DNA from: Acetobacter fallax
GTDB taxonomy: Bacteria; Pseudomonadota; Alphaproteobacteria; Acetobacterales; Acetobacteraceae
Assembly (NCBI RefSeq): GCF_011516735.1
Contig: NZ_WOSX01000013.1
Span: 1-64,000, forward strand
Direction: 5' to 3'
DNA: 64,000 nt
Made by a program: the position numbers and the translations under genes. Under the pieces are notes generated by a model. The model made no database searches. It worked only from the letters and a program-made list of their open reading frames with translations, and had not been told where the DNA came from. This document shows, one piece after another, positions 1 through 64,000 of this stretch (the first letter of the stretch is position 1; each line of letters starts with the position of its first letter).

Positions 1-117
1 CTGCGATTACGTGGCCCAAACGGCGCTCATGACGAGTTCCTCCTCGCCGCAACCGCCCAGAACCTCCGCAAGATGGCCAGGCTCGTCCCACCGCGGGAGG
101 CGATGGCGGCAGGGTGA
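1..117 (+). CDS. Transposase, C-terminal fragment (cut by window edge)
   Basis: The last 38 codons of a gene that enters from the left and stops at TGA 115-117. The peptide contains RGPNGAHDEFLLAATAQNLRK, close to the conserved C-terminal tail of IS1182-type DDE transposases (RG..GA.DEF.L.A.AQNLRK.A). The family call rests on this short tail only; the catalytic part lies outside the window. The element end follows within about 70 bases and abuts a broken sensor gene on the opposite strand. Confidence 0.6.
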   Translation: MRLRGPNGAHDEFLLAATAQNLRKMARLVPPREAMAAG

Positions 118-187
118 GGTGAAGAGGCCAATCAGGCTAACCCCACGGTGCTTTCATCCGCAATCACAACAAGGCTTTTTCAACACA
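1..187 (+). mobile_element. Right end of an insertion sequence (IS1182-like)
   Basis: The transposase tail is followed by about 70 non-coding bases ending in a stretch (about 165-187) with AAGGCTTTTTCAACACAAT. A GCTTTTTCAACA-type terminus is common at the ends of IS1182-like elements. The reverse-strand sensor gene loses similarity to its family exactly here, so the boundary is placed near 187. The exact end and target duplication cannot be fixed because the other end is outside the window. Confidence 0.5.
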
Positions 188-639
188 ATCGTCATCATAT
201 AGGACAGCGCCGCCAGAAGCCGGTCACGCGACATATCCAGTTCAAACAGACGCCGGCGCAATGTCTGCTTCAGAGTCCGTATCCCCTGAAGCACCAGCGT
301 CATGGGAATCCGCATGCGTGCATGCGCAACGCCAACCCGTTCCTGTAAAGAAATGAGTGCGTCAACATCCGGCTGATTTTCCGGAAACAGAAAAATAAGC
401 CAGTTCGTCAGTGCTGTATGCAGCCTTTCATGAACCGTCTCCGACGAAATATAAATCGCCGCCTCCGGATTGCTCAGAAGAGTGTCATAAAATGAATCTG
501 CACACAGATGAGCAATACCGGCGACAAGGCGTGACACCTCAAAACGCACGCCGTCATCAACATCCCTGATGACAGTGCTCCATTCTTTTTTGTTGCGCGC
601 GGGTATTTCACCCTCAGGTGAAACCGATGGGATATCCAT
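154..639 (-). pseudogene. Globin-type heme sensor domain, truncated by an IS (globin-coupled diguanylate cyclase remnant)
   Basis: A 161-codon frame starting at ATG 639. Residues about 30-155 resemble the sensor globin of DosC/YddV-type diguanylate cyclases: a FYDTLLSNPEAAIYI segment, SSETVHERLHTALTNW, then VGVAHARMRIP, where H106 is the expected proximal heme ligand. The last residues (about KKPCCDCG) are encoded by the insertion-sequence end, and no GGDEF or other output domain follows. Family knowledge says these sensors bind O2 or NO and control c-di-GMP synthesis. Here only the sensor half survives, so the gene is probably non-functional, unless a free globin domain is still made. Confidence 0.62.
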
Positions 640-1008
640 CCAAACCTTCCGAAAATATCCAGTCTCCGGGCATAATACCCGTCAGTCCGCGCTCCAGGAG
701 CCACTTATTCTCCGAACATTTTATTAAGGAAGCCTTGAAACTCAGACGGTCAGGCCGCGATGATGATATTTTATGGTACACATGGCCGGCGATGCGCAGG
801 GCCGCCGCCATTCACAGGAAAACCGGCTCCCTGCGTATCAGCACGGAGATACACAGACTGGCACCATCCGCAGGATTTTTCGCGGTAGTAGCGTCCGCGC
901 TCCGGAAAATAATCCCGGAGAAGCGGTTTGCGGTGACCCGCCCGGCAATACCGTGTAAGGGCTGACCGCATATCAGAATCTCGTATATGTCAGGAGTATT
1001 CTCCCCCC
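640..1008. other. Intergenic region between divergent genes, no gene seen
   Basis: About 370 bases between the reverse-strand globin sensor remnant and the forward TonB receptor, so both promoters should lie here. Short overlapping frames on both strands show no recognisable protein. An AGGAG at 992-996 precedes the GTG start of the receptor. No clear promoter consensus was identified. Confidence 0.4.
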
Positions 1009-3402
1009 GTGCCTCCGAACGGTCCCTTCAGGTCTGTCTCCCGCTGTTTTCCGCACCCGGCAGCCCATGGCGCCAGACAAAAACGCCTGTTTCCTGCCGC
1101 ACGCTGCGCCGTTCCCGCTGGCATATCCCTCGTTCTGGGCGTTTGCGTCATCACGACAGCCGCAGCACACGCGGCAACACTGCGTCCCGCCGCACCTGGA
1201 AAACACGCCAGACCAGCGCCATCCCAATCACCGCAAAAACCGCCGCGCGCAACACTCGCCGCAAAACCCGAAACCGTCGAAGTCACCGCTCAGCGTCGCG
1301 ATTTCAGCTACCCCGAAGCCCAGCATACCCCTGACGCCTCAACCCGCGTCACCGCCGACCGACTGCTCTCCCGCGGCATCGTCACCCTGCGCGGCCTCGA
1401 ATACATCGCGCCCAACCTCACCATCCAGAGCATCAACGGCACAGCCTCAACCAATTTTTACCTGCGGGGCGTCGGCTTCAATGATTTTACACAAAACAAT
1501 ATGGGGCCGGTCCTCACCTATTTCGATGACGTACCCTTCATCTACTCCGGCATGACTGACGGCATGATGTTCGACATGGCCGGCGCCACCGTCACTCCAG
1601 GCCCCGTTGGCACAAAACACGGCATGTCTGATACCGGCGGCGAAGTCATGCTCCGCACTGCTGACCCCACTGACACCTGGCATGCCGGCGCAAAACAGGA
1701 CATCGCCTCCTACGCCCGTAGCCGATCCGAAGCTTATGTCTCAGGCCCCCTCGCCAAAGGTCTGACATTCCGCCTCTCCGGCCAGACGCAGCAGGGTGGC
1801 GGCTGGCAGACCAATCCGCTCAACGGCGACCATCTCGGCGATGCCGACCTCTGGGCGCTCCGTGGCAAACTCCGCTACAGACCGGACAGCCACACCACCA
1901 TCACCCTGTCCGGCCATTTCACCCAGGATGACAGCCAGGTCGTCACCGGCATTCCCATCGACCGCCTGATCGGAACCGCCGCCCTCCCCAAACTCGCCTG
2001 GCAGCAGGCCGAATGGGGCATGCGCCCACAATTCGCCAGACTCATCGGCCGCCCCGCCGGCCTCAAGCCCGGCGAACATAATCAGTACTGGGGTGCTGAC
2101 CTCAACATCAGCCACGATTTCGGCCCCGCGACCCTCACCTCCATCAGCGCCTTCAACACCGAACGCCGTGGCGAATACACCGATCAGGATGCAACCGCCC
2201 AGTCACAGGCCGATACCTACCGCGACATCGACAGCAATGTCTTCACCCAGGAACTGCGTCTCTCCTCATCGCACTCCGAAGACCGCCTGCAATGGACTGT
2301 CGGCGCGATGTACGAACGAAGCCGCATGCACCAGAGATTCTTCTTCGATTATACCGATTATGTCCCCGCCCGCGGCTACATGATGTCCACCACCTTCGGG
2401 CTTAATCAGGAAAGCACATCAGAGTTCGGAAATATCAGTTACAGACTGCCCCATAACATCACCCTTTGGGCCGGCCTGCTCCACGAACTCGACGATCGCA
2501 GTATCAGCAACCTGCAATCCGTCATCTATGGTGGTTCTACAAGGAATTTTCACGGCGAAAGCACCGCCGCAAACCAGTTCGCCGGACAGATCGGCATCTC
2601 CTGGCAGATGACGCAGAACGCGATGCTTTATTATAAAATGAGCAAAGGTTTCAAACCCGGCGGCTTCACTGCCAATAATACCCAGCTTCAGGCCCAGCTC
2701 GATCCGTTCAAACCGGAAACTGTCCTCACTTACGAGGTTGGTTTCAAAAGTGATCCGATCCCCAACCGTCTGCGCATCAATGGCGCTGCCTTCTATAACG
2801 ATTATCACAATCAGCAGATCCTCGGCACCGTCCTCATCCCGAATTACGGTCCGGACAGCGAGATCACCAACGCCCCGAAATCCGAAAGCTGGGGCTTCGA
2901 GGGCACCATCGAAGCCCGTCCGGTCGAACGCCTGTTCATCACCCAGAATTTCGGCTGGCAGCGCGGTACCTTCCAGAACTTCCCGACCGTCAACCGTGCC
3001 AAAACCAATGCGTACTACGCAGCACATGGCATCTGGAGGGCCATCAACGACAATTTCAGCGGTGTTGATATGGGCCAGCCCAAACTGACCCTTAACGGCT
3101 CAGCCGAATGGCGCCAGCCGCTCGGCCATCATTATGGTCTCGATTTCGGTCCCGACTGGCTCTATCGCGGCAGTCAGGCCATGACACCGGGCGGAACCGG
3201 CTTTTACCGTCTGCCGCCCTACTTCCTCCTCGGGGCTCACGTCACCTTCCGTCCCGCTTCCAGCCACTGGCAGGCTACCCTCTACGCCCAGAACATCCTC
3301 AATCGCCACTACTCAGAGTCCGGCGGTCAGGCCACAACAGTCTATATGTACATCCCCGGCACCCCACGCTTCATCGGTGCGAGACTCTCATGCGATTTCT
3401 GA
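1009..3402 (+). CDS. TonB-dependent outer-membrane receptor
   Basis: A 797-residue protein. It begins with an exported N-terminus: a hydrophobic stretch at about 36-55 with probable cleavage after AHA. A TonB box (ETVEVTAQ, about 88-95), a plug domain with the typical LRGVGFNDF segment, and a long beta-barrel follow, ending in a C-terminal Phe (LSCDF) as expected for an outer-membrane barrel. Such receptors import iron chelates, other metal complexes or sugars using TonB energy. The start is GTG 1009, preceded by AGGAG at 992-996; no in-frame ATG lies near it, so the start is uncertain by several codons. No transport partner is adjacent and the ligand cannot be inferred. Confidence 0.88.
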   Translation: MPPNGPFRSVSRCFPHPAAHGARQKRLFPAARCAVPAGISLVLGVCVITTAAAHAATLRPAAPGKHARPAPSQSPQKPPRATLAAKPETVEVTAQRRDFSYPEAQHTPDASTRVTADRLLSRGIVTLRGLEYIAPNLTIQSINGTASTNFYLRGVGFNDFTQNNMGPVLTYFDDVPFIYSGMTDGMMFDMAGATVTPGPVGTKHGMSDTGGEVMLRTADPTDTWHAGAKQDIASYARSRSEAYVSGPLAKGLTFRLSGQTQQGGGWQTNPLNGDHLGDADLWALRGKLRYRPDSHTTITLSGHFTQDDSQVVTGIPIDRLIGTAALPKLAWQQAEWGMRPQFARLIGRPAGLKPGEHNQYWGADLNISHDFGPATLTSISAFNTERRGEYTDQDATAQSQADTYRDIDSNVFTQELRLSSSHSEDRLQWTVGAMYERSRMHQRFFFDYTDYVPARGYMMSTTFGLNQESTSEFGNISYRLPHNITLWAGLLHELDDRSISNLQSVIYGGSTRNFHGESTAANQFAGQIGISWQMTQNAMLYYKMSKGFKPGGFTANNTQLQAQLDPFKPETVLTYEVGFKSDPIPNRLRINGAAFYNDYHNQQILGTVLIPNYGPDSEITNAPKSESWGFEGTIEARPVERLFITQNFGWQRGTFQNFPTVNRAKTNAYYAAHGIWRAINDNFSGVDMGQPKLTLNGSAEWRQPLGHHYGLDFGPDWLYRGSQAMTPGGTGFYRLPPYFLLGAHVTFRPASSHWQATLYAQNILNRHYSESGGQATTVYMYIPGTPRFIGARLSCDF

Positions 3403-3617
3403 AACACCCATAAATTCTCAATAAAATTCACCAGAATTTCACATTTTCAGAAATCGTTTATCTTAATAAACCGGGGCACGGGGCCCCGAGGCTCCTGTCA
3501 GGTCCGGGAACCGCCCGGATCTCCCCGGCCTCCTCCCACCTGCAGGACCGTAGCCGACAGACCAGATACCACCGCGAAGCTGTTTGCAACCGGCACGCTA
3601 TCAGATAGCGTAAATCC

Positions 3618-4706
3618 ATGACCCGTTCGCCACATTCGCCGACCCATACCCTCGCCGCACGCTGCGTCACGATGCAAAAAAATGAGACGACGCTGCTCGA
3701 ACCATGGCTGCTGCATCACGGCGCCCTGTTCGGCTTTTCCGCTCTCACCGTGATCGACAACGGCTCGGATGATCCCGTCGTGCTCGACATCCTGCGTCGC
3801 TACGAGGCCTCCGGAGTCACCGTTCTCAGAGACTACGCGACAAAGGAAGACTTCGTCCGAAAAGGCGATATCGTTGCAGATGTGATCCGGGGCTGGGACC
3901 GTGACGGCGGCTACGCGTTCGCTTTGCCGCTCGACTGTGACGAGTTCATTGTGACCATGACCGGCAGCCTGGCGTGGGACCGCGATTCAGTGTTCGCCGC
4001 GCTGGCACGGATGGCAGACCAGCAGGCAACCTTCGTCAACAACCGCGTGCTGCTCAACGTCCCCTCCCGACCAGGTTATTTCCGCCCGCAAATCATCCGA
4101 CGGGCGATCTTCGCCGCCAACACCATCGTTTCACTCGATCATGGTTTTCATAATCCGGGCACAATCTATCCCGATCGCTGGGGCCAGTCCCTGCTCGCCT
4201 GCCTGCACCTGCATAACCGACCGCGCTTCACGGATATCCAGCGCGCCGCCCACGAAAAACTGCGCCACCTGATCGGTGATGCCGACCCCGCATCCGTCTC
4301 ACCAACTTCGGAAGGATATCATCTCTATTCCTATTTCCGGATACCGGAAGCGGATTTCCTGAAGCAGTATCGTGACCATCCGGACATCTACGCCCCCGGC
4401 CTGCTCTCCTGGTTTGAAGAAATTGGCATAGACTGGCACAGACTTCTCGGAACCGGCGGCGTGCAGTTGCCGGTCACACCGCCTGCCGGATTTCTGGTCC
4501 ACAAATCGGATGATGACGAACGACGACATCGCTTCGTCCAGTTTGACGCCGCCTTCTACGCCGCCACCAATCCCGATGTGGCTCAGGACGCTTTCTACGG
4601 ACAGTGGCCTCTCCTGCATTACATCACCAGCGGCTGGGACGAAGGCCGGCTGCCCAACGGCCAGTCCCTGCCTCCGATCGTCGTGGAGCAGGAGATCGTG
4701 GACTAA
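3618..4706 (+). CDS. Glycosyltransferase family 2/92-like protein with C-terminal FDxxFY motif
   Basis: A 362-residue soluble protein. The N-terminal half looks like a GT-A glycosyltransferase of the Glyco_tranf_2_4/GT92 kind: TMQKNETTLLEPWLLHH at about 18-34, IDNGSDD at about 46-52, and an acidic metal-binding motif LDCDEF at about 105-110. The C-terminal 50 residues carry a motif (FDAAFYAATNPDVA ... PLLHYITSGWDEGRLPN) that recurs in large bacterial polysaccharide and rhamnan glycosyltransferases. A role in capsule or exopolysaccharide assembly is inferred. It stands alone, with no polysaccharide cluster around it. A second possible start is Met-19. Confidence 0.78.
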   Translation: MTRSPHSPTHTLAARCVTMQKNETTLLEPWLLHHGALFGFSALTVIDNGSDDPVVLDILRRYEASGVTVLRDYATKEDFVRKGDIVADVIRGWDRDGGYAFALPLDCDEFIVTMTGSLAWDRDSVFAALARMADQQATFVNNRVLLNVPSRPGYFRPQIIRRAIFAANTIVSLDHGFHNPGTIYPDRWGQSLLACLHLHNRPRFTDIQRAAHEKLRHLIGDADPASVSPTSEGYHLYSYFRIPEADFLKQYRDHPDIYAPGLLSWFEEIGIDWHRLLGTGGVQLPVTPPAGFLVHKSDDDERRHRFVQFDAAFYAATNPDVAQDAFYGQWPLLHYITSGWDEGRLPNGQSLPPIVVEQEIVD

Positions 4707-4899
4707 AAGCCTGCGCCATAAATTCCTCTGCCAGCAACACTGCGCGCCAGCACAAAACCTCATCTACCTGTTTTTCTCCATGAACACACGCCACGCAGGA
4801 ACTCCTGCCACCAGCATCCGTTGGCCATCATGGAACCGCCAGAGCGCCCTCCCGCTGACAGTCCCGGTTATCCCGAAAAAACGCAGAAGGCCTCTCATC

Positions 4900-6000
4900 A
4901 TGAAGATGCTGCCCGACGACCGCCCCGGTGAACCGGGCATCGTGTTTCGCCTTGCTGTCGTCGGCGCTGTCCCGCTGGTCCTCGGGCTCGCCTTCATCGG
5001 CGCAGCCGGATGGTTCTCGCCACACCGGCTGACACAGTCCACCCTGATGAACACCTTCCAGGCCGTCGACGGCCTCCACCCCGGCTTCCGACGCAATCAC
5101 GCAAAAGGTATGTGTGTTACGGGCTGGTTCGAAAGCAGCGGACAGGCAATGCACCTGTCCCGCGCCACCCTGTTCGGCCCCGTCCGTTCGCCCGTCATCG
5201 GCCGCTTCGCCCTGGCCGGAGGCATGCCGTATCAGAACGACGCGCCAGCGAAAGTTCGCAGCATGGCCCTGCGCATCATGCCCCCCGATGGCGCGGAATG
5301 GCGAATGGGGATCAACGACATCCCGGTCTTCCCCGTCCGTAACGTCAGCGAATTCAACACCTTCACACTCGCCACGCGCCCCGATCCCCGAACAGGCAAA
5401 CCCGATCCGGCCCGCATGGGCGCCTTCGTGACCACCCACCCGGAAACAGCGCAGGCCATCGCCCTGATAAAGAGCCGTCCCATCACATCAGGTTTCGCAA
5501 ACGACACCTATAACAGCCTCGACAGTTTCCTGTTCGTCAGCCCGAACGGAACCACAACCCCGGTGCGCTGGGCCATGGTGCCCGAACAGGCCCGGCAACA
5601 ATCCGAACCACGCCCCGATGAGACGCATGACGGCAGGGACTACCTCTTCACCGACCTCATCGCCGCGCTCGCCAGAGCACCACTGCGCTGGCACCTGATG
5701 ATCACACCGGCAGAGCCCGGAGACCCCGTCGCCGATCCCGCACTCCCCTGGCCCTCTTCCCGGCCACAGATCGACGCCGGCGTGCTGACGCTGAACGCTG
5801 CGGAAAGCGAGGACGGAGGCCCCTGCACCAATTTCACCTATGACCCGCTGGTGCTCCCGTCCGGCATCACTCCCTCGGATGACCCGATCCCCGCCGCACG
5901 GTCCGCCGCCTATGCCCGCTCACTCACCCTGCGTTCAGGTGAACATAAACCCCCGGGCGCCATCACGCCCGCCATGATCCGGCCGGGAGAAAAAACATGA
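4900..6000 (+). CDS. srpA: Catalase-family peroxidase (SrpA-like), membrane anchored
   Basis: A 366-residue protein of the short catalase-related peroxidase family, which uses heme to reduce peroxides. A single N-terminal membrane segment or signal (VVGAVPLVLGLAFIGAAGW) places it in the periplasm. The HAKG motif holds the expected distal His, followed by CVTGWFESSG; the family's NSLDSFLFVSPNGTTTPVRW segment lies mid-protein. The start is ATG 4900, preceded by AGAAGG; a longer frame from 4510 would run through the end of the upstream gene. Its stop overlaps the start of the cytochrome b561 gene (ATGA at 5997), the usual pairing for this family. Confidence 0.85.
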   Translation: MKMLPDDRPGEPGIVFRLAVVGAVPLVLGLAFIGAAGWFSPHRLTQSTLMNTFQAVDGLHPGFRRNHAKGMCVTGWFESSGQAMHLSRATLFGPVRSPVIGRFALAGGMPYQNDAPAKVRSMALRIMPPDGAEWRMGINDIPVFPVRNVSEFNTFTLATRPDPRTGKPDPARMGAFVTTHPETAQAIALIKSRPITSGFANDTYNSLDSFLFVSPNGTTTPVRWAMVPEQARQQSEPRPDETHDGRDYLFTDLIAALARAPLRWHLMITPAEPGDPVADPALPWPSSRPQIDAGVLTLNAAESEDGGPCTNFTYDPLVLPSGITPSDDPIPAARSAAYARSLTLRSGEHKPPGAITPAMIRPGEKT

Positions 6001-6551
6001 GCACCTCAATCCGTTTTTCCGGACTGGCCCGCATCCTGCACTGGCTGATGGCCGTCATGATACTGACCATGCTGTTCGTCGGCGTCTTCATGGCCACTAC
6101 CACCGGCCCCGCCTATTACACACTGCTCAGCCTGCATCGCCCGCTGGGAATCGCCATCCTGCTTCTGGCGCTCGTCCGGCTGACAAACCGTCTGCTCGTG
6201 CCACCGCCTTCGCTGCCGGACACCATGCCGCCCCTGCAGAAAGCCGCCGCCCTCGGCTCCCACGTCCTGCTTTACGCCCTGATGATCGCCATGCCTCTGA
6301 TCGGATGGGGCATGCTCTCAGCCGGAAACTATCCCGTCATCATGTGGGGCGGATTCCACCTGCCGCCGATCCTCCCGCATAACCCCGTCCTGTTCGCCAC
6401 GCTCCGACACCTGCACACCTGGCTCGCCATCCTCCTCTTCGCGACAATCCTGCTGCATCTCGCTGCGGCCCTCCTGCACGCGCTCATTCTGCGAGACAGC
6501 GTCTGGCCCTCAATGGTGTCCTTCAGACGAACCGAACGTGATCTCCCCTGA
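5997..6551 (+). CDS. Cytochrome b561 family protein
   Basis: A 184-residue, four-helix membrane protein of the prokaryotic b561 type. Histidines suited to binding two b hemes lie in LHWLMAV (helix 1), LHRPLG (helix 2), HVLLYALMIAMPLIGW (helix 3) and LRHLHTWLA/LLHLAAALLH (helix 4). It overlaps the catalase-like gene by four bases, so the two are translationally coupled. The family passes electrons from quinol to periplasmic partners; the likely partner here is the SrpA-like peroxidase, making the pair a quinol-linked peroxide-reducing unit (inference). Confidence 0.87.
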   Translation: MSTSIRFSGLARILHWLMAVMILTMLFVGVFMATTTGPAYYTLLSLHRPLGIAILLLALVRLTNRLLVPPPSLPDTMPPLQKAAALGSHVLLYALMIAMPLIGWGMLSAGNYPVIMWGGFHLPPILPHNPVLFATLRHLHTWLAILLFATILLHLAAALLHALILRDSVWPSMVSFRRTERDLP

Positions 6552-6578
6552 ACAGGCGAGACTTCCCGGACACATCCG

Positions 6579-7997
6579 TCACCCCCGATAAACTTCCCCG
6601 GCCGGCAACAGCTTCCCGGGATTCAAAATCCCCGTCGGGTCCATCGTCGCCTTAAGCGCCCGCATCACCCGCAGCGCCCCGGCTCCGTGCTCTGTCTCCA
6701 GAAACTCCTGCTTGCCCAGACCCACACCATGCTCACCCGAGCACGAGCCGCCCATCGCCAGCGCCCGTCCGACAATCTTCCGGTCCAGAGCCAGAATCTC
6801 AGCCCGACCCGCTGCATTGTCCTCCGCCAGAATCAGCGTGTGGAAATTCCCGTCCCCCACATGCCCCACCATCGCCGCCCGCATCCCCGAAGCCGCGATG
6901 TCCTCGCGCACCCCCGCAATCAGTTCGGCCAGCTTCGAAATCGGAACAATGCAGTCCGTCGAAATCACCAGCGCCCCAGGCTCCAGCGCCCGTGCAGCCC
7001 AGTAAGCATCATGCCGCGCCTTCCACAGCCGCGACCGCTCCTCCGGTGTGTCCGCCCAGGCAAAGCCCAGCCCGCCATTCTCCCGCGCAAGCTCCTCCGT
7101 CGCCTTAACCTGCTCGCTCACCGCCCCCGGGCCGCCAGCGAACTCAAAGAACAGAGTAGGCAACGCCCGAAGCTCATCCAGATGCGAATAGCGAATACAC
7201 GCCTCCATCTGCATCTCATCCGCCAGTTCCACACGCGCGACCGGGATTCCATACTGGATCACCTCAACCGCCGTGCGCACCGCCTCGTCCACCGTCTCAA
7301 ACTGACACACCGCCGCCGCCACACTCTCCGGCAGCCCGTACAGCCGCAACTGAACCTCGGTAATCACCCCGAGTGTCCCCTCGGACCCGATAAACAGCGA
7401 CGTCAGATCATATCCCGTCGAGGACTTCCGAACCCGCCCGCCCGTGCGGATCACCTCGCCCGTCGCCAGAACCACCGTCAGCCCCAGCACATTTTCCTTG
7501 ATCGTCCCGTACCGGACCGCCGCCGTCCCGGAAGCCCGCGTCGCGCACATCCCGCCCAGCGTCGCCTCACCACCCGGATCAACCGGAAAGAACAGCCCGG
7601 CGTCACGAATCTGCGCGTTCAGCCCCTGCCGCGTCAGTCCCGCCTGCACCCGGCAGTCCAGATCCTCAGGATTGAACTGCACAATCCCCGTCATGCGTGA
7701 CAGATCCAGACTGATCGCATGTTCCGGCGGCGTCACATGCCCTTCAACCGATGTTCCCGCGCCAAACGCCACCACCGGCACCCGATGTTCATGACACAGA
7801 TTTAAAACAGCCGAGACATCGTCGGTGCTTTCCGCAAACACCACCGCCTCGGGCAAACGTGATGCATCCAGCGCCTCGCCGTGACTGTGCTCCTCCCGCA
7901 CGGATCCGACAGTGCTGACCCGCGCGCCCATTCGCTCCTGAAGCGCTGTGATAACAAGCCGGATACGCGACGCAGGCAAATCAGAACCGTCAGCCAT
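6579..7997 (-). CDS. FAD-binding D-lactate/glycolate dehydrogenase (GlcD/Dld type)
   Basis: A 472-residue flavoprotein. The N-terminal PCMH-type FAD domain shows VVAFGAGTSVEGH and PVDPGGEATLGGMCAT; SSTGYDLTSLFIGSEGTLG follows. The C-terminal domain ends with the GGSCSGEHGVGLGK motif typical of cytochrome-linked D-lactate dehydrogenases and glycolate oxidase subunit GlcD. It would oxidise a D-2-hydroxy acid to the 2-keto acid and pass electrons to the respiratory chain. No glcE or glcF genes are nearby, which favours a single-subunit D-lactate dehydrogenase. The start is ATG 7997. Confidence 0.85.
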   Translation of the reverse strand: MADGSDLPASRIRLVITALQERMGARVSTVGSVREEHSHGEALDASRLPEAVVFAESTDDVSAVLNLCHEHRVPVVAFGAGTSVEGHVTPPEHAISLDLSRMTGIVQFNPEDLDCRVQAGLTRQGLNAQIRDAGLFFPVDPGGEATLGGMCATRASGTAAVRYGTIKENVLGLTVVLATGEVIRTGGRVRKSSTGYDLTSLFIGSEGTLGVITEVQLRLYGLPESVAAAVCQFETVDEAVRTAVEVIQYGIPVARVELADEMQMEACIRYSHLDELRALPTLFFEFAGGPGAVSEQVKATEELARENGGLGFAWADTPEERSRLWKARHDAYWAARALEPGALVISTDCIVPISKLAELIAGVREDIAASGMRAAMVGHVGDGNFHTLILAEDNAAGRAEILALDRKIVGRALAMGGSCSGEHGVGLGKQEFLETEHGAGALRVMRALKATMDPTGILNPGKLLPAGEVYRG

Positions 7998-8192
7998 GAA
8001 AACAGCACCCTGTCAGCAGAGAGAAGAAAACAGGGACTGTAGCAGCCCCGTCAGCCTCCCGTCACCTGTTCGCACTCATGACAGAACTGCGCCGCCTCAT
8101 CACCGCCAGATACTTCGGACAGAGCCATGGCGCGTGCTCCCTCAGTCGCAATGTTCCGGGGGGAGCGTCTGCGTGCTGAAAATCAACTTTTC

Positions 8193-9116
8193 TTAGTAAA
8201 TTTCAGGGATAATCATGGAGTCCTGTGTCGGCTGACGCACATAATCCTCATTGCACAGACGCGGTGGAAGTGTCACGAGCGGCCGCTCCACCTCATGATA
8301 CGGAACCTGCGCCAGCAGATGACTGATGCAGTTCAGGCGGGCCTTTTTCTTATCAACCGCCTGAACCACCCACCACGGCGCTTCCTCAATGCTCGAACGC
8401 TCCAGCATGACCTCCTTGGCGCGTGTATAGTCCTCCCAGCGCACACGGCTCTCCAGATCCATCGGACTCAGCTTCCACTGTTTGAGAGAGTCCTCGATAC
8501 GCGCCCCGAAACGCGCTTCCTGCTCTTCGTCCGTAATCGAAAACCAGTATTTCACAACCTTGATCCCACTGCGGACCAGCATTTTCTCAAATTCAGGCAC
8601 GGAACGGAAAAACTCTTCGTATTGCTCATCCGTGCAAAAACCCATCACCCGCTCAACGCCAGCCCGGTTATACCAGCTGCGGTCAAACAGAACGATCTCG
8701 CCTCCGGCAGGAAGATGCTCGACATAACGCTGGAAATACCATTGCGTCCGCTGGCGTTCACTGGGAGCCGGCAACGCAGCCACGCGGCAGACGCGGGGAT
8801 TGAGACGCTGGGTAATCCGCTTGATAACGCCGCCCTTGCCAGCCGCGTCCCGCCCCTCAAAAAGAACAACCAGGCGATATCCGGTGTCCCTGACCCAGTC
8901 CTGTAGCTTTACCAGTTCACCCTGAAGCCGGAGCAGTTCATGAAAATACGTTTTTCTGAATGCGCGGGCCTCGGCGTTCCCGGCCCCGTCCATCCGGCGA
9001 TCGTCGAGCCCGAGTTCAAACTCTTCGTCAAGATCATCAATAATCTCGTTCCGGACCCGGTTGCGCTCTGTTTCAGACCACGTGTTCATGCTGTTCTCAC
9101 TCACTGTCAGTTCCAA
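8193..9116 (-). CDS. ppk2: Polyphosphate kinase 2
   Basis: A 307-residue protein of the PPK2 family, normal for a single-domain class I enzyme, which uses polyphosphate to phosphorylate nucleoside diphosphates. The P-loop reads FEGRDAAGKGG (about 86-96) and the Walker B region reads VLFDRSWYNRAGVERVMGFC (about 142-161). PSERQRTQWYFQRY and ITDEEQEARF are also family features. The start is ATG 9116, with Met-10 (ATG 9089) as an alternative. It is transcribed alone; its upstream neighbour is a pseudogene. Confidence 0.93.
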   Translation of the reverse strand: MELTVSENSMNTWSETERNRVRNEIIDDLDEEFELGLDDRRMDGAGNAEARAFRKTYFHELLRLQGELVKLQDWVRDTGYRLVVLFEGRDAAGKGGVIKRITQRLNPRVCRVAALPAPSERQRTQWYFQRYVEHLPAGGEIVLFDRSWYNRAGVERVMGFCTDEQYEEFFRSVPEFEKMLVRSGIKVVKYWFSITDEEQEARFGARIEDSLKQWKLSPMDLESRVRWEDYTRAKEVMLERSSIEEAPWWVVQAVDKKKARLNCISHLLAQVPYHEVERPLVTLPPRLCNEDYVRQPTQDSMIIPEIY

Positions 9117-9228
9117 CGGATTGCCTGTCGGAGCATCACCATACTCTGACCCATCACCATGGGTTCGTCATGGCATTCTCCGGCCCGCGGGTCAGATTTC
9201 ACGGAACAGACATAAACAGAGCCTGAAT

Positions 9229-10570
9229 TCAGAAACTCGTTGTCACATTCAGACCTGCAACCGCCGCATCAGGAATCCTCCGGCCCGTCGCGCTGTCGAT
9301 CACCCCTCCACACAGGCGCCTGCCAGGTGAGCTCAATGTGGTGTTCGGCATGAAGCGGCGCCGCGTCCGGCGCGTGAAGCAATGTCTCATCCAGACTGTT
9401 GGCAAGCGTCCGGTCTCCAAACTGTCCCATCCCCCAGGCCCGAAACGTCATCCGGACGGCCCGGAACAAGCCCGTGAAACGTCACCCCGGCATCGGCTGC
9501 CATGGAAATGTGTTGCGCGAGCCATCGGTCGCGCTGATTCTGAAAAACAGACTGGCCGCCCGCGGCGTCGTTTCGTCCGTGCGCCAGACAGTCTGATCAG
9601 CGACGGCGTAAACCATCCAGTTGCCGCGATGCATGAGAGGAACACCCGTTGATGTCGGGCTGGCAAGAAGCTGCCCCCGGTCGTCATATCTCCGGTCAGG
9701 AAATGCCCCCGTGTCGTAAAAACCCCCAACCGTCCACGTGCCCGGCAGCATCGCATGGTCAGCGCCCAGACGGCGTGCCGCATCCACGGAAAACTGCGCC
9801 TCCGCAATGATGAAAACACCGGTGGACAGATCAAACCGGGTGCCGGAAGCATTTCGGACAGCCGGGCTGGTTGTGCCATAAAACGGCCCCCCGGCGGGAT
9901 TGTCATCCGTCACAGCCACTAGCAGAACGAGCGGATAGGTCGGAATAGCGCGAAATCTCACGCCGGGTGAGGAATAAGGCCGGGAGGGACCGCCGGAATA
10001 GAGATTGGGGGCGCCCGAAAGAGGTCAGCCAAAACTCGCGTTCAGAAACAGGGAGGCATTGTCACTGACAATGAATTCGGTATCCGGGTCGATGGCGCCA
10101 GGCCGGATATCCAGACGATTGCCCAGAAACCCCTGGCCATACCAAAGCTCGAACAGGCGCGTCGATCGTCCGGCATCATAGCCGCTGATGGTGTTCAGCG
10201 CACCAACCCTGTCACCCGTAAAAGATCGTCCCCGAATCTGAAGCGCGCTGACATTGAACAGACCATTTCGCCAGCCCGGCAGCGGACCGGTATTCATCGT
10301 GAGCATCATGGCCGTCATGCCGTTATAGCTCGCCCCCCTGCTTCGCCCTCCGGCAACGTCGCCCCACAGTTCCTCAACATCCTGAAGACTAAAACGGACT
10401 CCATAATCATGCATGCGGGACCGGAGGCTGGAAGGATCGCCGATAATGGTCGTGTCCCAGCTCTCCGAAGAACTGTCGAGAGCGGAAGACGGAAAGGGCA
10501 GGGGAACGCCTGACGGGAGAATATCCGTGACCGCCAGACGGTCCGCCCCCAGCGCAGGAACCGCCATCAC
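9229..10570 (-). pseudogene. oprB: OprB-type carbohydrate-selective porin, disrupted
   Basis: Reading leftward from GTG 10570, the N-terminal half encodes a shortened signal (MAVPALGA), a VEELWGDVAGGR segment, ALQIRGRSF and a barrel segment ending NASFG, where a TGA (10025-10027) sits in place of the expected Trp. The same frame continues with RFRAIPTYP...DNPAGGPFYGT down to 9482. Around 9480 the frame shifts: DAGVTFHGLVPGRPDDVSGLG is one frame over. Later segments (HHIELTWQAPV, then GGVIDSATGRRIPDAAVAGL at the C-terminus) need further shifts. One nonsense codon and at least two frameshifts make this a dead outer-membrane sugar porin. Confidence 0.83.
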
Positions 10571-11010
10571 CAGCGCCGTCGCAAGAAAATCCCGACAGTC
10601 CCCGATGCGTCTCAGAGCCCTGCGCCGATCACATCAGGAGACCGGGCAACGCCGGAGCACCGGCAAAGAAAAATATCCGGAACAAGGGATGCCCGCCACA
10701 GCGCCAAATCCGGTCGCGCCACAGGCCGCTTGTCCGGCAGTCCTGTCCAGCATCGGTGTGCCCGTTCGTTAAGTGACCACGGTTCCTGTAACCACATGGC
10801 CGGACTGCCCCGCCATTATAGTTTTATGACGACCCGGCCCCCGGGCAGCAGGCTTCGCAAACCACGACACTCAGAAAACCAGGCAAAGAACGGCATAGCA
10901 GGGCAGGGAGGCCACCCCGCCCTCCTCACACCCGGACAACAGGCATCGCCGGTTTGCCCACCCCTAAAAATCATGACACAATCGTATCAAAATTATTCGT
11001 GTGGAACCTC
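10571..11010. other. Intergenic region between oprB relic and CocE-family hydrolase
   Basis: About 440 bases upstream of two divergent genes. On the reverse strand the frame just upstream of 10570 still reads like a signal peptide (FLATALV) but runs into a stop within about 20 codons and lacks a good start. No other gene, hairpin terminator or clear promoter was seen. Confidence 0.35.
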
Positions 11011-12954
11011 ATGCCAGTAACGCCAGCTCGCCGCCTCACCTTCCGCCACCTGCTGCTGGGCGCCGTCATCACCCTGCCGCCCCTCGCCGCAAATGCCCCC
11101 CTCCTGGCTGCCGATACCACCCAGGCCCCGCACGCCGCCTTCATCGCAAAAGAAGTGATGGTCCCCATGCGCGACGGTGCCAGCCTGCAAACCGTCATCG
11201 TCACCCCTGCCGGGCAGACCGGCCCGCTCCCCATCCTCCTGACGCGCACCCCCTACGGCGTGCCCGATCAGGCCATGATCGACCAGGAATCCCCCAAACC
11301 GATCTCACGGGAACTGCCAAGCTGGCACGCATTTCAGAAAGACGGCTACATCATGGTGTACCAGAATCTGCGTGGCCGCTTTAAATCCGAAGGCGAATTC
11401 CTGAAAAGCTCCCGATACGACGAAAACAACCCAAAACAGCCCAATGAAACGAACGACGCCTGGGACACCATCGACTGGCTGGTGAAAAACATCCCGAACA
11501 ATAACGGTCGCGTCGGCCTCTACGGCGTGTCCTACGCCGGACTCACCTCAGGCATGGCGCTCCTCAACCCGCATCCAGCCCTGAAAGCCATCAGCGAACA
11601 GGCCTCTCCCGCCGATCAGTGGATGAACGACGACGATCACCATTACGGCGCCCTGCGCGAAAGCTACACCTTCGAATACACAGTCATGGAAGAGGCGGAC
11701 CGCAACGCCAACACCCATTTCGATTTCAGCACACATGATGTCTATGACTGGTATCTCGCCCTCGGCCCGCTCACCAACGTCAACGATCATTACCTGCATA
11801 ACAAACTCGGCTACTGGAACGCCACCATGGCCCACCCGGACTACGATGCGTTCTGGAAAGAAGAAGCCTGGTACAAAAAGATCCACGCCTCCACAGTCCC
11901 GAACCTGAACGTCGCCGGCTTCTGGGACCAGGAAGACCCCTGGGGACCCTGGCAGATCTTTCGCGCCGCCGGACAGCATGACCCGGACAATACAAACCTC
12001 ATCGTCGCCGGGCCCTGGTATCACGGGGGCTGGCAACGCACCGACGGCGACACGATCGGCCTCCTGCCTATGGGCGGCCACAAAACCGGCGCGGAATTCC
12101 GCGAAGAGATCGAAGCCCCGTTCTTCGCTTACTACCTCCACGACAAAGGCGAAAAACCGACGTGGAAAGCCCGCATGTTCGAAACCGGCTCAAACACCTG
12201 GCGCAGCTACGCCACCTGGCCGGACGCACACGTCAAAACCGAAACCCTCTGGTTCCACTCCGACGGAACCCTGTCCTTCACGCCACCCGCAAAAGCCGAA
12301 ACCCCGTTCCGTCAATACATCTCCGACCCCGCCAGCCCGGTGCCCTACCGCGCCCGCCCCATCTCGCCAACCTATCCGACACCCGAATGGCGAACCTGGG
12401 AAACCAATGACCAGCGCTTCGTCGATCACCGCCCCGACGTCCTCACCTTCACCAGCGTCCCCCTCGATCATGACCTCCGCATCGCCGGCCCCCTCGAAGC
12501 CCACCTCTTCGCCTCAACCTCCGGCCAGGATTCCGACTTCATCGTGAAACTGATCGATGCCTTCCCGGAAAAAGATCAGAAAACCGCCCTGACCAGCCCG
12601 GAAACCGCCACATGGGCAGAGTCCATGAACGGCTACCAACTCCCCATCGCCATGGAAGTCCGCCGTGGCCGCTACCTCCACGACTTTAGTCACCCCGCTC
12701 CGCTCACACCCAACAAAGTCACCGACTGGCCCGTCCCGTTACGCGACCATGACCACGTCTTCCTCAAAGGCCACCGCATCATGGTCCAGATCCAGTCCAC
12801 CTGGTTCCCCCTGATCGACCGCAACCCGCAAACCTGGGTCACCAGTATCTACCAGGCTAAAGCATCCAGCTTCCGCCCTGCCACCCAGCGTGTTTACGCC
12901 AGCCCCCAGGCCGCCTCGCACATAGACCTGCCCGTCCTCCCGGCTTCGCCCTGA
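11011..12954 (+). CDS. CocE/NonD family hydrolase (S15-type, X-Pro peptidase/cocaine esterase fold), exported
   Basis: A protein of 647 residues from ATG 11011. A signal peptide (RLTFRHLLLGAVITLPPLAA) leads into an alpha/beta-hydrolase domain with LLTRTPYGV, the nucleophile motif GVSYAG and a C-terminal beta-sandwich of the PepX_C type. The order matches CocE/NonD esterases and glutaryl-7-ACA acylases; the natural substrate of most members is unknown, and ester or amide hydrolysis in the periplasm is inferred. A TTG at 10954 would extend the frame by 19 codons but would bury the signal peptide, so the ATG is preferred. It is monocistronic. Confidence 0.85.
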   Translation: MPVTPARRLTFRHLLLGAVITLPPLAANAPLLAADTTQAPHAAFIAKEVMVPMRDGASLQTVIVTPAGQTGPLPILLTRTPYGVPDQAMIDQESPKPISRELPSWHAFQKDGYIMVYQNLRGRFKSEGEFLKSSRYDENNPKQPNETNDAWDTIDWLVKNIPNNNGRVGLYGVSYAGLTSGMALLNPHPALKAISEQASPADQWMNDDDHHYGALRESYTFEYTVMEEADRNANTHFDFSTHDVYDWYLALGPLTNVNDHYLHNKLGYWNATMAHPDYDAFWKEEAWYKKIHASTVPNLNVAGFWDQEDPWGPWQIFRAAGQHDPDNTNLIVAGPWYHGGWQRTDGDTIGLLPMGGHKTGAEFREEIEAPFFAYYLHDKGEKPTWKARMFETGSNTWRSYATWPDAHVKTETLWFHSDGTLSFTPPAKAETPFRQYISDPASPVPYRARPISPTYPTPEWRTWETNDQRFVDHRPDVLTFTSVPLDHDLRIAGPLEAHLFASTSGQDSDFIVKLIDAFPEKDQKTALTSPETATWAESMNGYQLPIAMEVRRGRYLHDFSHPAPLTPNKVTDWPVPLRDHDHVFLKGHRIMVQIQSTWFPLIDRNPQTWVTSIYQAKASSFRPATQRVYASPQAASHIDLPVLPASP

Positions 12955-13077
12955 CTTCAGAAATCATTCGTCAGAGAAAAGCTCAAAGCCGGAGGATACG
13001 GAGCGCAGGCAGGGCCGCCGGCACGCAGCGGTCACGACCTGTCGACCTGTCGCTGCTTCCGGCGCTCCCGGCCGTCA

Positions 13078-13400
13078 GGTCACCGCCCACTGCTTCACCA
13101 TGGCAACGGCAAAGTCACGATATGAACGCGGGGCATGGCCGAGAACCGTCGTGAGACGATCGATTTCCGCCTGTTCCGCCATCGTTCCATCCTGCTGATA
13201 GCGCCGGAACATAAGTTTCAGGTCATAAGCCAGCCGGGTGCAGAGGCCCGAAGGCTTTGCTCCGGAATGTCGGGATCGTCTCCGCCATAACGGATCGCCC
13301 GAGCCGACACCTCGCTCCAGATCACCGCGATGGCGTCTCCGTTCAGGCAGTCCGGCCCACCAGGTCACAGGTCTCACGGGGAAGGGACGCTTCGCTGCGT
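13078..13400 (-). pseudogene. NmrA-type NAD(P)-binding oxidoreductase, C-terminal relic
   Basis: Two reverse-strand frames together rebuild the C-terminus of an NmrA/SDR-like protein: LNGDAIAVIWSEVSARAIRYGGDDPDIPEQ in one frame (about 13359-13250), then DLKLMFRRYQQDGTMAEQAEI and VLGHAPRSYRDFAVAMVK in another. A frameshift lies near 13230. The N-terminal Rossmann part with its GATG motif is not detectable upstream. The gene is dead. Confidence 0.6.
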
Positions 13401-13554
13401 CCGCGGCGCAAAAGCTCTTTCGCCGCCCGCTTTGCGCGCACCTGCTCACAGGTACAGCCTGAACAGGGGCTGATGACCGACACTGTCGCCGGCCCGTAAC
13501 ACAGGCTCCCTCCCGCCTTCCTGCCCCGCCGCACCTGAATGAGCTCTGATCCGG

Positions 13555-15192
13555 TCATTGCGAGCCCTCCGGCGGACAACTCCCGTCCGCCTTTCCACGT
13601 GCAAGGAGTCTGCCATATCCCTGCCTTCTCAACTCACAGGGAAACCGGGAATGTAATGCCTTTTCGACCAGAGTATTTTTATCAAAAATACCGGCCATTC
13701 GTGAAACAAACCAGATCTGGTCGGCATCTTTGATCTTATCTTCAGAAGGAGGCAACATTTCCGGAGTAATGCCAGGATCGCCGCCTCCACCACCCGGATA
13801 GAAAAAATGCGGGCCGGTAACAGGGAAATGACCCGGAACCGGTAATAATTCCATCCTGATCTTTAGCCGTTCCGTATAGTACAGAAAGGGAAGTTCAGAA
13901 TCTGCCGCCAGAATAACAACCTTCGGAATTTCCCCATGGGCATTGTCACGGATCGCGATCACAAGCCCTCGCCAGTCCTCAGAGGCTGATACAGGACCAG
14001 ACCAGAAAAACCATGATGCGGCCGCTCCCATCATGGCCACCGTAATAATCAGGATCTTTCGTGCCCGTACCGAGATTAAAGGCGCGCAGGCCATCATGAT
14101 AATGACCGGTACCTGCGAAGGCTGTAATGTCCGGAACAGAAAAACCGGTTGGCCACTCCGGCTGATCGCAAAGGATATCAGTGTGGGCGCTACAGCCATG
14201 ACCAGCAGAGTGAGCGGAACAGCCCGCGGGATGTCACCGTCACCGGATTTCCGCCACAGCGCCCACAGCCCCGTCAATCCGATGCCGATCACCGGAAACG
14301 CCACGAGCGCCATGACAGGCCCGGAAGAAGGATATCCCAGCGGCATCTGTGCGACCACGTGATAAACGTCCCCGATACCAGGACGGCTTAACCAGAACCC
14401 CTGCTTTCCCATCGTTTCCATCTGCATCAGGATGATTGGAATATCGGGAGCATAAAGCAACCCGGCCAGCGCCGCTGACAGCAGAAGATTGACCAGCAAT
14501 GGCGCGGACCGTTCGCCAGCGGTCAGCCACCAGAACAGCAAACATCCCCCCAGCACCAACCCGAACAGCGGCCCGAAATTGTGGCTCCATGCCAGAAGCG
14601 CAATGCCAGAACCGATGCCCGAGAAATACAGTGCCATTGCGGGATCTCGCGCCAGCAGCCGCGACATCGGCTGCGCCGCCCGCCCGCCGGCAGCCATGAC
14701 GCCGATCGCTGAAAGCAACGCGATCGACAGTCCAAGAGTCATGAACACATAGGGCCGGGCATCCTGCGCCGCCGTCAGTTGTGTCGCTGAACAGGCAAAA
14801 AGCAGAGAACTCAGAATGGAGGCACTACACCCCGTCCGCCGACCACCGCACACATAAGCTGTCATTGCGACAAACGGGATTGTCACGGTGTTCACAAGCG
14901 CGGAGAGCAGCCGCAACGTAAATTCATCATCGCCAAAAGCTGTCCGCCACAGTTTCAGAAGCGAATAATAGAAACTCGGATGAGTCTCGAACCGGGGTAC
15001 CTCCTGCCAGAGATAGCGCCAGTCGCGGGAAGAAAACCACGCGCTGAAAGTCTCATCCAGCCATAATGAAGGTGTGCCGAGATGATAAAGCCTCATCGCC
15101 AGCCCGAACAGCATCACCAGTCCGATGACCCGGGGCAAAGCCGATCCGCAACGCCGCACCTCTCCGGTCCTGATCAGATAACGGGCAATCAT
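13555..15192 (-). CDS. GT39/ArnT-like polyprenyl-phosphate-sugar glycosyltransferase, integral membrane
   Basis: A 545-residue polytopic protein with about ten hydrophobic helices and a soluble C-terminal tail. The first periplasmic loop carries SLWLDETFS, the acidic motif used by GT39/GT83-type enzymes, followed by HPSFYYSLLKLW. Such enzymes move a sugar from a lipid-phosphate carrier onto lipid A, protein or another glycan at the periplasmic face. No carrier-loading partner is adjacent, so the acceptor is unknown. The start is ATG 15192; the upstream 570 bases are non-coding. Confidence 0.78.
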   Translation of the reverse strand: MIARYLIRTGEVRRCGSALPRVIGLVMLFGLAMRLYHLGTPSLWLDETFSAWFSSRDWRYLWQEVPRFETHPSFYYSLLKLWRTAFGDDEFTLRLLSALVNTVTIPFVAMTAYVCGGRRTGCSASILSSLLFACSATQLTAAQDARPYVFMTLGLSIALLSAIGVMAAGGRAAQPMSRLLARDPAMALYFSGIGSGIALLAWSHNFGPLFGLVLGGCLLFWWLTAGERSAPLLVNLLLSAALAGLLYAPDIPIILMQMETMGKQGFWLSRPGIGDVYHVVAQMPLGYPSSGPVMALVAFPVIGIGLTGLWALWRKSGDGDIPRAVPLTLLVMAVAPTLISFAISRSGQPVFLFRTLQPSQVPVIIMMACAPLISVRARKILIITVAMMGAAASWFFWSGPVSASEDWRGLVIAIRDNAHGEIPKVVILAADSELPFLYYTERLKIRMELLPVPGHFPVTGPHFFYPGGGGGDPGITPEMLPPSEDKIKDADQIWFVSRMAGIFDKNTLVEKALHSRFPCELRRQGYGRLLARGKADGSCPPEGSQ

Positions 15193-15770
15193 GCAGAAGC
15201 ACCTCGCTAAGTCTCAGGAAGAGATATCCTACTGATGTCAGAAAATCACAAAAAGACCCGGCGGAAAGCGGTTGCGACGGAGTGAAGGCAGAGACTGCCG
15301 CGTGCTCCACTCTGAAAAACAACACTTTACCCGAAAGCGACACAGTTTTCCTGCTCACATTCAGACAAAATGGCATCTCCCTGAGACGCCCGTCAGACAA
15401 AGAAGCTTCATCGTGGAAAATCCGCTGCCTCCCTGTCTGAACACATTTTTCCGGCCCGGAATGTTTCCGCCGCACGTCGCCAGCCCTGCCAGTCTGTTGC
15501 GGACTGTTCAGAACAGGAGGCAGAGCGTGCCAGCTATCCGGAGGGCCGCGACCTCTGGCGCCGCATCAGGTCGTACAGAGATAACCTCGCGCCGTCATGG
15601 TCCACAGCAGAAAATGCTGAATTGCGCTGACTCTGTATCGCCAGAACACTGTGCGAAGGTGAAAAAGACACGATTACGATGTGTCACCTGTATTATCCTT
15701 TTGTAGTCGAAACGTGTCGGTCGGGAACTGACCACTCCCGTTGCCGTCCCCTGCCGGAGACAAGAATATT
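15193..15770. other. Intergenic region, no gene recognised
   Basis: About 580 bases between the divergent membrane glycosyltransferase and the broken cupin gene. One open frame (about 15272-15706, forward) has no recognisable domain and an erratic composition. A purine-rich GGAGACAAG just before 15771 looks like the ribosome site of the cupin gene. Confidence 0.35.
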
Positions 15771-16450
15771 GTGACTGCGACCGATATCAGAAGCGTCACT
15801 GATCAGAGAGATCTCGCAGGAAAAATTTCCGACTCAGCCGGAGATTGTCTGACATCCCGGCATGTCCTTCCGTTTCCCGATGACCGTATCACCGTCGATG
15901 TCATCGTCCCGGCCGCGGACGCCACTGTCGAACGCCTGCCCGCCGATACATTTCTCTTTGTTCCTGAAGGACATCTCTCCCTGAACCGGACAGAGGCCGG
16001 TGTGAATGAGGGGCTGATCATCACAGCCGGAATGATGTTCGACCGGAAAGCGTCCACCGACACAAATCTGATCAGAATGCAGGTTCAGGGGTCCGAAACC
16101 AACAGTCCGGCTATCATCGGCATGGACGCGGATGCCCCGTTGTCCCCATCCTCTTCATCGCCGGTGGCGTATCTGAGCGGTCCGACGTCAGACCGTGAAA
16201 GCAGCACCGCATGGCGGTCGGCTGACGAACAGTTCTGCAGCGGAATACGGGCGTCCACACTATTTCCGGTGCCCTGTTCCCTCTGTGCATTATGAATTTA
16301 TGGATCTGTATGAAGGAAGTGCAACCTTTGTCAGCTAGGAGGGGAGAGCGACAGACATTTCATGCCGGTGATGCCTTTCTCGTCGGTCGCGATGCGGTGT
16401 GGACATGGGACAGTCAGTGCCGTGTAAAAAAAGTTCGTGATTTTCCGCTC
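15771..16450 (+). pseudogene. Tandem cupin (DUF861-like) protein, frameshifted
   Basis: Read from GTG 15771 with GGAGACAAG upstream. The first cupin part is legible (LPADTFLFVPEGHLSLN, then AFDRxASTDTxLIRMQ-like FDRKASTDTNLIRMQ), followed by the linker STAWRSADEQFCSGI. The second cupin is split over three frames: VHYEFMDLYEGSATFV ends at a TAG, and RQTFHAGDAFLVGRDAVWTW plus CRVKKV continues in another frame. A family member would read straight through. Cupins of this kind often sit beside PuuB-like amine oxidases, and such an oxidase lies 5 kb downstream, so this is probably a lost accessory gene of the island. Confidence 0.65.
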
Positions 16451-16766
16451 GGCCTGCGGACAGATCGGAATGATCGCCGTGCTCGCCAGACGACTCCCGA
16501 ATTTCATAGTGTGTCCGGACAGCCAGTCCTCAGGTCCCGGAACGTCATCCGCGATACCTGATGCAAAGTCTCGTGCTGCTGGCGGCGTTCTCCCGAAGCG
16601 CACAGTTCAGGTCGCAGTCTGTTTTATTCCGATATAAAAACGACATGATATTCTGAATTAGTAACGAAATCAGAGTTTTCCTCTGTCGCGTTACGCCCAC
16701 AATCATCCGAAGAAGGGCGAGGTTTTACGCTCTTCAGTCTCTCAGGATCGTCCCGGAGGAATAAAT
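16451..16766. other. Leader region of TonB receptor; possible inverted cupin fragment
   Basis: About 315 bases. The reverse strand near 16490-16570 encodes a short run (DFASGIADDVPGPEDWLSGH) resembling the N-terminus of a cupin protein, but the frame is short and isolated. The last 10 bases before the receptor contain a strong ribosome site, GGAGGAAT (16757-16764). AT-rich stretches at 16620-16680 may hold the promoter, though no consensus could be assigned. Confidence 0.3.
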
Positions 16767-19298
16767 ATGGCTACCACTCGTAACGTTGTCGTAGTGTGGC
16801 GCTCTGTATCAGCGCCGTTTCCGTCGGGTATCGCTGCCGGCAGAGTATCACGATCCCTGCGTCTGCTGTTTTCCGTTTCATCGCTGGTCGGAATGTATGG
16901 TTTTTCCGGTAGTATTTCCGGTAAGGCTGAAGCGGCGACCGGGCATCACCCGCTGGCGGATGAGCAGGCTTCATCAGCGGTCACTTCCCGGAAGCCTGTC
17001 GCGACAAAGCAATCGGCTCCGCAGAAAAAGCCACCGCAGAATTTTACGGCCTCAGGTGAGGAAACCGTGAAAGTGACAGGGCGCGCCTCCCTGCCGAACG
17101 GCGTGACAAACACGACTCCCGGTGGTGGTATGATGCCGCCTCAGACGATCGCAAAATCACGAAGCGGGCTGACCCGCGATTACATCGCAAAACAGAGCCC
17201 GACGAGTAACGCGGCCGCCCTCGTGGCCAGTCTTCCGGGCGTGGTCTATGCCGGCAATGACCCGCTCGGGACAAATGACGATCAGCAGGGACTGACGGTT
17301 CGCGGACTGAATCAGCAGGAAATCGGTTATCTCTTCGAAGGCATTCCGGCCGCTGCGCCAGTCTATCTTCTGCCCTACACATCAGCCGCGGCCGATAATG
17401 AAAACATTCAGTCCCTGACGCTGACTCAGGGATCTCCGGACACGCGCTCCCCGCTTTACAATGCTGTTGGCGGTGAACTCTCAGAGACAATGCGTGATCC
17501 CGAACATCATTTTGGCGGCCTGATTGACGCCACATACGGTTCGTTCAGTTTGCGGCGCCATTTTATCCGGGTTGATACAGGAGAACTGGGAAACAGCGGC
17601 ATCCGCGGATTTATCTCATTCTCTCATCGTCAGGCAGATGAATGGCGTGGCGTTGGCGGGACAAGGCGCTATCATATTGACATGAAGCTTCTGAAAGAGT
17701 GGGAAGGCGGCAGCCGGGCCTCTTTCGTGATGAGCTATAACGACGCAAAGCAGTATTATCTCAGAGCGCCTACGAAATCGCAGTGGAATCAGTATGGTGT
17801 CAATTTCAACTACAATGACACACCGCTGGGGAGTTCTCCGGCAAATTACTATAAATACGAAGAAAACAGGATGAAGAAATTTATCCTGGGCGCTCCGGTC
17901 AATCTGAAATTCGACCACGGACTGTCACTGGATATCACGCCTTATTTCACCTATTCGTGGGGCTACGATAACGGCGGTTCAACGCTGAGCCGGGACGGCA
18001 GTTATCTTGGTCCCGATCCGGCTGGCCCGTTGCAGGTGGGTGGAACAAACAACAGTATCGTGGCAGCCTCAATCGACACATATACTCTGGCATATTCCGG
18101 CATAAATGCCGTGATGTCCTGGACAAAGGGCCATAATACGCTGACAGGCGGAGCCTGGTACTCCTATTTCGATCAGGCGGAACCGCAGAGCTATCAGGCA
18201 GTCAATCCGGATGGCGGCGTGCCGAGCATGTGGGGTAACAATCCGATTCTGACAGAGAACGGCAGTATTCTGCGAACATATGACATTCACCTTGTCCAGC
18301 AGACCAATGCGCTTTTCATCAACGACACCTACAAGGCGCTGAATGATAAGCTGACAGTCACTGCCGGGTTTAAGGAAGTGATGGTAACCCGTTCACAGAC
18401 AAACAATGTGCCCGGCGTGACCTATGCGACCGGCCAGAGCGCCGCAGAACCGCTGCCGCAATTCATGGCAAGCTACAAAATCACGCCGCACGATCAGATC
18501 TATATCAATGGCACGGCTTCTTTCCGTATGCCGGCCTCCATCATGACCTATGCCGATCGCTACAGTGTTTCCACAGGAAAGCTGTCATCAAAACACGCAT
18601 CAGATATCAATCCTGAATTCGCTATCGGTGAGGAAATTGGTTTCCGTCACAGTGGTTTTGCCAATGTCAACGTGGCCCTGTTCAATTACAACTTCACACA
18701 TCGTCAGCTCAGCACAACAACTTATCAGAACGGCCTGCCGATCTCGGAGTCGATTGATGCTGGCGGTCAGACCATGCGCGGCGCGCAGATCGAGGTCGGA
18801 CTGAAGCGCTGGCATCACTTCAGTCCCTATTTCTCCGGGCAATATGAACACGCCACGATTGACAGTAATCTCCCTGCGGTTGCGTCCGACGGCACGGCAG
18901 TCAATCTGCCGACAAAAGGAAAGCTTGCGGTCAATACACCTGAATTCACGGCCGCTGTCGGTTTGAACTATGATGACGGATCGACGTTTGGCGGGTTCAA
19001 TATGAACTATATCGGCAAACAGTACTCCACCTTCATGAATGATGAATCGATCGGCGGTTACGAGACATTCAACGTCAATCTCGGCTATCGTTTCAGAAAC
19101 TTTGGTTTCGCCAAACATCCCCAGATTCAGCTCAATCTTCTGAATATCGGAAACAATGGCTATCTGTCAGGGACAAGCAGCATCAAGACCAATGCCCGCA
19201 GCATTTCCGTGGCAGGCCACTCAGTGGCCGGATCGTCGCCCCAGTATTATGTCGGCGGCGGTTTCGCAGGTGTGCTCTCTTTCTCAGTGGGTTTCTGA
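16767..19298 (+). CDS. TonB-dependent outer-membrane receptor (island uptake gene)
   Basis: An 843-residue protein. A long N-terminal export region has a hydrophobic core at about 31-50, a TonB box (EETVKVTG, about 98-105) and a plug with GLTVRGLNQQEIGYLFEGIP. The barrel ends in VLSFSVGF with the C-terminal Phe. The start is ATG 16767 behind GGAGGAAT. It heads a forward series: the next start is 24 bases downstream with its own GGAGACG site, and a HAD hydrolase, an MFS carrier and a flavin amine oxidase follow. This context suggests that the receptor brings the island's organic substrate, or a metal complex of it, across the outer membrane (inference). Confidence 0.88.
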   Translation: MATTRNVVVVWRSVSAPFPSGIAAGRVSRSLRLLFSVSSLVGMYGFSGSISGKAEAATGHHPLADEQASSAVTSRKPVATKQSAPQKKPPQNFTASGEETVKVTGRASLPNGVTNTTPGGGMMPPQTIAKSRSGLTRDYIAKQSPTSNAAALVASLPGVVYAGNDPLGTNDDQQGLTVRGLNQQEIGYLFEGIPAAAPVYLLPYTSAAADNENIQSLTLTQGSPDTRSPLYNAVGGELSETMRDPEHHFGGLIDATYGSFSLRRHFIRVDTGELGNSGIRGFISFSHRQADEWRGVGGTRRYHIDMKLLKEWEGGSRASFVMSYNDAKQYYLRAPTKSQWNQYGVNFNYNDTPLGSSPANYYKYEENRMKKFILGAPVNLKFDHGLSLDITPYFTYSWGYDNGGSTLSRDGSYLGPDPAGPLQVGGTNNSIVAASIDTYTLAYSGINAVMSWTKGHNTLTGGAWYSYFDQAEPQSYQAVNPDGGVPSMWGNNPILTENGSILRTYDIHLVQQTNALFINDTYKALNDKLTVTAGFKEVMVTRSQTNNVPGVTYATGQSAAEPLPQFMASYKITPHDQIYINGTASFRMPASIMTYADRYSVSTGKLSSKHASDINPEFAIGEEIGFRHSGFANVNVALFNYNFTHRQLSTTTYQNGLPISESIDAGGQTMRGAQIEVGLKRWHHFSPYFSGQYEHATIDSNLPAVASDGTAVNLPTKGKLAVNTPEFTAAVGLNYDDGSTFGGFNMNYIGKQYSTFMNDESIGGYETFNVNLGYRFRNFGFAKHPQIQLNLLNIGNNGYLSGTSSIKTNARSISVAGHSVAGSSPQYYVGGGFAGVLSFSVGF

Positions 19299-19322
19299 AA
19301 GCATCAAAATCGGAGACGTGTA

Positions 19323-20033
19323 ATGACCAGATTTCCAAAAGCCCTCACTTTCGACGTCGTTGGTACTCTGATCGACTTTGAAACGGGGATGATCCGTGCT
19401 CTGCAGACACTGTGCGACAAAGAAATCGACCGTGAAGCCTTTCTCTCAGCCTACCGTGGAATGCGCGCACGCGGTAAAACGCTGCCATTCCCGGAAGATC
19501 TGAAACCGATTTATCAGACTCTGGCCACTCAGTTCGGACTGCCGGAAGACGAGGCTTACGCGGATGCTTTTGTCCTCGCCGCAAAAGACTGGCCGGCTTT
19601 TCCGGACTCGGTCGAAGCCCTGGAGCGTCTCGGCCAGCATTTTGCGCTGGTGGCCATGACCAATACACAGCGCTGGGCCTTCTCCGGTATGGAGAAGACG
19701 CTCGGACTGCCATTCCATGATTCGATCACGGCGGACGATGCGCTTTGCGAAAAACCGGATACCGCATTTTTCGGTTTCGCACGCGGACGCCTCAGCCGCG
19801 ACGGTATCCTGAAAGACGATATTCTTCACGTCGCACAAAGCCAGTACCATGATATCGGTATCGCAAGAAAGCTGGGCTACACCGTGTGCTGGATCGAACG
19901 CCGCAAAGGGGCAGGCGGCTTTGGCGGAACAATAGCCGTCGAAAACCTCACCACGCCCGATTATCATTTCTCAACACTGAAGGAACTGGCTGACCTTGCG
20001 GATCAGGATGCATTGCTGATGCTGCGATCCTGA
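19323..20033 (+). CDS. HAD-superfamily hydrolase, haloacid dehalogenase type II-like
   Basis: A 236-residue protein. Motif I reads TFDVVGTLID; the second Asp of phosphatase-type HADs is replaced, as in L-2-haloacid dehalogenases. Motif II is AMTNT, a Lys lies in EKPDTAFF, and motif III lies around HVAQSQYHDIGIARKLG. Family members hydrolyse 2-haloacids or small phosphorylated or other acids, and many annotated as dehalogenases have unknown substrates. It sits between the TonB receptor and an MFS carrier. A second, diverged HAD of this type lies at 31923-32591 in the same island. Confidence 0.82.
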   Translation: MTRFPKALTFDVVGTLIDFETGMIRALQTLCDKEIDREAFLSAYRGMRARGKTLPFPEDLKPIYQTLATQFGLPEDEAYADAFVLAAKDWPAFPDSVEALERLGQHFALVAMTNTQRWAFSGMEKTLGLPFHDSITADDALCEKPDTAFFGFARGRLSRDGILKDDILHVAQSQYHDIGIARKLGYTVCWIERRKGAGGFGGTIAVENLTTPDYHFSTLKELADLADQDALLMLRS

Positions 20034-20045
20034 GGAGGGGACGGA

Positions 20046-21374
20046 ATGGAAGTCCGGACACCTGATGAAATACCTCCCTCCGCCTTCCATCTCCGTCTTG
20101 CGCTGATCGCCGGAGGCGGCCCGTTTTGTGACGGCTATATTCTTGGCCTGATCGGCATCGTGCTGCCCTTGCTGGTCCATGATTTTCATCTGAGCGCGGA
20201 TGCGACAGGGCTGATCGGAGCGTCGTCACTTCTGGGTGTGTTCGTGGGCGGCCTGTCAGGCGGCATGATTTCCGACCGCTTCGGGCGCAAACTCCTCTAC
20301 ACCGTCAACATTGTCATGTTTGCGGCCTTCTCTGCAGCTCAGTTTTTCAGCGACAGTTTTACATCCCTGCTCATGTGGCGATTCCTGATCGGCGTCGCTA
20401 TCGGCGCCGATTATCCGATCGCAACCGCCTATGTGACAGAGTTCATGCCCCGCCGCTGGCGAGGCCCCGCCCTGGCCGGGCTGATCACCTTCTGGTGGCT
20501 CGGTTACGTCGCCAGCTTCCTGATCGGTTATGTCCTGATCTCCTGGTATCCCGGAAACTGGAATCTGGTCCTCGGATCGAGTTTTGTTCCTTCCTCCCTG
20601 CTCCTGCTGTGCCGGGCCGGAATGCCGGAATCACCTCTGTGGCTGGCCGGCGCGGGCCGGGTTACGGAAGCGCGGCACATCGTAAAAACGTTCCTGCACA
20701 CGGACGTCTCTTTCGAGGGCGTGAGCACAAACCGCATGCGCGGAGGAGCGGGCCGTGCCCTGTCCATGCTCCTCTCGCCGCGCTATCGGGGCACACTGCT
20801 TTTCGTATGCACTTTCTGGATTCTCCAGAGCGCGCCAGCATTTTCCATTCACACTCTTCAGGCGCAGATTCTGGCGCAGATGCATATGCGCAACCCGCTC
20901 CTGGCCGCATGCGTGGTGACCTGCTTTACGTTTCTGGGTATCCTTCCGGTCTCGTTCGGCCTGATCAACGTCATGGGACGCCGCACGCTGCTGATCTGGT
21001 CGTTCATTCTGGGCGCCGCGGCGCTTCTGTTCATTGCTGCATGGCCAGGTCAGGTCGGCTGGCTCGTCATTGCGGCGTTCATTATCTATTCCGCAGTCGA
21101 AGCAGCTGGGAGTGGTTTGCAGTTCGTCTATCCCAACGAACTGTTCCCGACAGAAATCCGCGGAACGGCCGTGGGCTTCGCGTCATCGGCCAGCCGGCTG
21201 GGAGCCGCACTGGGCACATTTCTCCTGCCGCTCGGTGTGTCGCATTATGGTGTCAGGACAACGCTTTTTGCGGCTTGCACAATCCTGGCAGCCGGGGCCT
21301 TTATCTCGTGGCGATGGGCCCCTGAGACGTCAGGACTCAGCCTTTCCGAGGCCAGCCACATCACACCCTCCTGA
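20046..21374 (+). CDS. MFS transporter (sugar/metabolite:H+ symporter type)
   Basis: A 442-residue, twelve-helix carrier. It has the major-facilitator loop motif DRFGRKLLY between helices 2 and 3, RFLIGVAIGADYPIATAYVTEF in helix 4, and the PNELFPTEIRGTAVG signature of the sugar-porter/AAHS-like branch. It probably moves the island's substrate or a metabolite across the inner membrane. The start lies 12 bases after the HAD stop with GAGGGGACGG upstream, and the amine oxidase follows 20 bases later, so these genes share a transcript. Confidence 0.87.
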   Translation: MEVRTPDEIPPSAFHLRLALIAGGGPFCDGYILGLIGIVLPLLVHDFHLSADATGLIGASSLLGVFVGGLSGGMISDRFGRKLLYTVNIVMFAAFSAAQFFSDSFTSLLMWRFLIGVAIGADYPIATAYVTEFMPRRWRGPALAGLITFWWLGYVASFLIGYVLISWYPGNWNLVLGSSFVPSSLLLLCRAGMPESPLWLAGAGRVTEARHIVKTFLHTDVSFEGVSTNRMRGGAGRALSMLLSPRYRGTLLFVCTFWILQSAPAFSIHTLQAQILAQMHMRNPLLAACVVTCFTFLGILPVSFGLINVMGRRTLLIWSFILGAAALLFIAAWPGQVGWLVIAAFIIYSAVEAAGSGLQFVYPNELFPTEIRGTAVGFASSASRLGAALGTFLLPLGVSHYGVRTTLFAACTILAAGAFISWRWAPETSGLSLSEASHITPS

Positions 21375-21394
21375 CAGGGTTATGGAGTCGTCTT

Positions 21395-22678
21395 ATGAAA
21401 CTCACGTCCTACTGGCTCGATACCGCACCGCTCTTCACCGGCACGCCGCAGGCGGCATTGCCGGGACAGGTGGACGCGGTCATCGCAGGAGGAGGATTCA
21501 GTGGCCTCTCAGCCGCCCTTCGTCTTCGACAGCTCGGGGCGTCCGTCGTGGTCCTGGAACGTGACCGGGTCATCGGTGAAGCATCCGGCCGGAATGGCGG
21601 TCATGTGAATAATGGCCTGGCCGGCAGCTTTTCCGCATCCTGCGCGAAGCTGGGAGAAGAGACTGCCACACGGCTGTATAAGGTGTTTAACAGCGCGGTC
21701 GATACCGTTGAGACCATCACACGGGAAAACAACATCGACTGCGATTTCGCGCGATGTGGCAAGCTGAAGGTCGGCAACCGGCAGGCTCATGCGGCGGCGC
21801 TTCAGGCCGATCATGCGCGGCTGACAGCAGCAGCAGACCCTGAAGCCTGCCTTCTGGACAGAAATCAGGTCAGCGAGGAACTCGGATCAGACCTGTTCAG
21901 CAGCGGCCTGCTCTATCCCGACAGTGCGCGGATGCATATGGGACGTTTCGGAGTGGGTCTGGCGAACGCCGTAATGCATGCTGGCGGCCAGATTTTTGAA
22001 AACACGCCGATGACCGGTATGAAACGGAATGGCAGCTCTTTTGAAATCACGACCCCTCGGGGAAAGATTCTCGCAAAATCAGTGCTGATGGCTACCGGGA
22101 TCAGCCGGAACAGCCCCTCCTGGTTCCGGCAACGGATCATGCCGGTGGGCAGTTTCATTGTCGCGACCGAGCCTATGGATGAGGCAGCCATACGCCGGAT
22201 CATGCCAGGCGGACGGAATGTCGTAACAATGCAGAATATCCATAACTATTTCCGCGCGACAGAAGATCACAGACTTATTTTTGGCGGTCGAGCCAGCTTC
22301 TCCCGCTCGCGCACCACGACAGACATTGCCAGCGGAAACATGCTTCTGGCCGCCATGCGCCGTACATTTGCGGAACTGCCGGATGTGAAAATCGACTATT
22401 GCTGGGGCGGTGACGTCGATATGACCGTCGATCGCCTGCCCCACGCAGGACAGTGGAACGGCGTGTTCTACACCATGGGCTACAGTGGCCACGGAACACA
22501 GATGTCGGTCTATATGGGCCAGCGCATGGCGGAAGCGATGGCAGGGATGCCAGACACTAACCCGCTGGCCGGCAGAGCATGGCAGAAAATCCCCTGTTAT
22601 GGCCTGGCGTCTCACTTCCTGCCCCTGGTGGGGGCCTTTTACCGGGCTAAGGATTTTGTGCAGGAAATGAAGGAATAA
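21395..22678 (+). CDS. FAD-dependent amine oxidoreductase (DadA/PuuB-like)
   Basis: A 427-residue flavoprotein of the DAO family. The N-terminal dinucleotide-binding motif is VIAGGGFSGLSAALRL, followed by EASGRNGGHVNNGL, the form typical of gamma-glutamylputrescine oxidases (PuuB) and related secondary-amine oxidases. The C-terminus holds GYSGHGTQMSVYMGQRMAE. It would oxidise a C-N bond to give an aldehyde or keto acid plus an amine. It is the last gene of the forward series and converges on the 2-hydroxyacid dehydrogenase across a strong hairpin. No gamma-glutamylpolyamine synthetase is present, so a classical Puu pathway is not supported. Confidence 0.85.
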   Translation: MKLTSYWLDTAPLFTGTPQAALPGQVDAVIAGGGFSGLSAALRLRQLGASVVVLERDRVIGEASGRNGGHVNNGLAGSFSASCAKLGEETATRLYKVFNSAVDTVETITRENNIDCDFARCGKLKVGNRQAHAAALQADHARLTAAADPEACLLDRNQVSEELGSDLFSSGLLYPDSARMHMGRFGVGLANAVMHAGGQIFENTPMTGMKRNGSSFEITTPRGKILAKSVLMATGISRNSPSWFRQRIMPVGSFIVATEPMDEAAIRRIMPGGRNVVTMQNIHNYFRATEDHRLIFGGRASFSRSRTTTDIASGNMLLAAMRRTFAELPDVKIDYCWGGDVDMTVDRLPHAGQWNGVFYTMGYSGHGTQMSVYMGQRMAEAMAGMPDTNPLAGRAWQKIPCYGLASHFLPLVGAFYRAKDFVQEMKE

Positions 22679-22717
22679 CGACAGACCAGAACGTCTGTCC
22701 CGTCATCAGAGACAGGC

Positions 22718-22742
22718 GGGCAGGGGATGACACCCCCTGCCC
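22718..22742. terminator. Hairpin between convergent genes
   Basis: Perfect 9-base stem GGGCAGGGG / CCCCTGCCC with a 7-base loop, between the ends of the flavin oxidase (forward) and the 2-hydroxyacid dehydrogenase (reverse). There is no U-tract on either side, so it may work with Rho or only block transcripts from both sides. Confidence 0.55.
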
Positions 22743-22759
22743 GAAAACTCCATGCCGCT

Positions 22760-23689
22760 TCAGTAACCTTTTGAACGATCGACCGCGGACGGGAAATTGC
22801 GTTCTCCCGCGAGATAACGGCGGACCGTATCGAGAAGAACGCGCCCGGCAGTTTCCGTCTGACTGACACTGGCTACGTGGGGCGTAATCAGCACACGCTG
22901 ATCGTCCCATAGCGGACTCTCCGCAGGCAGCGGCTCAGGGCTGGTCACATCCAGAATGGCCGCACTGAGCTGTCCGCTGTCAAGCGCGGCGATCAGATCG
23001 GGTACGATAAGATGCGCCCCGCGAGCCACGTTGATGATCTGAGCCCCCTTCGGCAGGCGGGAGAACAGGCTGGTATTGAGAATGCCGCGTGTCGCATCCG
23101 TCAGTGGCAGCAGACACACCAGGATTTCCGAAGCCGCCAGAAACGCGTCCAGTTCATCCGGCCCGGCCCATGACGTGACCCCTTCAACCTCATGGCGGGA
23201 CCGGCTCCACCCGCTACAGACGAAACCTTCCCTGGCAAGGGCACTTGCAACAGGCGAGCCAAGCGTTCCCATGCCCATGATACCAACCCGCCTCTGAGAA
23301 GCGATTTTGTTGTGCAGTGGCTTCCACTCATGCTGCCGCTGCTGCCTGACATAGGTCAGAATGTCACGGTGGAGCGTGAGCACCGCCCAGTTGACATATT
23401 CCACCATTCCGTCAGTCAGACCGGGTTCTATCATGCGAATGATCATCACATGATCAGGAATCTGGGTCATATCAAACTGATCGACACCGGCCCCGACAGA
23501 GAAAATTACTTCGAGATTAGGAAATAACGTCAGCAGATCCGCTGGCGGCTGCCATGTTGCAAGGAACCGCACATCCTCAGGATTCCCGGTTTCGGGCCAG
23601 ACATGAAAGGGCAGATCGGGAAGCGCGCTCCGGAAGAGAGGCCCCCAGACATCCGCTCGTTCTTTTGTCGATTTCAGCAGGAATGACAT
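22760..23689 (-). CDS. ghrA: D-2-hydroxyacid dehydrogenase (glyoxylate/hydroxypyruvate reductase A type)
   Basis: A 309-residue NAD(P)-dependent enzyme. The Rossmann motif is GIMGMGTLGSPVA. The catalytic triad of the family is visible as Arg in NVARGAHL, Glu in SPEPLPAESPLW and His in LITPHVASVSQ. It would reduce glyoxylate, hydroxypyruvate or another 2-keto acid to the hydroxy acid. It is the last gene of the Lrp-GNAT-dehydrogenase transcript, starting 45 bases after the GNAT stop. It may dispose of the keto acid released by the island's oxidases (inference). Confidence 0.87.
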   Translation of the reverse strand: MSFLLKSTKERADVWGPLFRSALPDLPFHVWPETGNPEDVRFLATWQPPADLLTLFPNLEVIFSVGAGVDQFDMTQIPDHVMIIRMIEPGLTDGMVEYVNWAVLTLHRDILTYVRQQRQHEWKPLHNKIASQRRVGIMGMGTLGSPVASALAREGFVCSGWSRSRHEVEGVTSWAGPDELDAFLAASEILVCLLPLTDATRGILNTSLFSRLPKGAQIINVARGAHLIVPDLIAALDSGQLSAAILDVTSPEPLPAESPLWDDQRVLITPHVASVSQTETAGRVLLDTVRRYLAGERNFPSAVDRSKGY

Positions 23690-23733
23690 TTTTTAAGTCC
23701 CCGTAATGGGAAGGTGAAAGACGATGGCACAAC

Positions 23734-24621
23734 TTATCCGAAAGCCTGACCACACAATGCAAAGCAGGTCGCCTCGCCCGGAAGCGGTGGCACACTATCC
23801 GCCCGATCGGTTGTCATCGAAACGACAGTTCCAACACGCAGAAGCCCCCATTCGTCGAGAGCCGTCGCAATAACATCATTCTGCGGCATGTCCACACGCA
23901 GGAACTGACCGGCGCAGATCCCTGCCCAGTAAGCGACCATCGCAAGGGCAAAATTTTCGGACGTGGCCATGACCGGACCGGCAGCCTGCCCCCAGCCAAA
24001 TTTGCGACAGAACGAAAACCCCAGAATACCACTTTCTGAATCGATAATAATACACCGTGCATCAGAAAGAAGGGACTCAATGAGGGACCGGCGGTCCATT
24101 TTTTTCGCTGCAGCGTCCATGGCGCAGAGAGCCTCAAGATCAGCCACCCCGGCAGGGCGTATGCGACAACCTTCCGGCAAAGGGATCAGCGGCGCGGTAG
24201 CAACATTACCCTGGTGCTGTTCGACAACACCCGTGTAGCGAAAGCCGGATTTTTCATAGAGCGGCACGCCGGCCGAGGTCGCGTTAAGATAAAGCGTATA
24301 GCCAGGCAACGCCTGGCGGGCGAGTGCCATAAGCTGTTTGCCAATGCCATGCCCCTGCCATGCCGGACTGACGATAATCATGCCCAGGCAGGCAGCCTGT
24401 CCGCCCCATTTCCACCAGAGGATTGTCCCGATCACGGTACCGTCCTGCGTCGTGGCGACAGTGCCCTGACCCAGATCCAGCATCTGCGACCAGTCGTCCT
24501 GCCGATGCGGCCAGGCCAGATCCTTCGACAACCGGGCCGCCTGAGGAAGATCGTCCGGATGCATGGGCCTGAACGCGATCTGCGTTTCCTGCTGATCTCT
24601 GTAGGTGGCGGTCCCGGTCAA
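23734..24621 (-). CDS. Tandem GNAT acetyltransferase
   Basis: A 295-residue protein with two GNAT-like halves. Domain 1 (about residues 15-135) has the acetyl-CoA motif WQGHGIGKQLMALA and YEKSGFRYTG. Domain 2 (about 150-285) resembles the second domain of YitH-like acetyltransferases but lacks a clear Q/R-x-x-G-x-G loop. The start is taken as TTG 24621, which overlaps the Lrp stop in TTGA and has GGAG upstream; the frame stays open further into lrp, and ATG 24558 would cut into the domain. N-acetylation of an amine or amino acid from the pathway is inferred; an M20 deacylase occurs in the same island. Confidence 0.78.
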   Translation of the reverse strand: MTGTATYRDQQETQIAFRPMHPDDLPQAARLSKDLAWPHRQDDWSQMLDLGQGTVATTQDGTVIGTILWWKWGGQAACLGMIIVSPAWQGHGIGKQLMALARQALPGYTLYLNATSAGVPLYEKSGFRYTGVVEQHQGNVATAPLIPLPEGCRIRPAGVADLEALCAMDAAAKKMDRRSLIESLLSDARCIIIDSESGILGFSFCRKFGWGQAAGPVMATSENFALAMVAYWAGICAGQFLRVDMPQNDVIATALDEWGLLRVGTVVSMTTDRADSVPPLPGEATCFALCGQAFG

Positions 24622-25115
24622 GTGCCATTCTCCGGAAGAATATCCTCGATCAGAAAAGACTGTTTCACAATCGGGGATTTGATAACGATATAACTGAAGT
24701 ATTTCTCGATACCGATGTTCAGATCGAGAAGATTTTCCATGATGGTCTGGTAATGCTCGACATCCCTGGTGATGAATTTCATCAGATAATCGTAGCCACC
24801 GCTGATAAGATGACATTCGACAACCGTATCCAGCTTGCGAACCTGAGCCTCAAACCGTGAAAAATCATCCCGCCGGTGATCGGAGAGCGTGATCTCAGTG
24901 AAAACCGTGAGAACAGACGTGATTTTCCGAACGTCAATCTGCGCACCATATCCGGTAATATACCCGGCTGACTCCAGTCGCTTGACGCGGATCAGGCACG
25001 GACTGGCCGAAAGGCCAACACGGTTGGCCAGTTCGACATTGGTCAGGCGTCCGTTGCGTTGTAGCTGAGTAAGGATTTTCAGATCGATCCTGTCCAGCTT
25101 GGGGGCGGGCTGCAT
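24618..25115 (-). CDS. Lrp/AsnC-family transcriptional regulator
   Basis: A 165-residue protein. The N-terminal AsnC-type helix-turn-helix reads LDRIDLKILTQLQRNGRLTN ... VELANRVGLSASPCLIRVKRLE, and the C-terminal RAM effector domain includes VECHLISGGYDYLMKF. Members sense an amino acid or related small molecule and usually act on adjacent genes. It is the only regulator in the island. It is translationally coupled to the GNAT gene, so it probably controls the surrounding catabolic and transport genes and itself (inference). Confidence 0.92.
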   Translation of the reverse strand: MQPAPKLDRIDLKILTQLQRNGRLTNVELANRVGLSASPCLIRVKRLESAGYITGYGAQIDVRKITSVLTVFTEITLSDHRRDDFSRFEAQVRKLDTVVECHLISGGYDYLMKFITRDVEHYQTIMENLLDLNIGIEKYFSYIVIKSPIVKQSFLIEDILPENGT

Positions 25116-25143
25116 GAGAAAGTCTGTCTCCGGAACGGATGGC

Positions 25144-25168
25144 GCTCAGCCTCCCCGCGAGGCTGAGC
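25144..25168. terminator. Hairpin between aldehyde dehydrogenase and lrp
   Basis: Perfect 10-base stem GCTCAGCCTC / GAGGCTGAGC with a 5-base loop, 24 bases past the stop of the aldehyde dehydrogenase and just upstream of lrp. It lacks a U-tract. It likely separates the ABC-transporter transcript from the lrp transcript or protects the 3' end. Confidence 0.55.
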
Positions 25169-25191
25169 CAGGAACAATCGAAACGTTCTGA

Positions 25192-26652
25192 TCAGAAAAC
25201 GTCAAGGCCACCAAGATGCAGACTTTTCATTTCCAGGAACTCCTCCATGCCCGCATGGCCGCCTTCCCGACCCAGACCAGATTCCTTCACACCCCCGAAA
25301 GGAACGCTCTCCATCGAAATCGAGCCCGTGTTGTGGCCGATCATCCCGAATTCCAGCGCTTCCCCGACCCGCCAGGTCCGGCGAATGTCATCGGTGAAGA
25401 AATAACTGGCCAGACCAAACGGCGTGTTGTTGGCAATGCTGACAGCCTCTTCCTCCGTTTTGAAACGGAAGAGCGGCAGAACCGGGCCGAATGTCTCCTC
25501 GTGAGCCACCCGCATGTCAGTTGTGACACCTTCCAGCACAACCGGCCAGACAAAGCGTCCCTCAATGCGCAGCGGAGCCCCCACATAACGCGCGCCCTTC
25601 GCCAGCGCATCTTCAACATGCCCCCGCACTTTCTGCACAGCCGCCTCATTGATCAGAGGGCCAACCGTGCTGTCCGGATCAGTCCCATGGCCAACGCGCA
25701 GAGTCTCAACGCGGGACGCCAGTTCCGGCAGAAGCCGATCCCAGATGCCGTCCTGAATCAGAACCCGGTTGGCACACACACAGGTCTGTCCGGCATTACG
25801 GAATTTGCTCTGCATGATGCCATCGGCGGCAAGTTCCACACGCGCATCGTCAAATACCAGAAACGGTGCGTTGCCTCCCAGCTCGAGGCTGAGCTTCTTG
25901 ACAGTGTCGGCACACTGACGAATCAGGATTTTTCCAACGCCGGTGGAGCCGGTGAATGTCAGTTTTCGAACAATCGGGCTGTCTGTCAGCACCTTGCCCA
26001 CATCCGCCGGCCAGCCGGTCACAACGCTGAGCAATCCGGCCGGGAGACCGGCGCGTTCACCAAGAACAGCCAGCGCCAGCGCGGAAAACGGCGTCAGTTC
26101 CGAAGGTTTGATGACCATGCTGCAACCGGCTGCAATGGCAGGCCCGCATTTGCGCGTAATCATCGCCAGCGGAAAATTCCACGGCGTAATAGCCGCTGTC
26201 ACACCAACAGGCTGTTTCAGAACCAGCACACGCCGGTGCGGATCAGCCGTCGTCAGAACCTGGCCTTCAGAGCGCGTTGCCTCCTCCGCATACCACTTGA
26301 AGAAAGAGGCCGCATACCGCACCTCACCCCGGGCTTCGGCCAGAACCTTGCCCTGCTCAGCCGTCATGATCCGGGCAAGATCCTCGACATTTTCCAGAAT
26401 AAGCCGGTGCCATTCGGCCAGCACGGCTCCACGCTGTGTCCCCGTCGTGCGCTGCCATGCCACCTGTGCAACCCGCGCTGCCTCTATGGCGTCCTGCGTG
26501 TCCTGCGCCGTGCAGGCCGGAACATGGCCGACAAGGCTGCCATCCGCCGGATTGTCAACGTCAATCCGCTGATCGCCGGACGCATCGCGCCACTGCCCGG
26601 CAATAAAAGCCGCCTGGCGGAAAAGAGAGGAATCGTTCAGTTCAGGGGTCAT
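25192..26652 (-). CDS. gabD: NAD(P)-dependent aldehyde dehydrogenase (succinate-semialdehyde dehydrogenase type)
   Basis: A 486-residue protein. It has TPWNFPLAMITRKCGPAIAA, the FTGSTGVGK cofactor motif, catalytic Glu in LELGGNAP and catalytic Cys in NAGQTCVCANR. The C-terminal GGVKESGLGREGG is typical of GabD-like enzymes. It would oxidise succinate semialdehyde or a similar omega-carboxy aldehyde. The start is ATG 26652 with GGAGAC upstream; the frame extends to 26706 but overlaps the ATPase gene. It follows the ABC importer genes closely and probably shares their transcript. Confidence 0.88.
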   Translation of the reverse strand: MTPELNDSSLFRQAAFIAGQWRDASGDQRIDVDNPADGSLVGHVPACTAQDTQDAIEAARVAQVAWQRTTGTQRGAVLAEWHRLILENVEDLARIMTAEQGKVLAEARGEVRYAASFFKWYAEEATRSEGQVLTTADPHRRVLVLKQPVGVTAAITPWNFPLAMITRKCGPAIAAGCSMVIKPSELTPFSALALAVLGERAGLPAGLLSVVTGWPADVGKVLTDSPIVRKLTFTGSTGVGKILIRQCADTVKKLSLELGGNAPFLVFDDARVELAADGIMQSKFRNAGQTCVCANRVLIQDGIWDRLLPELASRVETLRVGHGTDPDSTVGPLINEAAVQKVRGHVEDALAKGARYVGAPLRIEGRFVWPVVLEGVTTDMRVAHEETFGPVLPLFRFKTEEEAVSIANNTPFGLASYFFTDDIRRTWRVGEALEFGMIGHNTGSISMESVPFGGVKESGLGREGGHAGMEEFLEMKSLHLGGLDVF

Positions 26653-26675
26653 GATGAGTCTCCGGAAACAGTGAA

Positions 26676-28502
26676 TCAGGACAGGTCCTGCGTCGCGAGA
26701 TGACAACTGATCAGAGCGCCTGCGGGGCTGCGCCAGACAGGTGGCACTGAAACCTCGCAGACAGCAATTCTGACCGGACAGCGGGCGGCATAGCAGCAGC
26801 CTTTCCCGGGGGAAGAAGATAGAGCAGACACGGTATCACTAGTCTGGCCACGCCGGTCGATGACCTCACTCAGCCAGTCCGCGCGCATCTCCGGAACGGA
26901 GTTCTCCAGGCGACGGGTATAGGGATGATGCGGCGGAGCCTCCAGTGCTGAAACCGGCGTGAACTCCACGCGATGTCCGGCATAAAGCACAGCAACGCGA
27001 TCGCAGACCGAACGAAGCGCATGCAGATCATGCGTCACAAACAGCCACGCAATACCCAGTTCACGCTTCAGCTCCATCATCAGGTCGAGGATAGCCGCCG
27101 CAACAACCGTGTCGAGCGCGGCAGTGATCTCGTCACACAGCACCAGTCGCGGACGCGCCGCAAGCGCGCGCGCCAGATTGACGCGCTGCTTCTGCCCCCC
27201 CGAAAGCTCCGGCGGGAAACGATCAGCAAGCACGGACGGAAGCCGCACCATGTCAAGAAGACGCCCGATCTCAGCCTCCGTGGCGGCATCGCCGTTGAAC
27301 GTGAGAACGCGGCGAAGCGTGTCGCCGACAGACATCGCGGGATTGAGAACGAGGTCCGCATTCTGAGCGACAAGCTGAATGTGCCGGCGCTGAGAGGCAC
27401 TCCGCGCCTCGATCCGTGGCGCGAGCGCCTCCCCCTCAAACGTGATCCCGCCGCTCGTCCAGGGCTGAATTCCCGCAATCGCGCGAATCAGCGTGCTTTT
27501 GCCACAGCCGGACTCGCCAATGATGCCCATTGTCTCACCCGGCAGAACAGGCAGACTGACATTGCTGAGAATGGTATGGCGAGGACGCCCGTCAGGGCCT
27601 GCCCCGCCATAGCCGACCACCAGATCGCGGACATCCAGAACCGGAACAGCTTTCCCGGAATCCGTAACCTGCGCCGTGTCATTTCTGATCTGCGGCGTGT
27701 TGGCGGCAAGAAGAGCCTGCGTGTAGGCATGACGCGGCGCGCTCAGGATCTGCTCCGTCGTCCCTTCTTCCTGCACAACGCCGTTCTTCAGCACGACCGC
27801 CCTGTCAGCCATCTGCGCCACCACCGCAAGATCGTGCGTGACATACACCCCGGTGAACCCTTCTTCGCGCCTGACGGTACGAAAAGCCTCAAGCACCTCA
27901 ATCTGGGTCGTCACATCAAGCGCCGTGGTCGGTTCATCAAAAATCACCATCTCCGGCCCGGTAATGAGGGCCGTCGCCGCCATAAGGCGCTGAAGCTGGC
28001 CACCGGAAAGTTCATGCGGATAGCGCGTACCGATTGTGCCAGGCGACGGGAGCGCCATCAGCTCAAACAGGAAAATCGCCCGTTCGATGGCAACCCGGCG
28101 CGGCATGATATGATGAAGCAGCGCCGGTTCGATCACCTGATCCATCAGCGGAAGGGCCGGATTGAAGGCAGCCCCCGCGTTTTGCGCGATATAAGCAATG
28201 GTTTTGCCACGAAAGGCCCGCAGTTCAGCAGGTGACATGTTCGTGACATCATAACCGGCAACACGAATGTTCCCGCCCGCGATGCGGCAGCCCCGCCTTG
28301 CATAGCCTGTCAGGGCGAGAGCAATGCTGGTCTTGCCAGAGCCTGACTCCCCGATCAGCGCAAGCATTTCCTTCTCCGCGACATCGAAGCTCACATCATC
28401 GACAATCGGCGTCTCAGGACCACGGCCCCGCCGCCCCGTAAGGCGGAGATTCCGGACGGAAATCAGGGGAGGGGGCTGTATGATGCCGCTCTGCGCCGTC
28501 AT
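26676..28502 (-). CDS. Peptide/opine-type ABC importer, fused double ATPase
   Basis: A 608-residue protein with two complete ABC ATPase domains, equivalent to DppD and DppF joined. Domain 1 has Walker A GESGSGKT (51-58), LSGGQ (165-169) and VIFDEP (186-191); domain 2 has Walker A GESGCGKS (329-336) and LSGGQKQRV. The C-terminal Cys-containing oligopeptide extension (CCYAARCPVRIAVC) is also present. It powers import through the two permeases encoded upstream; its start overlaps the previous stop by one base (TGATG). Confidence 0.92.
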   Translation of the reverse strand: MTAQSGIIQPPPLISVRNLRLTGRRGRGPETPIVDDVSFDVAEKEMLALIGESGSGKTSIALALTGYARRGCRIAGGNIRVAGYDVTNMSPAELRAFRGKTIAYIAQNAGAAFNPALPLMDQVIEPALLHHIMPRRVAIERAIFLFELMALPSPGTIGTRYPHELSGGQLQRLMAATALITGPEMVIFDEPTTALDVTTQIEVLEAFRTVRREEGFTGVYVTHDLAVVAQMADRAVVLKNGVVQEEGTTEQILSAPRHAYTQALLAANTPQIRNDTAQVTDSGKAVPVLDVRDLVVGYGGAGPDGRPRHTILSNVSLPVLPGETMGIIGESGCGKSTLIRAIAGIQPWTSGGITFEGEALAPRIEARSASQRRHIQLVAQNADLVLNPAMSVGDTLRRVLTFNGDAATEAEIGRLLDMVRLPSVLADRFPPELSGGQKQRVNLARALAARPRLVLCDEITAALDTVVAAAILDLMMELKRELGIAWLFVTHDLHALRSVCDRVAVLYAGHRVEFTPVSALEAPPHHPYTRRLENSVPEMRADWLSEVIDRRGQTSDTVSALSSSPGKGCCYAARCPVRIAVCEVSVPPVWRSPAGALISCHLATQDLS

Positions 28503-29317
28503 CAGTCCGGCTCCCCTCTGTTGCTGTCGAGCGCCAGATTCAGCCCCACCGTGAGCACCGCAATTGTCAACGCAGGCGCAATAACGGCAGGCGCGCCATA
28601 GACGAGGCCCAGCAGATTCTCGCGCGTCAGCGAACCGAGATCGGTCAGAGGCGGCTGAAGCCCGACACCCAGAAAGCTCAGATTGCTCAGCAGGCGCACG
28701 GCATAGATGAACCGCAGCCCGACATCGGCCATGACCGGCCCCATCATGTTGGGCAGAACCTCGCGCAGAACAATATAGCCCGCTTTTTCACCTCGCATCC
28801 GGGCCGCGAGAACAAAGTCGCGGCGGACAATGGAGAGCGCCAGCATCCGGCTCGTGCGATAGGAGCCGGGCATGTAAATAAGTGACATCGCCAGCACAAG
28901 CACCGGAACGGACGAACCAAACGCCGCCACGGCGACCAGAGCACTCAGGAGCGACGGAATGGAGATCACCCCATCCATGAAGCGTGACAGAAGCGTGTCG
29001 GTCACACCCTGCTTCAGCGCGGCAATCGTGCCGAGAAAAACACCCCCGGTACAGGCCAGAAGCGTCGCCGTGGCACACAGCAGCACCGTGCTGCTGGTGC
29101 CGCAGAGAAGGCGGGTGAGCACGTCACGCCCCAGATAATCCGTGCCCAGCAGATGATGCGCCGAGATCGGGGCGAAAACCGTCCGGCTCACCACCTCGCC
29201 TGGCGCAAAAGGCGCAAGCAGGGGGCCGAGCACCGCCAGCAGAAGCCAGAACAGGATCAGCGCGCCCGGAATACGTGGGATCGCGGCCCACCACCTGGCG
29301 AGAGACGCTACAGTCAT
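28502..29317 (-). CDS. ABC importer permease (DppC/OppC type)
   Basis: A 271-residue inner-membrane protein of the DppC family. The first helix is followed by the N-terminal motif LLGTDYLGRDVLTRLLCG, and the cytoplasmic EAA loop reads AARMRGEKAGYIVLREVLPN. Five to six helices are visible. It forms the channel with the DppB-type partner encoded immediately before it; the two genes overlap by four bases (ATGA at 29314-29317). Its substrate is set by the binding protein at 30273-31841. Confidence 0.92.
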   Translation of the reverse strand: MTVASLARWWAAIPRIPGALILFWLLLAVLGPLLAPFAPGEVVSRTVFAPISAHHLLGTDYLGRDVLTRLLCGTSSTVLLCATATLLACTGGVFLGTIAALKQGVTDTLLSRFMDGVISIPSLLSALVAVAAFGSSVPVLVLAMSLIYMPGSYRTSRMLALSIVRRDFVLAARMRGEKAGYIVLREVLPNMMGPVMADVGLRFIYAVRLLSNLSFLGVGLQPPLTDLGSLTRENLLGLVYGAPAVIAPALTIAVLTVGLNLALDSNRGEPD

Positions 29318-30276
29318 GCAGCATGCCTCCGCTGTGAGGACAGAAGGGCGACAATATCAGCCAGGGTCGTGAGGAAGAGATAGGCCCCGCAGAAAATCAG
29401 CGCACAGATCTGAACCAGCGGGATGTCGCGGGCAGCGACCGAGTCCACCATCAGACTGGCGATGCCCGGATAATGGAACACCGACTCAACGATCACGACA
29501 CCGCCGAGCAGATAGGACAGGCTGAGCGCGATAACGTTGAACAGCGGCGCGATGACGTTCGGGATCACATGGCGCAGAATAATATGCGCCGGCGACGCTC
29601 CCTTCAGAACAGCCATTTCCACCCACGAGGACCCGAGCGCGTCGATCATGACAGCGCGGGTCATGCGCGACATCTGCCCCACGATCACACAGGCAAGTGT
29701 CGTCACCGGCATGGAAAACGAAGCCAGAAAGCTGCCGATGGAGTGAATGTCGCTGATGCTGGCCAGGGCCGGCAGCAGATGAAGCTGAACAGAGAAAATG
29801 AAAACGGCAAGGGTAGCAATAAGAAATTCAGGAACGGAAACAACACAGAGCGTAAGAAGCGAGACAGCACGATCGAACAGCGTGTTGCGAAAGATCGCCG
29901 CAGTCGTGCCAAGCACCAGCGCCACCGGAACGGCAAAAAGCGCCGTCACGCCCGCAAGCAGAAGAGAGTGGATCAGCCGCTCGCTCGCCATCGCCAGAAC
30001 CGGCCGGCGACTGACAAGGGAGACACCGAAATCGCCATGCAGAAGACCATTCACCCAGATAACAAACCGGACCAGAACAGGCTTATCAAGATTGAGGGAA
30101 TGACGCAGAGCCGCGACCGCATCAGGTGTGGCGGCCTGCCCGAGCAGCGCGTCCGCGACATCCCCCGGCAGCACCGCCGTAATGAAAAATACAGCGACAG
30201 TCACGAAAATAAGTGACACCAGAGACGCACCGATAATCCGGAGAATCGCGCGGATGAGGGCTGCGTCCATGGTCAT
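29314..30276 (-). CDS. ABC importer permease (DppB/OppB type)
   Basis: A 320-residue inner-membrane protein with six predicted helices. It shows the DppB-type N-terminus (helix, then LPGDVADALLGQAATPDAVA and FGVSLVSRRPV) and an EAA loop KGASPAHIILRHVIPN. It overlaps the binding-protein gene by four bases (ATGA) and the DppC-type gene by four bases, so all four transporter genes are translationally coupled. Confidence 0.92.
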   Translation of the reverse strand: MTMDAALIRAILRIIGASLVSLIFVTVAVFFITAVLPGDVADALLGQAATPDAVAALRHSLNLDKPVLVRFVIWVNGLLHGDFGVSLVSRRPVLAMASERLIHSLLLAGVTALFAVPVALVLGTTAAIFRNTLFDRAVSLLTLCVVSVPEFLIATLAVFIFSVQLHLLPALASISDIHSIGSFLASFSMPVTTLACVIVGQMSRMTRAVMIDALGSSWVEMAVLKGASPAHIILRHVIPNVIAPLFNVIALSLSYLLGGVVIVESVFHYPGIASLMVDSVAARDIPLVQICALIFCGAYLFLTTLADIVALLSSQRRHAA

Positions 30277-31841
30277 GCCGGCGCGCTTTCAGCCGGGCGC
30301 GCGCCGGCCCCGTCATCGACCCAGATAAAGCGCGAGAAATTATTCCCCATCAGATGGCCGCCCAGATACGGATGAAGGCCCTTTATTCTCTGATGGTAGC
30401 CATCCAGACTGGTAATGAAGTTTGGAATGCAGAGTCCGGATTCGTTATGAATCAGAGTTTGCATCTCGTAGTAGATCGCCTTGCGTTTTTCCTCATCGGC
30501 TTCGCGGCGGCTGAGTGTCAGAAGCTCATCGAAGTGCGGGCTGCGCCAGTGAGATTCATTCCACGGAGCGGCGGAGGCAAAGGCGACTGAAAACGTCATG
30601 TCGGCGGACACGCTTGCGTTGAGATTTCCGAAACCCAGCGGAAAATGCATCCATGACTGGCTCCAGTAGCCATCCGCCGGCATCCGCCGGACATCGAGCC
30701 TCAGGCCGATCCGGGAAGCCTCGTTCTGGAGCAGAACGGCGATATCGACAGACGCATTTGCTGCGGGTGAGCAGATCAGCGGCGGCAGATCCTGATGCAG
30801 AAAACCATTTTTATTCAGAAGCCATTTTGCACGATCGGGATCGAAAGTCGTCTGCGGGAGATCATGATTGTAATAACGGTCTTCAGGCGGAAGCGGCTGG
30901 TCGTTGCCCAGGCGGCAGAAGCCAAGCCAGACGGAATCCGCTATCTGATCACGATTGAAAAGATGCTTTATCGCCTGAACGAAATCCGCATTTTTCCCCG
31001 GACCGATATCCTGCCGCATGGCAAAATCTGTGTAGGTTCCGGTCGGGCTTTCCATCACGCCCATGCCGCGTTGCCGCAGCAACGCGACCAGACGTGGATT
31101 GACTTCCGCGATGATGTCCACATCACCGGAGAGAAGCGCATTGTGGCGGGCCATGTCGTCGCTGATCGAAATCACTTCAAGACTGTCGACCCATGCGCCG
31201 TCGGACTTCCAGAAATCAGGATTGCGGACAGCCAGAGAACGGATCCCCGGCTGAAACGCGGCGCAGCGGAATGGCCCGGTCCCGTTTGCTGTCTCGAAAT
31301 TTTTCGTGCCGTTGCGGATGATCGCGAAATTACTCATGCCAAGAACGGACGGGAACGAGATATTGGGTTCGCAGAGTTCAATGATAACACCAAGCGGACC
31401 ATCCGTCCGGACAGAACGCATCGCCGCGGCCTGAAAACGCACCTGAGAGGCTACCAGCGGATCACGATGCCGGAGCAGCGAATACACGACATCCGCCGAT
31501 GTCAGCGTGGCCCCGTCGTGAAACTGCACACCGGAGCGAAGACGCAGCGTCCAGGTGCGGAAATCGTCACTTTCAATCCGCTCGGCAAGGGCCGGTCGCG
31601 GCACCAGGGCCTCGTCAAGCATGACGAGACCATCGTAAAACATGGCGCTCCGTATATAATCCGTGACCATAGACTCACGGGCGGGATCAAGCGTGTCGCT
31701 GAGTGATCCCGTGGTGGAGGCTACCCGGACATGCCCGCCGCGCACCGGCTGCACCGCCCGCGCGGGACATGAGCGCAGCGCAGCGCCACCGGCTACCGCC
31801 AGCAGAGCTCCGTGTTTCATCATGTCTCGCCGGCTCAGCAT
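30273..31841 (-). CDS. ABC importer periplasmic binding protein, SBP family 5, Tat-type signal
   Basis: A 522-residue solute-binding protein. The N-terminus (MLSRRDMMKHGALLAVAGGAA) has a twin-arginine motif, suggesting folded export. The SBP5 signature is visible in LRSGVQFHDGATLTSADVVYSL. The family binds di/oligopeptides, opines, nickel complexes or glutathione. The pathway enzymes around it point to an opine-like or N-substituted amino acid ligand, not a peptide (inference). A HAD hydrolase gene lies 81 bases upstream on the same strand. Confidence 0.9.
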   Translation of the reverse strand: MLSRRDMMKHGALLAVAGGAALRSCPARAVQPVRGGHVRVASTTGSLSDTLDPARESMVTDYIRSAMFYDGLVMLDEALVPRPALAERIESDDFRTWTLRLRSGVQFHDGATLTSADVVYSLLRHRDPLVASQVRFQAAAMRSVRTDGPLGVIIELCEPNISFPSVLGMSNFAIIRNGTKNFETANGTGPFRCAAFQPGIRSLAVRNPDFWKSDGAWVDSLEVISISDDMARHNALLSGDVDIIAEVNPRLVALLRQRGMGVMESPTGTYTDFAMRQDIGPGKNADFVQAIKHLFNRDQIADSVWLGFCRLGNDQPLPPEDRYYNHDLPQTTFDPDRAKWLLNKNGFLHQDLPPLICSPAANASVDIAVLLQNEASRIGLRLDVRRMPADGYWSQSWMHFPLGFGNLNASVSADMTFSVAFASAAPWNESHWRSPHFDELLTLSRREADEEKRKAIYYEMQTLIHNESGLCIPNFITSLDGYHQRIKGLHPYLGGHLMGNNFSRFIWVDDGAGARPAESAPA

Positions 31842-31922
31842 GCGCGGACTCCGATCATTGGAAACGACAGGACCAGGAAAGGCAGGATTCCGCGGGAACA
31901 GCCCCGCGGAGACAGTCGCGAA

Positions 31923-32591
31923 TCAGAGCCCGATAACGCCGGGCAGACCGCCAATGTCCCTGATTTCAGTGTAGCCGTAATAAGGAGTGGAGGGCTCATG
32001 CCCGCGCGCCACGAACACCTTGTTGCGGATACCCAGATCGTGCGCCGTCATCAGGTCATAACGCAGCGAAGACGACACATGCAGAATGTCCTCCGGACCG
32101 CAGCCAAGATGGTCCAGCATGTATTCAAAAGCACGCATATGCGGCTTGTAGGCCTGTGCATCCTCAGCCGTGAAAACCGCATGAACGGGCGCGCCAAGTT
32201 TCGCCACGTTGGAATGGATCTGGCTGTTGGACGCATTCGAAAGGATGACGAGAGGAACCTCTTTCGCAACTTTCGACAGACCGGCAGGCACATCATCCCA
32301 TGGCCCCCAGGTCGGAACCGCCTCATAAAATCTGTTCGCGATCGCCGGATCGAAGGCAATGCCCCATTTTTTGCAGGTACGTTCGACAGCGTTCAGCAGA
32401 ACGTAGCGATAGGGCTGCCACGGACCAAGCACCTCATCCAGGCGATAAGCCGCGAAATCCTTACAGAACTGCTCCATGCCTTCCGGCGGCACAACATCGG
32501 CATAAAGCTCCCGCGCCATATCCGTCATGCGGAAGCGGGTGAGGGTGCCGTAGCAGTCAAACGTTACGTATTTCGGCCTGAACGTCGTCAT
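31923..32591 (-). CDS. HAD-superfamily hydrolase, haloacid dehalogenase type II-like
   Basis: A 222-residue protein. Motif I is TFDCYGTLTRF, as in type II dehalogenases; motif II is ILSNASNSQ; a Lys lies in AYKPHMRAFEYML; and motif III is HVSSSLRYDLMTAHDLGI. It is the second such gene in the island; the first (19323-20033) is clearly diverged, so they may act on different intermediates. It heads the ABC-transporter series, after the terminator at 32734-32761. Confidence 0.85.
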   Translation of the reverse strand: MTTFRPKYVTFDCYGTLTRFRMTDMARELYADVVPPEGMEQFCKDFAAYRLDEVLGPWQPYRYVLLNAVERTCKKWGIAFDPAIANRFYEAVPTWGPWDDVPAGLSKVAKEVPLVILSNASNSQIHSNVAKLGAPVHAVFTAEDAQAYKPHMRAFEYMLDHLGCGPEDILHVSSSLRYDLMTAHDLGIRNKVFVARGHEPSTPYYGYTEIRDIGGLPGVIGL

Positions 32592-32733
32592 GATCTGTCC
32601 TGTCCGTGCTGGTTAATGTTGCGATATGACAACATGCGGAGGAAAGCGGATGCCACTTCTTTTTCGTTTTTTATGGCAGAGAGTTTTGAATGACCAGAAA
32701 GTGGCAGCAGAAAATACTGTTAGAAAAACCTGA

Positions 32734-32761
32734 GGAAAAATCAGAAGCATAATATGCTTCT
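32734..32761 (-). terminator. Rho-independent terminator after the FAD oxidase operon
   Basis: On the reverse strand an 8-base stem (AGAAGCAT / ATGCTTCT, 3-base loop) is followed by GATTTTTCC. It starts 17 bases beyond the stop of the flavin oxidase and splits the aminotransferase-oxidase operon from the HAD-ABC transporter operon. Confidence 0.75.
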
Positions 32762-32777
32762 GACCCCGCCGGCCCAT

Positions 32778-33932
32778 TCATGCCACCGCAGCCGATGCAA
32801 AGCGGGCAATGCTGAACGGAGCCAGTGGTATTTCCGTCTGTCCCGTCGCCAGCAGATCCGCCATCGTCGCTCCCACGCCCGGTCCAAGCTGGAATCCGGC
32901 ACCGCAGAAGCCAAAAGCATAAAAGAGACCAGGCACAAGACTGCTCGCGCCCATCACCGGAAGATCGTCATCCGTGTAGCTCTCAATGCCCGCCCATGTG
33001 CGAATGATACGCAGACGGGCGAAATCAGGCAGAAGGCGCTCCATATGAGGCATCTGCCGCAACGTATTGAGCGGATCGAGCCTGGCTCGTTTTGCCTCCA
33101 GATCGACCGTGCTGCGCCGCCCCCCGCCGAATACGATGTTTCCACGCTCGACCTGGCGGAGATAGACACCCTCTTCCTCCACCCAGGAAGCGTAGCCGAT
33201 CACCGGATGAATCCGGTAAGGCACCGGCTCCGTCACAGCCATTTGCGGCGCTTTGGGAACCAGAGGCAGATCCTCACCAAAAGCCGCCGCAACCTTGCGG
33301 GCCCAGGCGCCAACCGAAATCTGGAGCTGAGGGGCCACGAAACGCTGCCCCCCCGAGGTTTCAACAACAAAATCCTCGGAATTCTTGCTGATATTCAGCA
33401 CTTCCGTGCGTTCCAGAACCGTCGCTCCGGCCCGCCGCGCCGCACGTGCAAAAGCAGGCGCGGCAAGACGCGGATTGGCATGCCCGTCGAGCGGCGAGAA
33501 AGACGCCAGATGCACATCCGGCGACAGCATCGGAAAGCGGTCAACCGCCTGCCGTCCGCTGTAAATCTCCAGATCAAGCCCGTAAGGCTTGCAATCCTCG
33601 GCATATTTTTCCAGCCGCTGACTGTCCTCTTCCTTAAAGGAAACGCGGACATGCCCGGCGGCAACAAACTCGACATCTTCCCCGATCAGTTCAGGCAGAC
33701 GTCCCCAGAGCTCGCGGGAGCGATTGGACAGCGGAAGCTGTTGCAGAAATCGCCCCTGACGCCGCACATTCCCGAAATTGGTCCCGCTGGCATACTGGCC
33801 GACAAGATCACGCTCCAGCAGAATCACGGAAAGACCAAGCTGCCGCGCAAAGAACGCCGTCGCGGCACCCATCACGCCACCTCCGGCGATGATGACGTCA
33901 GCACGCCCTGCAATCTGTGTGGAAAGACTCAT
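32778..33932 (-). CDS. FAD-dependent amine oxidoreductase, beta/catalytic subunit (HcnC/OoxB/LhpB-like)
   Basis: A 384-residue DAO-family flavoprotein: N-terminal VIIAGGGVMGAATAFFARQLG, then LLERDLVGQYASGTNFGNVRRQGR, and C-terminal AFGFCGAGFQLGPGVG. Start ATG 33932 overlaps the preceding stop (ATGA); the longer frame to 34172 lies inside the upstream gene. With the two upstream genes it forms the three-part arrangement known from hydrogen cyanide synthase, octopine/nopaline oxidase and D-hydroxyproline dehydrogenase. This subunit should carry the active site for C-N bond oxidation. Confidence 0.86.
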   Translation of the reverse strand: MSLSTQIAGRADVIIAGGGVMGAATAFFARQLGLSVILLERDLVGQYASGTNFGNVRRQGRFLQQLPLSNRSRELWGRLPELIGEDVEFVAAGHVRVSFKEEDSQRLEKYAEDCKPYGLDLEIYSGRQAVDRFPMLSPDVHLASFSPLDGHANPRLAAPAFARAARRAGATVLERTEVLNISKNSEDFVVETSGGQRFVAPQLQISVGAWARKVAAAFGEDLPLVPKAPQMAVTEPVPYRIHPVIGYASWVEEEGVYLRQVERGNIVFGGGRRSTVDLEAKRARLDPLNTLRQMPHMERLLPDFARLRIIRTWAGIESYTDDDLPVMGASSLVPGLFYAFGFCGAGFQLGPGVGATMADLLATGQTEIPLAPFSIARFASAAVA

Positions 33933-35314
33933 GTCACGACACCCCGGATTTTCGCAGGCAGCGGTTTGACCGGAGCAGCACTGCGGATGCGCCCGGCCTC
34001 TTCGATCGTGATTCCTCTCGCCGCGGCAAGAATTTCCGCCCCGGCAAGTCCGCACATACGACCCTGACACCGGCCCATGCCAACCCGGACGAACGCCTTG
34101 GCGCGATTGATTTCCGGGCTGTCCAGCGGCCCCGCCGCGCGACGGATATCCCCCGCCGTCACGTTCTCGCACCGACAGACAACCGTGTCGTCCGGCAGAT
34201 CAGCCGCATGCCGCCACGGCCAGGGGAAGCCAGTCTCAAGACCATGCCGGAACGCGTTCATCGGTTTGAGCGCGGCCCGAAGCCGGGCCATCTCACCCTC
34301 CATGACCGGACGGCCCATATCCTGCAAACAGCGCAGCGCCGCCAGAGCCCCGGCACTTTCAGCCGCATCAGCACCCCGGATGCCCGCGCCGTCACCCGCC
34401 AGATAAACGCCCGCCCGCGATGTCGCGCCATCCCTGTCCGTGACCGGCAGCCACTGGCGCGATGTCGCGTCAAACGCAAAGTCACATTTCAGCAGATCGG
34501 CAAGCTGAGTTTCGGAACGAAGCCCATATCCCATGCCAACAGCATCGCACTCCGTCCGATGCGTCCGACCCCGGCCGTCCTTCCAGACCACAGCCCCGGC
34601 ACAGAGCGTTTCCCCGTCCTGCCGCGCCTCAACCCGCACAGGCCGGATGCCGGACCGAAGCGTGACGCCGGACCGGGCCAGATCGGCCATGTAGCGCAAC
34701 CCCTGCGCCAGAACGGCAGGTCGTCTCCGCAGACCGCCAAGACCACGCAGCCGCGTCGTCAGCGACGATGTATCGAGCACCGCGCGGGGCTTCACGCCAG
34801 CCTGCAAATACTGCCACGCCACCAGATACAGCAGCGGCCCGGTCCCCATGAACACAGGTGCCTGGCCAATTGCGCAGGCCTGCGCCTTCAGGGCAATCTG
34901 AGAGCCGCCGAGAGAAAAAACACCCGGCAACGTCCAGCCCGGGCAGGGCATGATCCGGTCCGTCGCGCCGGACGCAATGATGAGACCATCAAAGCGGAGA
35001 GCATCCGCCTGGCCCCGGCACTCGGTCAGAAGCATGTCGCCCGAAACGCCCCATGCCATCGTTTCGGGCCGATAGTCGACTGATGACCGCAGAGCCTCGA
35101 AGTCAGTGTGCAGAGCCGTCGCGGACGCCGCCGATGCACCATAGAGCTTCGTGGCGGGTCGCGTGAAATTCTTAGGCTGACGACGGTAAATCTGCCCGCC
35201 CTGGCGCTGATTTTCATCCAGAATGACGGGCCGCAGACCAGCGCAGGCCAGGGTCTGCGCGGCACGGGTTCCGGCCGGACCCGCACCGATAACGACGATT
35301 ACGGGCGCGTCCAT
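33929..35314 (-). CDS. FAD/NAD-binding oxidoreductase with BFD-like [2Fe-2S] C-terminus (HcnB/OoxA-like alpha subunit)
   Basis: A 461-residue protein. It has a GAGPAGTRAAQTLACAG dinucleotide site at the N-terminus, a second NAD/FAD domain, and a C-terminal cysteine cluster (VCRCENVTAGDI ... GRCQGRMCG) of the BFD/[2Fe-2S] type. This is the architecture of the alpha subunit of opine oxidases, cyanide synthase and D-hydroxyproline dehydrogenase, which passes electrons between the catalytic subunit and the acceptor. It overlaps the ferredoxin-like gene by 16 bases and the catalytic-subunit gene by four. Confidence 0.88.
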   Translation of the reverse strand: MDAPVIVVIGAGPAGTRAAQTLACAGLRPVILDENQRQGGQIYRRQPKNFTRPATKLYGASAASATALHTDFEALRSSVDYRPETMAWGVSGDMLLTECRGQADALRFDGLIIASGATDRIMPCPGWTLPGVFSLGGSQIALKAQACAIGQAPVFMGTGPLLYLVAWQYLQAGVKPRAVLDTSSLTTRLRGLGGLRRRPAVLAQGLRYMADLARSGVTLRSGIRPVRVEARQDGETLCAGAVVWKDGRGRTHRTECDAVGMGYGLRSETQLADLLKCDFAFDATSRQWLPVTDRDGATSRAGVYLAGDGAGIRGADAAESAGALAALRCLQDMGRPVMEGEMARLRAALKPMNAFRHGLETGFPWPWRHAADLPDDTVVCRCENVTAGDIRRAAGPLDSPEINRAKAFVRVGMGRCQGRMCGLAGAEILAAARGITIEEAGRIRSAAPVKPLPAKIRGVVT

Positions 35315-35598
35315 GGAACTTCCTTTGTGACGATGCGCAAACCCGGTGTCACAGACGTCGAACAGGCGCGGAGTTCATGTCCGTCCTCCGTCCACACGCG
35401 ACAATCCTGACACGCTCCCATCAGACAGAAGCCTGCCCGCGGCATTTTATCAAATTCGTTGAAACGCAGTCGGTCCCCGGCAACGAGCAGAGCCGTGAGA
35501 ATCGTGTCTCCCTCCAGCGCCGTCACCGCATGTCCGTCCACCGTAATGGCAATCTCCGGTCGCCCGGTTTCAGCAACACGCCTGAAAAGTCCTGTCAT
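35299..35598 (-). CDS. (2Fe-2S)-binding small subunit (HcnA/LhpF-like)
   Basis: A 99-residue ferredoxin-fold protein with cysteines in FCLMGACQDCRVW (C-x4-C-x2-C) and a fourth in LRACST, fitting a plant-type [2Fe-2S] site. It matches the gamma subunit of the heterotrimeric amine/opine oxidoreductases in size and position. It is the first of three overlapping genes that should be made in a 1:1:1 ratio. Confidence 0.87.
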   Translation of the reverse strand: MTGLFRRVAETGRPEIAITVDGHAVTALEGDTILTALLVAGDRLRFNEFDKMPRAGFCLMGACQDCRVWTEDGHELRACSTSVTPGLRIVTKEVPWTRP

Positions 35599-35669
35599 GG
35601 ACGCCGGAATCTCCTCGCTTACGTGATGGCGCGGTCATGCGTTTCATGCCGCGCCCTGTTGTTTCCGAT

Positions 35670-37049
35670 TCAGACGATGGCAGCGACAATCTCTTTGTCG
35701 TCCATCAGCGTGTTCAGAACACCCTCAATACGATCGCACAGAATATCTGTTTCTTCCACGGAACAGGTCAGAGGCGGCGCCAGCCCGATAATGTCGTCGC
35801 CAAAGGCCCGGAACAGCACGCCCTGCTCATAGCCAGCCTTCGCCATCTTCTTCGAAATACCAAGGGAAGCCGCTGGCTTTGTTTTGTTCTTCTTGTCGGT
35901 GACAAGCTCGATCCCTGCCAGCATCCCCGCCGAGCGAACATCACCAACCAGCGGATGATCCTTCATCCCCGCAAGACGCGTCGCCAGATGCGCCCCGGCT
36001 TTGACCCCGTTTTCCAGAACGCCGTTCTGATACAGATCCAGCACAGCCAGACCAATCGCGGCACTGACAGGATGCGCACTGTAGGTCTGGCCATGACCGA
36101 TCGCAACGCCCGGCGGCGCCGCGTCCCGGATCGTGCTGTAAACGGCCTCGCTCATGAACACGGCGCCCATCGGGGCATAACCGGAGGTCAGACCTTTCGC
36201 GACGGTCATCATGTCCGGCACCACGCCTTCATGCTCACAGGCGAAAAGCGGACCGGTGCGCCCGAAGCCGGTGATGACCTCATCCGTCACAAACAGAATG
36301 TCCATCTCGCGGCAGGACTCGCGCATGGCCGTCAGCCAGCCACGCGGGGGAACGACAATGCCGCCGGAGCCCTGAACCGGCTCGCAGAAGAATGCAGCCA
36401 CGTGCTCCGGCCCGCCCAGTTCCGCAATCTTCGCCCGCAGGGACGCAACAGACGCGGTGATAATGGCCTCGCCGTCCGGTCCGGCCGGATGGCGATACGG
36501 ATCAGGACTCTCAATGTGGTGCTGCCAGGCCAGCGGCACGTCGGCATCCCGGTGGAAAGCGGCAAGAGCGGTCAGACCGGCCCCCGTATAGGTGCTGCCG
36601 TGATAGCCGCGGGCCAGACCGATCACATGACGTTTGCCCGCAGTGCCCCGCGCATGCTGATAAAACCGGATGAAGCGGAGCGCGCTGTCCACGGCGTCCG
36701 ATCCGCCCTGAGAAAAGAACACCCGGTTCAGATCGCCCGGCGTCACCTCGGCCAGACGGGCCGCAAGCGTGATGGCCGACTCACTCGCAAAGCCGAAATA
36801 GCCCGTGGCGTAGGGCAGTTTCGTCATCTGCTCCGTGGCGGCTTTCACCACGCTGTCCTGACCATAGCCGACATTCACGCACCACAGACCGGCAAACCCG
36901 TCGAGCAGCGTATGGCCATGCATGTCCTTCAGCCACGCCCCCTGACCGGAGCTGAGAAGGCGCGGGCCGTGTTCTTCCTGATCGCGCCATGAAGAAACCG
37001 GGTGAATAAGGTGGGCGCGATCAAGTCTGGCAAGAGTCTCGGGGGTCAT
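35670..37049 (-). CDS. Class III omega-aminotransferase (polyamine/omega-amino acid:pyruvate type)
   Basis: A 459-residue PLP enzyme. It has the glycine-rich phosphate-cup sequence FFSQGGSDAVDSALRFIRFY, the conserved Asp in LFVTDEVITGFGRTG and the PLP Lys in TVAKGLTSGYAPMG. It resembles SpuC/taurine-pyruvate type transaminases, which convert a terminal amine to an aldehyde with pyruvate as acceptor. It is the first gene of the reverse operon, 71 bases before the oxidase trio. The aldehyde it makes could be used by either aldehyde dehydrogenase of the island. Confidence 0.9.
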   Translation of the reverse strand: MTPETLARLDRAHLIHPVSSWRDQEEHGPRLLSSGQGAWLKDMHGHTLLDGFAGLWCVNVGYGQDSVVKAATEQMTKLPYATGYFGFASESAITLAARLAEVTPGDLNRVFFSQGGSDAVDSALRFIRFYQHARGTAGKRHVIGLARGYHGSTYTGAGLTALAAFHRDADVPLAWQHHIESPDPYRHPAGPDGEAIITASVASLRAKIAELGGPEHVAAFFCEPVQGSGGIVVPPRGWLTAMRESCREMDILFVTDEVITGFGRTGPLFACEHEGVVPDMMTVAKGLTSGYAPMGAVFMSEAVYSTIRDAAPPGVAIGHGQTYSAHPVSAAIGLAVLDLYQNGVLENGVKAGAHLATRLAGMKDHPLVGDVRSAGMLAGIELVTDKKNKTKPAASLGISKKMAKAGYEQGVLFRAFGDDIIGLAPPLTCSVEETDILCDRIEGVLNTLMDDKEIVAAIV

Positions 37050-37110
37050 GGCGCTCTGCAGTCCGCTGTGGTGTCTGGTTTCTGAGCTATGAGCGGAACC
37101 GTGGAGAATA

Positions 37111-37164
37111 TGTCACCGGAAAGGCCGGACGCAAAAGCAGATTGTGCCGTTCTGCCCGGTGACA
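37111..37164. promoter_or_regulatory. Inverted repeat in the divergent control region
   Basis: TGTCACCGG (37111-37119) and CCGGTGACA (37156-37164) form a perfect 9-base inverted repeat with centres 45 bases apart. It lies in the 238-base region between the divergent aminotransferase operon and the aldehyde dehydrogenase operon. Spaced operators bound by one dimer each would suit coordinated control of both. The binding protein is unknown; the Lrp-type regulator of the island is a candidate. Confidence 0.45.
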
Positions 37165-37287
37165 ACGAAAGGGTGCGTCAAATCGCTTTTCATCTCATTT
37201 TACATTTGCGCTGACCGGGGCAATGGGAAAAAGATACGGTCCCGCAAGAAACAGACTGGCTTCCGACCAGCCGCAGGAGAATGTGTT

Positions 37288-38766
37288 GTGACGGATATCA
37301 GCTTCAGCCCGGCGGAAATACAGCTCCCATCCGGACATTTCCTGGGGGGCAGACTGATCACGGGCGCAGAAGATATTGCCGTCATCAGTCCGGGAAGCGG
37401 AGAAGTCATCGCCAGCCTGCCCGAGGCCGGAGAAGGACTGGTCGACGAGGCCGTCCGGCTGGCGGCAAAAGTGCAGCAGGAAAGCGGCTGGAGCACCTGC
37501 GCGCCGCGTGAACGGGCGCGCGTGCTGCGTCGCTGGGCCGATCTGGTCGACCAGCACACAGTGGAACTGGCACGGCTGGAAACCGTCTGCTCGACACGCC
37601 CGATCGCGGAGACGCTCGCCTGGGACATCCCCTTCCTTGCCGAAGGAATCAGATTCTTCGCCGAATGTTGTGACAAAACCGGCGGAGAGGTCGCCGCAAC
37701 GTCCTCAGATCTGCTGGGGATGACGATCTGTGAACCCTACGGCGTCACCGGTGCGATCGCCCCGTGGAATTTTCCGCTCGTCATGGCAAGCTGGAAAGTC
37801 GTGCCGTCCCTCGCCGCCGGCAACGGAACGGTTCTGAAGCCCTCCGAGATGACGCCGTTTTCCGTCGTGCGTCTGGCCGAACTCGCCTGCGAGGCAGGTC
37901 TCCCCGCCGGCCTGTTCAACGTCGTTCAGGGAACCGGCCTGATCACGGGAGAACCACTCTGCCGCCACCCCCTCATTGGCAAGCTGAGCTTCACAGGCTC
38001 AACACGCACCGGCATTGCGGTCATGAAAGCCGCCGCCGAGAGCGGACCAAAACCGGTCACGCTGGAACTGGGCGGCAAAAGCCCGCAACTCGTCTTCGGT
38101 GACATCCCCTCCGTAGCTGACGTGGCCGACCGCATCTTCCGCGCCTTCACCGGCAATGCCGGCCAGGTCTGCGTCACCGGCTCCCGGCTGATCGTGCACC
38201 GCTCCGTCGCCGACCAGCTTACGGAAGCCCTGATCGAACGATGCGCCCGTCCGCGTGCGCTCGCGCCATGGAACGGTGAGGCCGCCTGGTCCCCGATCAT
38301 CTCAGCGCCCCAGGCGGACCGCATCCTGAAAATCGTTTCCGACAGCCAGACCGCAGGCGCGGAAAGCCTGGCCACCTGCGCACGGATGGACAACGGCAAC
38401 GGTGGCGTCTTCCTCTCGCCCGGTATCCTCTCGGTCTCCGATACGGACTGCCCCGCCTGGCAGGAAGAAATCTTCGGCCCCGTCCTGTCCGTCCGCGTCT
38501 TCGATGAGGACGATGAAGCCTTCGCTCTGGCGCAGCACCCCGTCTACGGGCTGGCAGCAGGCGTCCACACAGCAAGCATGAGCCGGGTGATGCGCGCAAT
38601 CCGCACGCTGAAAGCCGGAACGGTCTGGATCAACCGCTACGGACGGTCATCCGATTTCGTCATCCCGACAGGCGGCTACGGTGGATCGGGCATCGGCAAG
38701 GATCTTGGTCGTCAGGCTTTTGAAGCGAACCTGCGCCTCAAAAGCGTGCTGATGGCGGCAGGCTGA
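37288..38766 (+). CDS. NAD(P)-dependent aldehyde dehydrogenase (PuuC/betaine-aldehyde type)
   Basis: A 492-residue protein. It shows IAPWNFPLVMASWKVVPSLA, the cofactor motif FTGSTRTG, catalytic Glu in LELGGKSP and catalytic Cys in NAGQVCVTGSR, with GGYGGSGIGKDLG near the C-terminus. GTG 37288 is preferred because GCAGGAGA precedes it by seven bases; the frame is open to 37144 without a better site. It heads a three-gene forward operon and would oxidise the aldehyde from the transaminase or an amine oxidase (inference). Confidence 0.88.
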   Translation: MTDISFSPAEIQLPSGHFLGGRLITGAEDIAVISPGSGEVIASLPEAGEGLVDEAVRLAAKVQQESGWSTCAPRERARVLRRWADLVDQHTVELARLETVCSTRPIAETLAWDIPFLAEGIRFFAECCDKTGGEVAATSSDLLGMTICEPYGVTGAIAPWNFPLVMASWKVVPSLAAGNGTVLKPSEMTPFSVVRLAELACEAGLPAGLFNVVQGTGLITGEPLCRHPLIGKLSFTGSTRTGIAVMKAAAESGPKPVTLELGGKSPQLVFGDIPSVADVADRIFRAFTGNAGQVCVTGSRLIVHRSVADQLTEALIERCARPRALAPWNGEAAWSPIISAPQADRILKIVSDSQTAGAESLATCARMDNGNGGVFLSPGILSVSDTDCPAWQEEIFGPVLSVRVFDEDDEAFALAQHPVYGLAAGVHTASMSRVMRAIRTLKAGTVWINRYGRSSDFVIPTGGYGGSGIGKDLGRQAFEANLRLKSVLMAAG

Positions 38767-38770
38767 GCGT

Positions 38771-39937
38771 ATGATGACAACACCCTCGCAGAGCGATATC
38801 CCGTTTCTCACAGATCTGAGACACGATCTTCATGCCCACCCGGAACTGCGTTTCGAGGAAAAGCGCACCGCCGGCCTGGTCGCCTCCCGCCTGCGCAGTC
38901 TCGGCTACACACCACAGACAGGCGTCGCGGGAACCGGCGTGGTCGCCACCCTGGACACCGGACGTCCGGGACCAGCCATCCTGCTCCGCGCGGATATGGA
39001 CGCTCTCCCGATCAGGGAAACCGGAACCACCTCATGGGCCTCCCGCAACGAAGGAATCATGCACGCCTGCGGACATGACGGCCACACCGTCATGCTCCTT
39101 GGCGCAGCCGAAACCCTCGCCGCCGACCCGCCGGAGCGCGGCATCGTGCATTTCGTCTTCCAGCCCGCTGAAGAAGGCGGTGCCGGTGCGAAAGTGATGA
39201 TTGATGAAGGACTGTTCGAGCGTTTCCCGACGCAGTTCTGTTTCGGCCTGCATAACTGGCCCGGTCTCGAAGCCGGACGGCTGGGCGTCCGCACAGGTCC
39301 GGTCATGGCCGGAGGATGGCGGTTCCGTATCGTCATCACAGGAAAAGGCTCACACGCCGCCCAGCCACATCTCGGAACAGACCCGCTGACAATCGGCGCC
39401 GCTCTGGTGCAGGAAGCCCAACTGCTCGTCGCCCGACGCACGGACCCGATGGTCGCCGCCGTCGTGTCCTTCTGCATTTTCGAGGCAGGCACAACGGATA
39501 ACATCCTGCCACAGACCGCAACGCTGGCAGGCACCCTGCGCGCGCTCGATCCACGCGTCCTCACCGACCTGAAGGCCGGACTCACCCGCCTCTGCACAGG
39601 TCTGGCACAAGCCCACGGCACCGCCATTTCGGTGGACTTTCATCAGCCCTATCCTGTGACCGTCAACGCAGCGGACGCCGCCGATCTCGCCCGCGCCGCC
39701 ATGCTGAAACTCATGGAACAGGACGGCGGCCCCGCGCCCGAACTGGACATCGTGCCAAGCCTGGCCTCGGAAGATTTCGGCTTCATGCTGGAGCGGAAAG
39801 CAGGCGCCTACGCCATGATCGGCAACGGTGACTCCGCCCGGCTCCACGCCCCCGACTACGATTTTAACGACGCCATCATCCCCCGTGGCATCCGCTACTG
39901 GCACACGCTCGCACAGAGTTGCGCCACGGCACTGTGA
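38771..39937 (+). CDS. M20-family amidohydrolase (hippurate/N-acyl amino acid hydrolase type)
   Basis: A 388-residue metallohydrolase with the family metal-site motifs: HAHPELRFEEKRTA, RADMDALPI, HACGHDGHTVMLLG and FQPAEEGGAG, plus SEDFGFML near the C-terminus. Family members remove acyl groups from N-acyl amino acids, hippurate or indole conjugates. It starts four bases after the aldehyde dehydrogenase stop. Its presence suggests that an N-acylated compound, either the substrate or a product of the tandem GNAT, is part of the pathway. Confidence 0.9.
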   Translation: MMTTPSQSDIPFLTDLRHDLHAHPELRFEEKRTAGLVASRLRSLGYTPQTGVAGTGVVATLDTGRPGPAILLRADMDALPIRETGTTSWASRNEGIMHACGHDGHTVMLLGAAETLAADPPERGIVHFVFQPAEEGGAGAKVMIDEGLFERFPTQFCFGLHNWPGLEAGRLGVRTGPVMAGGWRFRIVITGKGSHAAQPHLGTDPLTIGAALVQEAQLLVARRTDPMVAAVVSFCIFEAGTTDNILPQTATLAGTLRALDPRVLTDLKAGLTRLCTGLAQAHGTAISVDFHQPYPVTVNAADAADLARAAMLKLMEQDGGPAPELDIVPSLASEDFGFMLERKAGAYAMIGNGDSARLHAPDYDFNDAIIPRGIRYWHTLAQSCATAL

Positions 39938-39980
39938 CATCCCCTGATGAATTTCAGGCCTGAAATGGAGACGTTCCTTC

Positions 39981-41051
39981 ATGAAATCCTATGATATCGC
40001 CGTCATCCCCGGAGACGGCATCGGCACTGAAGTGATGCCGGAGGCGCTGCACGTCCTTGAGCGCACAGCGGAGCTGTGCGGTTTTGGCCTGAAATTTCGC
40101 ACTTATGACTGGAGCTGCGAAACATGGCTCAAAACAGGAAAAATGATGCCGGATGACGGCATGAGCCAGCTCTCGCAGCATGACTCCATCCTGCTCGGCG
40201 CCGTCGGATTTCCCTCCGTCCCTGATCATATTTCATTGTGGGGCCTGCTGATTCCCATCCGCAGGGAGTTCCATCAATACGTCAATCTCCGCCCCGTCCG
40301 CCTGCTGCCCGGCATCCCCTGTCCGCTCGCCAATAAAAAGCCCGGCGATATCGATTTCTGGATCGTGCGCGAGAACTGCGAAGGCGAATATTCGCAGATC
40401 GGTGGCGTTTTCGGAGAAGGAACCCCCGCCGAAGGCGCGATGCAGACTGCCGTTTTCACACGCTACGGCACCGACAGAATTCTGCGCTACGCCTTCGACT
40501 ACGCCCGCAAACTCGGCCGCCCGCATGTAACATCCGCCACGAAATCAAATGGCCTGTTCCATTCGATGCCTTACTGGGACAGTCGGTTTGCGGATATCGG
40601 CAAAGACTACCCGGAAGTCCGGACAGACCAGTATCACATCGACATTCTCGCCGCGCGTTTCGTCATGTCGCCGGAACGCTTCGATGTCGTGGTCGGCAGC
40701 AATCTCTTCGGTGATATCCTCTCGGACCTCGGCCCGGGCGTGACAGGAACAATCGCCGTCGCACCGTCCGCCAACATCAACCCGGAACGGAAATATCCTT
40801 CCATGTTCGAGCCGGTTCACGGCTCAGCCCCCGATATCGCCGGGCAGTTCATCGCCAATCCGATCGGTCAGATCTGGGCCGCCTCCATGATGATGGACCA
40901 TCTGGGTGAGCCGGAAGCCGCAAACCTCATTATGAAAGCGATTGAAACAGTCCTGGACCGCCCCGATGCCCCGCGAACACCGGATATCGGTGGAACCGCA
41001 GGCACAAAAGAGCTTGGCGCCGCAATCAAAGCGCAGATCGGCAAAGACTGA
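39981..41051 (+). CDS. ttuC: Tartrate/D-malate dehydrogenase (isopropylmalate dehydrogenase family)
   Basis: A 356-residue NAD-dependent beta-decarboxylating dehydrogenase. IPGDGIGTEVMPEAL opens the protein; WGLLIPIRREFHQYVNLRPVR is the substrate-loop form of the TtuC/DmlA group, not LeuB. The catalytic segments VRENCEGEYSQIG and DVVVGSNLFGDILSDL and the NAD site PVHGSAPDIAG follow. It would oxidise D-malate or tartrate to pyruvate- or oxaloglycolate-type products. The gene ends the forward operon; a hairpin repeat follows. Confidence 0.85.
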   Translation: MKSYDIAVIPGDGIGTEVMPEALHVLERTAELCGFGLKFRTYDWSCETWLKTGKMMPDDGMSQLSQHDSILLGAVGFPSVPDHISLWGLLIPIRREFHQYVNLRPVRLLPGIPCPLANKKPGDIDFWIVRENCEGEYSQIGGVFGEGTPAEGAMQTAVFTRYGTDRILRYAFDYARKLGRPHVTSATKSNGLFHSMPYWDSRFADIGKDYPEVRTDQYHIDILAARFVMSPERFDVVVGSNLFGDILSDLGPGVTGTIAVAPSANINPERKYPSMFEPVHGSAPDIAGQFIANPIGQIWAASMMMDHLGEPEAANLIMKAIETVLDRPDAPRTPDIGGTAGTKELGAAIKAQIGKD

Positions 41052-41052
41052 C

Positions 41053-41220
41053 CTGTCGATGAGCGTCTCCGGGCTCTGCCCGAACCCGGCAGGGACCGCA
41101 GGTCCCTGCACCCGGATTGATTAATAATAAAATGGTTTCCAAAGGTCAGTGACCTTTGGTGGGTTCCAGGGCAAAGCCCTGGGAAGAAGCCAACACTTAA
41201 TGACAACAGAGCCCTCCGGA
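41053..41220. repeat. Hairpin-rich intergenic repeat, copy A
   Basis: Blocks in order: CGGGCTCTGCCCG, GGGACCGCAGGTCCC, a TTTCCAAAGGTCAGTGACCTTTGG hairpin, CCAGGGCAAAGCCCTGG, then an end CCAACACTTAATGACAACAGAGC. The same blocks recur near 43260-43610, 48172-48500 and 51052-51345. Each small palindrome can fold. It directly follows the dehydrogenase stop, so it may also end that transcript. Confidence 0.8.
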
Positions 41221-41292
41221 ACCCCGGATGACGCCGAAAGATTGGCCCGCCATCCGGGATCGCGTATCGTGGACCGCATGATGGTTGTGTGA
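41200..41292 (+). CDS. Small ORF upstream of and overlapping the ABC permease (30 aa, uncertain)
   Basis: An ATG inside the end of repeat copy A opens a 30-codon frame (MTTEPSGTPDDAERLARHPG then SRIVDRMMVV) whose TGA overlaps the GTG start of the membrane protein in GTGTGA. It could be a leader that couples translation, or chance. There is no family resemblance, and the first codons are repeat sequence. Confidence 0.25.
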   Translation: MTTEPSGTPDDAERLARHPGSRIVDRMMVV

Positions 41293-42518
41293 GGGCCGCC
41301 CACAGCATGTATGTTCCGCTCGTGACGCTGCGGCTGCGCTGGTACGCACGAACCAGCGGCCACCTTCTTCTGCGACACTGGCAATGGATTCTGCTCGCCT
41401 GCATCATAGTGCCCGGCATCCCGGTCGTGTCACTCTTCCTCGATGGGGCCATGCTGATGCAGGCATCAGTCAGCCCCGGCCCGGACCCGTTGCAGCACAT
41501 GCTCATTATGACAGGTCTCGAGGGCGCCGCCGTCCTGTGGATTCTGCCGCAAAGACAGGCAATGTCCGGTGGCCCGTTCAGCACCTGGGCCACCACACTC
41601 CCCATCACTCACCGTACACAAACCTGCGTCGAAGCCACACTTCTTGCCGCCGCGAACAGCCCCTTTCTGCTCATCACCGCACTCGCGGTCGCAGGTCTGC
41701 CAGATACACAGCATAACCCCTACCCGTTATGCAGCGTTCTCGTCATGCTCGCCCTGGCAGCGGTCGCACAGAACGCCGTCCTGAACAGGCAGACACGGGC
41801 GTTGCCCGGAATCCTCCCAGGTAACGCAGCACTCGCCATGGGGCTCGCAACGCCCGTGTCGCCCATCCGCTGGCTTCTGCTCACACTGGCAATCGCAAGC
41901 GCGGCAGCCACCCTGTTCCTGAGCCGTCACGTCAGAAACCCTGAACAACGCTCGCCGAACCGCCGGAAATCACCATTTTTTTCCGCCGGAACAGCCCTTC
42001 TGGCGAGCCGGGCACCAGCCCTGCTCATTCAGTGCAAAACACTCGCCGAACATCCGGGACCAGCACTTCTCCGGATCATCGCCACACTCGCGCTCGCCAC
42101 CGGCGCCGCCCGCCTGATCAGCATCTTCAGTTTCGACTCACGGTCCCCGCTTGTGCTCGTTCTGGCAATGACAGCAAACTGCCTTCTCCTGGCAGGACTT
42201 TACCGCCTTCTGTATGCACCGCGACACGCGATGCGCGATTATCTGTCAGCGCTGCCTCTCCCGCGTTATTACTGGCCGATGCGCGACATCCTCTTCATGC
42301 TGATGCTCAACACACTCCCTCTCGCCATTCTCTCCACACCGCTGATCATCCAGGGCCATCTGTCACTGATCACGCTCGCCGCTCTGATCGCCGCCTGGCA
42401 GATCCTGCTGGCGCTGCTGCGCTGGCCGGTCATCCACGGAGGACGACGCAGTTTGCTCTGCGGTGCTCTTCTCTCACTCGTCTGGTCCGGAGCAGCCCTC
42501 GCTGCCGTATCCCCATGA
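41289..42518 (+). CDS. ABC transporter membrane subunit, unassigned family
   Basis: A 409-residue polytopic protein with about ten hydrophobic helices and no recognisable catalytic motif. Its stop overlaps the ATPase start in ATGA, so the two make one transporter. The arrangement (large permease plus a stand-alone small ATPase, no binding protein) is that of an ABC-2-like exporter. The start is GTG 41289, with ATG 41307 as an alternative. The pair is bracketed by repeat copies A and B and looks like an inserted cassette. The exported substrate is unknown. Confidence 0.7.
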   Translation: MRAAHSMYVPLVTLRLRWYARTSGHLLLRHWQWILLACIIVPGIPVVSLFLDGAMLMQASVSPGPDPLQHMLIMTGLEGAAVLWILPQRQAMSGGPFSTWATTLPITHRTQTCVEATLLAAANSPFLLITALAVAGLPDTQHNPYPLCSVLVMLALAAVAQNAVLNRQTRALPGILPGNAALAMGLATPVSPIRWLLLTLAIASAAATLFLSRHVRNPEQRSPNRRKSPFFSAGTALLASRAPALLIQCKTLAEHPGPALLRIIATLALATGAARLISIFSFDSRSPLVLVLAMTANCLLLAGLYRLLYAPRHAMRDYLSALPLPRYYWPMRDILFMLMLNTLPLAILSTPLIIQGHLSLITLAALIAAWQILLALLRWPVIHGGRRSLLCGALLSLVWSGAALAAVSP

Positions 42519-43168
42519 GCGCGATCTCACCCCTTGCCTGCGAAAACCTGAGCGCCGTTTACAACAGTCGCGTCATCTTTCACTCACTCACGCTCGCCCT
42601 GAAACCAGGAGTGTTCGCATTGCGCGGTCCAAACGGGATCGGAAAATCGACCGCGCTGCGTCTCCTCGCCGGCGCTCAGCGACCGGCGACAGGCCAGATC
42701 CGCATAGACGGAATCGATCTCCTGGCGTCACCGGAAACCGCAAAAAGACAGCTCTCTTACGTGCCGGATATCTGTCCTGTTTATCCATTTATGACCGGCG
42801 AAGAGTTTCTCCGGTTCGTCGCAGCCGCAAAGCAGACGACACTTGATGACACCGTGCGTACTCTGATTGACACATTCGGTCTGACCGACATCCTGCGCAC
42901 GCGGTTCGATGCGATGTCTTTCGGCACACAAAAGAAAATCATGCTCTGCGCCGCCTGGATTGGCGCGCCGAGAGTCATTCTTCTGGATGAACCCGGCAAC
43001 GGCCTCGATGGCCCGGCCCGCGACTATCTCGCCCGACTGTTCCGCCAGCCCGACCAGGAACGCGTGATTCTGTTTTCAACCCATGACGACGCACTCGCGT
43101 CCGCAAGCGATGCCGTCACTATCGAAATGCAGTCATTATTCCGGCACTCCGAACCCGCCACAACGTAA
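42515..43168 (+). CDS. ABC transporter ATP-binding protein
   Basis: A 217-residue single ATPase domain. It has Walker A GPNGIGKST, a Q-loop region LSYVPDICPVYPFMTGEE, a weak signature (MSFGTQKKIMLC replacing LSGGQ), Walker B VILLDEP and the switch His in STHDDALA. Start ATG 42515 overlaps the permease stop; the longer frame to 42032 lies inside the permease gene. The degenerate signature motif resembles that of CcmA-type and ABC-2 exporter ATPases. Confidence 0.87.
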   Translation: MSAISPLACENLSAVYNSRVIFHSLTLALKPGVFALRGPNGIGKSTALRLLAGAQRPATGQIRIDGIDLLASPETAKRQLSYVPDICPVYPFMTGEEFLRFVAAAKQTTLDDTVRTLIDTFGLTDILRTRFDAMSFGTQKKIMLCAAWIGAPRVILLDEPGNGLDGPARDYLARLFRQPDQERVILFSTHDDALASASDAVTIEMQSLFRHSEPATT

Positions 43169-43257
43169 AGACCGGACAATGCCGCCTGAAATGATCACGA
43201 TACAGACAGATATTTTTTTACTCAGGCCGGATATCTGCGAGTTATACCAGAGGTTGT

Positions 43258-43612
43258 GAAGACTGACCTGTGGATGAGAGTATCCGGGCTCAGCCCGGAC
43301 CCGACAGGGACCGCAGGTCCCCGCACACCGGTTCGCTGATCATAAAACGGTTTGCAAAGGCTCGCCTTTGCCGGGTCCAGTCCTGCCACTTCCAGTCTCA
43401 CACAGGTCAAAGGCCAGACCCTCCGGTATGCTTTGGCGCTGGCACCGGAACGAAAGCTCCGTGGCTCCGTCCCGCATCCCGCCAAAGGTCACAGACCTTT
43501 GGAAACCATTTAATAACGGGGTGAAAGGGGGCCGCGACCCTTTCCGGCTTCGGGCGGAGCCCGGTCTTCACGCAACGCGAACAGAGCCCCTCCGGCACCA
43601 CACCACAAGCCG
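43258..43612. repeat. Hairpin-rich intergenic repeat, copy B (two arms in opposite orientation)
   Basis: The left arm (43258-43380) is forward: CGGGCTCAGCCCG, GGGACCGCAGGTCCC and a degenerate GGTTTGCAAAGGC block. The right arm (about 43488-43585) is inverted: CCAAAGGTCACAGACCTTTGG, AAACCATTTAATAACGGGG and CGGGCGGAGCCCG. Between them about 110 bases show no match. It lies between the ABC cassette and the RND cassette, whose genes converge on it. Confidence 0.75.
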
Positions 43613-43616
43613 GAAC

Positions 43617-46600
43617 TCAAACCCTGTTCCGCATCACCCGCGCATAAAGCGAAGGCAGCACCAGCAACGTCAGCAATGTCGAAGACACCAGCCCCCCGAT
43701 CACCACCGTTGCCAGCGGCCGCTCCACCTCCGCCCCGGCACTCCCCGAAAACGCCATCGGGAAGAACCCCAGGCTCGCCACCAGGGCCGTCGCCATTACC
43801 GGACGGAACCGCTCCTCCGCCGCCCGGAACGCCGCCGTCGCCGCATCCAGCCCGTCCCTCCGGCGCAACACACTGATCGCCGAAACCAGCACCACCCCGT
43901 TCAGAATCGCCACGCCAAACAAAGCAATAAATCCAATCCCCGCCGAGATGCTGAACGGCAGCCCCCGTGCCCACAGCAGAAAAATTCCTCCTGTCGCCGC
44001 CATCGGCAGATTGAGAAACACCAGCGCCGCCGCCGCAGCCGAACCCAGTGCCGCCACCAGCAGAACATAAATCAGTGCCAGCGCAATCGGCACCACAATC
44101 TCCAGCCGCGCCATCGCCGACTGGAGATTACGGAACTGCCCCGCCCACTCCATCCGATATCCATGCGGCAAAACAACAGATTTCGTAACCCGCTTCTCCG
44201 CCTCCGTCACAAACGACCCCAGATCGCGCCCGCGAACATTCGCCTGCACAATAACCCGTCGCCTGATCCCGTCCCGACTGATCCGCGGCGGCCCGTCCTC
44301 AACCACAACATGCGCCACCGAAGACAGCGGCACACTCCCGCGCCCGTCCGCCCGCCGCACCCGCAACTGCCCGATCCGATCCACCGAAGCGCTGTCCGCA
44401 GCCGAAAACCGGACCTGCGTCGGAATAATCGCATTCCCCACCGTCACCGGTTTGCCGATATGTCCGCCCACAGCCTCAACCGTATCGAGAATGTCGCTCA
44501 CCGAAACATCCAGTCGCGCCGCCCGGTCCCGGTCCGGATCAACATGAATAAACGAGACCTGACCATCATCCTGCGGCGCCACATCCGCCGCCCCCGGAAT
44601 CGCCGCTATCGTGTCCGAAACCTGACGCGCCAGCCGGCTCAGCTCCGCCAGATCATCCCCGTAAACCGAAACCGCAATCTGCGACCGCACACCCGAAAGC
44701 AGATCGTCCATCCGCATCTCAACCGGCTGGCTCCAGTTCTGCAATGTATCCGGCAGATCCTCCCGCAACTTCCGGCTCATCGCCTCAACAAGCCCGTCCT
44801 GCGTCTTCGCCGTCACCCACCCGGACGGCTCCTTCAGGAAAATAAAACTGTCCGACTCATTCACCCCCATCGGGTCCGTCGGAATGGCAGACGTCCCCGT
44901 CGTCGTGACAACCGATGTCACCTCCGGGAAAGATCGTAAAATCCGCTCCTGTCGTGTCACCCCCTCCAGCACCGTGGTCAGTGACGCAGCAGGCAACCGC
45001 GTCGTCGTCACCGTCAGCGTGCCCTCGTCCAGCCGGGGAATAAACTCCCCGCCCAGCCGCGTCGCCAGAAACACGGAAACCAGAAAAATACCGAGCGCTG
45101 AAGCAAACATCACAGTGGAATGACGCTCCCCCCACGCGACCATCGGCTCATACCGACGCCGCAGCCACACCATCAGCCGCGTCTCGTGATGCGCCCCCTC
45201 CGCCATCACCGGCACCGGACTTCCCCGCAATACCATCGCCGCGATGACCGGAATAAACACCACGCACCAGACCAGCGACGCCACCAGCGCCATGATCACC
45301 GTCTGCGCCATCGGCCGGAACATTTTGCCCTCGATGCCCTGCAACGTCAGAACCGGTAAATACACCATGATAATGACAAGGATCGCAAAACTGACCGGTC
45401 GGATCACCTGCTCCAGAGACGACACCACCAGCTCCGTCAGCGGCACATCCCGCTCACCCGCCCGCCGCGCCAGCACATGCTCGATCACCACCAGCGAACT
45501 GTCGACAATCATCCCGAAATCAATCGCGCCCAGACTCAGAAGATTGGCCGAGATGCCAAAAACCCGCATTCCCGTCATCGCGCAGATCAGCGCAAACGGA
45601 ATGCTCGACGCAATCACCAGCGAAGCCCGCCAGTCACCGATCACCACAATCAGAACCGCAATGACCAGAAGCGCGCCAAGAATCAGATTCTCCCTGACCG
45701 TATCAAGCGTCATGTTCGTCAGCGTCGACCGCTCATAAAACGGAACCAGCCTCACACCCGCCGGCAAGGACTGCCGCACCGCCGGCAACCGCGCCCGGAT
45801 CGCCGCCAGCGTCGCATCCGAACTCGCACCCTGCTGCATCATCACGACGCCAACAACAGTTTCCCCAAGTCCGTCCCGCGTCACAGCCCCCAGCCGCGTC
45901 CGGGGCCCCGCCGAAACAGGTCCCAGATCCCGCACCCGGATCACAATTCCGTCCCCGGAAGTCTTCACCGGGATCGCGCCAAAATCCGCCAGACTGCGCA
46001 CCAGCCCGCGCCCAACGACGATCTGCTGCCCGGCATGATGCTCAATCCAGCCACCACCCGAAACCGCATTGCCGGCATCCACCGCCCGGTAAACATCGCC
46101 AGTCGAAAGACCATACGCCACCAGCCGCGCATTGCTCATCGCAACCTGCCAGGTCTCCTCCGCTCCGCCATTGACGTTCACATCCGTCACACCCGGAATC
46201 AGACGCAACTGCGGCACAATGTCCCAGGTCATGATCCGGTTCAGATCCATCGGCGAATACCCGTCGCCCTCAAGACGGAACTGCATGATCTCGCCCATGC
46301 CCGTCGAACGCGGCCCCATCAGGGTGCTCACATTCGGCATGGTCAGAACGCCCCGCAGAATGTCCAGACGCTGGTTCACCCAGGTCCGGTCCTGGTCAAT
46401 GTCCGTATCATCGCTGAACTGAACATAAACAACCGAAACACCGGACCGCGAGACCGACCGCAGATCAACCAGCGACGGCAGCCCCGTCATCGCACTCTCC
46501 ACCGGGAAGGTGATGAGCTTCTCAACCTCTTCGGTCGCCAGCCCCGGTGCGACGACCGAGACCAGAACCTGACGCGGTGAAATATCCGGCACAGCCTCAA

Positions 46601-46703
46601 CCGGCAGCCCGAACAGCGCCCCGACACCCACGATCAGAAGCCCCGCGAGCAACGCAAGCAAAACAAACCGGCTGCCCTGCAGCGCCAACAGAAAACGCCT
46701 CAT
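43617..46703 (-). CDS. Heavy-metal efflux RND pump (CzcA/CusA family)
   Basis: A 1028-residue inner-membrane proton antiporter of the HME-RND group. The N-terminal helix is followed by LPVEAVPDISPRQVLVS; helix 4 carries the acidic DFGMIVDSSLVVIEH motif expected in metal-exporting RNDs. The porter-domain order is complete and of normal length. The start is ATG 46703, five bases after the adaptor stop; the frame stays open to 46742 but overlaps the adaptor gene. It would export divalent or monovalent metal ions. No outer-membrane factor gene is next to it. Confidence 0.92.
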   Translation of the reverse strand: MRRFLLALQGSRFVLLALLAGLLIVGVGALFGLPVEAVPDISPRQVLVSVVAPGLATEEVEKLITFPVESAMTGLPSLVDLRSVSRSGVSVVYVQFSDDTDIDQDRTWVNQRLDILRGVLTMPNVSTLMGPRSTGMGEIMQFRLEGDGYSPMDLNRIMTWDIVPQLRLIPGVTDVNVNGGAEETWQVAMSNARLVAYGLSTGDVYRAVDAGNAVSGGGWIEHHAGQQIVVGRGLVRSLADFGAIPVKTSGDGIVIRVRDLGPVSAGPRTRLGAVTRDGLGETVVGVVMMQQGASSDATLAAIRARLPAVRQSLPAGVRLVPFYERSTLTNMTLDTVRENLILGALLVIAVLIVVIGDWRASLVIASSIPFALICAMTGMRVFGISANLLSLGAIDFGMIVDSSLVVIEHVLARRAGERDVPLTELVVSSLEQVIRPVSFAILVIIMVYLPVLTLQGIEGKMFRPMAQTVIMALVASLVWCVVFIPVIAAMVLRGSPVPVMAEGAHHETRLMVWLRRRYEPMVAWGERHSTVMFASALGIFLVSVFLATRLGGEFIPRLDEGTLTVTTTRLPAASLTTVLEGVTRQERILRSFPEVTSVVTTTGTSAIPTDPMGVNESDSFIFLKEPSGWVTAKTQDGLVEAMSRKLREDLPDTLQNWSQPVEMRMDDLLSGVRSQIAVSVYGDDLAELSRLARQVSDTIAAIPGAADVAPQDDGQVSFIHVDPDRDRAARLDVSVSDILDTVEAVGGHIGKPVTVGNAIIPTQVRFSAADSASVDRIGQLRVRRADGRGSVPLSSVAHVVVEDGPPRISRDGIRRRVIVQANVRGRDLGSFVTEAEKRVTKSVVLPHGYRMEWAGQFRNLQSAMARLEIVVPIALALIYVLLVAALGSAAAAALVFLNLPMAATGGIFLLWARGLPFSISAGIGFIALFGVAILNGVVLVSAISVLRRRDGLDAATAAFRAAEERFRPVMATALVASLGFFPMAFSGSAGAEVERPLATVVIGGLVSSTLLTLLVLPSLYARVMRNRV

Positions 46704-46707
46704 CAGA

Positions 46708-48054
46708 TCAGTCACTGTCGCCAAGGGTCGCCAGAGCGCCAATCGATTTCAGAGCAAAACTCCCCTTCGTCACCACCTCGTCACCCGCGCGCAGTCCGGA
46801 AAGCACAACCGTGCGGTCCGCCTCCTCCAGCCCCGCCCGCACCATCACCGGACGAAACCGGTCGGCCCCCGCCCGCACAAACACCACATCCTGACTACCA
46901 CTCCGCTGCACCGCCTCAGACGGCACAACCACACCCGCCTGCCGCTCCGTCGTGTGCAGCCCAGCATCCATCATCACGCCCGGACGCAACGCCCCGCTTC
47001 CGTTCGGCACCTCCGCAATCACCCGCAACAGCCCCGTCACCGGATCGGCCGCCTGAGCAATCGTCGTGATCCGCGCCCGCACCGTCCAGCCACCAGCGCC
47101 CCCCGCCAGTCCCTGGTTCTGATCCGCCGGACGTCCGTCCATCCCGGCCCCCACAGTCAGAAGCGAGGCGTCCTCCGGCGCGATCCACGCCACCAGCCAC
47201 ACCCGTGACAGATCCGCCACCGTCGCCAGATCCATCCCAGGCGTCACATCTCCGCCCGCCGCCGCCTTCACATCCAGCACAACCCCATCAACCGGCGAAA
47301 TCAGCGCGGACAACTCATCCCGCACAATCCGCTCGGTAACGGACGTAAATTCCTCATGAAACTGATGATTGATCATCCCCAGAGCCGATTCCTGCGCCGT
47401 CACCGCCGCATCCGCCTGCTGCAAAATAGCCGCCCGGCGCCGAACCTCACCCGCCGCGACAGCTCCGCCAGACAAGACCCGCGCCCGGTCATATGACAGC
47501 CGCGCCTCTTTCTGCGTCGCAACAGCTGCTGCCAGAGTCGCCCGGTCCTGATCCTTCCGCAAATGCGCGACATGCAGCGCATGGTCGATGTAATCGATCA
47601 GCGACTGCCCACGCTTCACCGGCTGCCCCGGCATCACATGCACCGCCACAATCTTGCCAGATCCCGCGGGCCGGATCGTCACCACACCCCGCTCATCCGG
47701 CCTGATCTGCGCCATCGCCGGCAACACGCGCTCAACAGTCCCCATAACCGCCCGCGCCGTCTCCAGCCCCTCAATCTTCTGCGCCTCGGCACTCATCACA
47801 ACCGGCGCAGGTTGTGATGAGCCACCATCCTCTGCGCACGCCACGCCGCAGGCCAGAGGCAGCAAAACAACACCGGAAAAAATCGACCGGAGAAGCAGGG
47901 GAGGGGAGAGACCTGTCACGACAGCGACCACATGCCGGGAAATAAACACAGCTCGTTCCGTTCCATCCAACTCCGCATCGTCGGGCCTCCTCATCACGCT
48001 CCGGCCCCGGAACATGACCGCACAGAAAAAATCCGCATGGCACTGCACAGGCAC
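46708..48054 (-). CDS. RND periplasmic adaptor (HlyD/CzcB/CusB-type membrane fusion protein)
   Basis: A frame of 448 codons; Met-21 (ATG 47994) is another possible start. A hydrophobic signal (about 46-75) leads to a lipoyl-like barrel half (VTIRPAGSGKIVAVHVMPGQPVKRGQ), a coiled-coil hairpin (about 165-215) with repeated Ala/Gln/Arg, the second lipoyl half (SPVDGVVLDVKAAAGGDVTPG) and a beta-barrel with RPGVMMDAGL and VVPSEAVQRSG. It links the RND pump to an outer-membrane channel. It is the first gene of the two-gene operon. Confidence 0.9.
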   Translation of the reverse strand: MPVQCHADFFCAVMFRGRSVMRRPDDAELDGTERAVFISRHVVAVVTGLSPPLLLRSIFSGVVLLPLACGVACAEDGGSSQPAPVVMSAEAQKIEGLETARAVMGTVERVLPAMAQIRPDERGVVTIRPAGSGKIVAVHVMPGQPVKRGQSLIDYIDHALHVAHLRKDQDRATLAAAVATQKEARLSYDRARVLSGGAVAAGEVRRRAAILQQADAAVTAQESALGMINHQFHEEFTSVTERIVRDELSALISPVDGVVLDVKAAAGGDVTPGMDLATVADLSRVWLVAWIAPEDASLLTVGAGMDGRPADQNQGLAGGAGGWTVRARITTIAQAADPVTGLLRVIAEVPNGSGALRPGVMMDAGLHTTERQAGVVVPSEAVQRSGSQDVVFVRAGADRFRPVMVRAGLEEADRTVVLSGLRAGDEVVTKGSFALKSIGALATLGDSD

Positions 48055-48171
48055 GCCGCATGATTACGACGGGACCATCAATCCTGCCAGCCCCGCCGGA
48101 ATACGAAAATTATTGAAAATAATTCGCAAAAACAAAAAGGTACAGCCGGAACCATACCTGGATCGCTGATG

Positions 48172-48505
48172 CTGGCAGGGAAGCGTCAGGGCTTTGCCCT
48201 GGCACTCACCAAAGGTAACAGACCTTTGGAAAGGCTCTGTTGTTGTTACGTGTTCATCTATGATTTTTCAAAGGGCTGGCGGAATTCGGGCTCTGCCCGG
48301 ACCCGGCAGGGACCGTCACGCGAAGGCGTGCTGCGCACGACGGCCCCTGCACCCCGATCTGTTTAACAAAATGGTTTCCAAAGGTCGGCGCCCTTTGGTG
48401 GGTCCCAGGGCAAAGCCCTGGGAAGGAGCCAGCACTTAATGACAACAGAGCGTTTGGAGACCATTTTATTATAAACAAATCGGGATGCAGGGTCCCTGCC
48501 GGCTC
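48172..48505. repeat. Hairpin-rich intergenic repeat, copy C
   Basis: Contains an inverted arm (48185-48240, AGGGCTTTGCCCT and CAAAGGTAACAGACCTTTGG) and a forward arm (48289-48450) with CGGGCTCTGCCCGGACC, TGGTTTCCAAAGGTCGGCGCCCTTTGG, CCAGGGCAAAGCCCTGG and GCCAGCACTTAATGACAACAG. A further partial end block lies at 48455-48505. It separates the RND operon from the M81 peptidase gene. Confidence 0.78.
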
Positions 48506-48528
48506 AGAGGAGCGCCCGGCCTCCGGCC

Positions 48529-50079
48529 TTACCTCTGGCGAAAACGCGCCGATACATAAGGCGCCGGCTCATACGCCAGATCAGACACCCACGGCCATGT
48601 CGGCCTGCGCCGATGGTTGCCGATATGCACAATGTCCTGGTCAATCGCCCCCGGCGAAAGCGCCATCAGCGCCGGATTGGCCAGAGCCTTCATCGTCGGA
48701 TGCAGATACCCGCATTTCAGAACCACAATCCGGAACCGCACCGGGTCCAGCCCCATATCCCGAAACGCCTCCGCCGAATGATACAGCCGCCGCCGTGCCG
48801 ACAACGTCGCCGTAATCCCGTCAAACTCAACCACCGCCTCACCATCCTCCGGCCGCGTCACCGCCGTCAGATGCTTTACAACCGCCTTCACACGCACAGG
48901 CCGGCACATCACAGGATCAAGCGTCGCCCCGATCGAAAGCGGCAACATCGCCCCCACACCCGCCCGGTAACACGCATCCGTCGCCGGACGATCCGTCATC
49001 CCGCCCAGCAACACATCCTTCGCCCCCGCCTTCAGCAAAGCCTGAAGAAAGAACGTCTGATCCGAATTGCCGCCACCACCCGGATTGTCACCTGAATCCG
49101 AAATCACAACCGGATGAGTCTTCGCCGCCATCGCCCGCGCAAGGCACTCCTCAATCGTCCCCGTCGGACTGCCAAACCGGAACTCATGCCGCGCAGCCCA
49201 GTAACGCCCCGCCAGTTCCGCCGCGATCCGCTTCTGCGCCTCGACGTCCGTTCCCGTCACCACCACAGAAGCCGCCGCCCGAGGCTCATCCGCCCACACG
49301 TAACCAACAAGCTGAGACACATCCAGAATGCCCGGCAAACGATTATACTCGCTCAGATCCGACCACAGCCGACGCCCCGGCTCCCACTCCGTGCTGCTCT
49401 GCTCACCCGGCAGCAACGCCGGAATGCTCGCCCACACAATCCCCGGACGAATCCCGTAACGCAGACAATGCGTCAGCATGTCCGCTGCCCGCATCACATT
49501 CTCAACCCGATCCACATGCGGCGCCGTGCGATACGCCGTCATCGCATCCAGCGTATCAACAGCCCGCCGGCTCAGATTGCCATGCAGATCATAATACGCC
49601 GAAAGCAGACAGTCCGGCCCCGCAACAGAACGGGTCGCCTCATACCAGTCCCCCTCCGCATCCTCCATGCCCTCAACACTCAGAGCGCCATGCATCGCCA
49701 GATAAATCCCATCCAGCGGCAGAAGCTTTCGCAAACGCTCCAGATACTCAGCCTTCAGAGACTCATACGTCCCCCGCTCCACCGGCCCGCCCGGAGGCGC
49801 CGAAGCCTCCAGCGTCGGCAGAAAAGGCACTTCATACCGAAGTAACGGCAAAGACAGCGGCGCCCCAAACACCTCCTGCCCCCTCAGAACCGTGAAATCT
49901 CCCATCCGCGACCGGATGCGACTATACGTGCTGCACTCCGACGCAATCCCCCCAACCGCAATCCGGGGCGTCCCCTTAAAAGCCGGCACCAGCCCCACCG
50001 CCCGCCCCACACCCGAAAAACCAGCCATCCCGGCAAGAGCCCCCGCCGGAAGCATCTTCAAAACAAGTCTGCGACGCAT
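48529..50079 (-). CDS. mlrC: M81-family metallopeptidase (MlrC-like), exported
   Basis: A 516-residue protein of the microcystinase C family. YDLHGNLSRR and MHGALSVEGMEDAEGDWYE lie in the N-terminal domain; DSGDNPGGGGNSDQTFFLQA and GGMTDRPATD lie in the metal-binding C-terminal part. An N-terminal RRRLVLKMLPAGALAGMAG looks like a twin-arginine signal, suggesting periplasmic export. MlrC proper opens linear microcystin peptides, but most family members have unknown substrates. It is flanked by repeat copy C downstream, and no mlrA, mlrB or mlrD genes are present. Confidence 0.87.
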   Translation of the reverse strand: MRRRLVLKMLPAGALAGMAGFSGVGRAVGLVPAFKGTPRIAVGGIASECSTYSRIRSRMGDFTVLRGQEVFGAPLSLPLLRYEVPFLPTLEASAPPGGPVERGTYESLKAEYLERLRKLLPLDGIYLAMHGALSVEGMEDAEGDWYEATRSVAGPDCLLSAYYDLHGNLSRRAVDTLDAMTAYRTAPHVDRVENVMRAADMLTHCLRYGIRPGIVWASIPALLPGEQSSTEWEPGRRLWSDLSEYNRLPGILDVSQLVGYVWADEPRAAASVVVTGTDVEAQKRIAAELAGRYWAARHEFRFGSPTGTIEECLARAMAAKTHPVVISDSGDNPGGGGNSDQTFFLQALLKAGAKDVLLGGMTDRPATDACYRAGVGAMLPLSIGATLDPVMCRPVRVKAVVKHLTAVTRPEDGEAVVEFDGITATLSARRRLYHSAEAFRDMGLDPVRFRIVVLKCGYLHPTMKALANPALMALSPGAIDQDIVHIGNHRRRPTWPWVSDLAYEPAPYVSARFRQR

Positions 50080-50540
50080 AACGATATCCCTTCATGGCAG
50101 TCGTCCCTCCGCGCCCCGGCGAATAACTGCCATCGCTCACAGGAACTCTTCACACGTTTCGAAGCCGTTTTGATGGAAGCACAGAAGGCTCGTCGGCCAA
50201 ACCCCAAACCCGTTAGCATATCGTTCCGATAAAGAGCCCCCCGCGCAGCCCGTCATCGAACAGCCAGACCGTCTTCAGGGCGTCGCTCCGAACCTCGCAC
50301 AGAGACACCATTCCTCTGATCCCGATCTGTGGAAGCATGCAATTACAGCAGGTTGCAGACAGGGCTGGTCTCGCCAGGGAAGCGGGCCGTCCCGCTTCAG
50401 GCCGGCAGATCCGCCCTGAGAAAGGGATTTTGTCCGTCTTTCCCGGGATTGCATTGTGAGTGCGCGTCAGAAAATCGACACTGACCTGCCGCTTCGTTAT
50501 AGGGGCAATATTCATCAACGGGATCTTCAGGGAGCAGCCT

Positions 50541-50966
50541 GTGCAGTGCGAATGGCGTCGATCTTACGACAGGCTCGTGCCAATGCTGATTAAGGATCAT
50601 TTCGGTGATCCGGGCGGCCTGACGCGGCAGTTTCCCTACATGAAATCGACGTTCACATGGAAAGGCGACGACTTCATCATCAGTGCGAAGGCACTCGCCA
50701 ACCCGAATAACGAGTATCACGGGCTCGAACGGCTTGCTTTGAAATACCATCAGGCCGGCTCCTGGCAGCTTGCCGGTGAGCATTGGCTGATCGCGGCCGG
50801 CTGGCGTCGCAAAACGATGGACGCCAATGATGAACGCCATGTGGAAGCACTTCAGTTCGTCTTGCGTCATGTCGAATACAACAGGGCGATGGCGGAGTGG
50901 AAAAAAAAGAAACTGGGGCGAAACGCGATGCCGTATCCCGGTCAGTTCGGCCTCGAAGACGACTGA
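50541..50966 (+). CDS. Hypothetical protein
   Basis: A soluble protein of 141 residues from GTG 50541, with AGGGAG upstream (50529-50534). It has a coherent composition: aromatic and charged residues in SYDRLVPMLIKDHFGDPGG, KGDDFIISAKALANPNNEYH and GSWQLAGEHWLIAAGWRRK, and a basic C-terminus. No domain was recognised. The overlapping reverse frame (50397-51038) has a much less protein-like composition. It lies divergent from the M81 peptidase, with repeat copy D just beyond it. Confidence 0.5.
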   Translation: MQCEWRRSYDRLVPMLIKDHFGDPGGLTRQFPYMKSTFTWKGDDFIISAKALANPNNEYHGLERLALKYHQAGSWQLAGEHWLIAAGWRRKTMDANDERHVEALQFVLRHVEYNRAMAEWKKKKLGRNAMPYPGQFGLEDD

Positions 50967-51051
50967 AGACCAGAATTTTTGCCAGAATTTTTGTATGCGA
51001 ATATCGCCGGGCCTGGCGTTTGTGCTCTGAACCCACAATTTTCGGAGTCCG

Positions 51052-51345
51052 GGAGACTGTTTCCAAAGGCTCTGTTATCGTTAAGTGCTGGCTTCTTCCC
51101 AGGGCTTTGCCCTGGAACCCACCAAAGGTCACAGACCTTTGGAAACATGCTTATTTATCAACAGATTGGGGTGAAGGGGTCCGCGACCCCTTCCGGGTTC
51201 GGGCAGAGCCCGATCTTTTTCTAACCCTTTGAAAAATCACAGATCAACACCTAACGACAACAGAGCCTTTCCAAAGGTCTGTGACCTCTGGTGGTCATCG
51301 CGGGCAAAGCCCCGGGAAAGCGCCAGCACCTGATGCTAACAAAGC
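51052..51345. repeat. Hairpin-rich intergenic repeat, copy D
   Basis: An inverted arm (51058-51215) carries GCTCTGTTATCGTTAAGTGC, CCAGGGCTTTGCCCTGG, CCAAAGGTCACAGACCTTTGG and CGGGCAGAGCCCG. A forward, more degenerate arm (51250-51345) has ACGACAACAGAGC, TTTCCAAAGGTCTGTGACC and GCGGGCAAAGCCCCG. It is the right-hand boundary of the M81/hypothetical cassette. Confidence 0.78.
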
Positions 51346-51395
51346 TTTTCAGAAACCTCACTGCCGCGCGAGAGCACCTCTCGAACCTGCGTCAG

Positions 51396-51530
51396 GCCGC
51401 GATTGACTTCATTTCCGTCACATCGCGCTGCGGCGAAGCTCCGAACATACTCCCGGCTGAACCGGGACGGGCTCTCATAGCCGACCTGAAACGCGGCGTA
51501 CGAGACGTTGACGTCAGATTTCACCAGCAT
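51396..51530 (-). pseudogene. AraC-family regulator, C-terminal helix-turn-helix fragment
   Basis: The reverse strand encodes VSYAAFQVGYESPSRFSREY followed by VRSFAA, the second helix-turn-helix of AraC/GadX-type regulators. The family continues about 80 residues on the N-terminal side with the first helix-turn-helix, which is absent; the frame begins at 51530 with unrelated sequence upstream. A relic lying next to repeat copy D. Confidence 0.6.
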
Positions 51531-51829
51531 GAAGACCCGTCAGAAGCCAGCAGCAGATCGGCCGCCCGCACCCATGCCTCTCCCGCCACCCAACCCTCGC
51601 AAACCCCCATCCCACCTCATCGAAACAACCCCTGGTCCGCCACAAAAAACACCCCGGTCCATCTGAAAACGTGTCCCCGACAGAAGCACTTCGCCCGGCA
51701 AACCCGCCTTCGGACTTGACAGAACAGACCCCGACCGGCTTCCTCCGACCCCACTTTAAAGTGCCACGCAAAGCCCGTCCCGACGGACCCCGCAGCGGCC
51801 ACACCAACTGAACCGGACAGGACCAGATC
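51531..51829. promoter_or_regulatory. aspS upstream region with TTGACA box and 12-base palindrome
   Basis: About 300 bases without a gene. TTGACA occurs at 51716-51721, but no matching -10 at 16-18 bases is clear. CACTTTAAAGTG at 51752-51763 is a perfect 12-base palindrome. A purine-rich GGACAGGACC precedes the aspS start. A T-box was not recognised. Confidence 0.3.
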
Positions 51830-53623
51830 ATGCATCCGTATCGCACCCACAGCTGCGCCGCCCTCCGCGCCGAAGACGCCGGAAAAACCGTGCGCCTCTC
51901 CGGCTGGGTGCACAGCAAACGCGATCACGGCGGCCTCCTGTTCATCGACCTCCGCGACAACACCGGCCTAACGCAGATCGTCATCCCGGCAGGCTCCCCC
52001 GTCATGGAAACCGCCGAACACATCCGCGTCGAAAGCGTCGTCACCATCACGGGGGACGTCGTCCTCCGCGAGGAAACCACCCGCAACCCCAACCTCCCGA
52101 CCGGCGATATCGAAGTCCAGGCAAAGGAATTCGTCGTCCAGTCCGCCGCCGCCGTCCTCCCGCTCCAGGTCGCCGGAAGCGAAAACTACCCCGAGGATCT
52201 TCGCCTCAAATATCGCTACATCGACCTGCGCCGCGACAAGGTCCGTCGCAACATGATGCTCCGCGCCGATGTCATCGCCAGCCTCCGCAAGCGGATGATC
52301 GAACAGGGCTTCACCGAGTTCCAGACCCCGATCCTCACCGCGTCCTCGCCGGAAGGCGCCCGCGACTTCCTCGTCCCGGCCCGTATGCATCCCGGCAAGT
52401 TCTACGCCCTCCCGCAGGCCCCGCAGCAGTTCAAACAACTCGCCATGGTCGCCGGGTTCGATCGCTACTTCCAGATCGCCCCCTGCTTCCGTGACGAAGC
52501 CGCCCGCGCCGACCGCAGCCCCGGCGAATTCTACCAGCTCGACTTCGAAATGGCCTTCGTCACACAGGACGAAGTCTTCGCCACGCTCGAACCCGTCATG
52601 GAAGGCATCTTCCGTGAGTTCGGCAACGGCCGCACCGTCAGCCAGGCCCCGTTCGTGCGCATCCCCTACGCCGAATCAATGGCCATCTACGGCTCCGACA
52701 AGCCCGACCTGCGCAACCCGCTGAAGATCAGCAACGTCACCGAAGCCTTCGCCGGCTCCGGCTTCGGCCTCTTCGCCAGAATCGCGGCCGACGGCGGCGA
52801 AATCCGCGCCATCCCCGCACCGGGAGCCGGTGACCGCCCCCGCGCCTTCTTCGATAAACTCAACAACTGGGCTCGTGAAAGCGGCGCAGGCGGCCTCGGC
52901 TATATCATCTTCGGTGAAGACGGCGGCAAAGGCCCCATCGCCAAAAATCTCGAAGCCGACCGCGTCGAAGCCATCCGTGAGAAAACCGGCCTTAAAGCCG
53001 GTGACGCCGTCTTCTTCGCAGCAGGGAAGGGTGATGACGTCGCGAAATTCTCAGGCCTCGTCCGCACCCGCATCGGCACCGAACTGAACCTCATCGAAGA
53101 GAACGCATTCCGTTTCTGCTGGATCGTCGATTTCCCGATGTACGAGATGAACGAAGAGACGAAGCAGATCGACTTCTCTCACAACCCGTTCTCCATGCCC
53201 CAGGGCGGTCTCGAAGCCCTCAACACCCAGGACCCGCTGACGATCAAAGCGTATCAGTACGATATCGTCTGCAACGGCATCGAACTCTCCTCCGGCGCCA
53301 TCCGTAACCACCTCCCTGACCTGATGATCCGTGCCTTCGAAATCGCAGGCTATCCCGAGAGCGAAGTCGAAGCCCGCTTCGGGGGCATGCTCAACGCCTT
53401 CCGCTACGGCGCCCCGCCGCACGGCGGCTCCGCTCCCGGCGTGGACCGTATCGTCATGCTCCTCGCCGACGAGCCCAACATCCGCGAAGTCATCCTCTTT
53501 CCCCTCAACCAGCAGGGCGAAGACCTTATGATGGGCGCCCCTGCTCCCGTCGAACCCGCCCGCCTGAAAGAACTGTCCATCGCCCTCGACCTTCCAAAAC
53601 CGAAACCCACCGCAAAGGCCTGA
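51830..53623 (+). CDS. aspS: Aspartyl-tRNA synthetase
   Basis: A 597-residue class II synthetase of normal bacterial length. An OB-fold anticodon-binding domain ([20 protein letters not shown]) is followed by motif 2, [19 protein letters not shown], the bacterial-type GAD insertion and motif 3, [19 protein letters not shown]. It charges tRNA-Asp, and in many alphaproteobacteria also tRNA-Asn with later amidation. Codon use is strongly C-ending, as for a housekeeping gene. A terminator hairpin follows 33 bases downstream. Confidence 0.97.
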
Positions 53624-53655
53624 ACGCAGCAGATTTGCTGACCGGACATTTCACG

Positions 53656-53693
53656 AGGCTCTGCCCTGTCCTCCGGCGGACGGGGCAGAGCCT
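53656..53693 (+). terminator. Terminator hairpin after aspS
   Basis: Stem AGGCTCTGCCC / GGGCAGAGCCT with an inner 4-bp extension (TGTCC...GGAC), followed by GCGCTTTGTTG, a weak T-rich run. It lies 33 bases past the aspS stop. Confidence 0.6.
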
Positions 53694-53735
53694 GCGCTTT
53701 GTTGAAGTTCAGGAATCGTTCTTTGAGACAGAAGG

Positions 53736-53950
53736 CTCAGGCTTCTGCGAGATTGATGGTAGACATGAATCTGTGAACGCTTCTGTCGTATCCGCCGTCG
53801 CTGATGAACTCAGTGACCTCTTCGGGCAAATCGGCAGGAAGTATTTCGGCACCCTTTAATCGCTGCGCTGGTCTGCGCTCAGATGCAGGCGGGCAGATCG
53901 TCCCTCTTCATCAACAGCCTCCGTCAGACTATCAGTGATCAGGCGCTGCC
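53736..53950 (-). mobile_element. IS5-type transposase relic 1
   Basis: The reverse strand reads EEGRSARLHLSADQRSD, a stop, then KGAEILPADLPEEV, SDGGYDRSVHRFMSTINLAEA and a stop. This matches the IS5/IS427-type pattern (GRP.RLHLTAGQ.SDYKGA..LL..LP, then GDxGYD), joined directly to the C-terminal tail (RYDR..HTF.SAI.IA). About 60 residues in between are missing. The same joint is present in relic 2, so both descend from one deleted copy. Confidence 0.6.
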
Positions 53951-54019
53951 CTGACGCAGGTCCGTTAACAGGCCCTGCTCCTGATATCTCATCTGCCCGA
54001 ATAAAGAAGTTTTCAAACT

Positions 54020-54056
54020 ACTAAAATAAAAGGAGCGGCCGGAAAAGACCGCTCCC
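54020..54056 (-). terminator. Rho-independent terminator of the TonB receptor
   Basis: On the reverse strand, GGGAGCGGTC-TTTTCC-GGCCGCTCC is followed by TTTTATTTTAG. It lies 16 bases beyond the receptor stop; the stem is GC-rich and the T-tract is clear. Confidence 0.85.
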
Positions 54057-54071
54057 GACAGACCGTTCCGA

Positions 54072-57000
54072 TTAAAGCTTCACGTTGACGCCGAACTGGA
54101 ACGAACGATAGACAATTCCCTTCCCCGACCAGGAAGAGTTGTACAGATACGACCCGTATGTCGCGTAGTCGTAAGGCGAACGGAAACCAAGCAGATTGTA
54201 GACGTTAGCGTAGACTGACCAGCGTGGGCTGATCTGATAATTAACGGTCAGATCAACATCCCAGTAATTTTTGACATGACACTGCCCGGAGGGCACCTGG
54301 TCCCAGCCGGTAAGGCCAGCGGAGCAGGACGTGACACCAGGTCCCTCAGCGTCCTGCGCAACGGTCTTATAACCGCTGGTGTAATAGACCGTCGGCGTCA
54401 CCGCGAGTTTGCGCCACATGAACGTATTGGACCAGTTGGCCTTCCAGCGCGGCGTGCCGGAGGCCGATGTGGTGTTGTACGGGCCGATCGTCCCGGCGAA
54501 CTGTTCAACTCCGCCGCCGTCAGGCAAAGCGACTGAGAAACGACGGACAAAGGTCATTTCGCCTTTGCTGTACCAGTTCACTTCATGCAGGACACCGGGC
54601 AGGCGATGGGAAGCGGTGAAGCCGAGCTGGACACCGTCCGTGCGCATCCATGGCGCGTTGATGTAACTGTAGTTGATCAGGCCGGGCCGTGCAGTCGCGG
54701 TCGGGTTCGCCGGATCAGCTGTATCCGGTGTGACCGTTACACCCGCGGGCAACGCGGCACCCGTAACATAGTCTTCGCTGATTGTCGCCGCGTCCTGTCC
54801 CAGGGGATTACCCATAATATAGTTGGATTTTTTGATATAATAATAATCGGCACTGAGGGTTATCCAGGGAAGAGGCCTGATGACCGCGCCGCCGCTGAAA
54901 TTCGTCGCGATTTCCGGCTTCAGGTTCGGATTGCCAACCGAGTTCAGGCCAACATAGTAAGCCTGAGTATAGGAATTGTTGCTATGCGCCGCCAGCCAGG
55001 CGGGATTACTGATGCTGTTCTGGATGTAACCGACAGTTTCACCGCCTGTTTCAGAAAAGCTGGGCACACGGAAGCCACGGGAGAACGTGCCACGGAGCGC
55101 GAACTCATCGACCGGCTTGAACACAACGTTGGCCTGCGGCGTATAATGGTGATAATCGACCCCGGTACTGGTCGAATAATGGTCGTAGCGACCGGCAAGG
55201 TCGGCCTTCAGCATCTTATGGAAGGGAAGCCCGAGTTCCCAGAACCCGGATTCCACCCAGCGACTGCCCTTCGCGTTGACAGGGTTGATAGTCCAGTACT
55301 GTGCTCCCGGATCGGCGGTATTGTATGGATTTGCATTAGGGGCGTTCAGGGATTCCCAGCGAATGTTCCCGCCGATGGCCAGATTCACCATGCCGCCCGG
55401 AAGCCGGAACAGACCCTTGCTGGCCGTCATTTCATAGGAATATTCCTGGGTCCGGTCATGGACCACGTCTTTCGGCGCGATCGAATTGAGAACAGACTTT
55501 GAATTTTCCGACGGATTGACGAAGTTATACGTCCCGTTATTAACTGCGTTTTCGATCCCGTTGATCGTGGGATAACCAGTATAAGTCTGCGTCAGAGCGG
55601 AATTCATGCCGACGAAATTGAAGTCGTAGTTCCAGTCCGATCCCCATTTCGATGCCGCTGTGCCATTGTAGCGCGTCGAACCACGGAAATTCTGGTTGTA
55701 ATAAGTGGTTGTCGGGACGAGATCACCAAACATATAATTCATGCTCGCGGCCTGGCCCTGTGCCGCGAACGGATCGTTCGGATTGAGTTGTCCGTTGGGC
55801 AGAACAGCAGGGATCAGCAGATCATACGAACTGTCCTGTTTGGACTGGGTCTGCGACTGCAGAGTGGCCGGTGTTGTGCCCTGAGCAACCGTCAGAGTCT
55901 GCGAGTAGGTGAACATCGCTGTGAACTGTGACCGCGGCGTGACATTGGCCGTGAAGTGCGCTGTGGTATTGATGCGCTGAAGCGACGGACTGATCTGACC
56001 ATATGCTTTGGTCGTGTCGGTGCTGCAGCCTGTGAAAGCCGAACCGCTGCCGTAGTAATTGTTCGTCGCGCCAAGAGTCCCGCTTGAAGGCGAACCATAT
56101 TTTCCGCACGACGCTGATGCGTTCAGCGGTCGATAGGAACCGACGACCTGCCCATTGACCACGGGCGCGACGATGGCCTGCGTGCTTCCGTAAGTCGCAC
56201 TGGGATTGCTGCTGTTATTGATCCAGTTCGTACCGCCGATCCCGGTCAGATTGGAGGTGTTGTACGGATAGCCGACATCCCGGTTATAGACGGCGTCGTC
56301 CTGCTGGTATTCCGCATTGACGTAGACATTGTAACCGTCTTTCGCCAGGTCGCCATGACCATAGGTCGCATAGAGCCGCTGGTGTCCCGCAATCCCGAGC
56401 TGACTCAGGCCCCCTTCGGCGTTACCTTCAAACCCCTTGATTTCCTTGCGGGTAATGAAGTTGATCACGCCGCCCACCGCATCCGCGCCATAGGTCGCGG
56501 AGCCGCCGTCCTCCTTCACGTCAATCCGTTCCATGATCGAGTTCGGCATCCAGTTGGTATCGACGAAGTCACGCTCTCCGTCATCGGCCAGCGGATAGTA
56601 GGACAGGCGCTGACCGTCCATCAGGATCAGCGTCGAATCGCTGGTCAGGCCATGCAGCGACGGAGCGGACGCGCCAGCAGCAAAAGCGCCGTTGGAGCCG
56701 AACGCATTGGTCAGGCTGCCCGAACCGTTCGAGGACAACTGCTGCAGGGCATCGGTCACAGTCTTGATGCCGCGGCGCTGAAGATCGCGGGATGTCAACT
56801 CTTCAATCGGTGCCGCGCTGGCAGCGTTCGGGTCATGAAATAGTGTGCCCGTTACGACGACGTTTTCTGACTCTGACGGATTGGCCTCCATGCTGTGCAT
56901 GGCCGCAGCCCTTGAGACGACCGATGCATTCGTTGCCCGCACAGTCGTTGCGGGGGCTGTTGAGGCAGGCGCTGAAGGATTTGCCCCGGAAGTCTTTGTC

Positions 57001-57188
57001 GCCGGCGTTTTACTGGCCACTCTGGCCTTTTTGGTATGAGCTTTGGTGGTCGTATGAGTCTGCGTGTCTGTACTCTGGGCAAAGGCGGAAGAACAGATCA
57101 TCCCGCTCATAGCTGAAAAAGTAAGAAAAAACAGCTTCCGATGACGGAGAGTCTTTGGTGGCGTATGGGTCATTCCGCATGCTTCCAC
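54072..57188 (-). CDS. TonB-dependent outer-membrane receptor, large (1038 aa)
   Basis: A signal peptide (LFFLTFSAMSGMICSSAFAQ) is followed by a Thr/Ala/Lys-rich linker, a TonB box (SENVVVTG, about 107-114), a plug with ALQQLSSNGSGSLTN, LILMDGQRLSYYP and YGADAVGGVINFITRK, and a long barrel. The form is that of the Caulobacter-type TonB receptors that take up plant or complex organic ligands. It ends in VNVKL without the usual C-terminal aromatic residue. The start is GTG 57188 with GAGGA upstream; ATG 57173 is an alternative. It lies between two IS5-type relics and has a strong terminator, and no partner genes are near. Confidence 0.88.
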   Translation of the reverse strand: MEACGMTHTPPKTLRHRKLFFLTFSAMSGMICSSAFAQSTDTQTHTTTKAHTKKARVASKTPATKTSGANPSAPASTAPATTVRATNASVVSRAAAMHSMEANPSESENVVVTGTLFHDPNAASAAPIEELTSRDLQRRGIKTVTDALQQLSSNGSGSLTNAFGSNGAFAAGASAPSLHGLTSDSTLILMDGQRLSYYPLADDGERDFVDTNWMPNSIMERIDVKEDGGSATYGADAVGGVINFITRKEIKGFEGNAEGGLSQLGIAGHQRLYATYGHGDLAKDGYNVYVNAEYQQDDAVYNRDVGYPYNTSNLTGIGGTNWINNSSNPSATYGSTQAIVAPVVNGQVVGSYRPLNASASCGKYGSPSSGTLGATNNYYGSGSAFTGCSTDTTKAYGQISPSLQRINTTAHFTANVTPRSQFTAMFTYSQTLTVAQGTTPATLQSQTQSKQDSSYDLLIPAVLPNGQLNPNDPFAAQGQAASMNYMFGDLVPTTTYYNQNFRGSTRYNGTAASKWGSDWNYDFNFVGMNSALTQTYTGYPTINGIENAVNNGTYNFVNPSENSKSVLNSIAPKDVVHDRTQEYSYEMTASKGLFRLPGGMVNLAIGGNIRWESLNAPNANPYNTADPGAQYWTINPVNAKGSRWVESGFWELGLPFHKMLKADLAGRYDHYSTSTGVDYHHYTPQANVVFKPVDEFALRGTFSRGFRVPSFSETGGETVGYIQNSISNPAWLAAHSNNSYTQAYYVGLNSVGNPNLKPEIATNFSGGAVIRPLPWITLSADYYYIKKSNYIMGNPLGQDAATISEDYVTGAALPAGVTVTPDTADPANPTATARPGLINYSYINAPWMRTDGVQLGFTASHRLPGVLHEVNWYSKGEMTFVRRFSVALPDGGGVEQFAGTIGPYNTTSASGTPRWKANWSNTFMWRKLAVTPTVYYTSGYKTVAQDAEGPGVTSCSAGLTGWDQVPSGQCHVKNYWDVDLTVNYQISPRWSVYANVYNLLGFRSPYDYATYGSYLYNSSWSGKGIVYRSFQFGVNVKL

Positions 57189-57610
57189 ATGAATATTTCC
57201 TCGCTTCCGACGTGCTCGGTTTCAGAAAGTTTAGCCAGGAGCGAGGACTGGCATAAAAAACGACGTAACCGGGAAGTGCTGGTATTGCCCGTAAACCGCA
57301 CTTCACCTGCTATTGCGTCCGGAAATGCCAGCCCTGCTTTTTCGGGGCACGGCGTTACATTTCGAACTCGATATGAGTAACTTTACGTCTCCAGGAGGCG
57401 GAACTGTCAACGTGATAACAGTGCTCACTATACATTTCCCGACTCAATGTTGCTGAAAAACAACAATGTATTGCTGGTGTTGCCCAGGATTTTTCTTTCC
57501 GCAGATGACCAACCGCACCTCGGGAAACAACCGGAAAAAACAATATTACGGAATGCGTTTTATCGGATTATATTCTTAATATTAACTAGATTTTCCAGAT
57601 TCCTGACGTG
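57189..57610. other. TonB receptor leader and AT-rich spacer
   Basis: About 420 bases, clearly more AT-rich in 57380-57600 than the surrounding coding DNA. It must hold the promoter of the reverse-strand receptor. No coding frame of interest was seen, and no operator palindrome could be assigned with confidence. Confidence 0.35.
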
Positions 57611-58125
57611 TTATCTGAGGCAGAAGATGCACTCTGCTGCGAGACGGATAGCGGCCACGAACGTGTGAAGACGCCTGTCGTATCCATGGTCGCCGATGCG
57701 TGCGCTGGCCTCTTCGGGCAGATCAGCAGGAAACATTTGGCTACCCTGTAATTGCTGACCTGGCCTGTCGTCAGGTGCCGATGGACAGGCCGTTCTTTTC
57801 CGTCGCAGGCGCAGTAAGCGGCTTTGAGTTCAGGCCGCCACGGATGTGCCCGATATGGCGGGGAAAAGCCCATTTTTGAACAGGGAGGCTGCTGTCCGGT
57901 GTGCTTTCAGGTGAATCGCATCAATTATCTGTTGCTCCGATCGGCCAGCTTTTTCTGCCAGACCTTCAAAAATCCCAGCCGGGGGAAGCTCCAGCGGATA
58001 AACCGGTTATATGGTTATATGGCGTCCTGTGCGTTTCGTTACGGCTTTTTACTGAAGGCCATTCCTGCTCACACAGACGAGAACCACCCGGGTCAGACCA
58101 GATCACTCCCGCACTCTGACGGTCA
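57611..58125 (-). mobile_element. IS5-type transposase relic 2
   Basis: The reverse strand contains, in changing frames, TPYNHITGLSAGAS, GLAEKAGRSEQQIIDAIHLK and AHRTAASLFKNGLFPAISG, then RGGLNSK-like sequence, GKERPVHRHLTTGQVSNYR, MFPADLPEEASARIGDHGYD and RRLHTFVAAIRLAAECIFCL before a stop. This order follows an IS5/IS427-group transposase, with two or more frameshifts and the same internal deletion (GYD joined to the C-terminal tail) as relic 1. Confidence 0.7.
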
Positions 58126-58324
58126 TCCAATATGTTTTGATAATGAACCAAAAATGTCCGGAACTTTCTGGAATCATCTCAGGATCCGTCCCGTCTCCAG
58201 AACAAACCAATAACCCATTTCCGGACAGAGACAGGCATCCTGCCACAAAATTCCTCACACAGGAGTCTCACCACACATGTCCCGGATCTTGCATCCCCTC
58301 ACCGGATAACGTCACTGTCCCAGA

Positions 58325-59173
58325 ATGACCGCCTCCGCAGCAGCCCCCCGAACGCTTCCCCCATCCCGGCCTCCCGCCAGACTGGTTGCGCTCCTGACGT
58401 TCATGCTCACCACATTCGCCACAGCGGCAACTCCGGCCCCGATCACAGTCGCCCCCCACCGCGCGGTCTACGATCTGAGCCTGGCCAGTGGCGCCAGTGG
58501 CTCCTTCAGCGGCGCTTCCGGCACCATGACCTGGGTTATCTCAGACGTCTGCTCCGCCTGGTCCACACAGCAGCACATGGAACTGGATCTTTTCGCCCGC
58601 AGCGGTGAAACCCTCCATTCCGTCGGCGATAACACCAGCCTCGAGACAAAAGACGGCCTCCATCTGACCTTCGCGTCCAGCTCCGTCACCAATGGTCAGA
58701 CGGACAGCATGATCCGCGGCGAAGCCACGCTCGCCCGCGACGGAACCGGTGCGGTCAGCTACATTCTGCCCGAAAAGAAGACTGTCCCGCTCAGAAAGGG
58801 CACACTTTTCCCCACAGCCCAGAATTTCGCCATCCTCGAAGCCGCACAGCACGGCGAAACCGGCCTCAGTCGTCCCATCTTCGATGGCACCACACCCGAT
58901 GGCGCCGAAGACAGCTACGCCACGCTCCTCGGCTGGACCGTCCCGAAAGATCCGCCGCCCTTCGCAATCCTGTCCGGCCTTCCCGCCATACGCTTCCACC
59001 TGGCGTCCTATGCCAGCGGTTCCGATGATATGACCCCTGATTTCGAGATGGCCGCACGCCTCTTCGCGAATGGCGTCTCAGATCAGGTCGAAATGACCTT
59101 CAGCAGCACCCGCATCCTCGCCACCCTCCGCACGCTTGAGATGCGCCCCGCACCCACACGCTGCCCTCACTGA
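58325..59173 (+). CDS. eipB: Cell-envelope integrity protein EipB (DUF1849)
   Basis: A 282-residue periplasmic protein with a signal peptide (LVALLTFMLTTFATAATPA). It is followed by the DUF1849 opening HRAVYDLSLASGASGSFSGA, GTMTWVISDVCSAWSTQQHM and SYATLLGW. EipB of Brucella forms a spiral-like beta-barrel in the periplasm, is needed for envelope integrity and is typical of Alphaproteobacteria. Its stop overlaps the end of the antiporter gene on the other strand by seven bases. Confidence 0.82.
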   Translation: MTASAAAPRTLPPSRPPARLVALLTFMLTTFATAATPAPITVAPHRAVYDLSLASGASGSFSGASGTMTWVISDVCSAWSTQQHMELDLFARSGETLHSVGDNTSLETKDGLHLTFASSSVTNGQTDSMIRGEATLARDGTGAVSYILPEKKTVPLRKGTLFPTAQNFAILEAAQHGETGLSRPIFDGTTPDGAEDSYATLLGWTVPKDPPPFAILSGLPAIRFHLASYASGSDDMTPDFEMAARLFANGVSDQVEMTFSSTRILATLRTLEMRPAPTRCPH

Positions 59174-61050
59174 TCCTGCCCGAACCGCATCCGTCTTCCT
59201 ATCCTCCGGCGCAGGTCAGCAAACCGGGCACGAAGAACAGCAAGTCGCGCCGGTTGCGCCTCCGGCACTTTCGGTCGCGGTGGCGGCATAGCCTCCTCAG
59301 TCGCCAGGCTGTCCGAGACAATCTGCAACGCCGCTTTATCTTCCTGTGACGCAACCGGCACGGCAGGAGCCGCCGGCTTCACCACGCCAGGCACCAGTTC
59401 GGGCAGGCGGGGTATGTCACCCGCCTCAATCAGAAGATCCTGCTCCTGAACGTCGAGTTGCCGCCCGATCGCCCGCTCCGTCACATCATTGATCACCCGA
59501 TCAGACAGCAGACTCCTGAGTACCTGCCTCTGCAACCGAAGGACGCGCAGCCGCAGGGCAACCTCCTCACGCTTTTGCCGCACGCTCGTCGCCCGCTTGC
59601 CATCAGGATCAGCAGCTCTGGCGTCAAGCCGACGCAGCCGGTCAGTGAATTCAGTCATCAGAAGCGACACGGCATCATTGCTGCGTGAGGCATCAGGCTG
59701 CCTGCGCGCCTGCTCCGCCTGCAACGCGGCAATGGCCGAGCGGGTGAGCGCGATGCGCGTCTCCATCAGTTCCCGCTGTGCCGGCGTCTCCCCCTCGTTC
59801 TGCGGCAGCAGATGCAGCACCTGAGGCAGACCGAAAGCCGCACTGACCAGCGATGTGATGATCACCCCGGTCGCCAGCACCACCAGCACCGTGCGCCCCG
59901 GCAGGTCACTCTCAGCCGGAAGCGAGATGATCGCCGCCAGCGTTACCGCCCCGCGTGTCCCGGCCAGCGTCAGCACCAGAACACCCCGCCAGGACGGCAT
60001 CATTTCCGACCGGTGCCGCAACCGGCCCACAACACACCGGACTACCCCCGTAACAGTGATCCACACCGCACGCAGCACACTGAGCACAATCTGAATCGCA
60101 AGGATCGTCAGCGGCAGAACCCATGGCGACAGCCCCTCGGAGCGCACAACCTGACTGGCCTCCGCTACAAGCTGCGGAAGCTGGAGCCCGAGCACAACAA
60201 ACACCAGCCCGTTAAACGTCGACCCCACCATATCCCAGAGCATGGTGGCTTTCAGCCGGGTCTCGATCTGCGTGTCGCTCATCACGCCACTCAGCCGCAC
60301 TGTCATCCCGCCCGCGACCGCCGCCAGAATGCCCGAGCAATTGACGCTTTCCGCTGTGAGACAGATAACGTACGGCAGCATCAGCGAGAGCAGGATGTGG
60401 CTCGGAGGATCATCATAGCCACGCCGGATCAGCCAGATCTCAAGGCGGCAGAACGCCCACGCAATCGCCGCGCCAAGAAGGACGCCCCCAAAGGAGACAT
60501 AAACGAAGTTGCTGGACGCCGCCTTGAGCGAAAACAGCCCGGTCGTCGCCGCTGCGACCGCGAATTTGAAGCAGACCAGGCCCGAAGCGTCATTCAGCAA
60601 CGCCTCGCCATTCAGGATCTGCACGATCCGCGCCGGCGTCTTTCCGCCCGATAACATGCTGCCGACCGACACAGCATCTGTGGGCGACAACGCCGAAGCC
60701 AGGGCAATCGCCGCGGCGAGCGGGATCGCCGGCATGATCCAGTGAACGAAATACCCGCCGCTAACGGCGCTGAATACAACAAGCCCAAGCGCCAGAGAGA
60801 AAATGATCCCCCGCAGTTCTCCCGCTTCACGCATCGGAATCCGGTAAGCGTCGAGAAAAAGCAGCGGCGGAATCAACAGTAGCAGAAACAATTCAGAAGA
60901 AAGCGGCAGGCTGAACCCCGCAACGCTCGCCACCGTCCCGGCAGCGATCTGTAGCAGGGGGAGGGGAATGGCCAGCGGCAACAGCCGGGCCAGCGCGCCC
61001 GTAAGGCCCGTCACAAGAAGCAGGGTAATGGCGATCAGAGTCGGGGTCAT
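59167..61050 (-). CDS. Na+/H+ antiporter, CPA1 family
   Basis: A 627-residue protein. The first ~400 residues form about 12 membrane helices with the CPA1 ion site LSPTDAVSVGSMLSGGKTPA and GEALLNDASGLVCFKFA, and AGTRGAVTLAAIISLP near helix 11. A long cytoplasmic C-terminus (about 420-627) is charged and partly coiled-coil, as in YjcE-like antiporters. It exchanges Na+ or K+ for H+ and helps pH and salt balance. It is monocistronic and converges on eipB. Confidence 0.92.
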   Translation of the reverse strand: MTPTLIAITLLLVTGLTGALARLLPLAIPLPLLQIAAGTVASVAGFSLPLSSELFLLLLIPPLLFLDAYRIPMREAGELRGIIFSLALGLVVFSAVSGGYFVHWIMPAIPLAAAIALASALSPTDAVSVGSMLSGGKTPARIVQILNGEALLNDASGLVCFKFAVAAATTGLFSLKAASSNFVYVSFGGVLLGAAIAWAFCRLEIWLIRRGYDDPPSHILLSLMLPYVICLTAESVNCSGILAAVAGGMTVRLSGVMSDTQIETRLKATMLWDMVGSTFNGLVFVVLGLQLPQLVAEASQVVRSEGLSPWVLPLTILAIQIVLSVLRAVWITVTGVVRCVVGRLRHRSEMMPSWRGVLVLTLAGTRGAVTLAAIISLPAESDLPGRTVLVVLATGVIITSLVSAAFGLPQVLHLLPQNEGETPAQRELMETRIALTRSAIAALQAEQARRQPDASRSNDAVSLLMTEFTDRLRRLDARAADPDGKRATSVRQKREEVALRLRVLRLQRQVLRSLLSDRVINDVTERAIGRQLDVQEQDLLIEAGDIPRLPELVPGVVKPAAPAVPVASQEDKAALQIVSDSLATEEAMPPPRPKVPEAQPARLAVLRARFADLRRRIGRRMRFGQDQ

Positions 61051-61394
61051 GCACTTCTCGCAATGCGGATACCGGCACTCTCTGCCCTGAGCCGGTCAGG
61101 TTTTCCATCCCACACCGCCGAAACAGCAGAAAACCGCGTGGCCCGCGTGGTAAAAAAATCCGGAACAACGTGCGATGCTTCGCTTTCATTTCGTGCAGAC
61201 CATTGACCCGACGGGGCCGCGTTCCCATTATTTTTAGAAAGAGGCCGTAAAACCAGAGTGCGCCCGCTTAATCGCAGGTGTCGGGTTGGTCAGAAGGAGA
61301 CAGACCCGTCAGGCTCGCCTCGTGCAGGGAGCCGGTGACAGGTCACTGAAGATGAATTCGCGGTCAGACCGCGCAGAGGAATCGGAGCAGGCTT

Positions 61395-61559
61395 ATGGCC
61401 CTGGGAAAAGCGGCGGCGTTTCTTGAGCCACGCCTGAATGTACTGATCGCGGAGGCTGCAAGGAACGGCATCACAGCAGATGTGGCTGTGGCTGTTCTGA
61501 TCGATCTTCTCGATACAGAGAGTTTCGGCATCAAAACACCGCCAGAAGGAGGGGAGTGA
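61395..61559 (+). CDS. Small protein upstream of cbpA (54 aa)
   Basis: From ATG 61395 the frame encodes 54 residues with an Ala/Leu-rich helix (NVLIAEAARNGITADVAVAV then LIDLLDTESFGI) and a stop directly before the GTG of the DnaJ-like gene. The tight spacing (no gap) and protein-like composition favour a real gene. The final codons contain AGAAGGAGGGGAG, which supplies the ribosome site for cbpA, so translation is probably coupled. No family was recognised. Confidence 0.55.
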   Translation: MALGKAAAFLEPRLNVLIAEAARNGITADVAVAVLIDLLDTESFGIKTPPEGGE

Positions 61560-62501
61560 GTGAGCGCAGGCGATCCATATCAGACGCTGGGAGTCGCGCG
61601 AACCGCGAGCCAGGACGAGATCCGCAAGGCCTACCGCGCGCTGGCCAAGAAATATCATCCGGATCTGAATCCGGGCGATAAGGAAGCGGAAGAGAAGTTC
61701 AAGGCTATCAGCCGTGCGAATGATCTTCTTTCGGACGAGACACAGCGCGGCCGCTACGATCGTGGTGAAATCGACTCTGCAGGCCAGGAACGCGCCCCGC
61801 CAGGCTACGGCGCGAACGGTGGCTACCGTGATTTCGCAGAGGGTGCGCAGGGCTTTCGCTACGGCGGTGGCCCGGGCGCCGGAGGTTTCTCACAGGAAGA
61901 CCTCGGTGATATCTTTGGCGGCATGTTCGGCAATCGCGGCGGCAGGCGTCAGGCAGGTCCCGAGCGTGGCCCCGACCGCTCCTATGCGCTGACCATCAAC
62001 TTCGTTGATTCGGTGCTCGGCACGACCTCTCGCGTCTCATTGCCGAACGGGTCGACGCTCGACGTCAAAATTCCGCCCGGAATCGAAGACGGTCAGGTGC
62101 TGCGCCTGCGCGGCAAAGGTGGAGAAGGCACCCAGGGTGGCCCCACCGGCGATGCGCTGATCACCATCACGATCATGCCCGATGCCCGTTACGTCAGGGA
62201 CGGACGCGATCTGCGGGAGCGTCTGCCTGTCGATGTCCGGACAGCGGTTCTCGGCGGTCCCATCACAGTGCCAACCCCGTCAGGCTCCGTGCGGATGAAT
62301 GTTCCTGCTGGTTCGGACACTGGCACCGTCATGCGTCTCCGCGGGCGCGGCGTGAAGGAGCATGGCAGGCATGAGGCAGGAAATCTCTACGTGACTCTTG
62401 AAGTGCATGTCGGCAAGGTCGATGACAGGTTCAGGGAATTCCTGAAGGACCATGCGCCTGCGCCCGATCTCGCGGAGGCAGGGGACGGAGAGGGTAAATG
62501 A
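61560..62501 (+). CDS. cbpA: DnaJ-like co-chaperone CbpA
   Basis: A 313-residue type II J-protein. It has a J-domain (residues 4-70) with HPD at 33-35, a Gly-rich linker (about 75-140) and two C-terminal substrate-binding barrels ([54 protein letters not shown]), with no zinc-finger. It stimulates DnaK and binds curved DNA in E. coli. The start is GTG 61560 just after the small ORF; its stop overlaps the cbpM start in ATGA (62498). Confidence 0.92.
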
Positions 62502-62860
62502 TCACGATCGAGACACTCGCTGTCCGTCTCGGGCGGATAAGCACTGTGGAGATCGAAGGCTGGATAGAACGGGAGTGGCTCCGGGCTGATGGTGTTCCGG
62601 GCCACTACGTTTTCCAGGAAGTAGATGAAGCCAGAGCGCGTCTGATCCTGGAGCTGCGTGATGATCTCGGTGTGGAAGAAGATGCCGTTCCGGTCGTACT
62701 GTCCCTTCTCGATCAGCTCTACACCACGCGCCGGCAGATGCGTCTCCTGGCCGCGGCACTGAATGGAGGCGAACGGATCGCCGAAGCGGGTCCGGTCAGT
62801 GAGATCAGAGCCGCTTTGCTCCATGCCCTGCAAGGAGTTCCTCGCGAGCGCGAAAACTGA
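62498..62860 (+). CDS. cbpM: Chaperone modulator CbpM
   Basis: A 120-residue protein that overlaps cbpA by four bases. The N-terminus resembles a MerR-like helix-turn-helix ([14 protein letters not shown]), followed by helical sequence ([41 protein letters not shown]). This is the pattern of CbpM, which binds the J-domain of CbpA and inhibits it. Its position after cbpA supports the call. Confidence 0.85.
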
Positions 62861-62987
62861 ACACAAAAGCGAGATTATTGAGGTTTTCCTAAGGTTTTCA
62901 AAGGAATGCGGCGATCGACTTCCCATTCAATGACTGTTAAAGGGTCCGCGAGATGAGAGGCGCTCCAGTGAAGCATCTTCAAACGCC

Positions 62988-64000
62988 GTGACCCGTGAAA
63001 CTGATCTCCCCCCGGAAGTTGTCGCCGTAAGAGAGATTCCTGGCGTATCAACGATCCTTGACGCCGTGTGCCGTACGTCCGGTGTTTCGTTCGCTTCAAT
63101 CGCTCACGTCACCGAAGCACGCTGGGTTGCCTGTGCCGTTGAGGACCAGGCTGAATTCGGACTGGTCCCGGGAGATTTTCTGCCCGTCAGCCGAACCGTG
63201 TGTCGGGATGTCCGGACTTCACGAGAGCCTGTTATCATAGACACTGTGACGGCGCAGTCAGATGACCATCAGCACGAGATTCTGGCCAGCTATGGGATCA
63301 GAAGCTATATTTCTGTTCCCATCCTGCTACCCGGCGGTGATTTTTTTGGCACGCTCTGCGGTTTCAGCCGGGATCACTGCAATGTCGGCTCAGAAAAGAC
63401 CCGCGACCTTTTCCGACTCTTCGCTGAACTGGTTGGTTTCAATCTGCAGTCACTGGGCCGTCTTCGGAAAAGCGAGGCGGCGCTTGAGCAGGAACAGGAA
63501 CACGGAACGAACCGTGAAAAATTCATCGCGGTCCTTATCCATGAACTGCGGAACCCGCTAACCGCCCTTGAATCTGGTCTGAGACTACTTGAACGTCGTC
63601 CCGAACGAATTGGGGAGCTGATCCCGCAGATCCGGCGCGTGGCCGCGCGCATGAACAGTCTCATTCGCACCACTCTTGATGTCACTGAAATCAGATTTGG
63701 GTCCGGGCTCATGCTGGAGCGGAGCGATGGCACCACTCTCGCGGAAGCTCTGGAACAGATCATTGAGGAGGCGCGCACGGCTTTCCCCGAAGCGGTCATC
63801 AGGTCCGAACTGGACTGCAAAATGCCCGTGCCATGTGATACCGGTCGCATCGCTCAGCTCCTGGCCAATCTTCTTCGCAATGCTATTTCTTATGGCACGC
63901 CCGGAACGCCGATCATTGTCAGGGTCAATAGCCGTTCATCCGAACTGGAGATGTCCGTTACCAATGAGGGTGAACCCCTTAGGCCGGAAATCGTGCGGGA
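62988..64000 (+). CDS. Sensor histidine kinase with GAF domain (5' part, runs off the window)
   Basis: The reading frame opens at GTG 62988, the first start after an in-frame stop, and stays open to the window edge (337 codons). An N-terminal GAF domain (about 15-150) includes SYISVPILLPGGDFFGTLCG. A short coiled coil then leads to a HisKA domain with phospho-acceptor His-185 in VLIHELRNPLTAL. The ATPase N box LLANLLRNAISYGTPG follows. The protein has no membrane helix, so it is a cytoplasmic sensor. The signal and partner response regulator are not visible. Confidence 0.85.
   Translation, partial: MTRETDLPPEVVAVREIPGVSTILDAVCRTSGVSFASIAHVTEARWVACAVEDQAEFGLVPGDFLPVSRTVCRDVRTSREPVIIDTVTAQSDDHQHEILASYGIRSYISVPILLPGGDFFGTLCGFSRDHCNVGSEKTRDLFRLFAELVGFNLQSLGRLRKSEAALEQEQEHGTNREKFIAVLIHELRNPLTALESGLRLLERRPERIGELIPQIRRVAARMNSLIRTTLDVTEIRFGSGLMLERSDGTTLAEALEQIIEEARTAFPEAVIRSELDCKMPVPCDTGRIAQLLANLLRNAISYGTPGTPIIVRVNSRSSELEMSVTNEGEPLRPEIVR

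What the first reader, a model, noticed from the sequence alone, without database searches (positions are those of the whole stretch)
16767..41051. Catabolic and transport island for an unassigned amine, possibly opine-like
About 24 kb of mostly linked genes combine a TonB receptor, a peptide-type ABC importer, an MFS carrier, two flavin amine oxidases (one a three-subunit HcnABC/opine-oxidase-like set), a class III aminotransferase, two aldehyde dehydrogenases, an M20 deacylase, a tandem GNAT, a 2-hydroxyacid dehydrogenase, two type II HAD hydrolases, a tartrate/D-malate dehydrogenase and one Lrp regulator. This is more than a standard putrescine or hydroxyproline pathway needs: no PuuA-like ligase and no hydroxyproline epimerase are present. 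A secondary amine or N-acylated amino acid substrate fits all parts but is inference.
Basis: partly seen in the sequence, partly recalled or inferred. Interest (0 to 1): 0.75.

Follow-up and report, generated by a model that had tools for sequence, protein, structure and literature searches.

The report
Island possibly degrading plant nicotianamine
A conserved set of about twenty bacterial genes looks like an uptake and breakdown pathway for azetidine-ring plant metal chelators such as nicotianamine and mugineic acids, whose bacterial degradation genes are reported as unknown; this is inferred from genomes and not yet tested in the laboratory.

Summary
The genes are real and correctly placed: 20 genes in three runs (4 +, 13 -, 3 +), window 16767-41051. 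The set recurs far beyond chance: the window organism is most likely an Acetobacter, and much the same genes lie together in other acetic acid bacteria, Pseudomonas, Burkholderiales and Rhizobiales. HAD1's closest solved relative is L-azetidine-2-carboxylate (AZC) hydrolase. A close homologue of that enzyme (AzcH) lies beside HcnABC in 6 of 80 related loci, in 4 of them without HAD2, as if replacing it. The window genome has AzcH on another contig; in genus Acetobacter AzcH occurs only in genomes with HAD2 (5 of 10 against 0 of 39). A PDB entry shows this enzyme kind holding (2R)-4-amino-2-hydroxybutanoate, which would lead through a transaminase and succinate-semialdehyde dehydrogenase to D-malate, explaining the odd tartrate/D-malate dehydrogenase. 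Importers plus two amine oxidases imply an N-substituted azetidine; nicotianamine and mugineic acids are the obvious plant ones. Azetidine substrate: about 0.65; nicotianamine or mugineic acids: about 0.5. A 2021 paper says phytosiderophore-degrading genes are unknown, so an open question becomes testable.

The parts
16767..19298 (+). TonB-dependent receptor (presumed outer-membrane uptake)
   Evidence: Plug domain PF07715; no PDB sequence relative; orthologues next to HAD1 in L123 (cut), L125, L149
19323..20033 (+). HAD1, HAD-IA hydrolase
   Evidence: closest PDB relative 3smv, L-azetidine-2-carboxylate hydrolase, 140.6 bits; 37.6% identity, Asp, Thr-Asn and Lys motifs kept; under the type II cut-off
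20046..21374 (+). MFS carrier
   Evidence: Sugar_tr/MFS_1, best NCBIfam model aromatic acid/H+ symport, under its cut-off
21395..22678 (+). DAO1, FAD amine oxidase (AmaA/aminophosphonate-oxidase-like)
   Evidence: PF01266; models AmaA and Phn_aa_oxid under cut-off; DAO1 in 19 of 22 HAD2-centred loci
22760..23689 (-). GhrA-like 2-hydroxyacid dehydrogenase
   Evidence: PF02826; NF012013 under cut-off
23734..24600 (-). tandem GNAT acetyltransferase (start uncertain; the open frame runs to 24816 and overlaps Lrp)
   Evidence: PF13508 + PF18014; weak PDB relatives only
24618..25115 (-). Lrp/AsnC regulator
   Evidence: HTH_24 + AsnC_trans_reg; 65% identical relative beside AzcH in L131
25192..26652 (-). 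succinate-semialdehyde-dehydrogenase-like ALDH (start uncertain)
   Evidence: TIGR01780 638.6 bits, just under its 646.35 cut-off
26676..28502 (-). ABC importer, fused double ATPase
   Evidence: two ABC_tran + oligo_HPY
28502..29317 (-). ABC permease (DppC/NikC type)
   Evidence: PF00528
29314..30276 (-). ABC permease (DppB/NikB type)
   Evidence: PF00528 + PF19300
30273..31841 (-). SBP family 5 solute-binding protein
   Evidence: PF00496
31923..32591 (-). HAD2, type II HAD hydrolase, core gene of the cluster
   Evidence: TIGR01428 171.6 of 125.4 bits; best fold match by E-value 8ywo, AZC hydrolase; in 56 of 80 HcnC loci
32778..33932 (-). HcnC-like FAD oxidase subunit
   Evidence: PF01266, soxB/ThiO-like
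33929..35314 (-). HcnB-like flavoprotein with BFD [2Fe-2S] domain
   Evidence: Pyr_redox_2 + Fer2_BFD
35299..35598 (-). HcnA-like [2Fe-2S] protein
   Evidence: Fer2_4
35670..37049 (-). class III omega-aminotransferase
   Evidence: PF00202, PRK05965 730.5 of 729 bits; best PDB relatives include polyamine:pyruvate and 4-aminobutyrate transaminases
37288..38766 (+). second aldehyde dehydrogenase (start uncertain)
   Evidence: PF00171
38771..39937 (+). M20 aminoacylase
   Evidence: PF01546; DoeB2-like at 325 bits, under the 550 cut-off
39981..41051 (+). tartrate/D-malate dehydrogenase (decarboxylating)
   Evidence: TIGR02089 529.5 of 470.4 bits; PDB 3flk tartrate dehydrogenase/decarboxylase 461.8 bits

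Best explanation
The island is an uptake and catabolic unit for azetidine-containing amino-acid chelators of plants, most likely nicotianamine and/or (deoxy)mugineic acids. Steps: (1) import through the TonB receptor and the SBP5 ABC system (inferred). (2) Two flavin amine oxidases, HcnABC and DAO1, cut the C-N bonds joining the three aminobutyrate units (inferred). (3) HAD hydrolases open the azetidine ring. For free L-AZC this gives (2R)-4-amino-2-hydroxybutanoate; a solved relative is titled as holding that product, the genome's AzcH on another contig is a homology inference, and HAD1 and HAD2 are only presumed, perhaps acting on N-substituted rings. (4) The aminotransferase gives (R)-malic semialdehyde, SSADH gives D-malate and the tartrate/D-malate dehydrogenase gives pyruvate + CO2 (inferred from families and stereochemistry). 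(5) The remaining amino unit leaves as an aspartate-semialdehyde-type aldehyde, oxidised by ALDH2 and, after GNAT acetylation, released as aspartate by the deacylase (inferred, weakest step). Lrp regulates the unit (inferred).
For: HAD1's closest PDB relative is AZC hydrolase 3smv. HAD2's top Foldseek match is AZC hydrolase 8ywo; 8hp7 in the same list is titled as trapped with (2R)-4-amino-2-hydroxybutanoic acid. Close AZC-hydrolase homologues (48-59% to 3smv) lie in 6 of 80 HcnC loci; L045 and L049 also have HAD2, while L051, L062, L071 and L072 show no HAD2, and in L071 and L072 AzcH sits between GhrA and Lrp. In G135 all 20 genes plus AzcH lie in about 31 kb (L122+L123; TonB runs past the fetched end); in G181 AzcH is about 4.3 kb from TonB. 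In L131 AzcH adjoins an Lrp 65% identical to the window's. The window genome has AzcH 60% identical to 3smv and 66% to 8hp5. In genus Acetobacter AzcH is in 5 of 10 genomes with HAD2 and 0 of 39 without. In Pseudomonas L098 the transaminase is a GABA transaminase over cut-off, and published AZC use goes through a GABA-like intermediate (PMC8016842, passages). Two of 8 stand-alone AzcH loci have an SSADH-like ALDH within about 2.5 kb. Deacylases of different families (M20, ArgE, AstE/AspA) recur in the clusters.
Against: No direct evidence for nicotianamine. AzcH is absent from 74 of 80 HcnC loci and from the window's island; L051 has AzcH beside HcnABC but none of the 10 core partners, and L071's copy lacks the nucleophile. 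Of the 5 Acetobacter AzcH genes only one (G181) is shown to lie within 10 kb of the cluster. The 8 other AzcH genes of the phylum sample have no HAD2, DAO1 or Hcn orthologue in the fetched 17-20 kb. HAD2 is only 28.6% identical to 3smv; cis-epoxysuccinate hydrolases rank third in the fold search, and TM-scores do not separate AZC hydrolases (0.80-0.85) from haloacid dehalogenases (0.72-0.84). One of three annotated plasmid relatives opened (L162, Burkholderia pyrrocinia) has HcnABC, M20, ALDH and oxidases but no annotated HAD. HcnABC is usually not with HAD2 in HAD2-centred loci. No Fur box above shuffled expectation. SBP5 is not clearly metallophore-type. The TonB ligand class is unknown.
Confidence: 0.5

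Rival explanations
1. A catabolic unit for another opine-like or polyamine-derived secondary amine (for example N-carboxyalkyl amino acids or N-acetylated diamines), with the HADs acting on a non-azetidine bond.
For: Peptide-type importer, two amine oxidases, omega/GABA transaminase, ALDHs and deacylases fit any such amine. HcnABC-like oxidases include opine oxidases (recalled). A PuuR-like regulator lies in the L161 cluster. L162 has a similar set without an annotated HAD. AzcH is absent from most loci.
Against: Does not explain two HADs related to azetidine and epoxide hydrolases, the AZC-hydrolase homologues in 6 of 80 loci, the genus-level co-occurrence, or the D-malate dehydrogenase.
Confidence: 0.25
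2. An island mainly for free L-azetidine-2-carboxylate (toxic proline analogue) detoxification and use.
For: HAD hydrolase, acetyltransferase and GABA-type transamination are published parts of AZC detoxification and use (PMC8016842, passages).
Against: Free AZC needs no peptide-type importer and no two flavin amine oxidases. In the window genome the close AZC-hydrolase homologue is outside the island.
Confidence: 0.1
3. HAD2 is a cis-epoxysuccinate-hydrolase-like enzyme feeding L-tartrate to the tartrate dehydrogenase; the amine genes form a separate neighbouring function.
For: cis-Epoxysuccinate hydrolases rank just below AZC hydrolase in the fold search, and TDH is a tartrate dehydrogenase family member.
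Against: HAD2 lies with DAO1 in 19 of 22 HAD2-centred loci but with TDH in 5 of 22 (some loci are cut short).
Confidence: 0.05
4. Several unrelated catabolic operons that happen to be adjacent.
For: HcnC occurs without the 10 core partners in 17 of 80 loci; parts are rearranged between genera; HAD2 and HcnC lie about 250 kb apart in G011.
Against: The same gene families are found together in different orders across alpha-, beta- and gammaproteobacteria, which chance does not give.
Confidence: 0.05

Closest known systems
L-azetidine-2-carboxylate hydrolase (PDB 3smv/8ywo, taken to be the Pseudomonas A2C enzyme from recall; 8hp5-8hp7) and Aspergillus AzhA
   Same: HAD fold; Asp, Ser/Thr-Asn and Lys motifs kept in HAD1 and HAD2; a close homologue (AzcH) in the genome and in some clusters; GABA-type downstream steps
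   Different: HAD1 is 38% and HAD2 29% identical to 3smv; amine oxidases and a peptide-type importer are not part of the known AZC route (recalled)
Opine catabolism (octopine/nopaline oxidases, HcnABC-type flavoenzymes; recalled)
   Same: multi-part flavin/[2Fe-2S] oxidase plus importer for a secondary amine
   Different: HAD hydrolases, SSADH, D-malate dehydrogenase and deacylase are not part of opine pathways (recalled)
Ectoine degradation (Doe; parts recalled)
   Same: Lrp/AsnC, class III transaminase, SSADH-like ALDH, DoeB2-like M20 deacylase
   Different: no M24-type ectoine hydrolase among the island proteins scanned; M20 scores 325 of the 550 bits needed for DoeB2
Staphylopine-type metallophore uptake (Cnt)
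   Same: SBP5-type ABC importer
   Different: SBP5 only weakly CntA-like (34.8 bits against a cut-off of 800); no opine dehydrogenase among the island proteins

Membership tests
L-azetidine-2-carboxylate hydrolase (AzcH on G000:C12) | high identity to solved AZC hydrolases over full length | tested here: met
   60.1% to 3smv, 66.4% to 8hp5; 326 and 356 bits
L-azetidine-2-carboxylate hydrolase (HAD1) | falls inside the clade of solved AZC hydrolases | tested here: inconclusive
   on the AzcH side of the unrooted tree but in its own long-branched clade (99/99); the tool flagged the HAD1 and HAD2 long branches; 37.6% to 3smv
L-azetidine-2-carboxylate hydrolase (HAD2) | falls inside the clade of solved AZC hydrolases | tested here: not met
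   own clade, 100/100 support, long branch; 28.6% to 3smv, though best fold match by E-value is 8ywo
L-azetidine-2-carboxylate hydrolase (HAD1, HAD2) | ring opening of AZC | not testable with these tools
   needs enzyme assay
Tartrate/D-malate dehydrogenase | TIGR02089 above curated cut-off | tested here: met
   529.5 against 470.4 bits
Ectoine degradation (Doe) | DoeB2 model above cut-off | tested here: not met
   325 against 550 bits
Ectoine degradation (Doe) | DoeA ectoine hydrolase in the cluster | tested here: not met
   no M24-type protein among the island proteins scanned; rest of genome not searched
Putrescine Puu pathway | gamma-glutamylputrescine synthetase PuuA | tested here: not met
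   no glutamine-synthetase-like protein among the island proteins scanned; rest of genome not searched
Hydroxyproline catabolism | 4-hydroxyproline epimerase | tested here: not met
   no proline-racemase family protein among the island proteins scanned; rest of genome not searched
Opine catabolism | oxidase activity on an opine | not testable with these tools
   HcnABC-like domains present; substrate unknown
Cnt metallophore importer | CntA model above cut-off | tested here: not met
   34.8 against 800 bits
Nicotianamine/mugineic acid degradation | use or breakdown of nicotianamine or mugineic acid | not testable with these tools
   genes stated as unknown in PMC7786132 (passages)

The most novel reading that the evidence does not exclude
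Bacteria of the alpha-, beta- and gammaproteobacteria, many of them plant-associated, share a rearrangeable and sometimes plasmid-borne gene set that imports and eats the plants' own metal chelators (nicotianamine, deoxymugineic and mugineic acid), cutting them into azetidine and aminobutyrate units and recovering them as D-malate/pyruvate and aspartate. HAD1 and HAD2 would be new ring-opening hydrolases for N-substituted azetidines.
Probability: 0.45. Interest if true: 0.87.

Novelty: new variant of a known kind. Interest (0 to 1): 0.72.

Why it matters
Some soil and root bacteria destroy grass phytosiderophores, which bears on plant iron nutrition, yet a 2021 study states that the taxa and genes are unknown (PMC7786132, passages). 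A named, widely conserved candidate cluster makes that question directly testable by gene removal. It would also say what gene sets annotated only as 'haloacid dehalogenase type II' and 'FAD-binding oxidoreductase' (for example L161) do, and add ring-opening hydrolases for strained N-heterocycles.

Tried and rejected
Rejected or led nowhere: (a) Ectoine degradation: M20 falls short of the DoeB2 cut-off and no ectoine hydrolase is among the island proteins scanned. (b) Fur-box search over the window: the best matches (14 of 19, at 4137 and 2794) lie outside the island, the best inside score 13 (27516, 23429), and 30 shuffles reach 12-14 (consensus recalled, single-base shuffles). (c) Shared operator between promoter regions: nothing convincing. 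(d) TonB structure: the model failed (mean pLDDT 27.2, 3 sequences) and was not used. (e) GNAT against the PDB at E 0.01: 8 weak hits, none named as an AZC acetyltransferase. (f) Literature: 10 searches listed no paper that by title or abstract start describes this cluster or genes for nicotianamine or mugineic acid degradation; the library holds open-licence papers only, so absence is weak. PMC8079746 (passages) gave nothing on it. (g) The four SBW25 genes reported as iron-regulated in PMC7786132 are described as an OmpW porin, an OB-domain transport protein, a monooxygenase and an unannotated protein, not as types found in this cluster. Whether SBW25 carries the cluster was not tested.
Full report
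Observation. Family searches confirm each. The organism is most likely an Acetobacter: the best matches to the HcnC-like subunit are A. conturbans and A. oeni at 94%. The window genome G000 has 4.2 Mb in 162 contigs.

Is it one unit? One scan of a GTDB-based collection with the HcnC-like protein gave 199 relatives, of which the best 80 loci (L031-L110) were kept. Their neighbours were not selected for. With identity limits set by me per gene: HAD2 in 56 of 80, DAO1 in 44, SBP5 in 39, Lrp in 38, GhrA in 32, ALDH2 in 30, GNAT in 28, TDH in 27, AT3 in 26, SSADH in 21; 12 of the 80 loci are shorter than 15 kb, so these are undercounts. Of nine Acetobacter loci, six (L031, L033, L035-L038) show the whole order from TDH to GhrA, L032 lacks a TDH match, L034 is cut short and L041 (A. 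musti) has the shuffled order seen in Gluconacetobacter and Komagataeibacter; Pseudomonas, Burkholderiales and Rhizobiales have the parts in other orders. On the other side, 17 of 80 loci have none of ten core partners above the limits, including six Pseudomonas loci in which HcnA and HcnB are missing too.

Seen from HAD2. In 150 Acetobacteraceae genomes (window genome included) a HAD2 orthologue at 58% or more occurs in 18; in a phylum sample of 398 (window genome included) one at 57% or more occurs in 28. I fetched the surroundings of 14 of those 18 and 8 of those 28; five of the 8 were picked because one search had shown a HAD1-like gene nearby, so HAD1 counts are biased. In these 22 loci, some of them short, DAO1 is present in 19, GNAT in 16, HAD1 in 11, SBP5 in 11, GhrA in 9, ALDH2 in 9, Lrp in 8, TDH in 5 and the HcnC orthologue in 2 (3 counting G135, whose HcnC lies in the adjoining stretch L122), with other DAO-type oxidases in 12. 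So HAD2 + DAO1 + GNAT is the core and HcnABC is one of several second oxidases. In G011 HAD2 and the HcnC orthologue are about 250 kb apart; in G103, not fetched, they are about 3 kb apart. HAD1-like genes lie about 12.6 kb from HAD2 in 8 of the 10 Acetobacter genomes with HAD2, on another contig in a ninth and are not seen in G166, and HAD1-like genes (36-38% to AzcH) lie within about 10 kb of HAD2 in 11 genomes of the phylum sample other than the window's.

The azetidine clue. HAD1's closest solved relative is 3smv, L-azetidine-2-carboxylate hydrolase (140.6 bits). HAD2 is more distant (81 bits to 3smv, 96 to 8hp5). The AlphaFold model of HAD2 (mean pLDDT 91.9, 14 sequences) finds 8ywo, AZC hydrolase soaked in its substrate, as its best match by E-value; cis-epoxysuccinate hydrolases rank third and other L-2-haloacid dehalogenases from rank 18, but TM-scores do not separate the groups. 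The same list shows that 8hp5-8hp7, called haloacid dehalogenase, handles the same product: 8hp7 is titled as trapped with (2R)-4-amino-2-hydroxybutanoic acid. The Asp (the residue mutated in 8yvw and 8hp6), Ser/Thr-Asn and Lys (mutated in 8hp7) motifs are kept in HAD1 and HAD2.

Close AZC-hydrolase homologues (called AzcH here) occur in 6 of 80 HcnC loci at 48-59% identity to 3smv. L045 and L049 (Komagataeibacter) have the cluster with HAD2. L062 and L072 (alphaproteobacterial MAGs) and L071 (a short gammaproteobacterial MAG contig) have HcnBC or HcnABC with GhrA and, variously, SBP5-ABC, GNAT and Lrp, but no HAD2, as if AzcH takes its place; L071's copy has Gly at the nucleophile. L051 (MAG) has AzcH directly before HcnABC but none of the ten core partners. 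In G135 all 20 genes plus AzcH span about 31 kb (L122+L123, TonB running past the fetched end). In G102 AzcH adjoins an Lrp 65% identical to the window's (L131). The window genome carries AzcH on contig C12 at 45709-46434, 60% identical to 3smv and 66% to 8hp5, among genes such as succinate dehydrogenase subunits, G6PDH, an FAD protein, an S15 peptidase and a TonB receptor, none an orthologue of an island gene.

In genus Acetobacter AzcH (80% or more) occurs in 5 of 49 genomes, all among the 10 with HAD2 (Fisher p = 1.3e-4; 6.5e-4 without the window genome). Only in G181 is it shown to be near the cluster (about 4.3 kb from TonB); in G162 and G155 it is on the same contig but farther off, in G000 and G178 on another contig, and in G178 it is split in two frames. 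Species are not independent, so the p-values overstate. In the phylum sample AzcH at 50% or more occurs in 4 of 28 genomes with HAD2 and 5 of 370 without (p = 0.002; 0.013 without the window genome), but in all 8 other genomes the fetched 17-20 kb around AzcH hold no HAD2, DAO1 or Hcn orthologue; two hold an SSADH-like ALDH within about 2.5 kb.

Why the other genes fit. Published AZC use passes through 2-hydroxy-4-aminobutyrate and GABA-type steps, and N-acetylation detoxifies AZC (PMC8016842, passages). The (2R) product would give D-malate after transamination and SSADH, and the island's TDH belongs to a family recalled to oxidise D-malate as well as tartrate. In Pseudomonas L098 the transaminase is a GABA transaminase over cut-off and the deacylase an acetylornithine deacetylase over cut-off; relatives of the latter at 60% or more occur in 16 of 22 Pseudomonas loci, while the M20 of the window occurs at 60% or more in 14 of 15 acetic acid bacterial loci. 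On two Burkholderiales plasmids (L161, L164) an M14-type protein stands beside SSADH and TDH. Deacylases of different families in otherwise alike clusters suggest an N-acyl amino-acid intermediate. Of four plasmid hits opened out of 30 listed, H2 and H9 have the cluster, H3 (L162) has HcnABC, M20, ALDH and oxidases without an annotated HAD, and H1 has no annotation.

Which substrate? Free AZC would need neither a peptide-type importer nor two amine oxidases, so an N-substituted azetidine is more likely. Known natural azetidines include plant nicotianamine, made of three aminocarboxypropyl units with the terminal one cyclised to AZC, and some microbial natural products (PMC11794875, passages). 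Nicotianamine is general in plants and many of the named carriers are plant-associated (both recalled; the P. sprentiae record says root nodule); some carriers are not obviously so. PMC7786132 (passages) reports that P. fluorescens SBW25 degraded phytosiderophores, that P. putida strains were reported not to, and that the genes are unknown. I did not test whether SBW25 has the cluster.

Confidence. One catabolic unit: about 0.95. Azetidine substrate: about 0.65. Nicotianamine or mugineic acids: about 0.5. The order of steps, the roles of GNAT, GhrA and the deacylase, and the substrates of HAD1 and HAD2 are inference.

Noticed in passing
L098:17884-18558, L086:17067-17750, L109:16634-17308: Some Pseudomonas clusters (9 of 22 loci) hold a degenerate AzcH-like protein (HAD3) that has lost several motif residues and sits beside Lrp, the slot where L072 has an AzcH; possibly a decayed or repurposed (sensor?) azetidine hydrolase.
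   Followed up: partly
L164:17501-23813 (Caballeronia plasmid pNK83) and L066:13296-16200: A HAD hydrolase of the HAD1 kind (L066, 48%) or annotated HAD-IA (L164) lies with an ABC importer ATPase and an FAD oxidase, as if each HAD pairs with its own oxidase and importer.
   Followed up: partly
L161:584-25492 (Paraburkholderia sprentiae plasmid pl1WSM5005, root nodule isolate): Most of the cluster sits on a large plasmid, together with an extra amino-acid-type ABC importer and a PuuR-like regulator.
   Followed up: partly
L071:5392-6114: AzcH with Gly in place of the nucleophile Asp (MAG; could be an assembly error).
   Followed up: no
window 13555-15192 (-): 545-aa open frame with no Pfam match, upstream of the island; may not be a gene.
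   Followed up: no
window 10954-12954 (+) and L121:2495-4438 (+): X-Pro dipeptidyl-peptidase (S15) genes lie a few kb from both the island and the genome's separate AzcH; probably coincidence.
   Followed up: no
L102, L103, L104, L107, L108, L110: HcnC homologue (57-58%) without HcnA/HcnB matches or the cluster, in six Pseudomonas loci.
   Followed up: no
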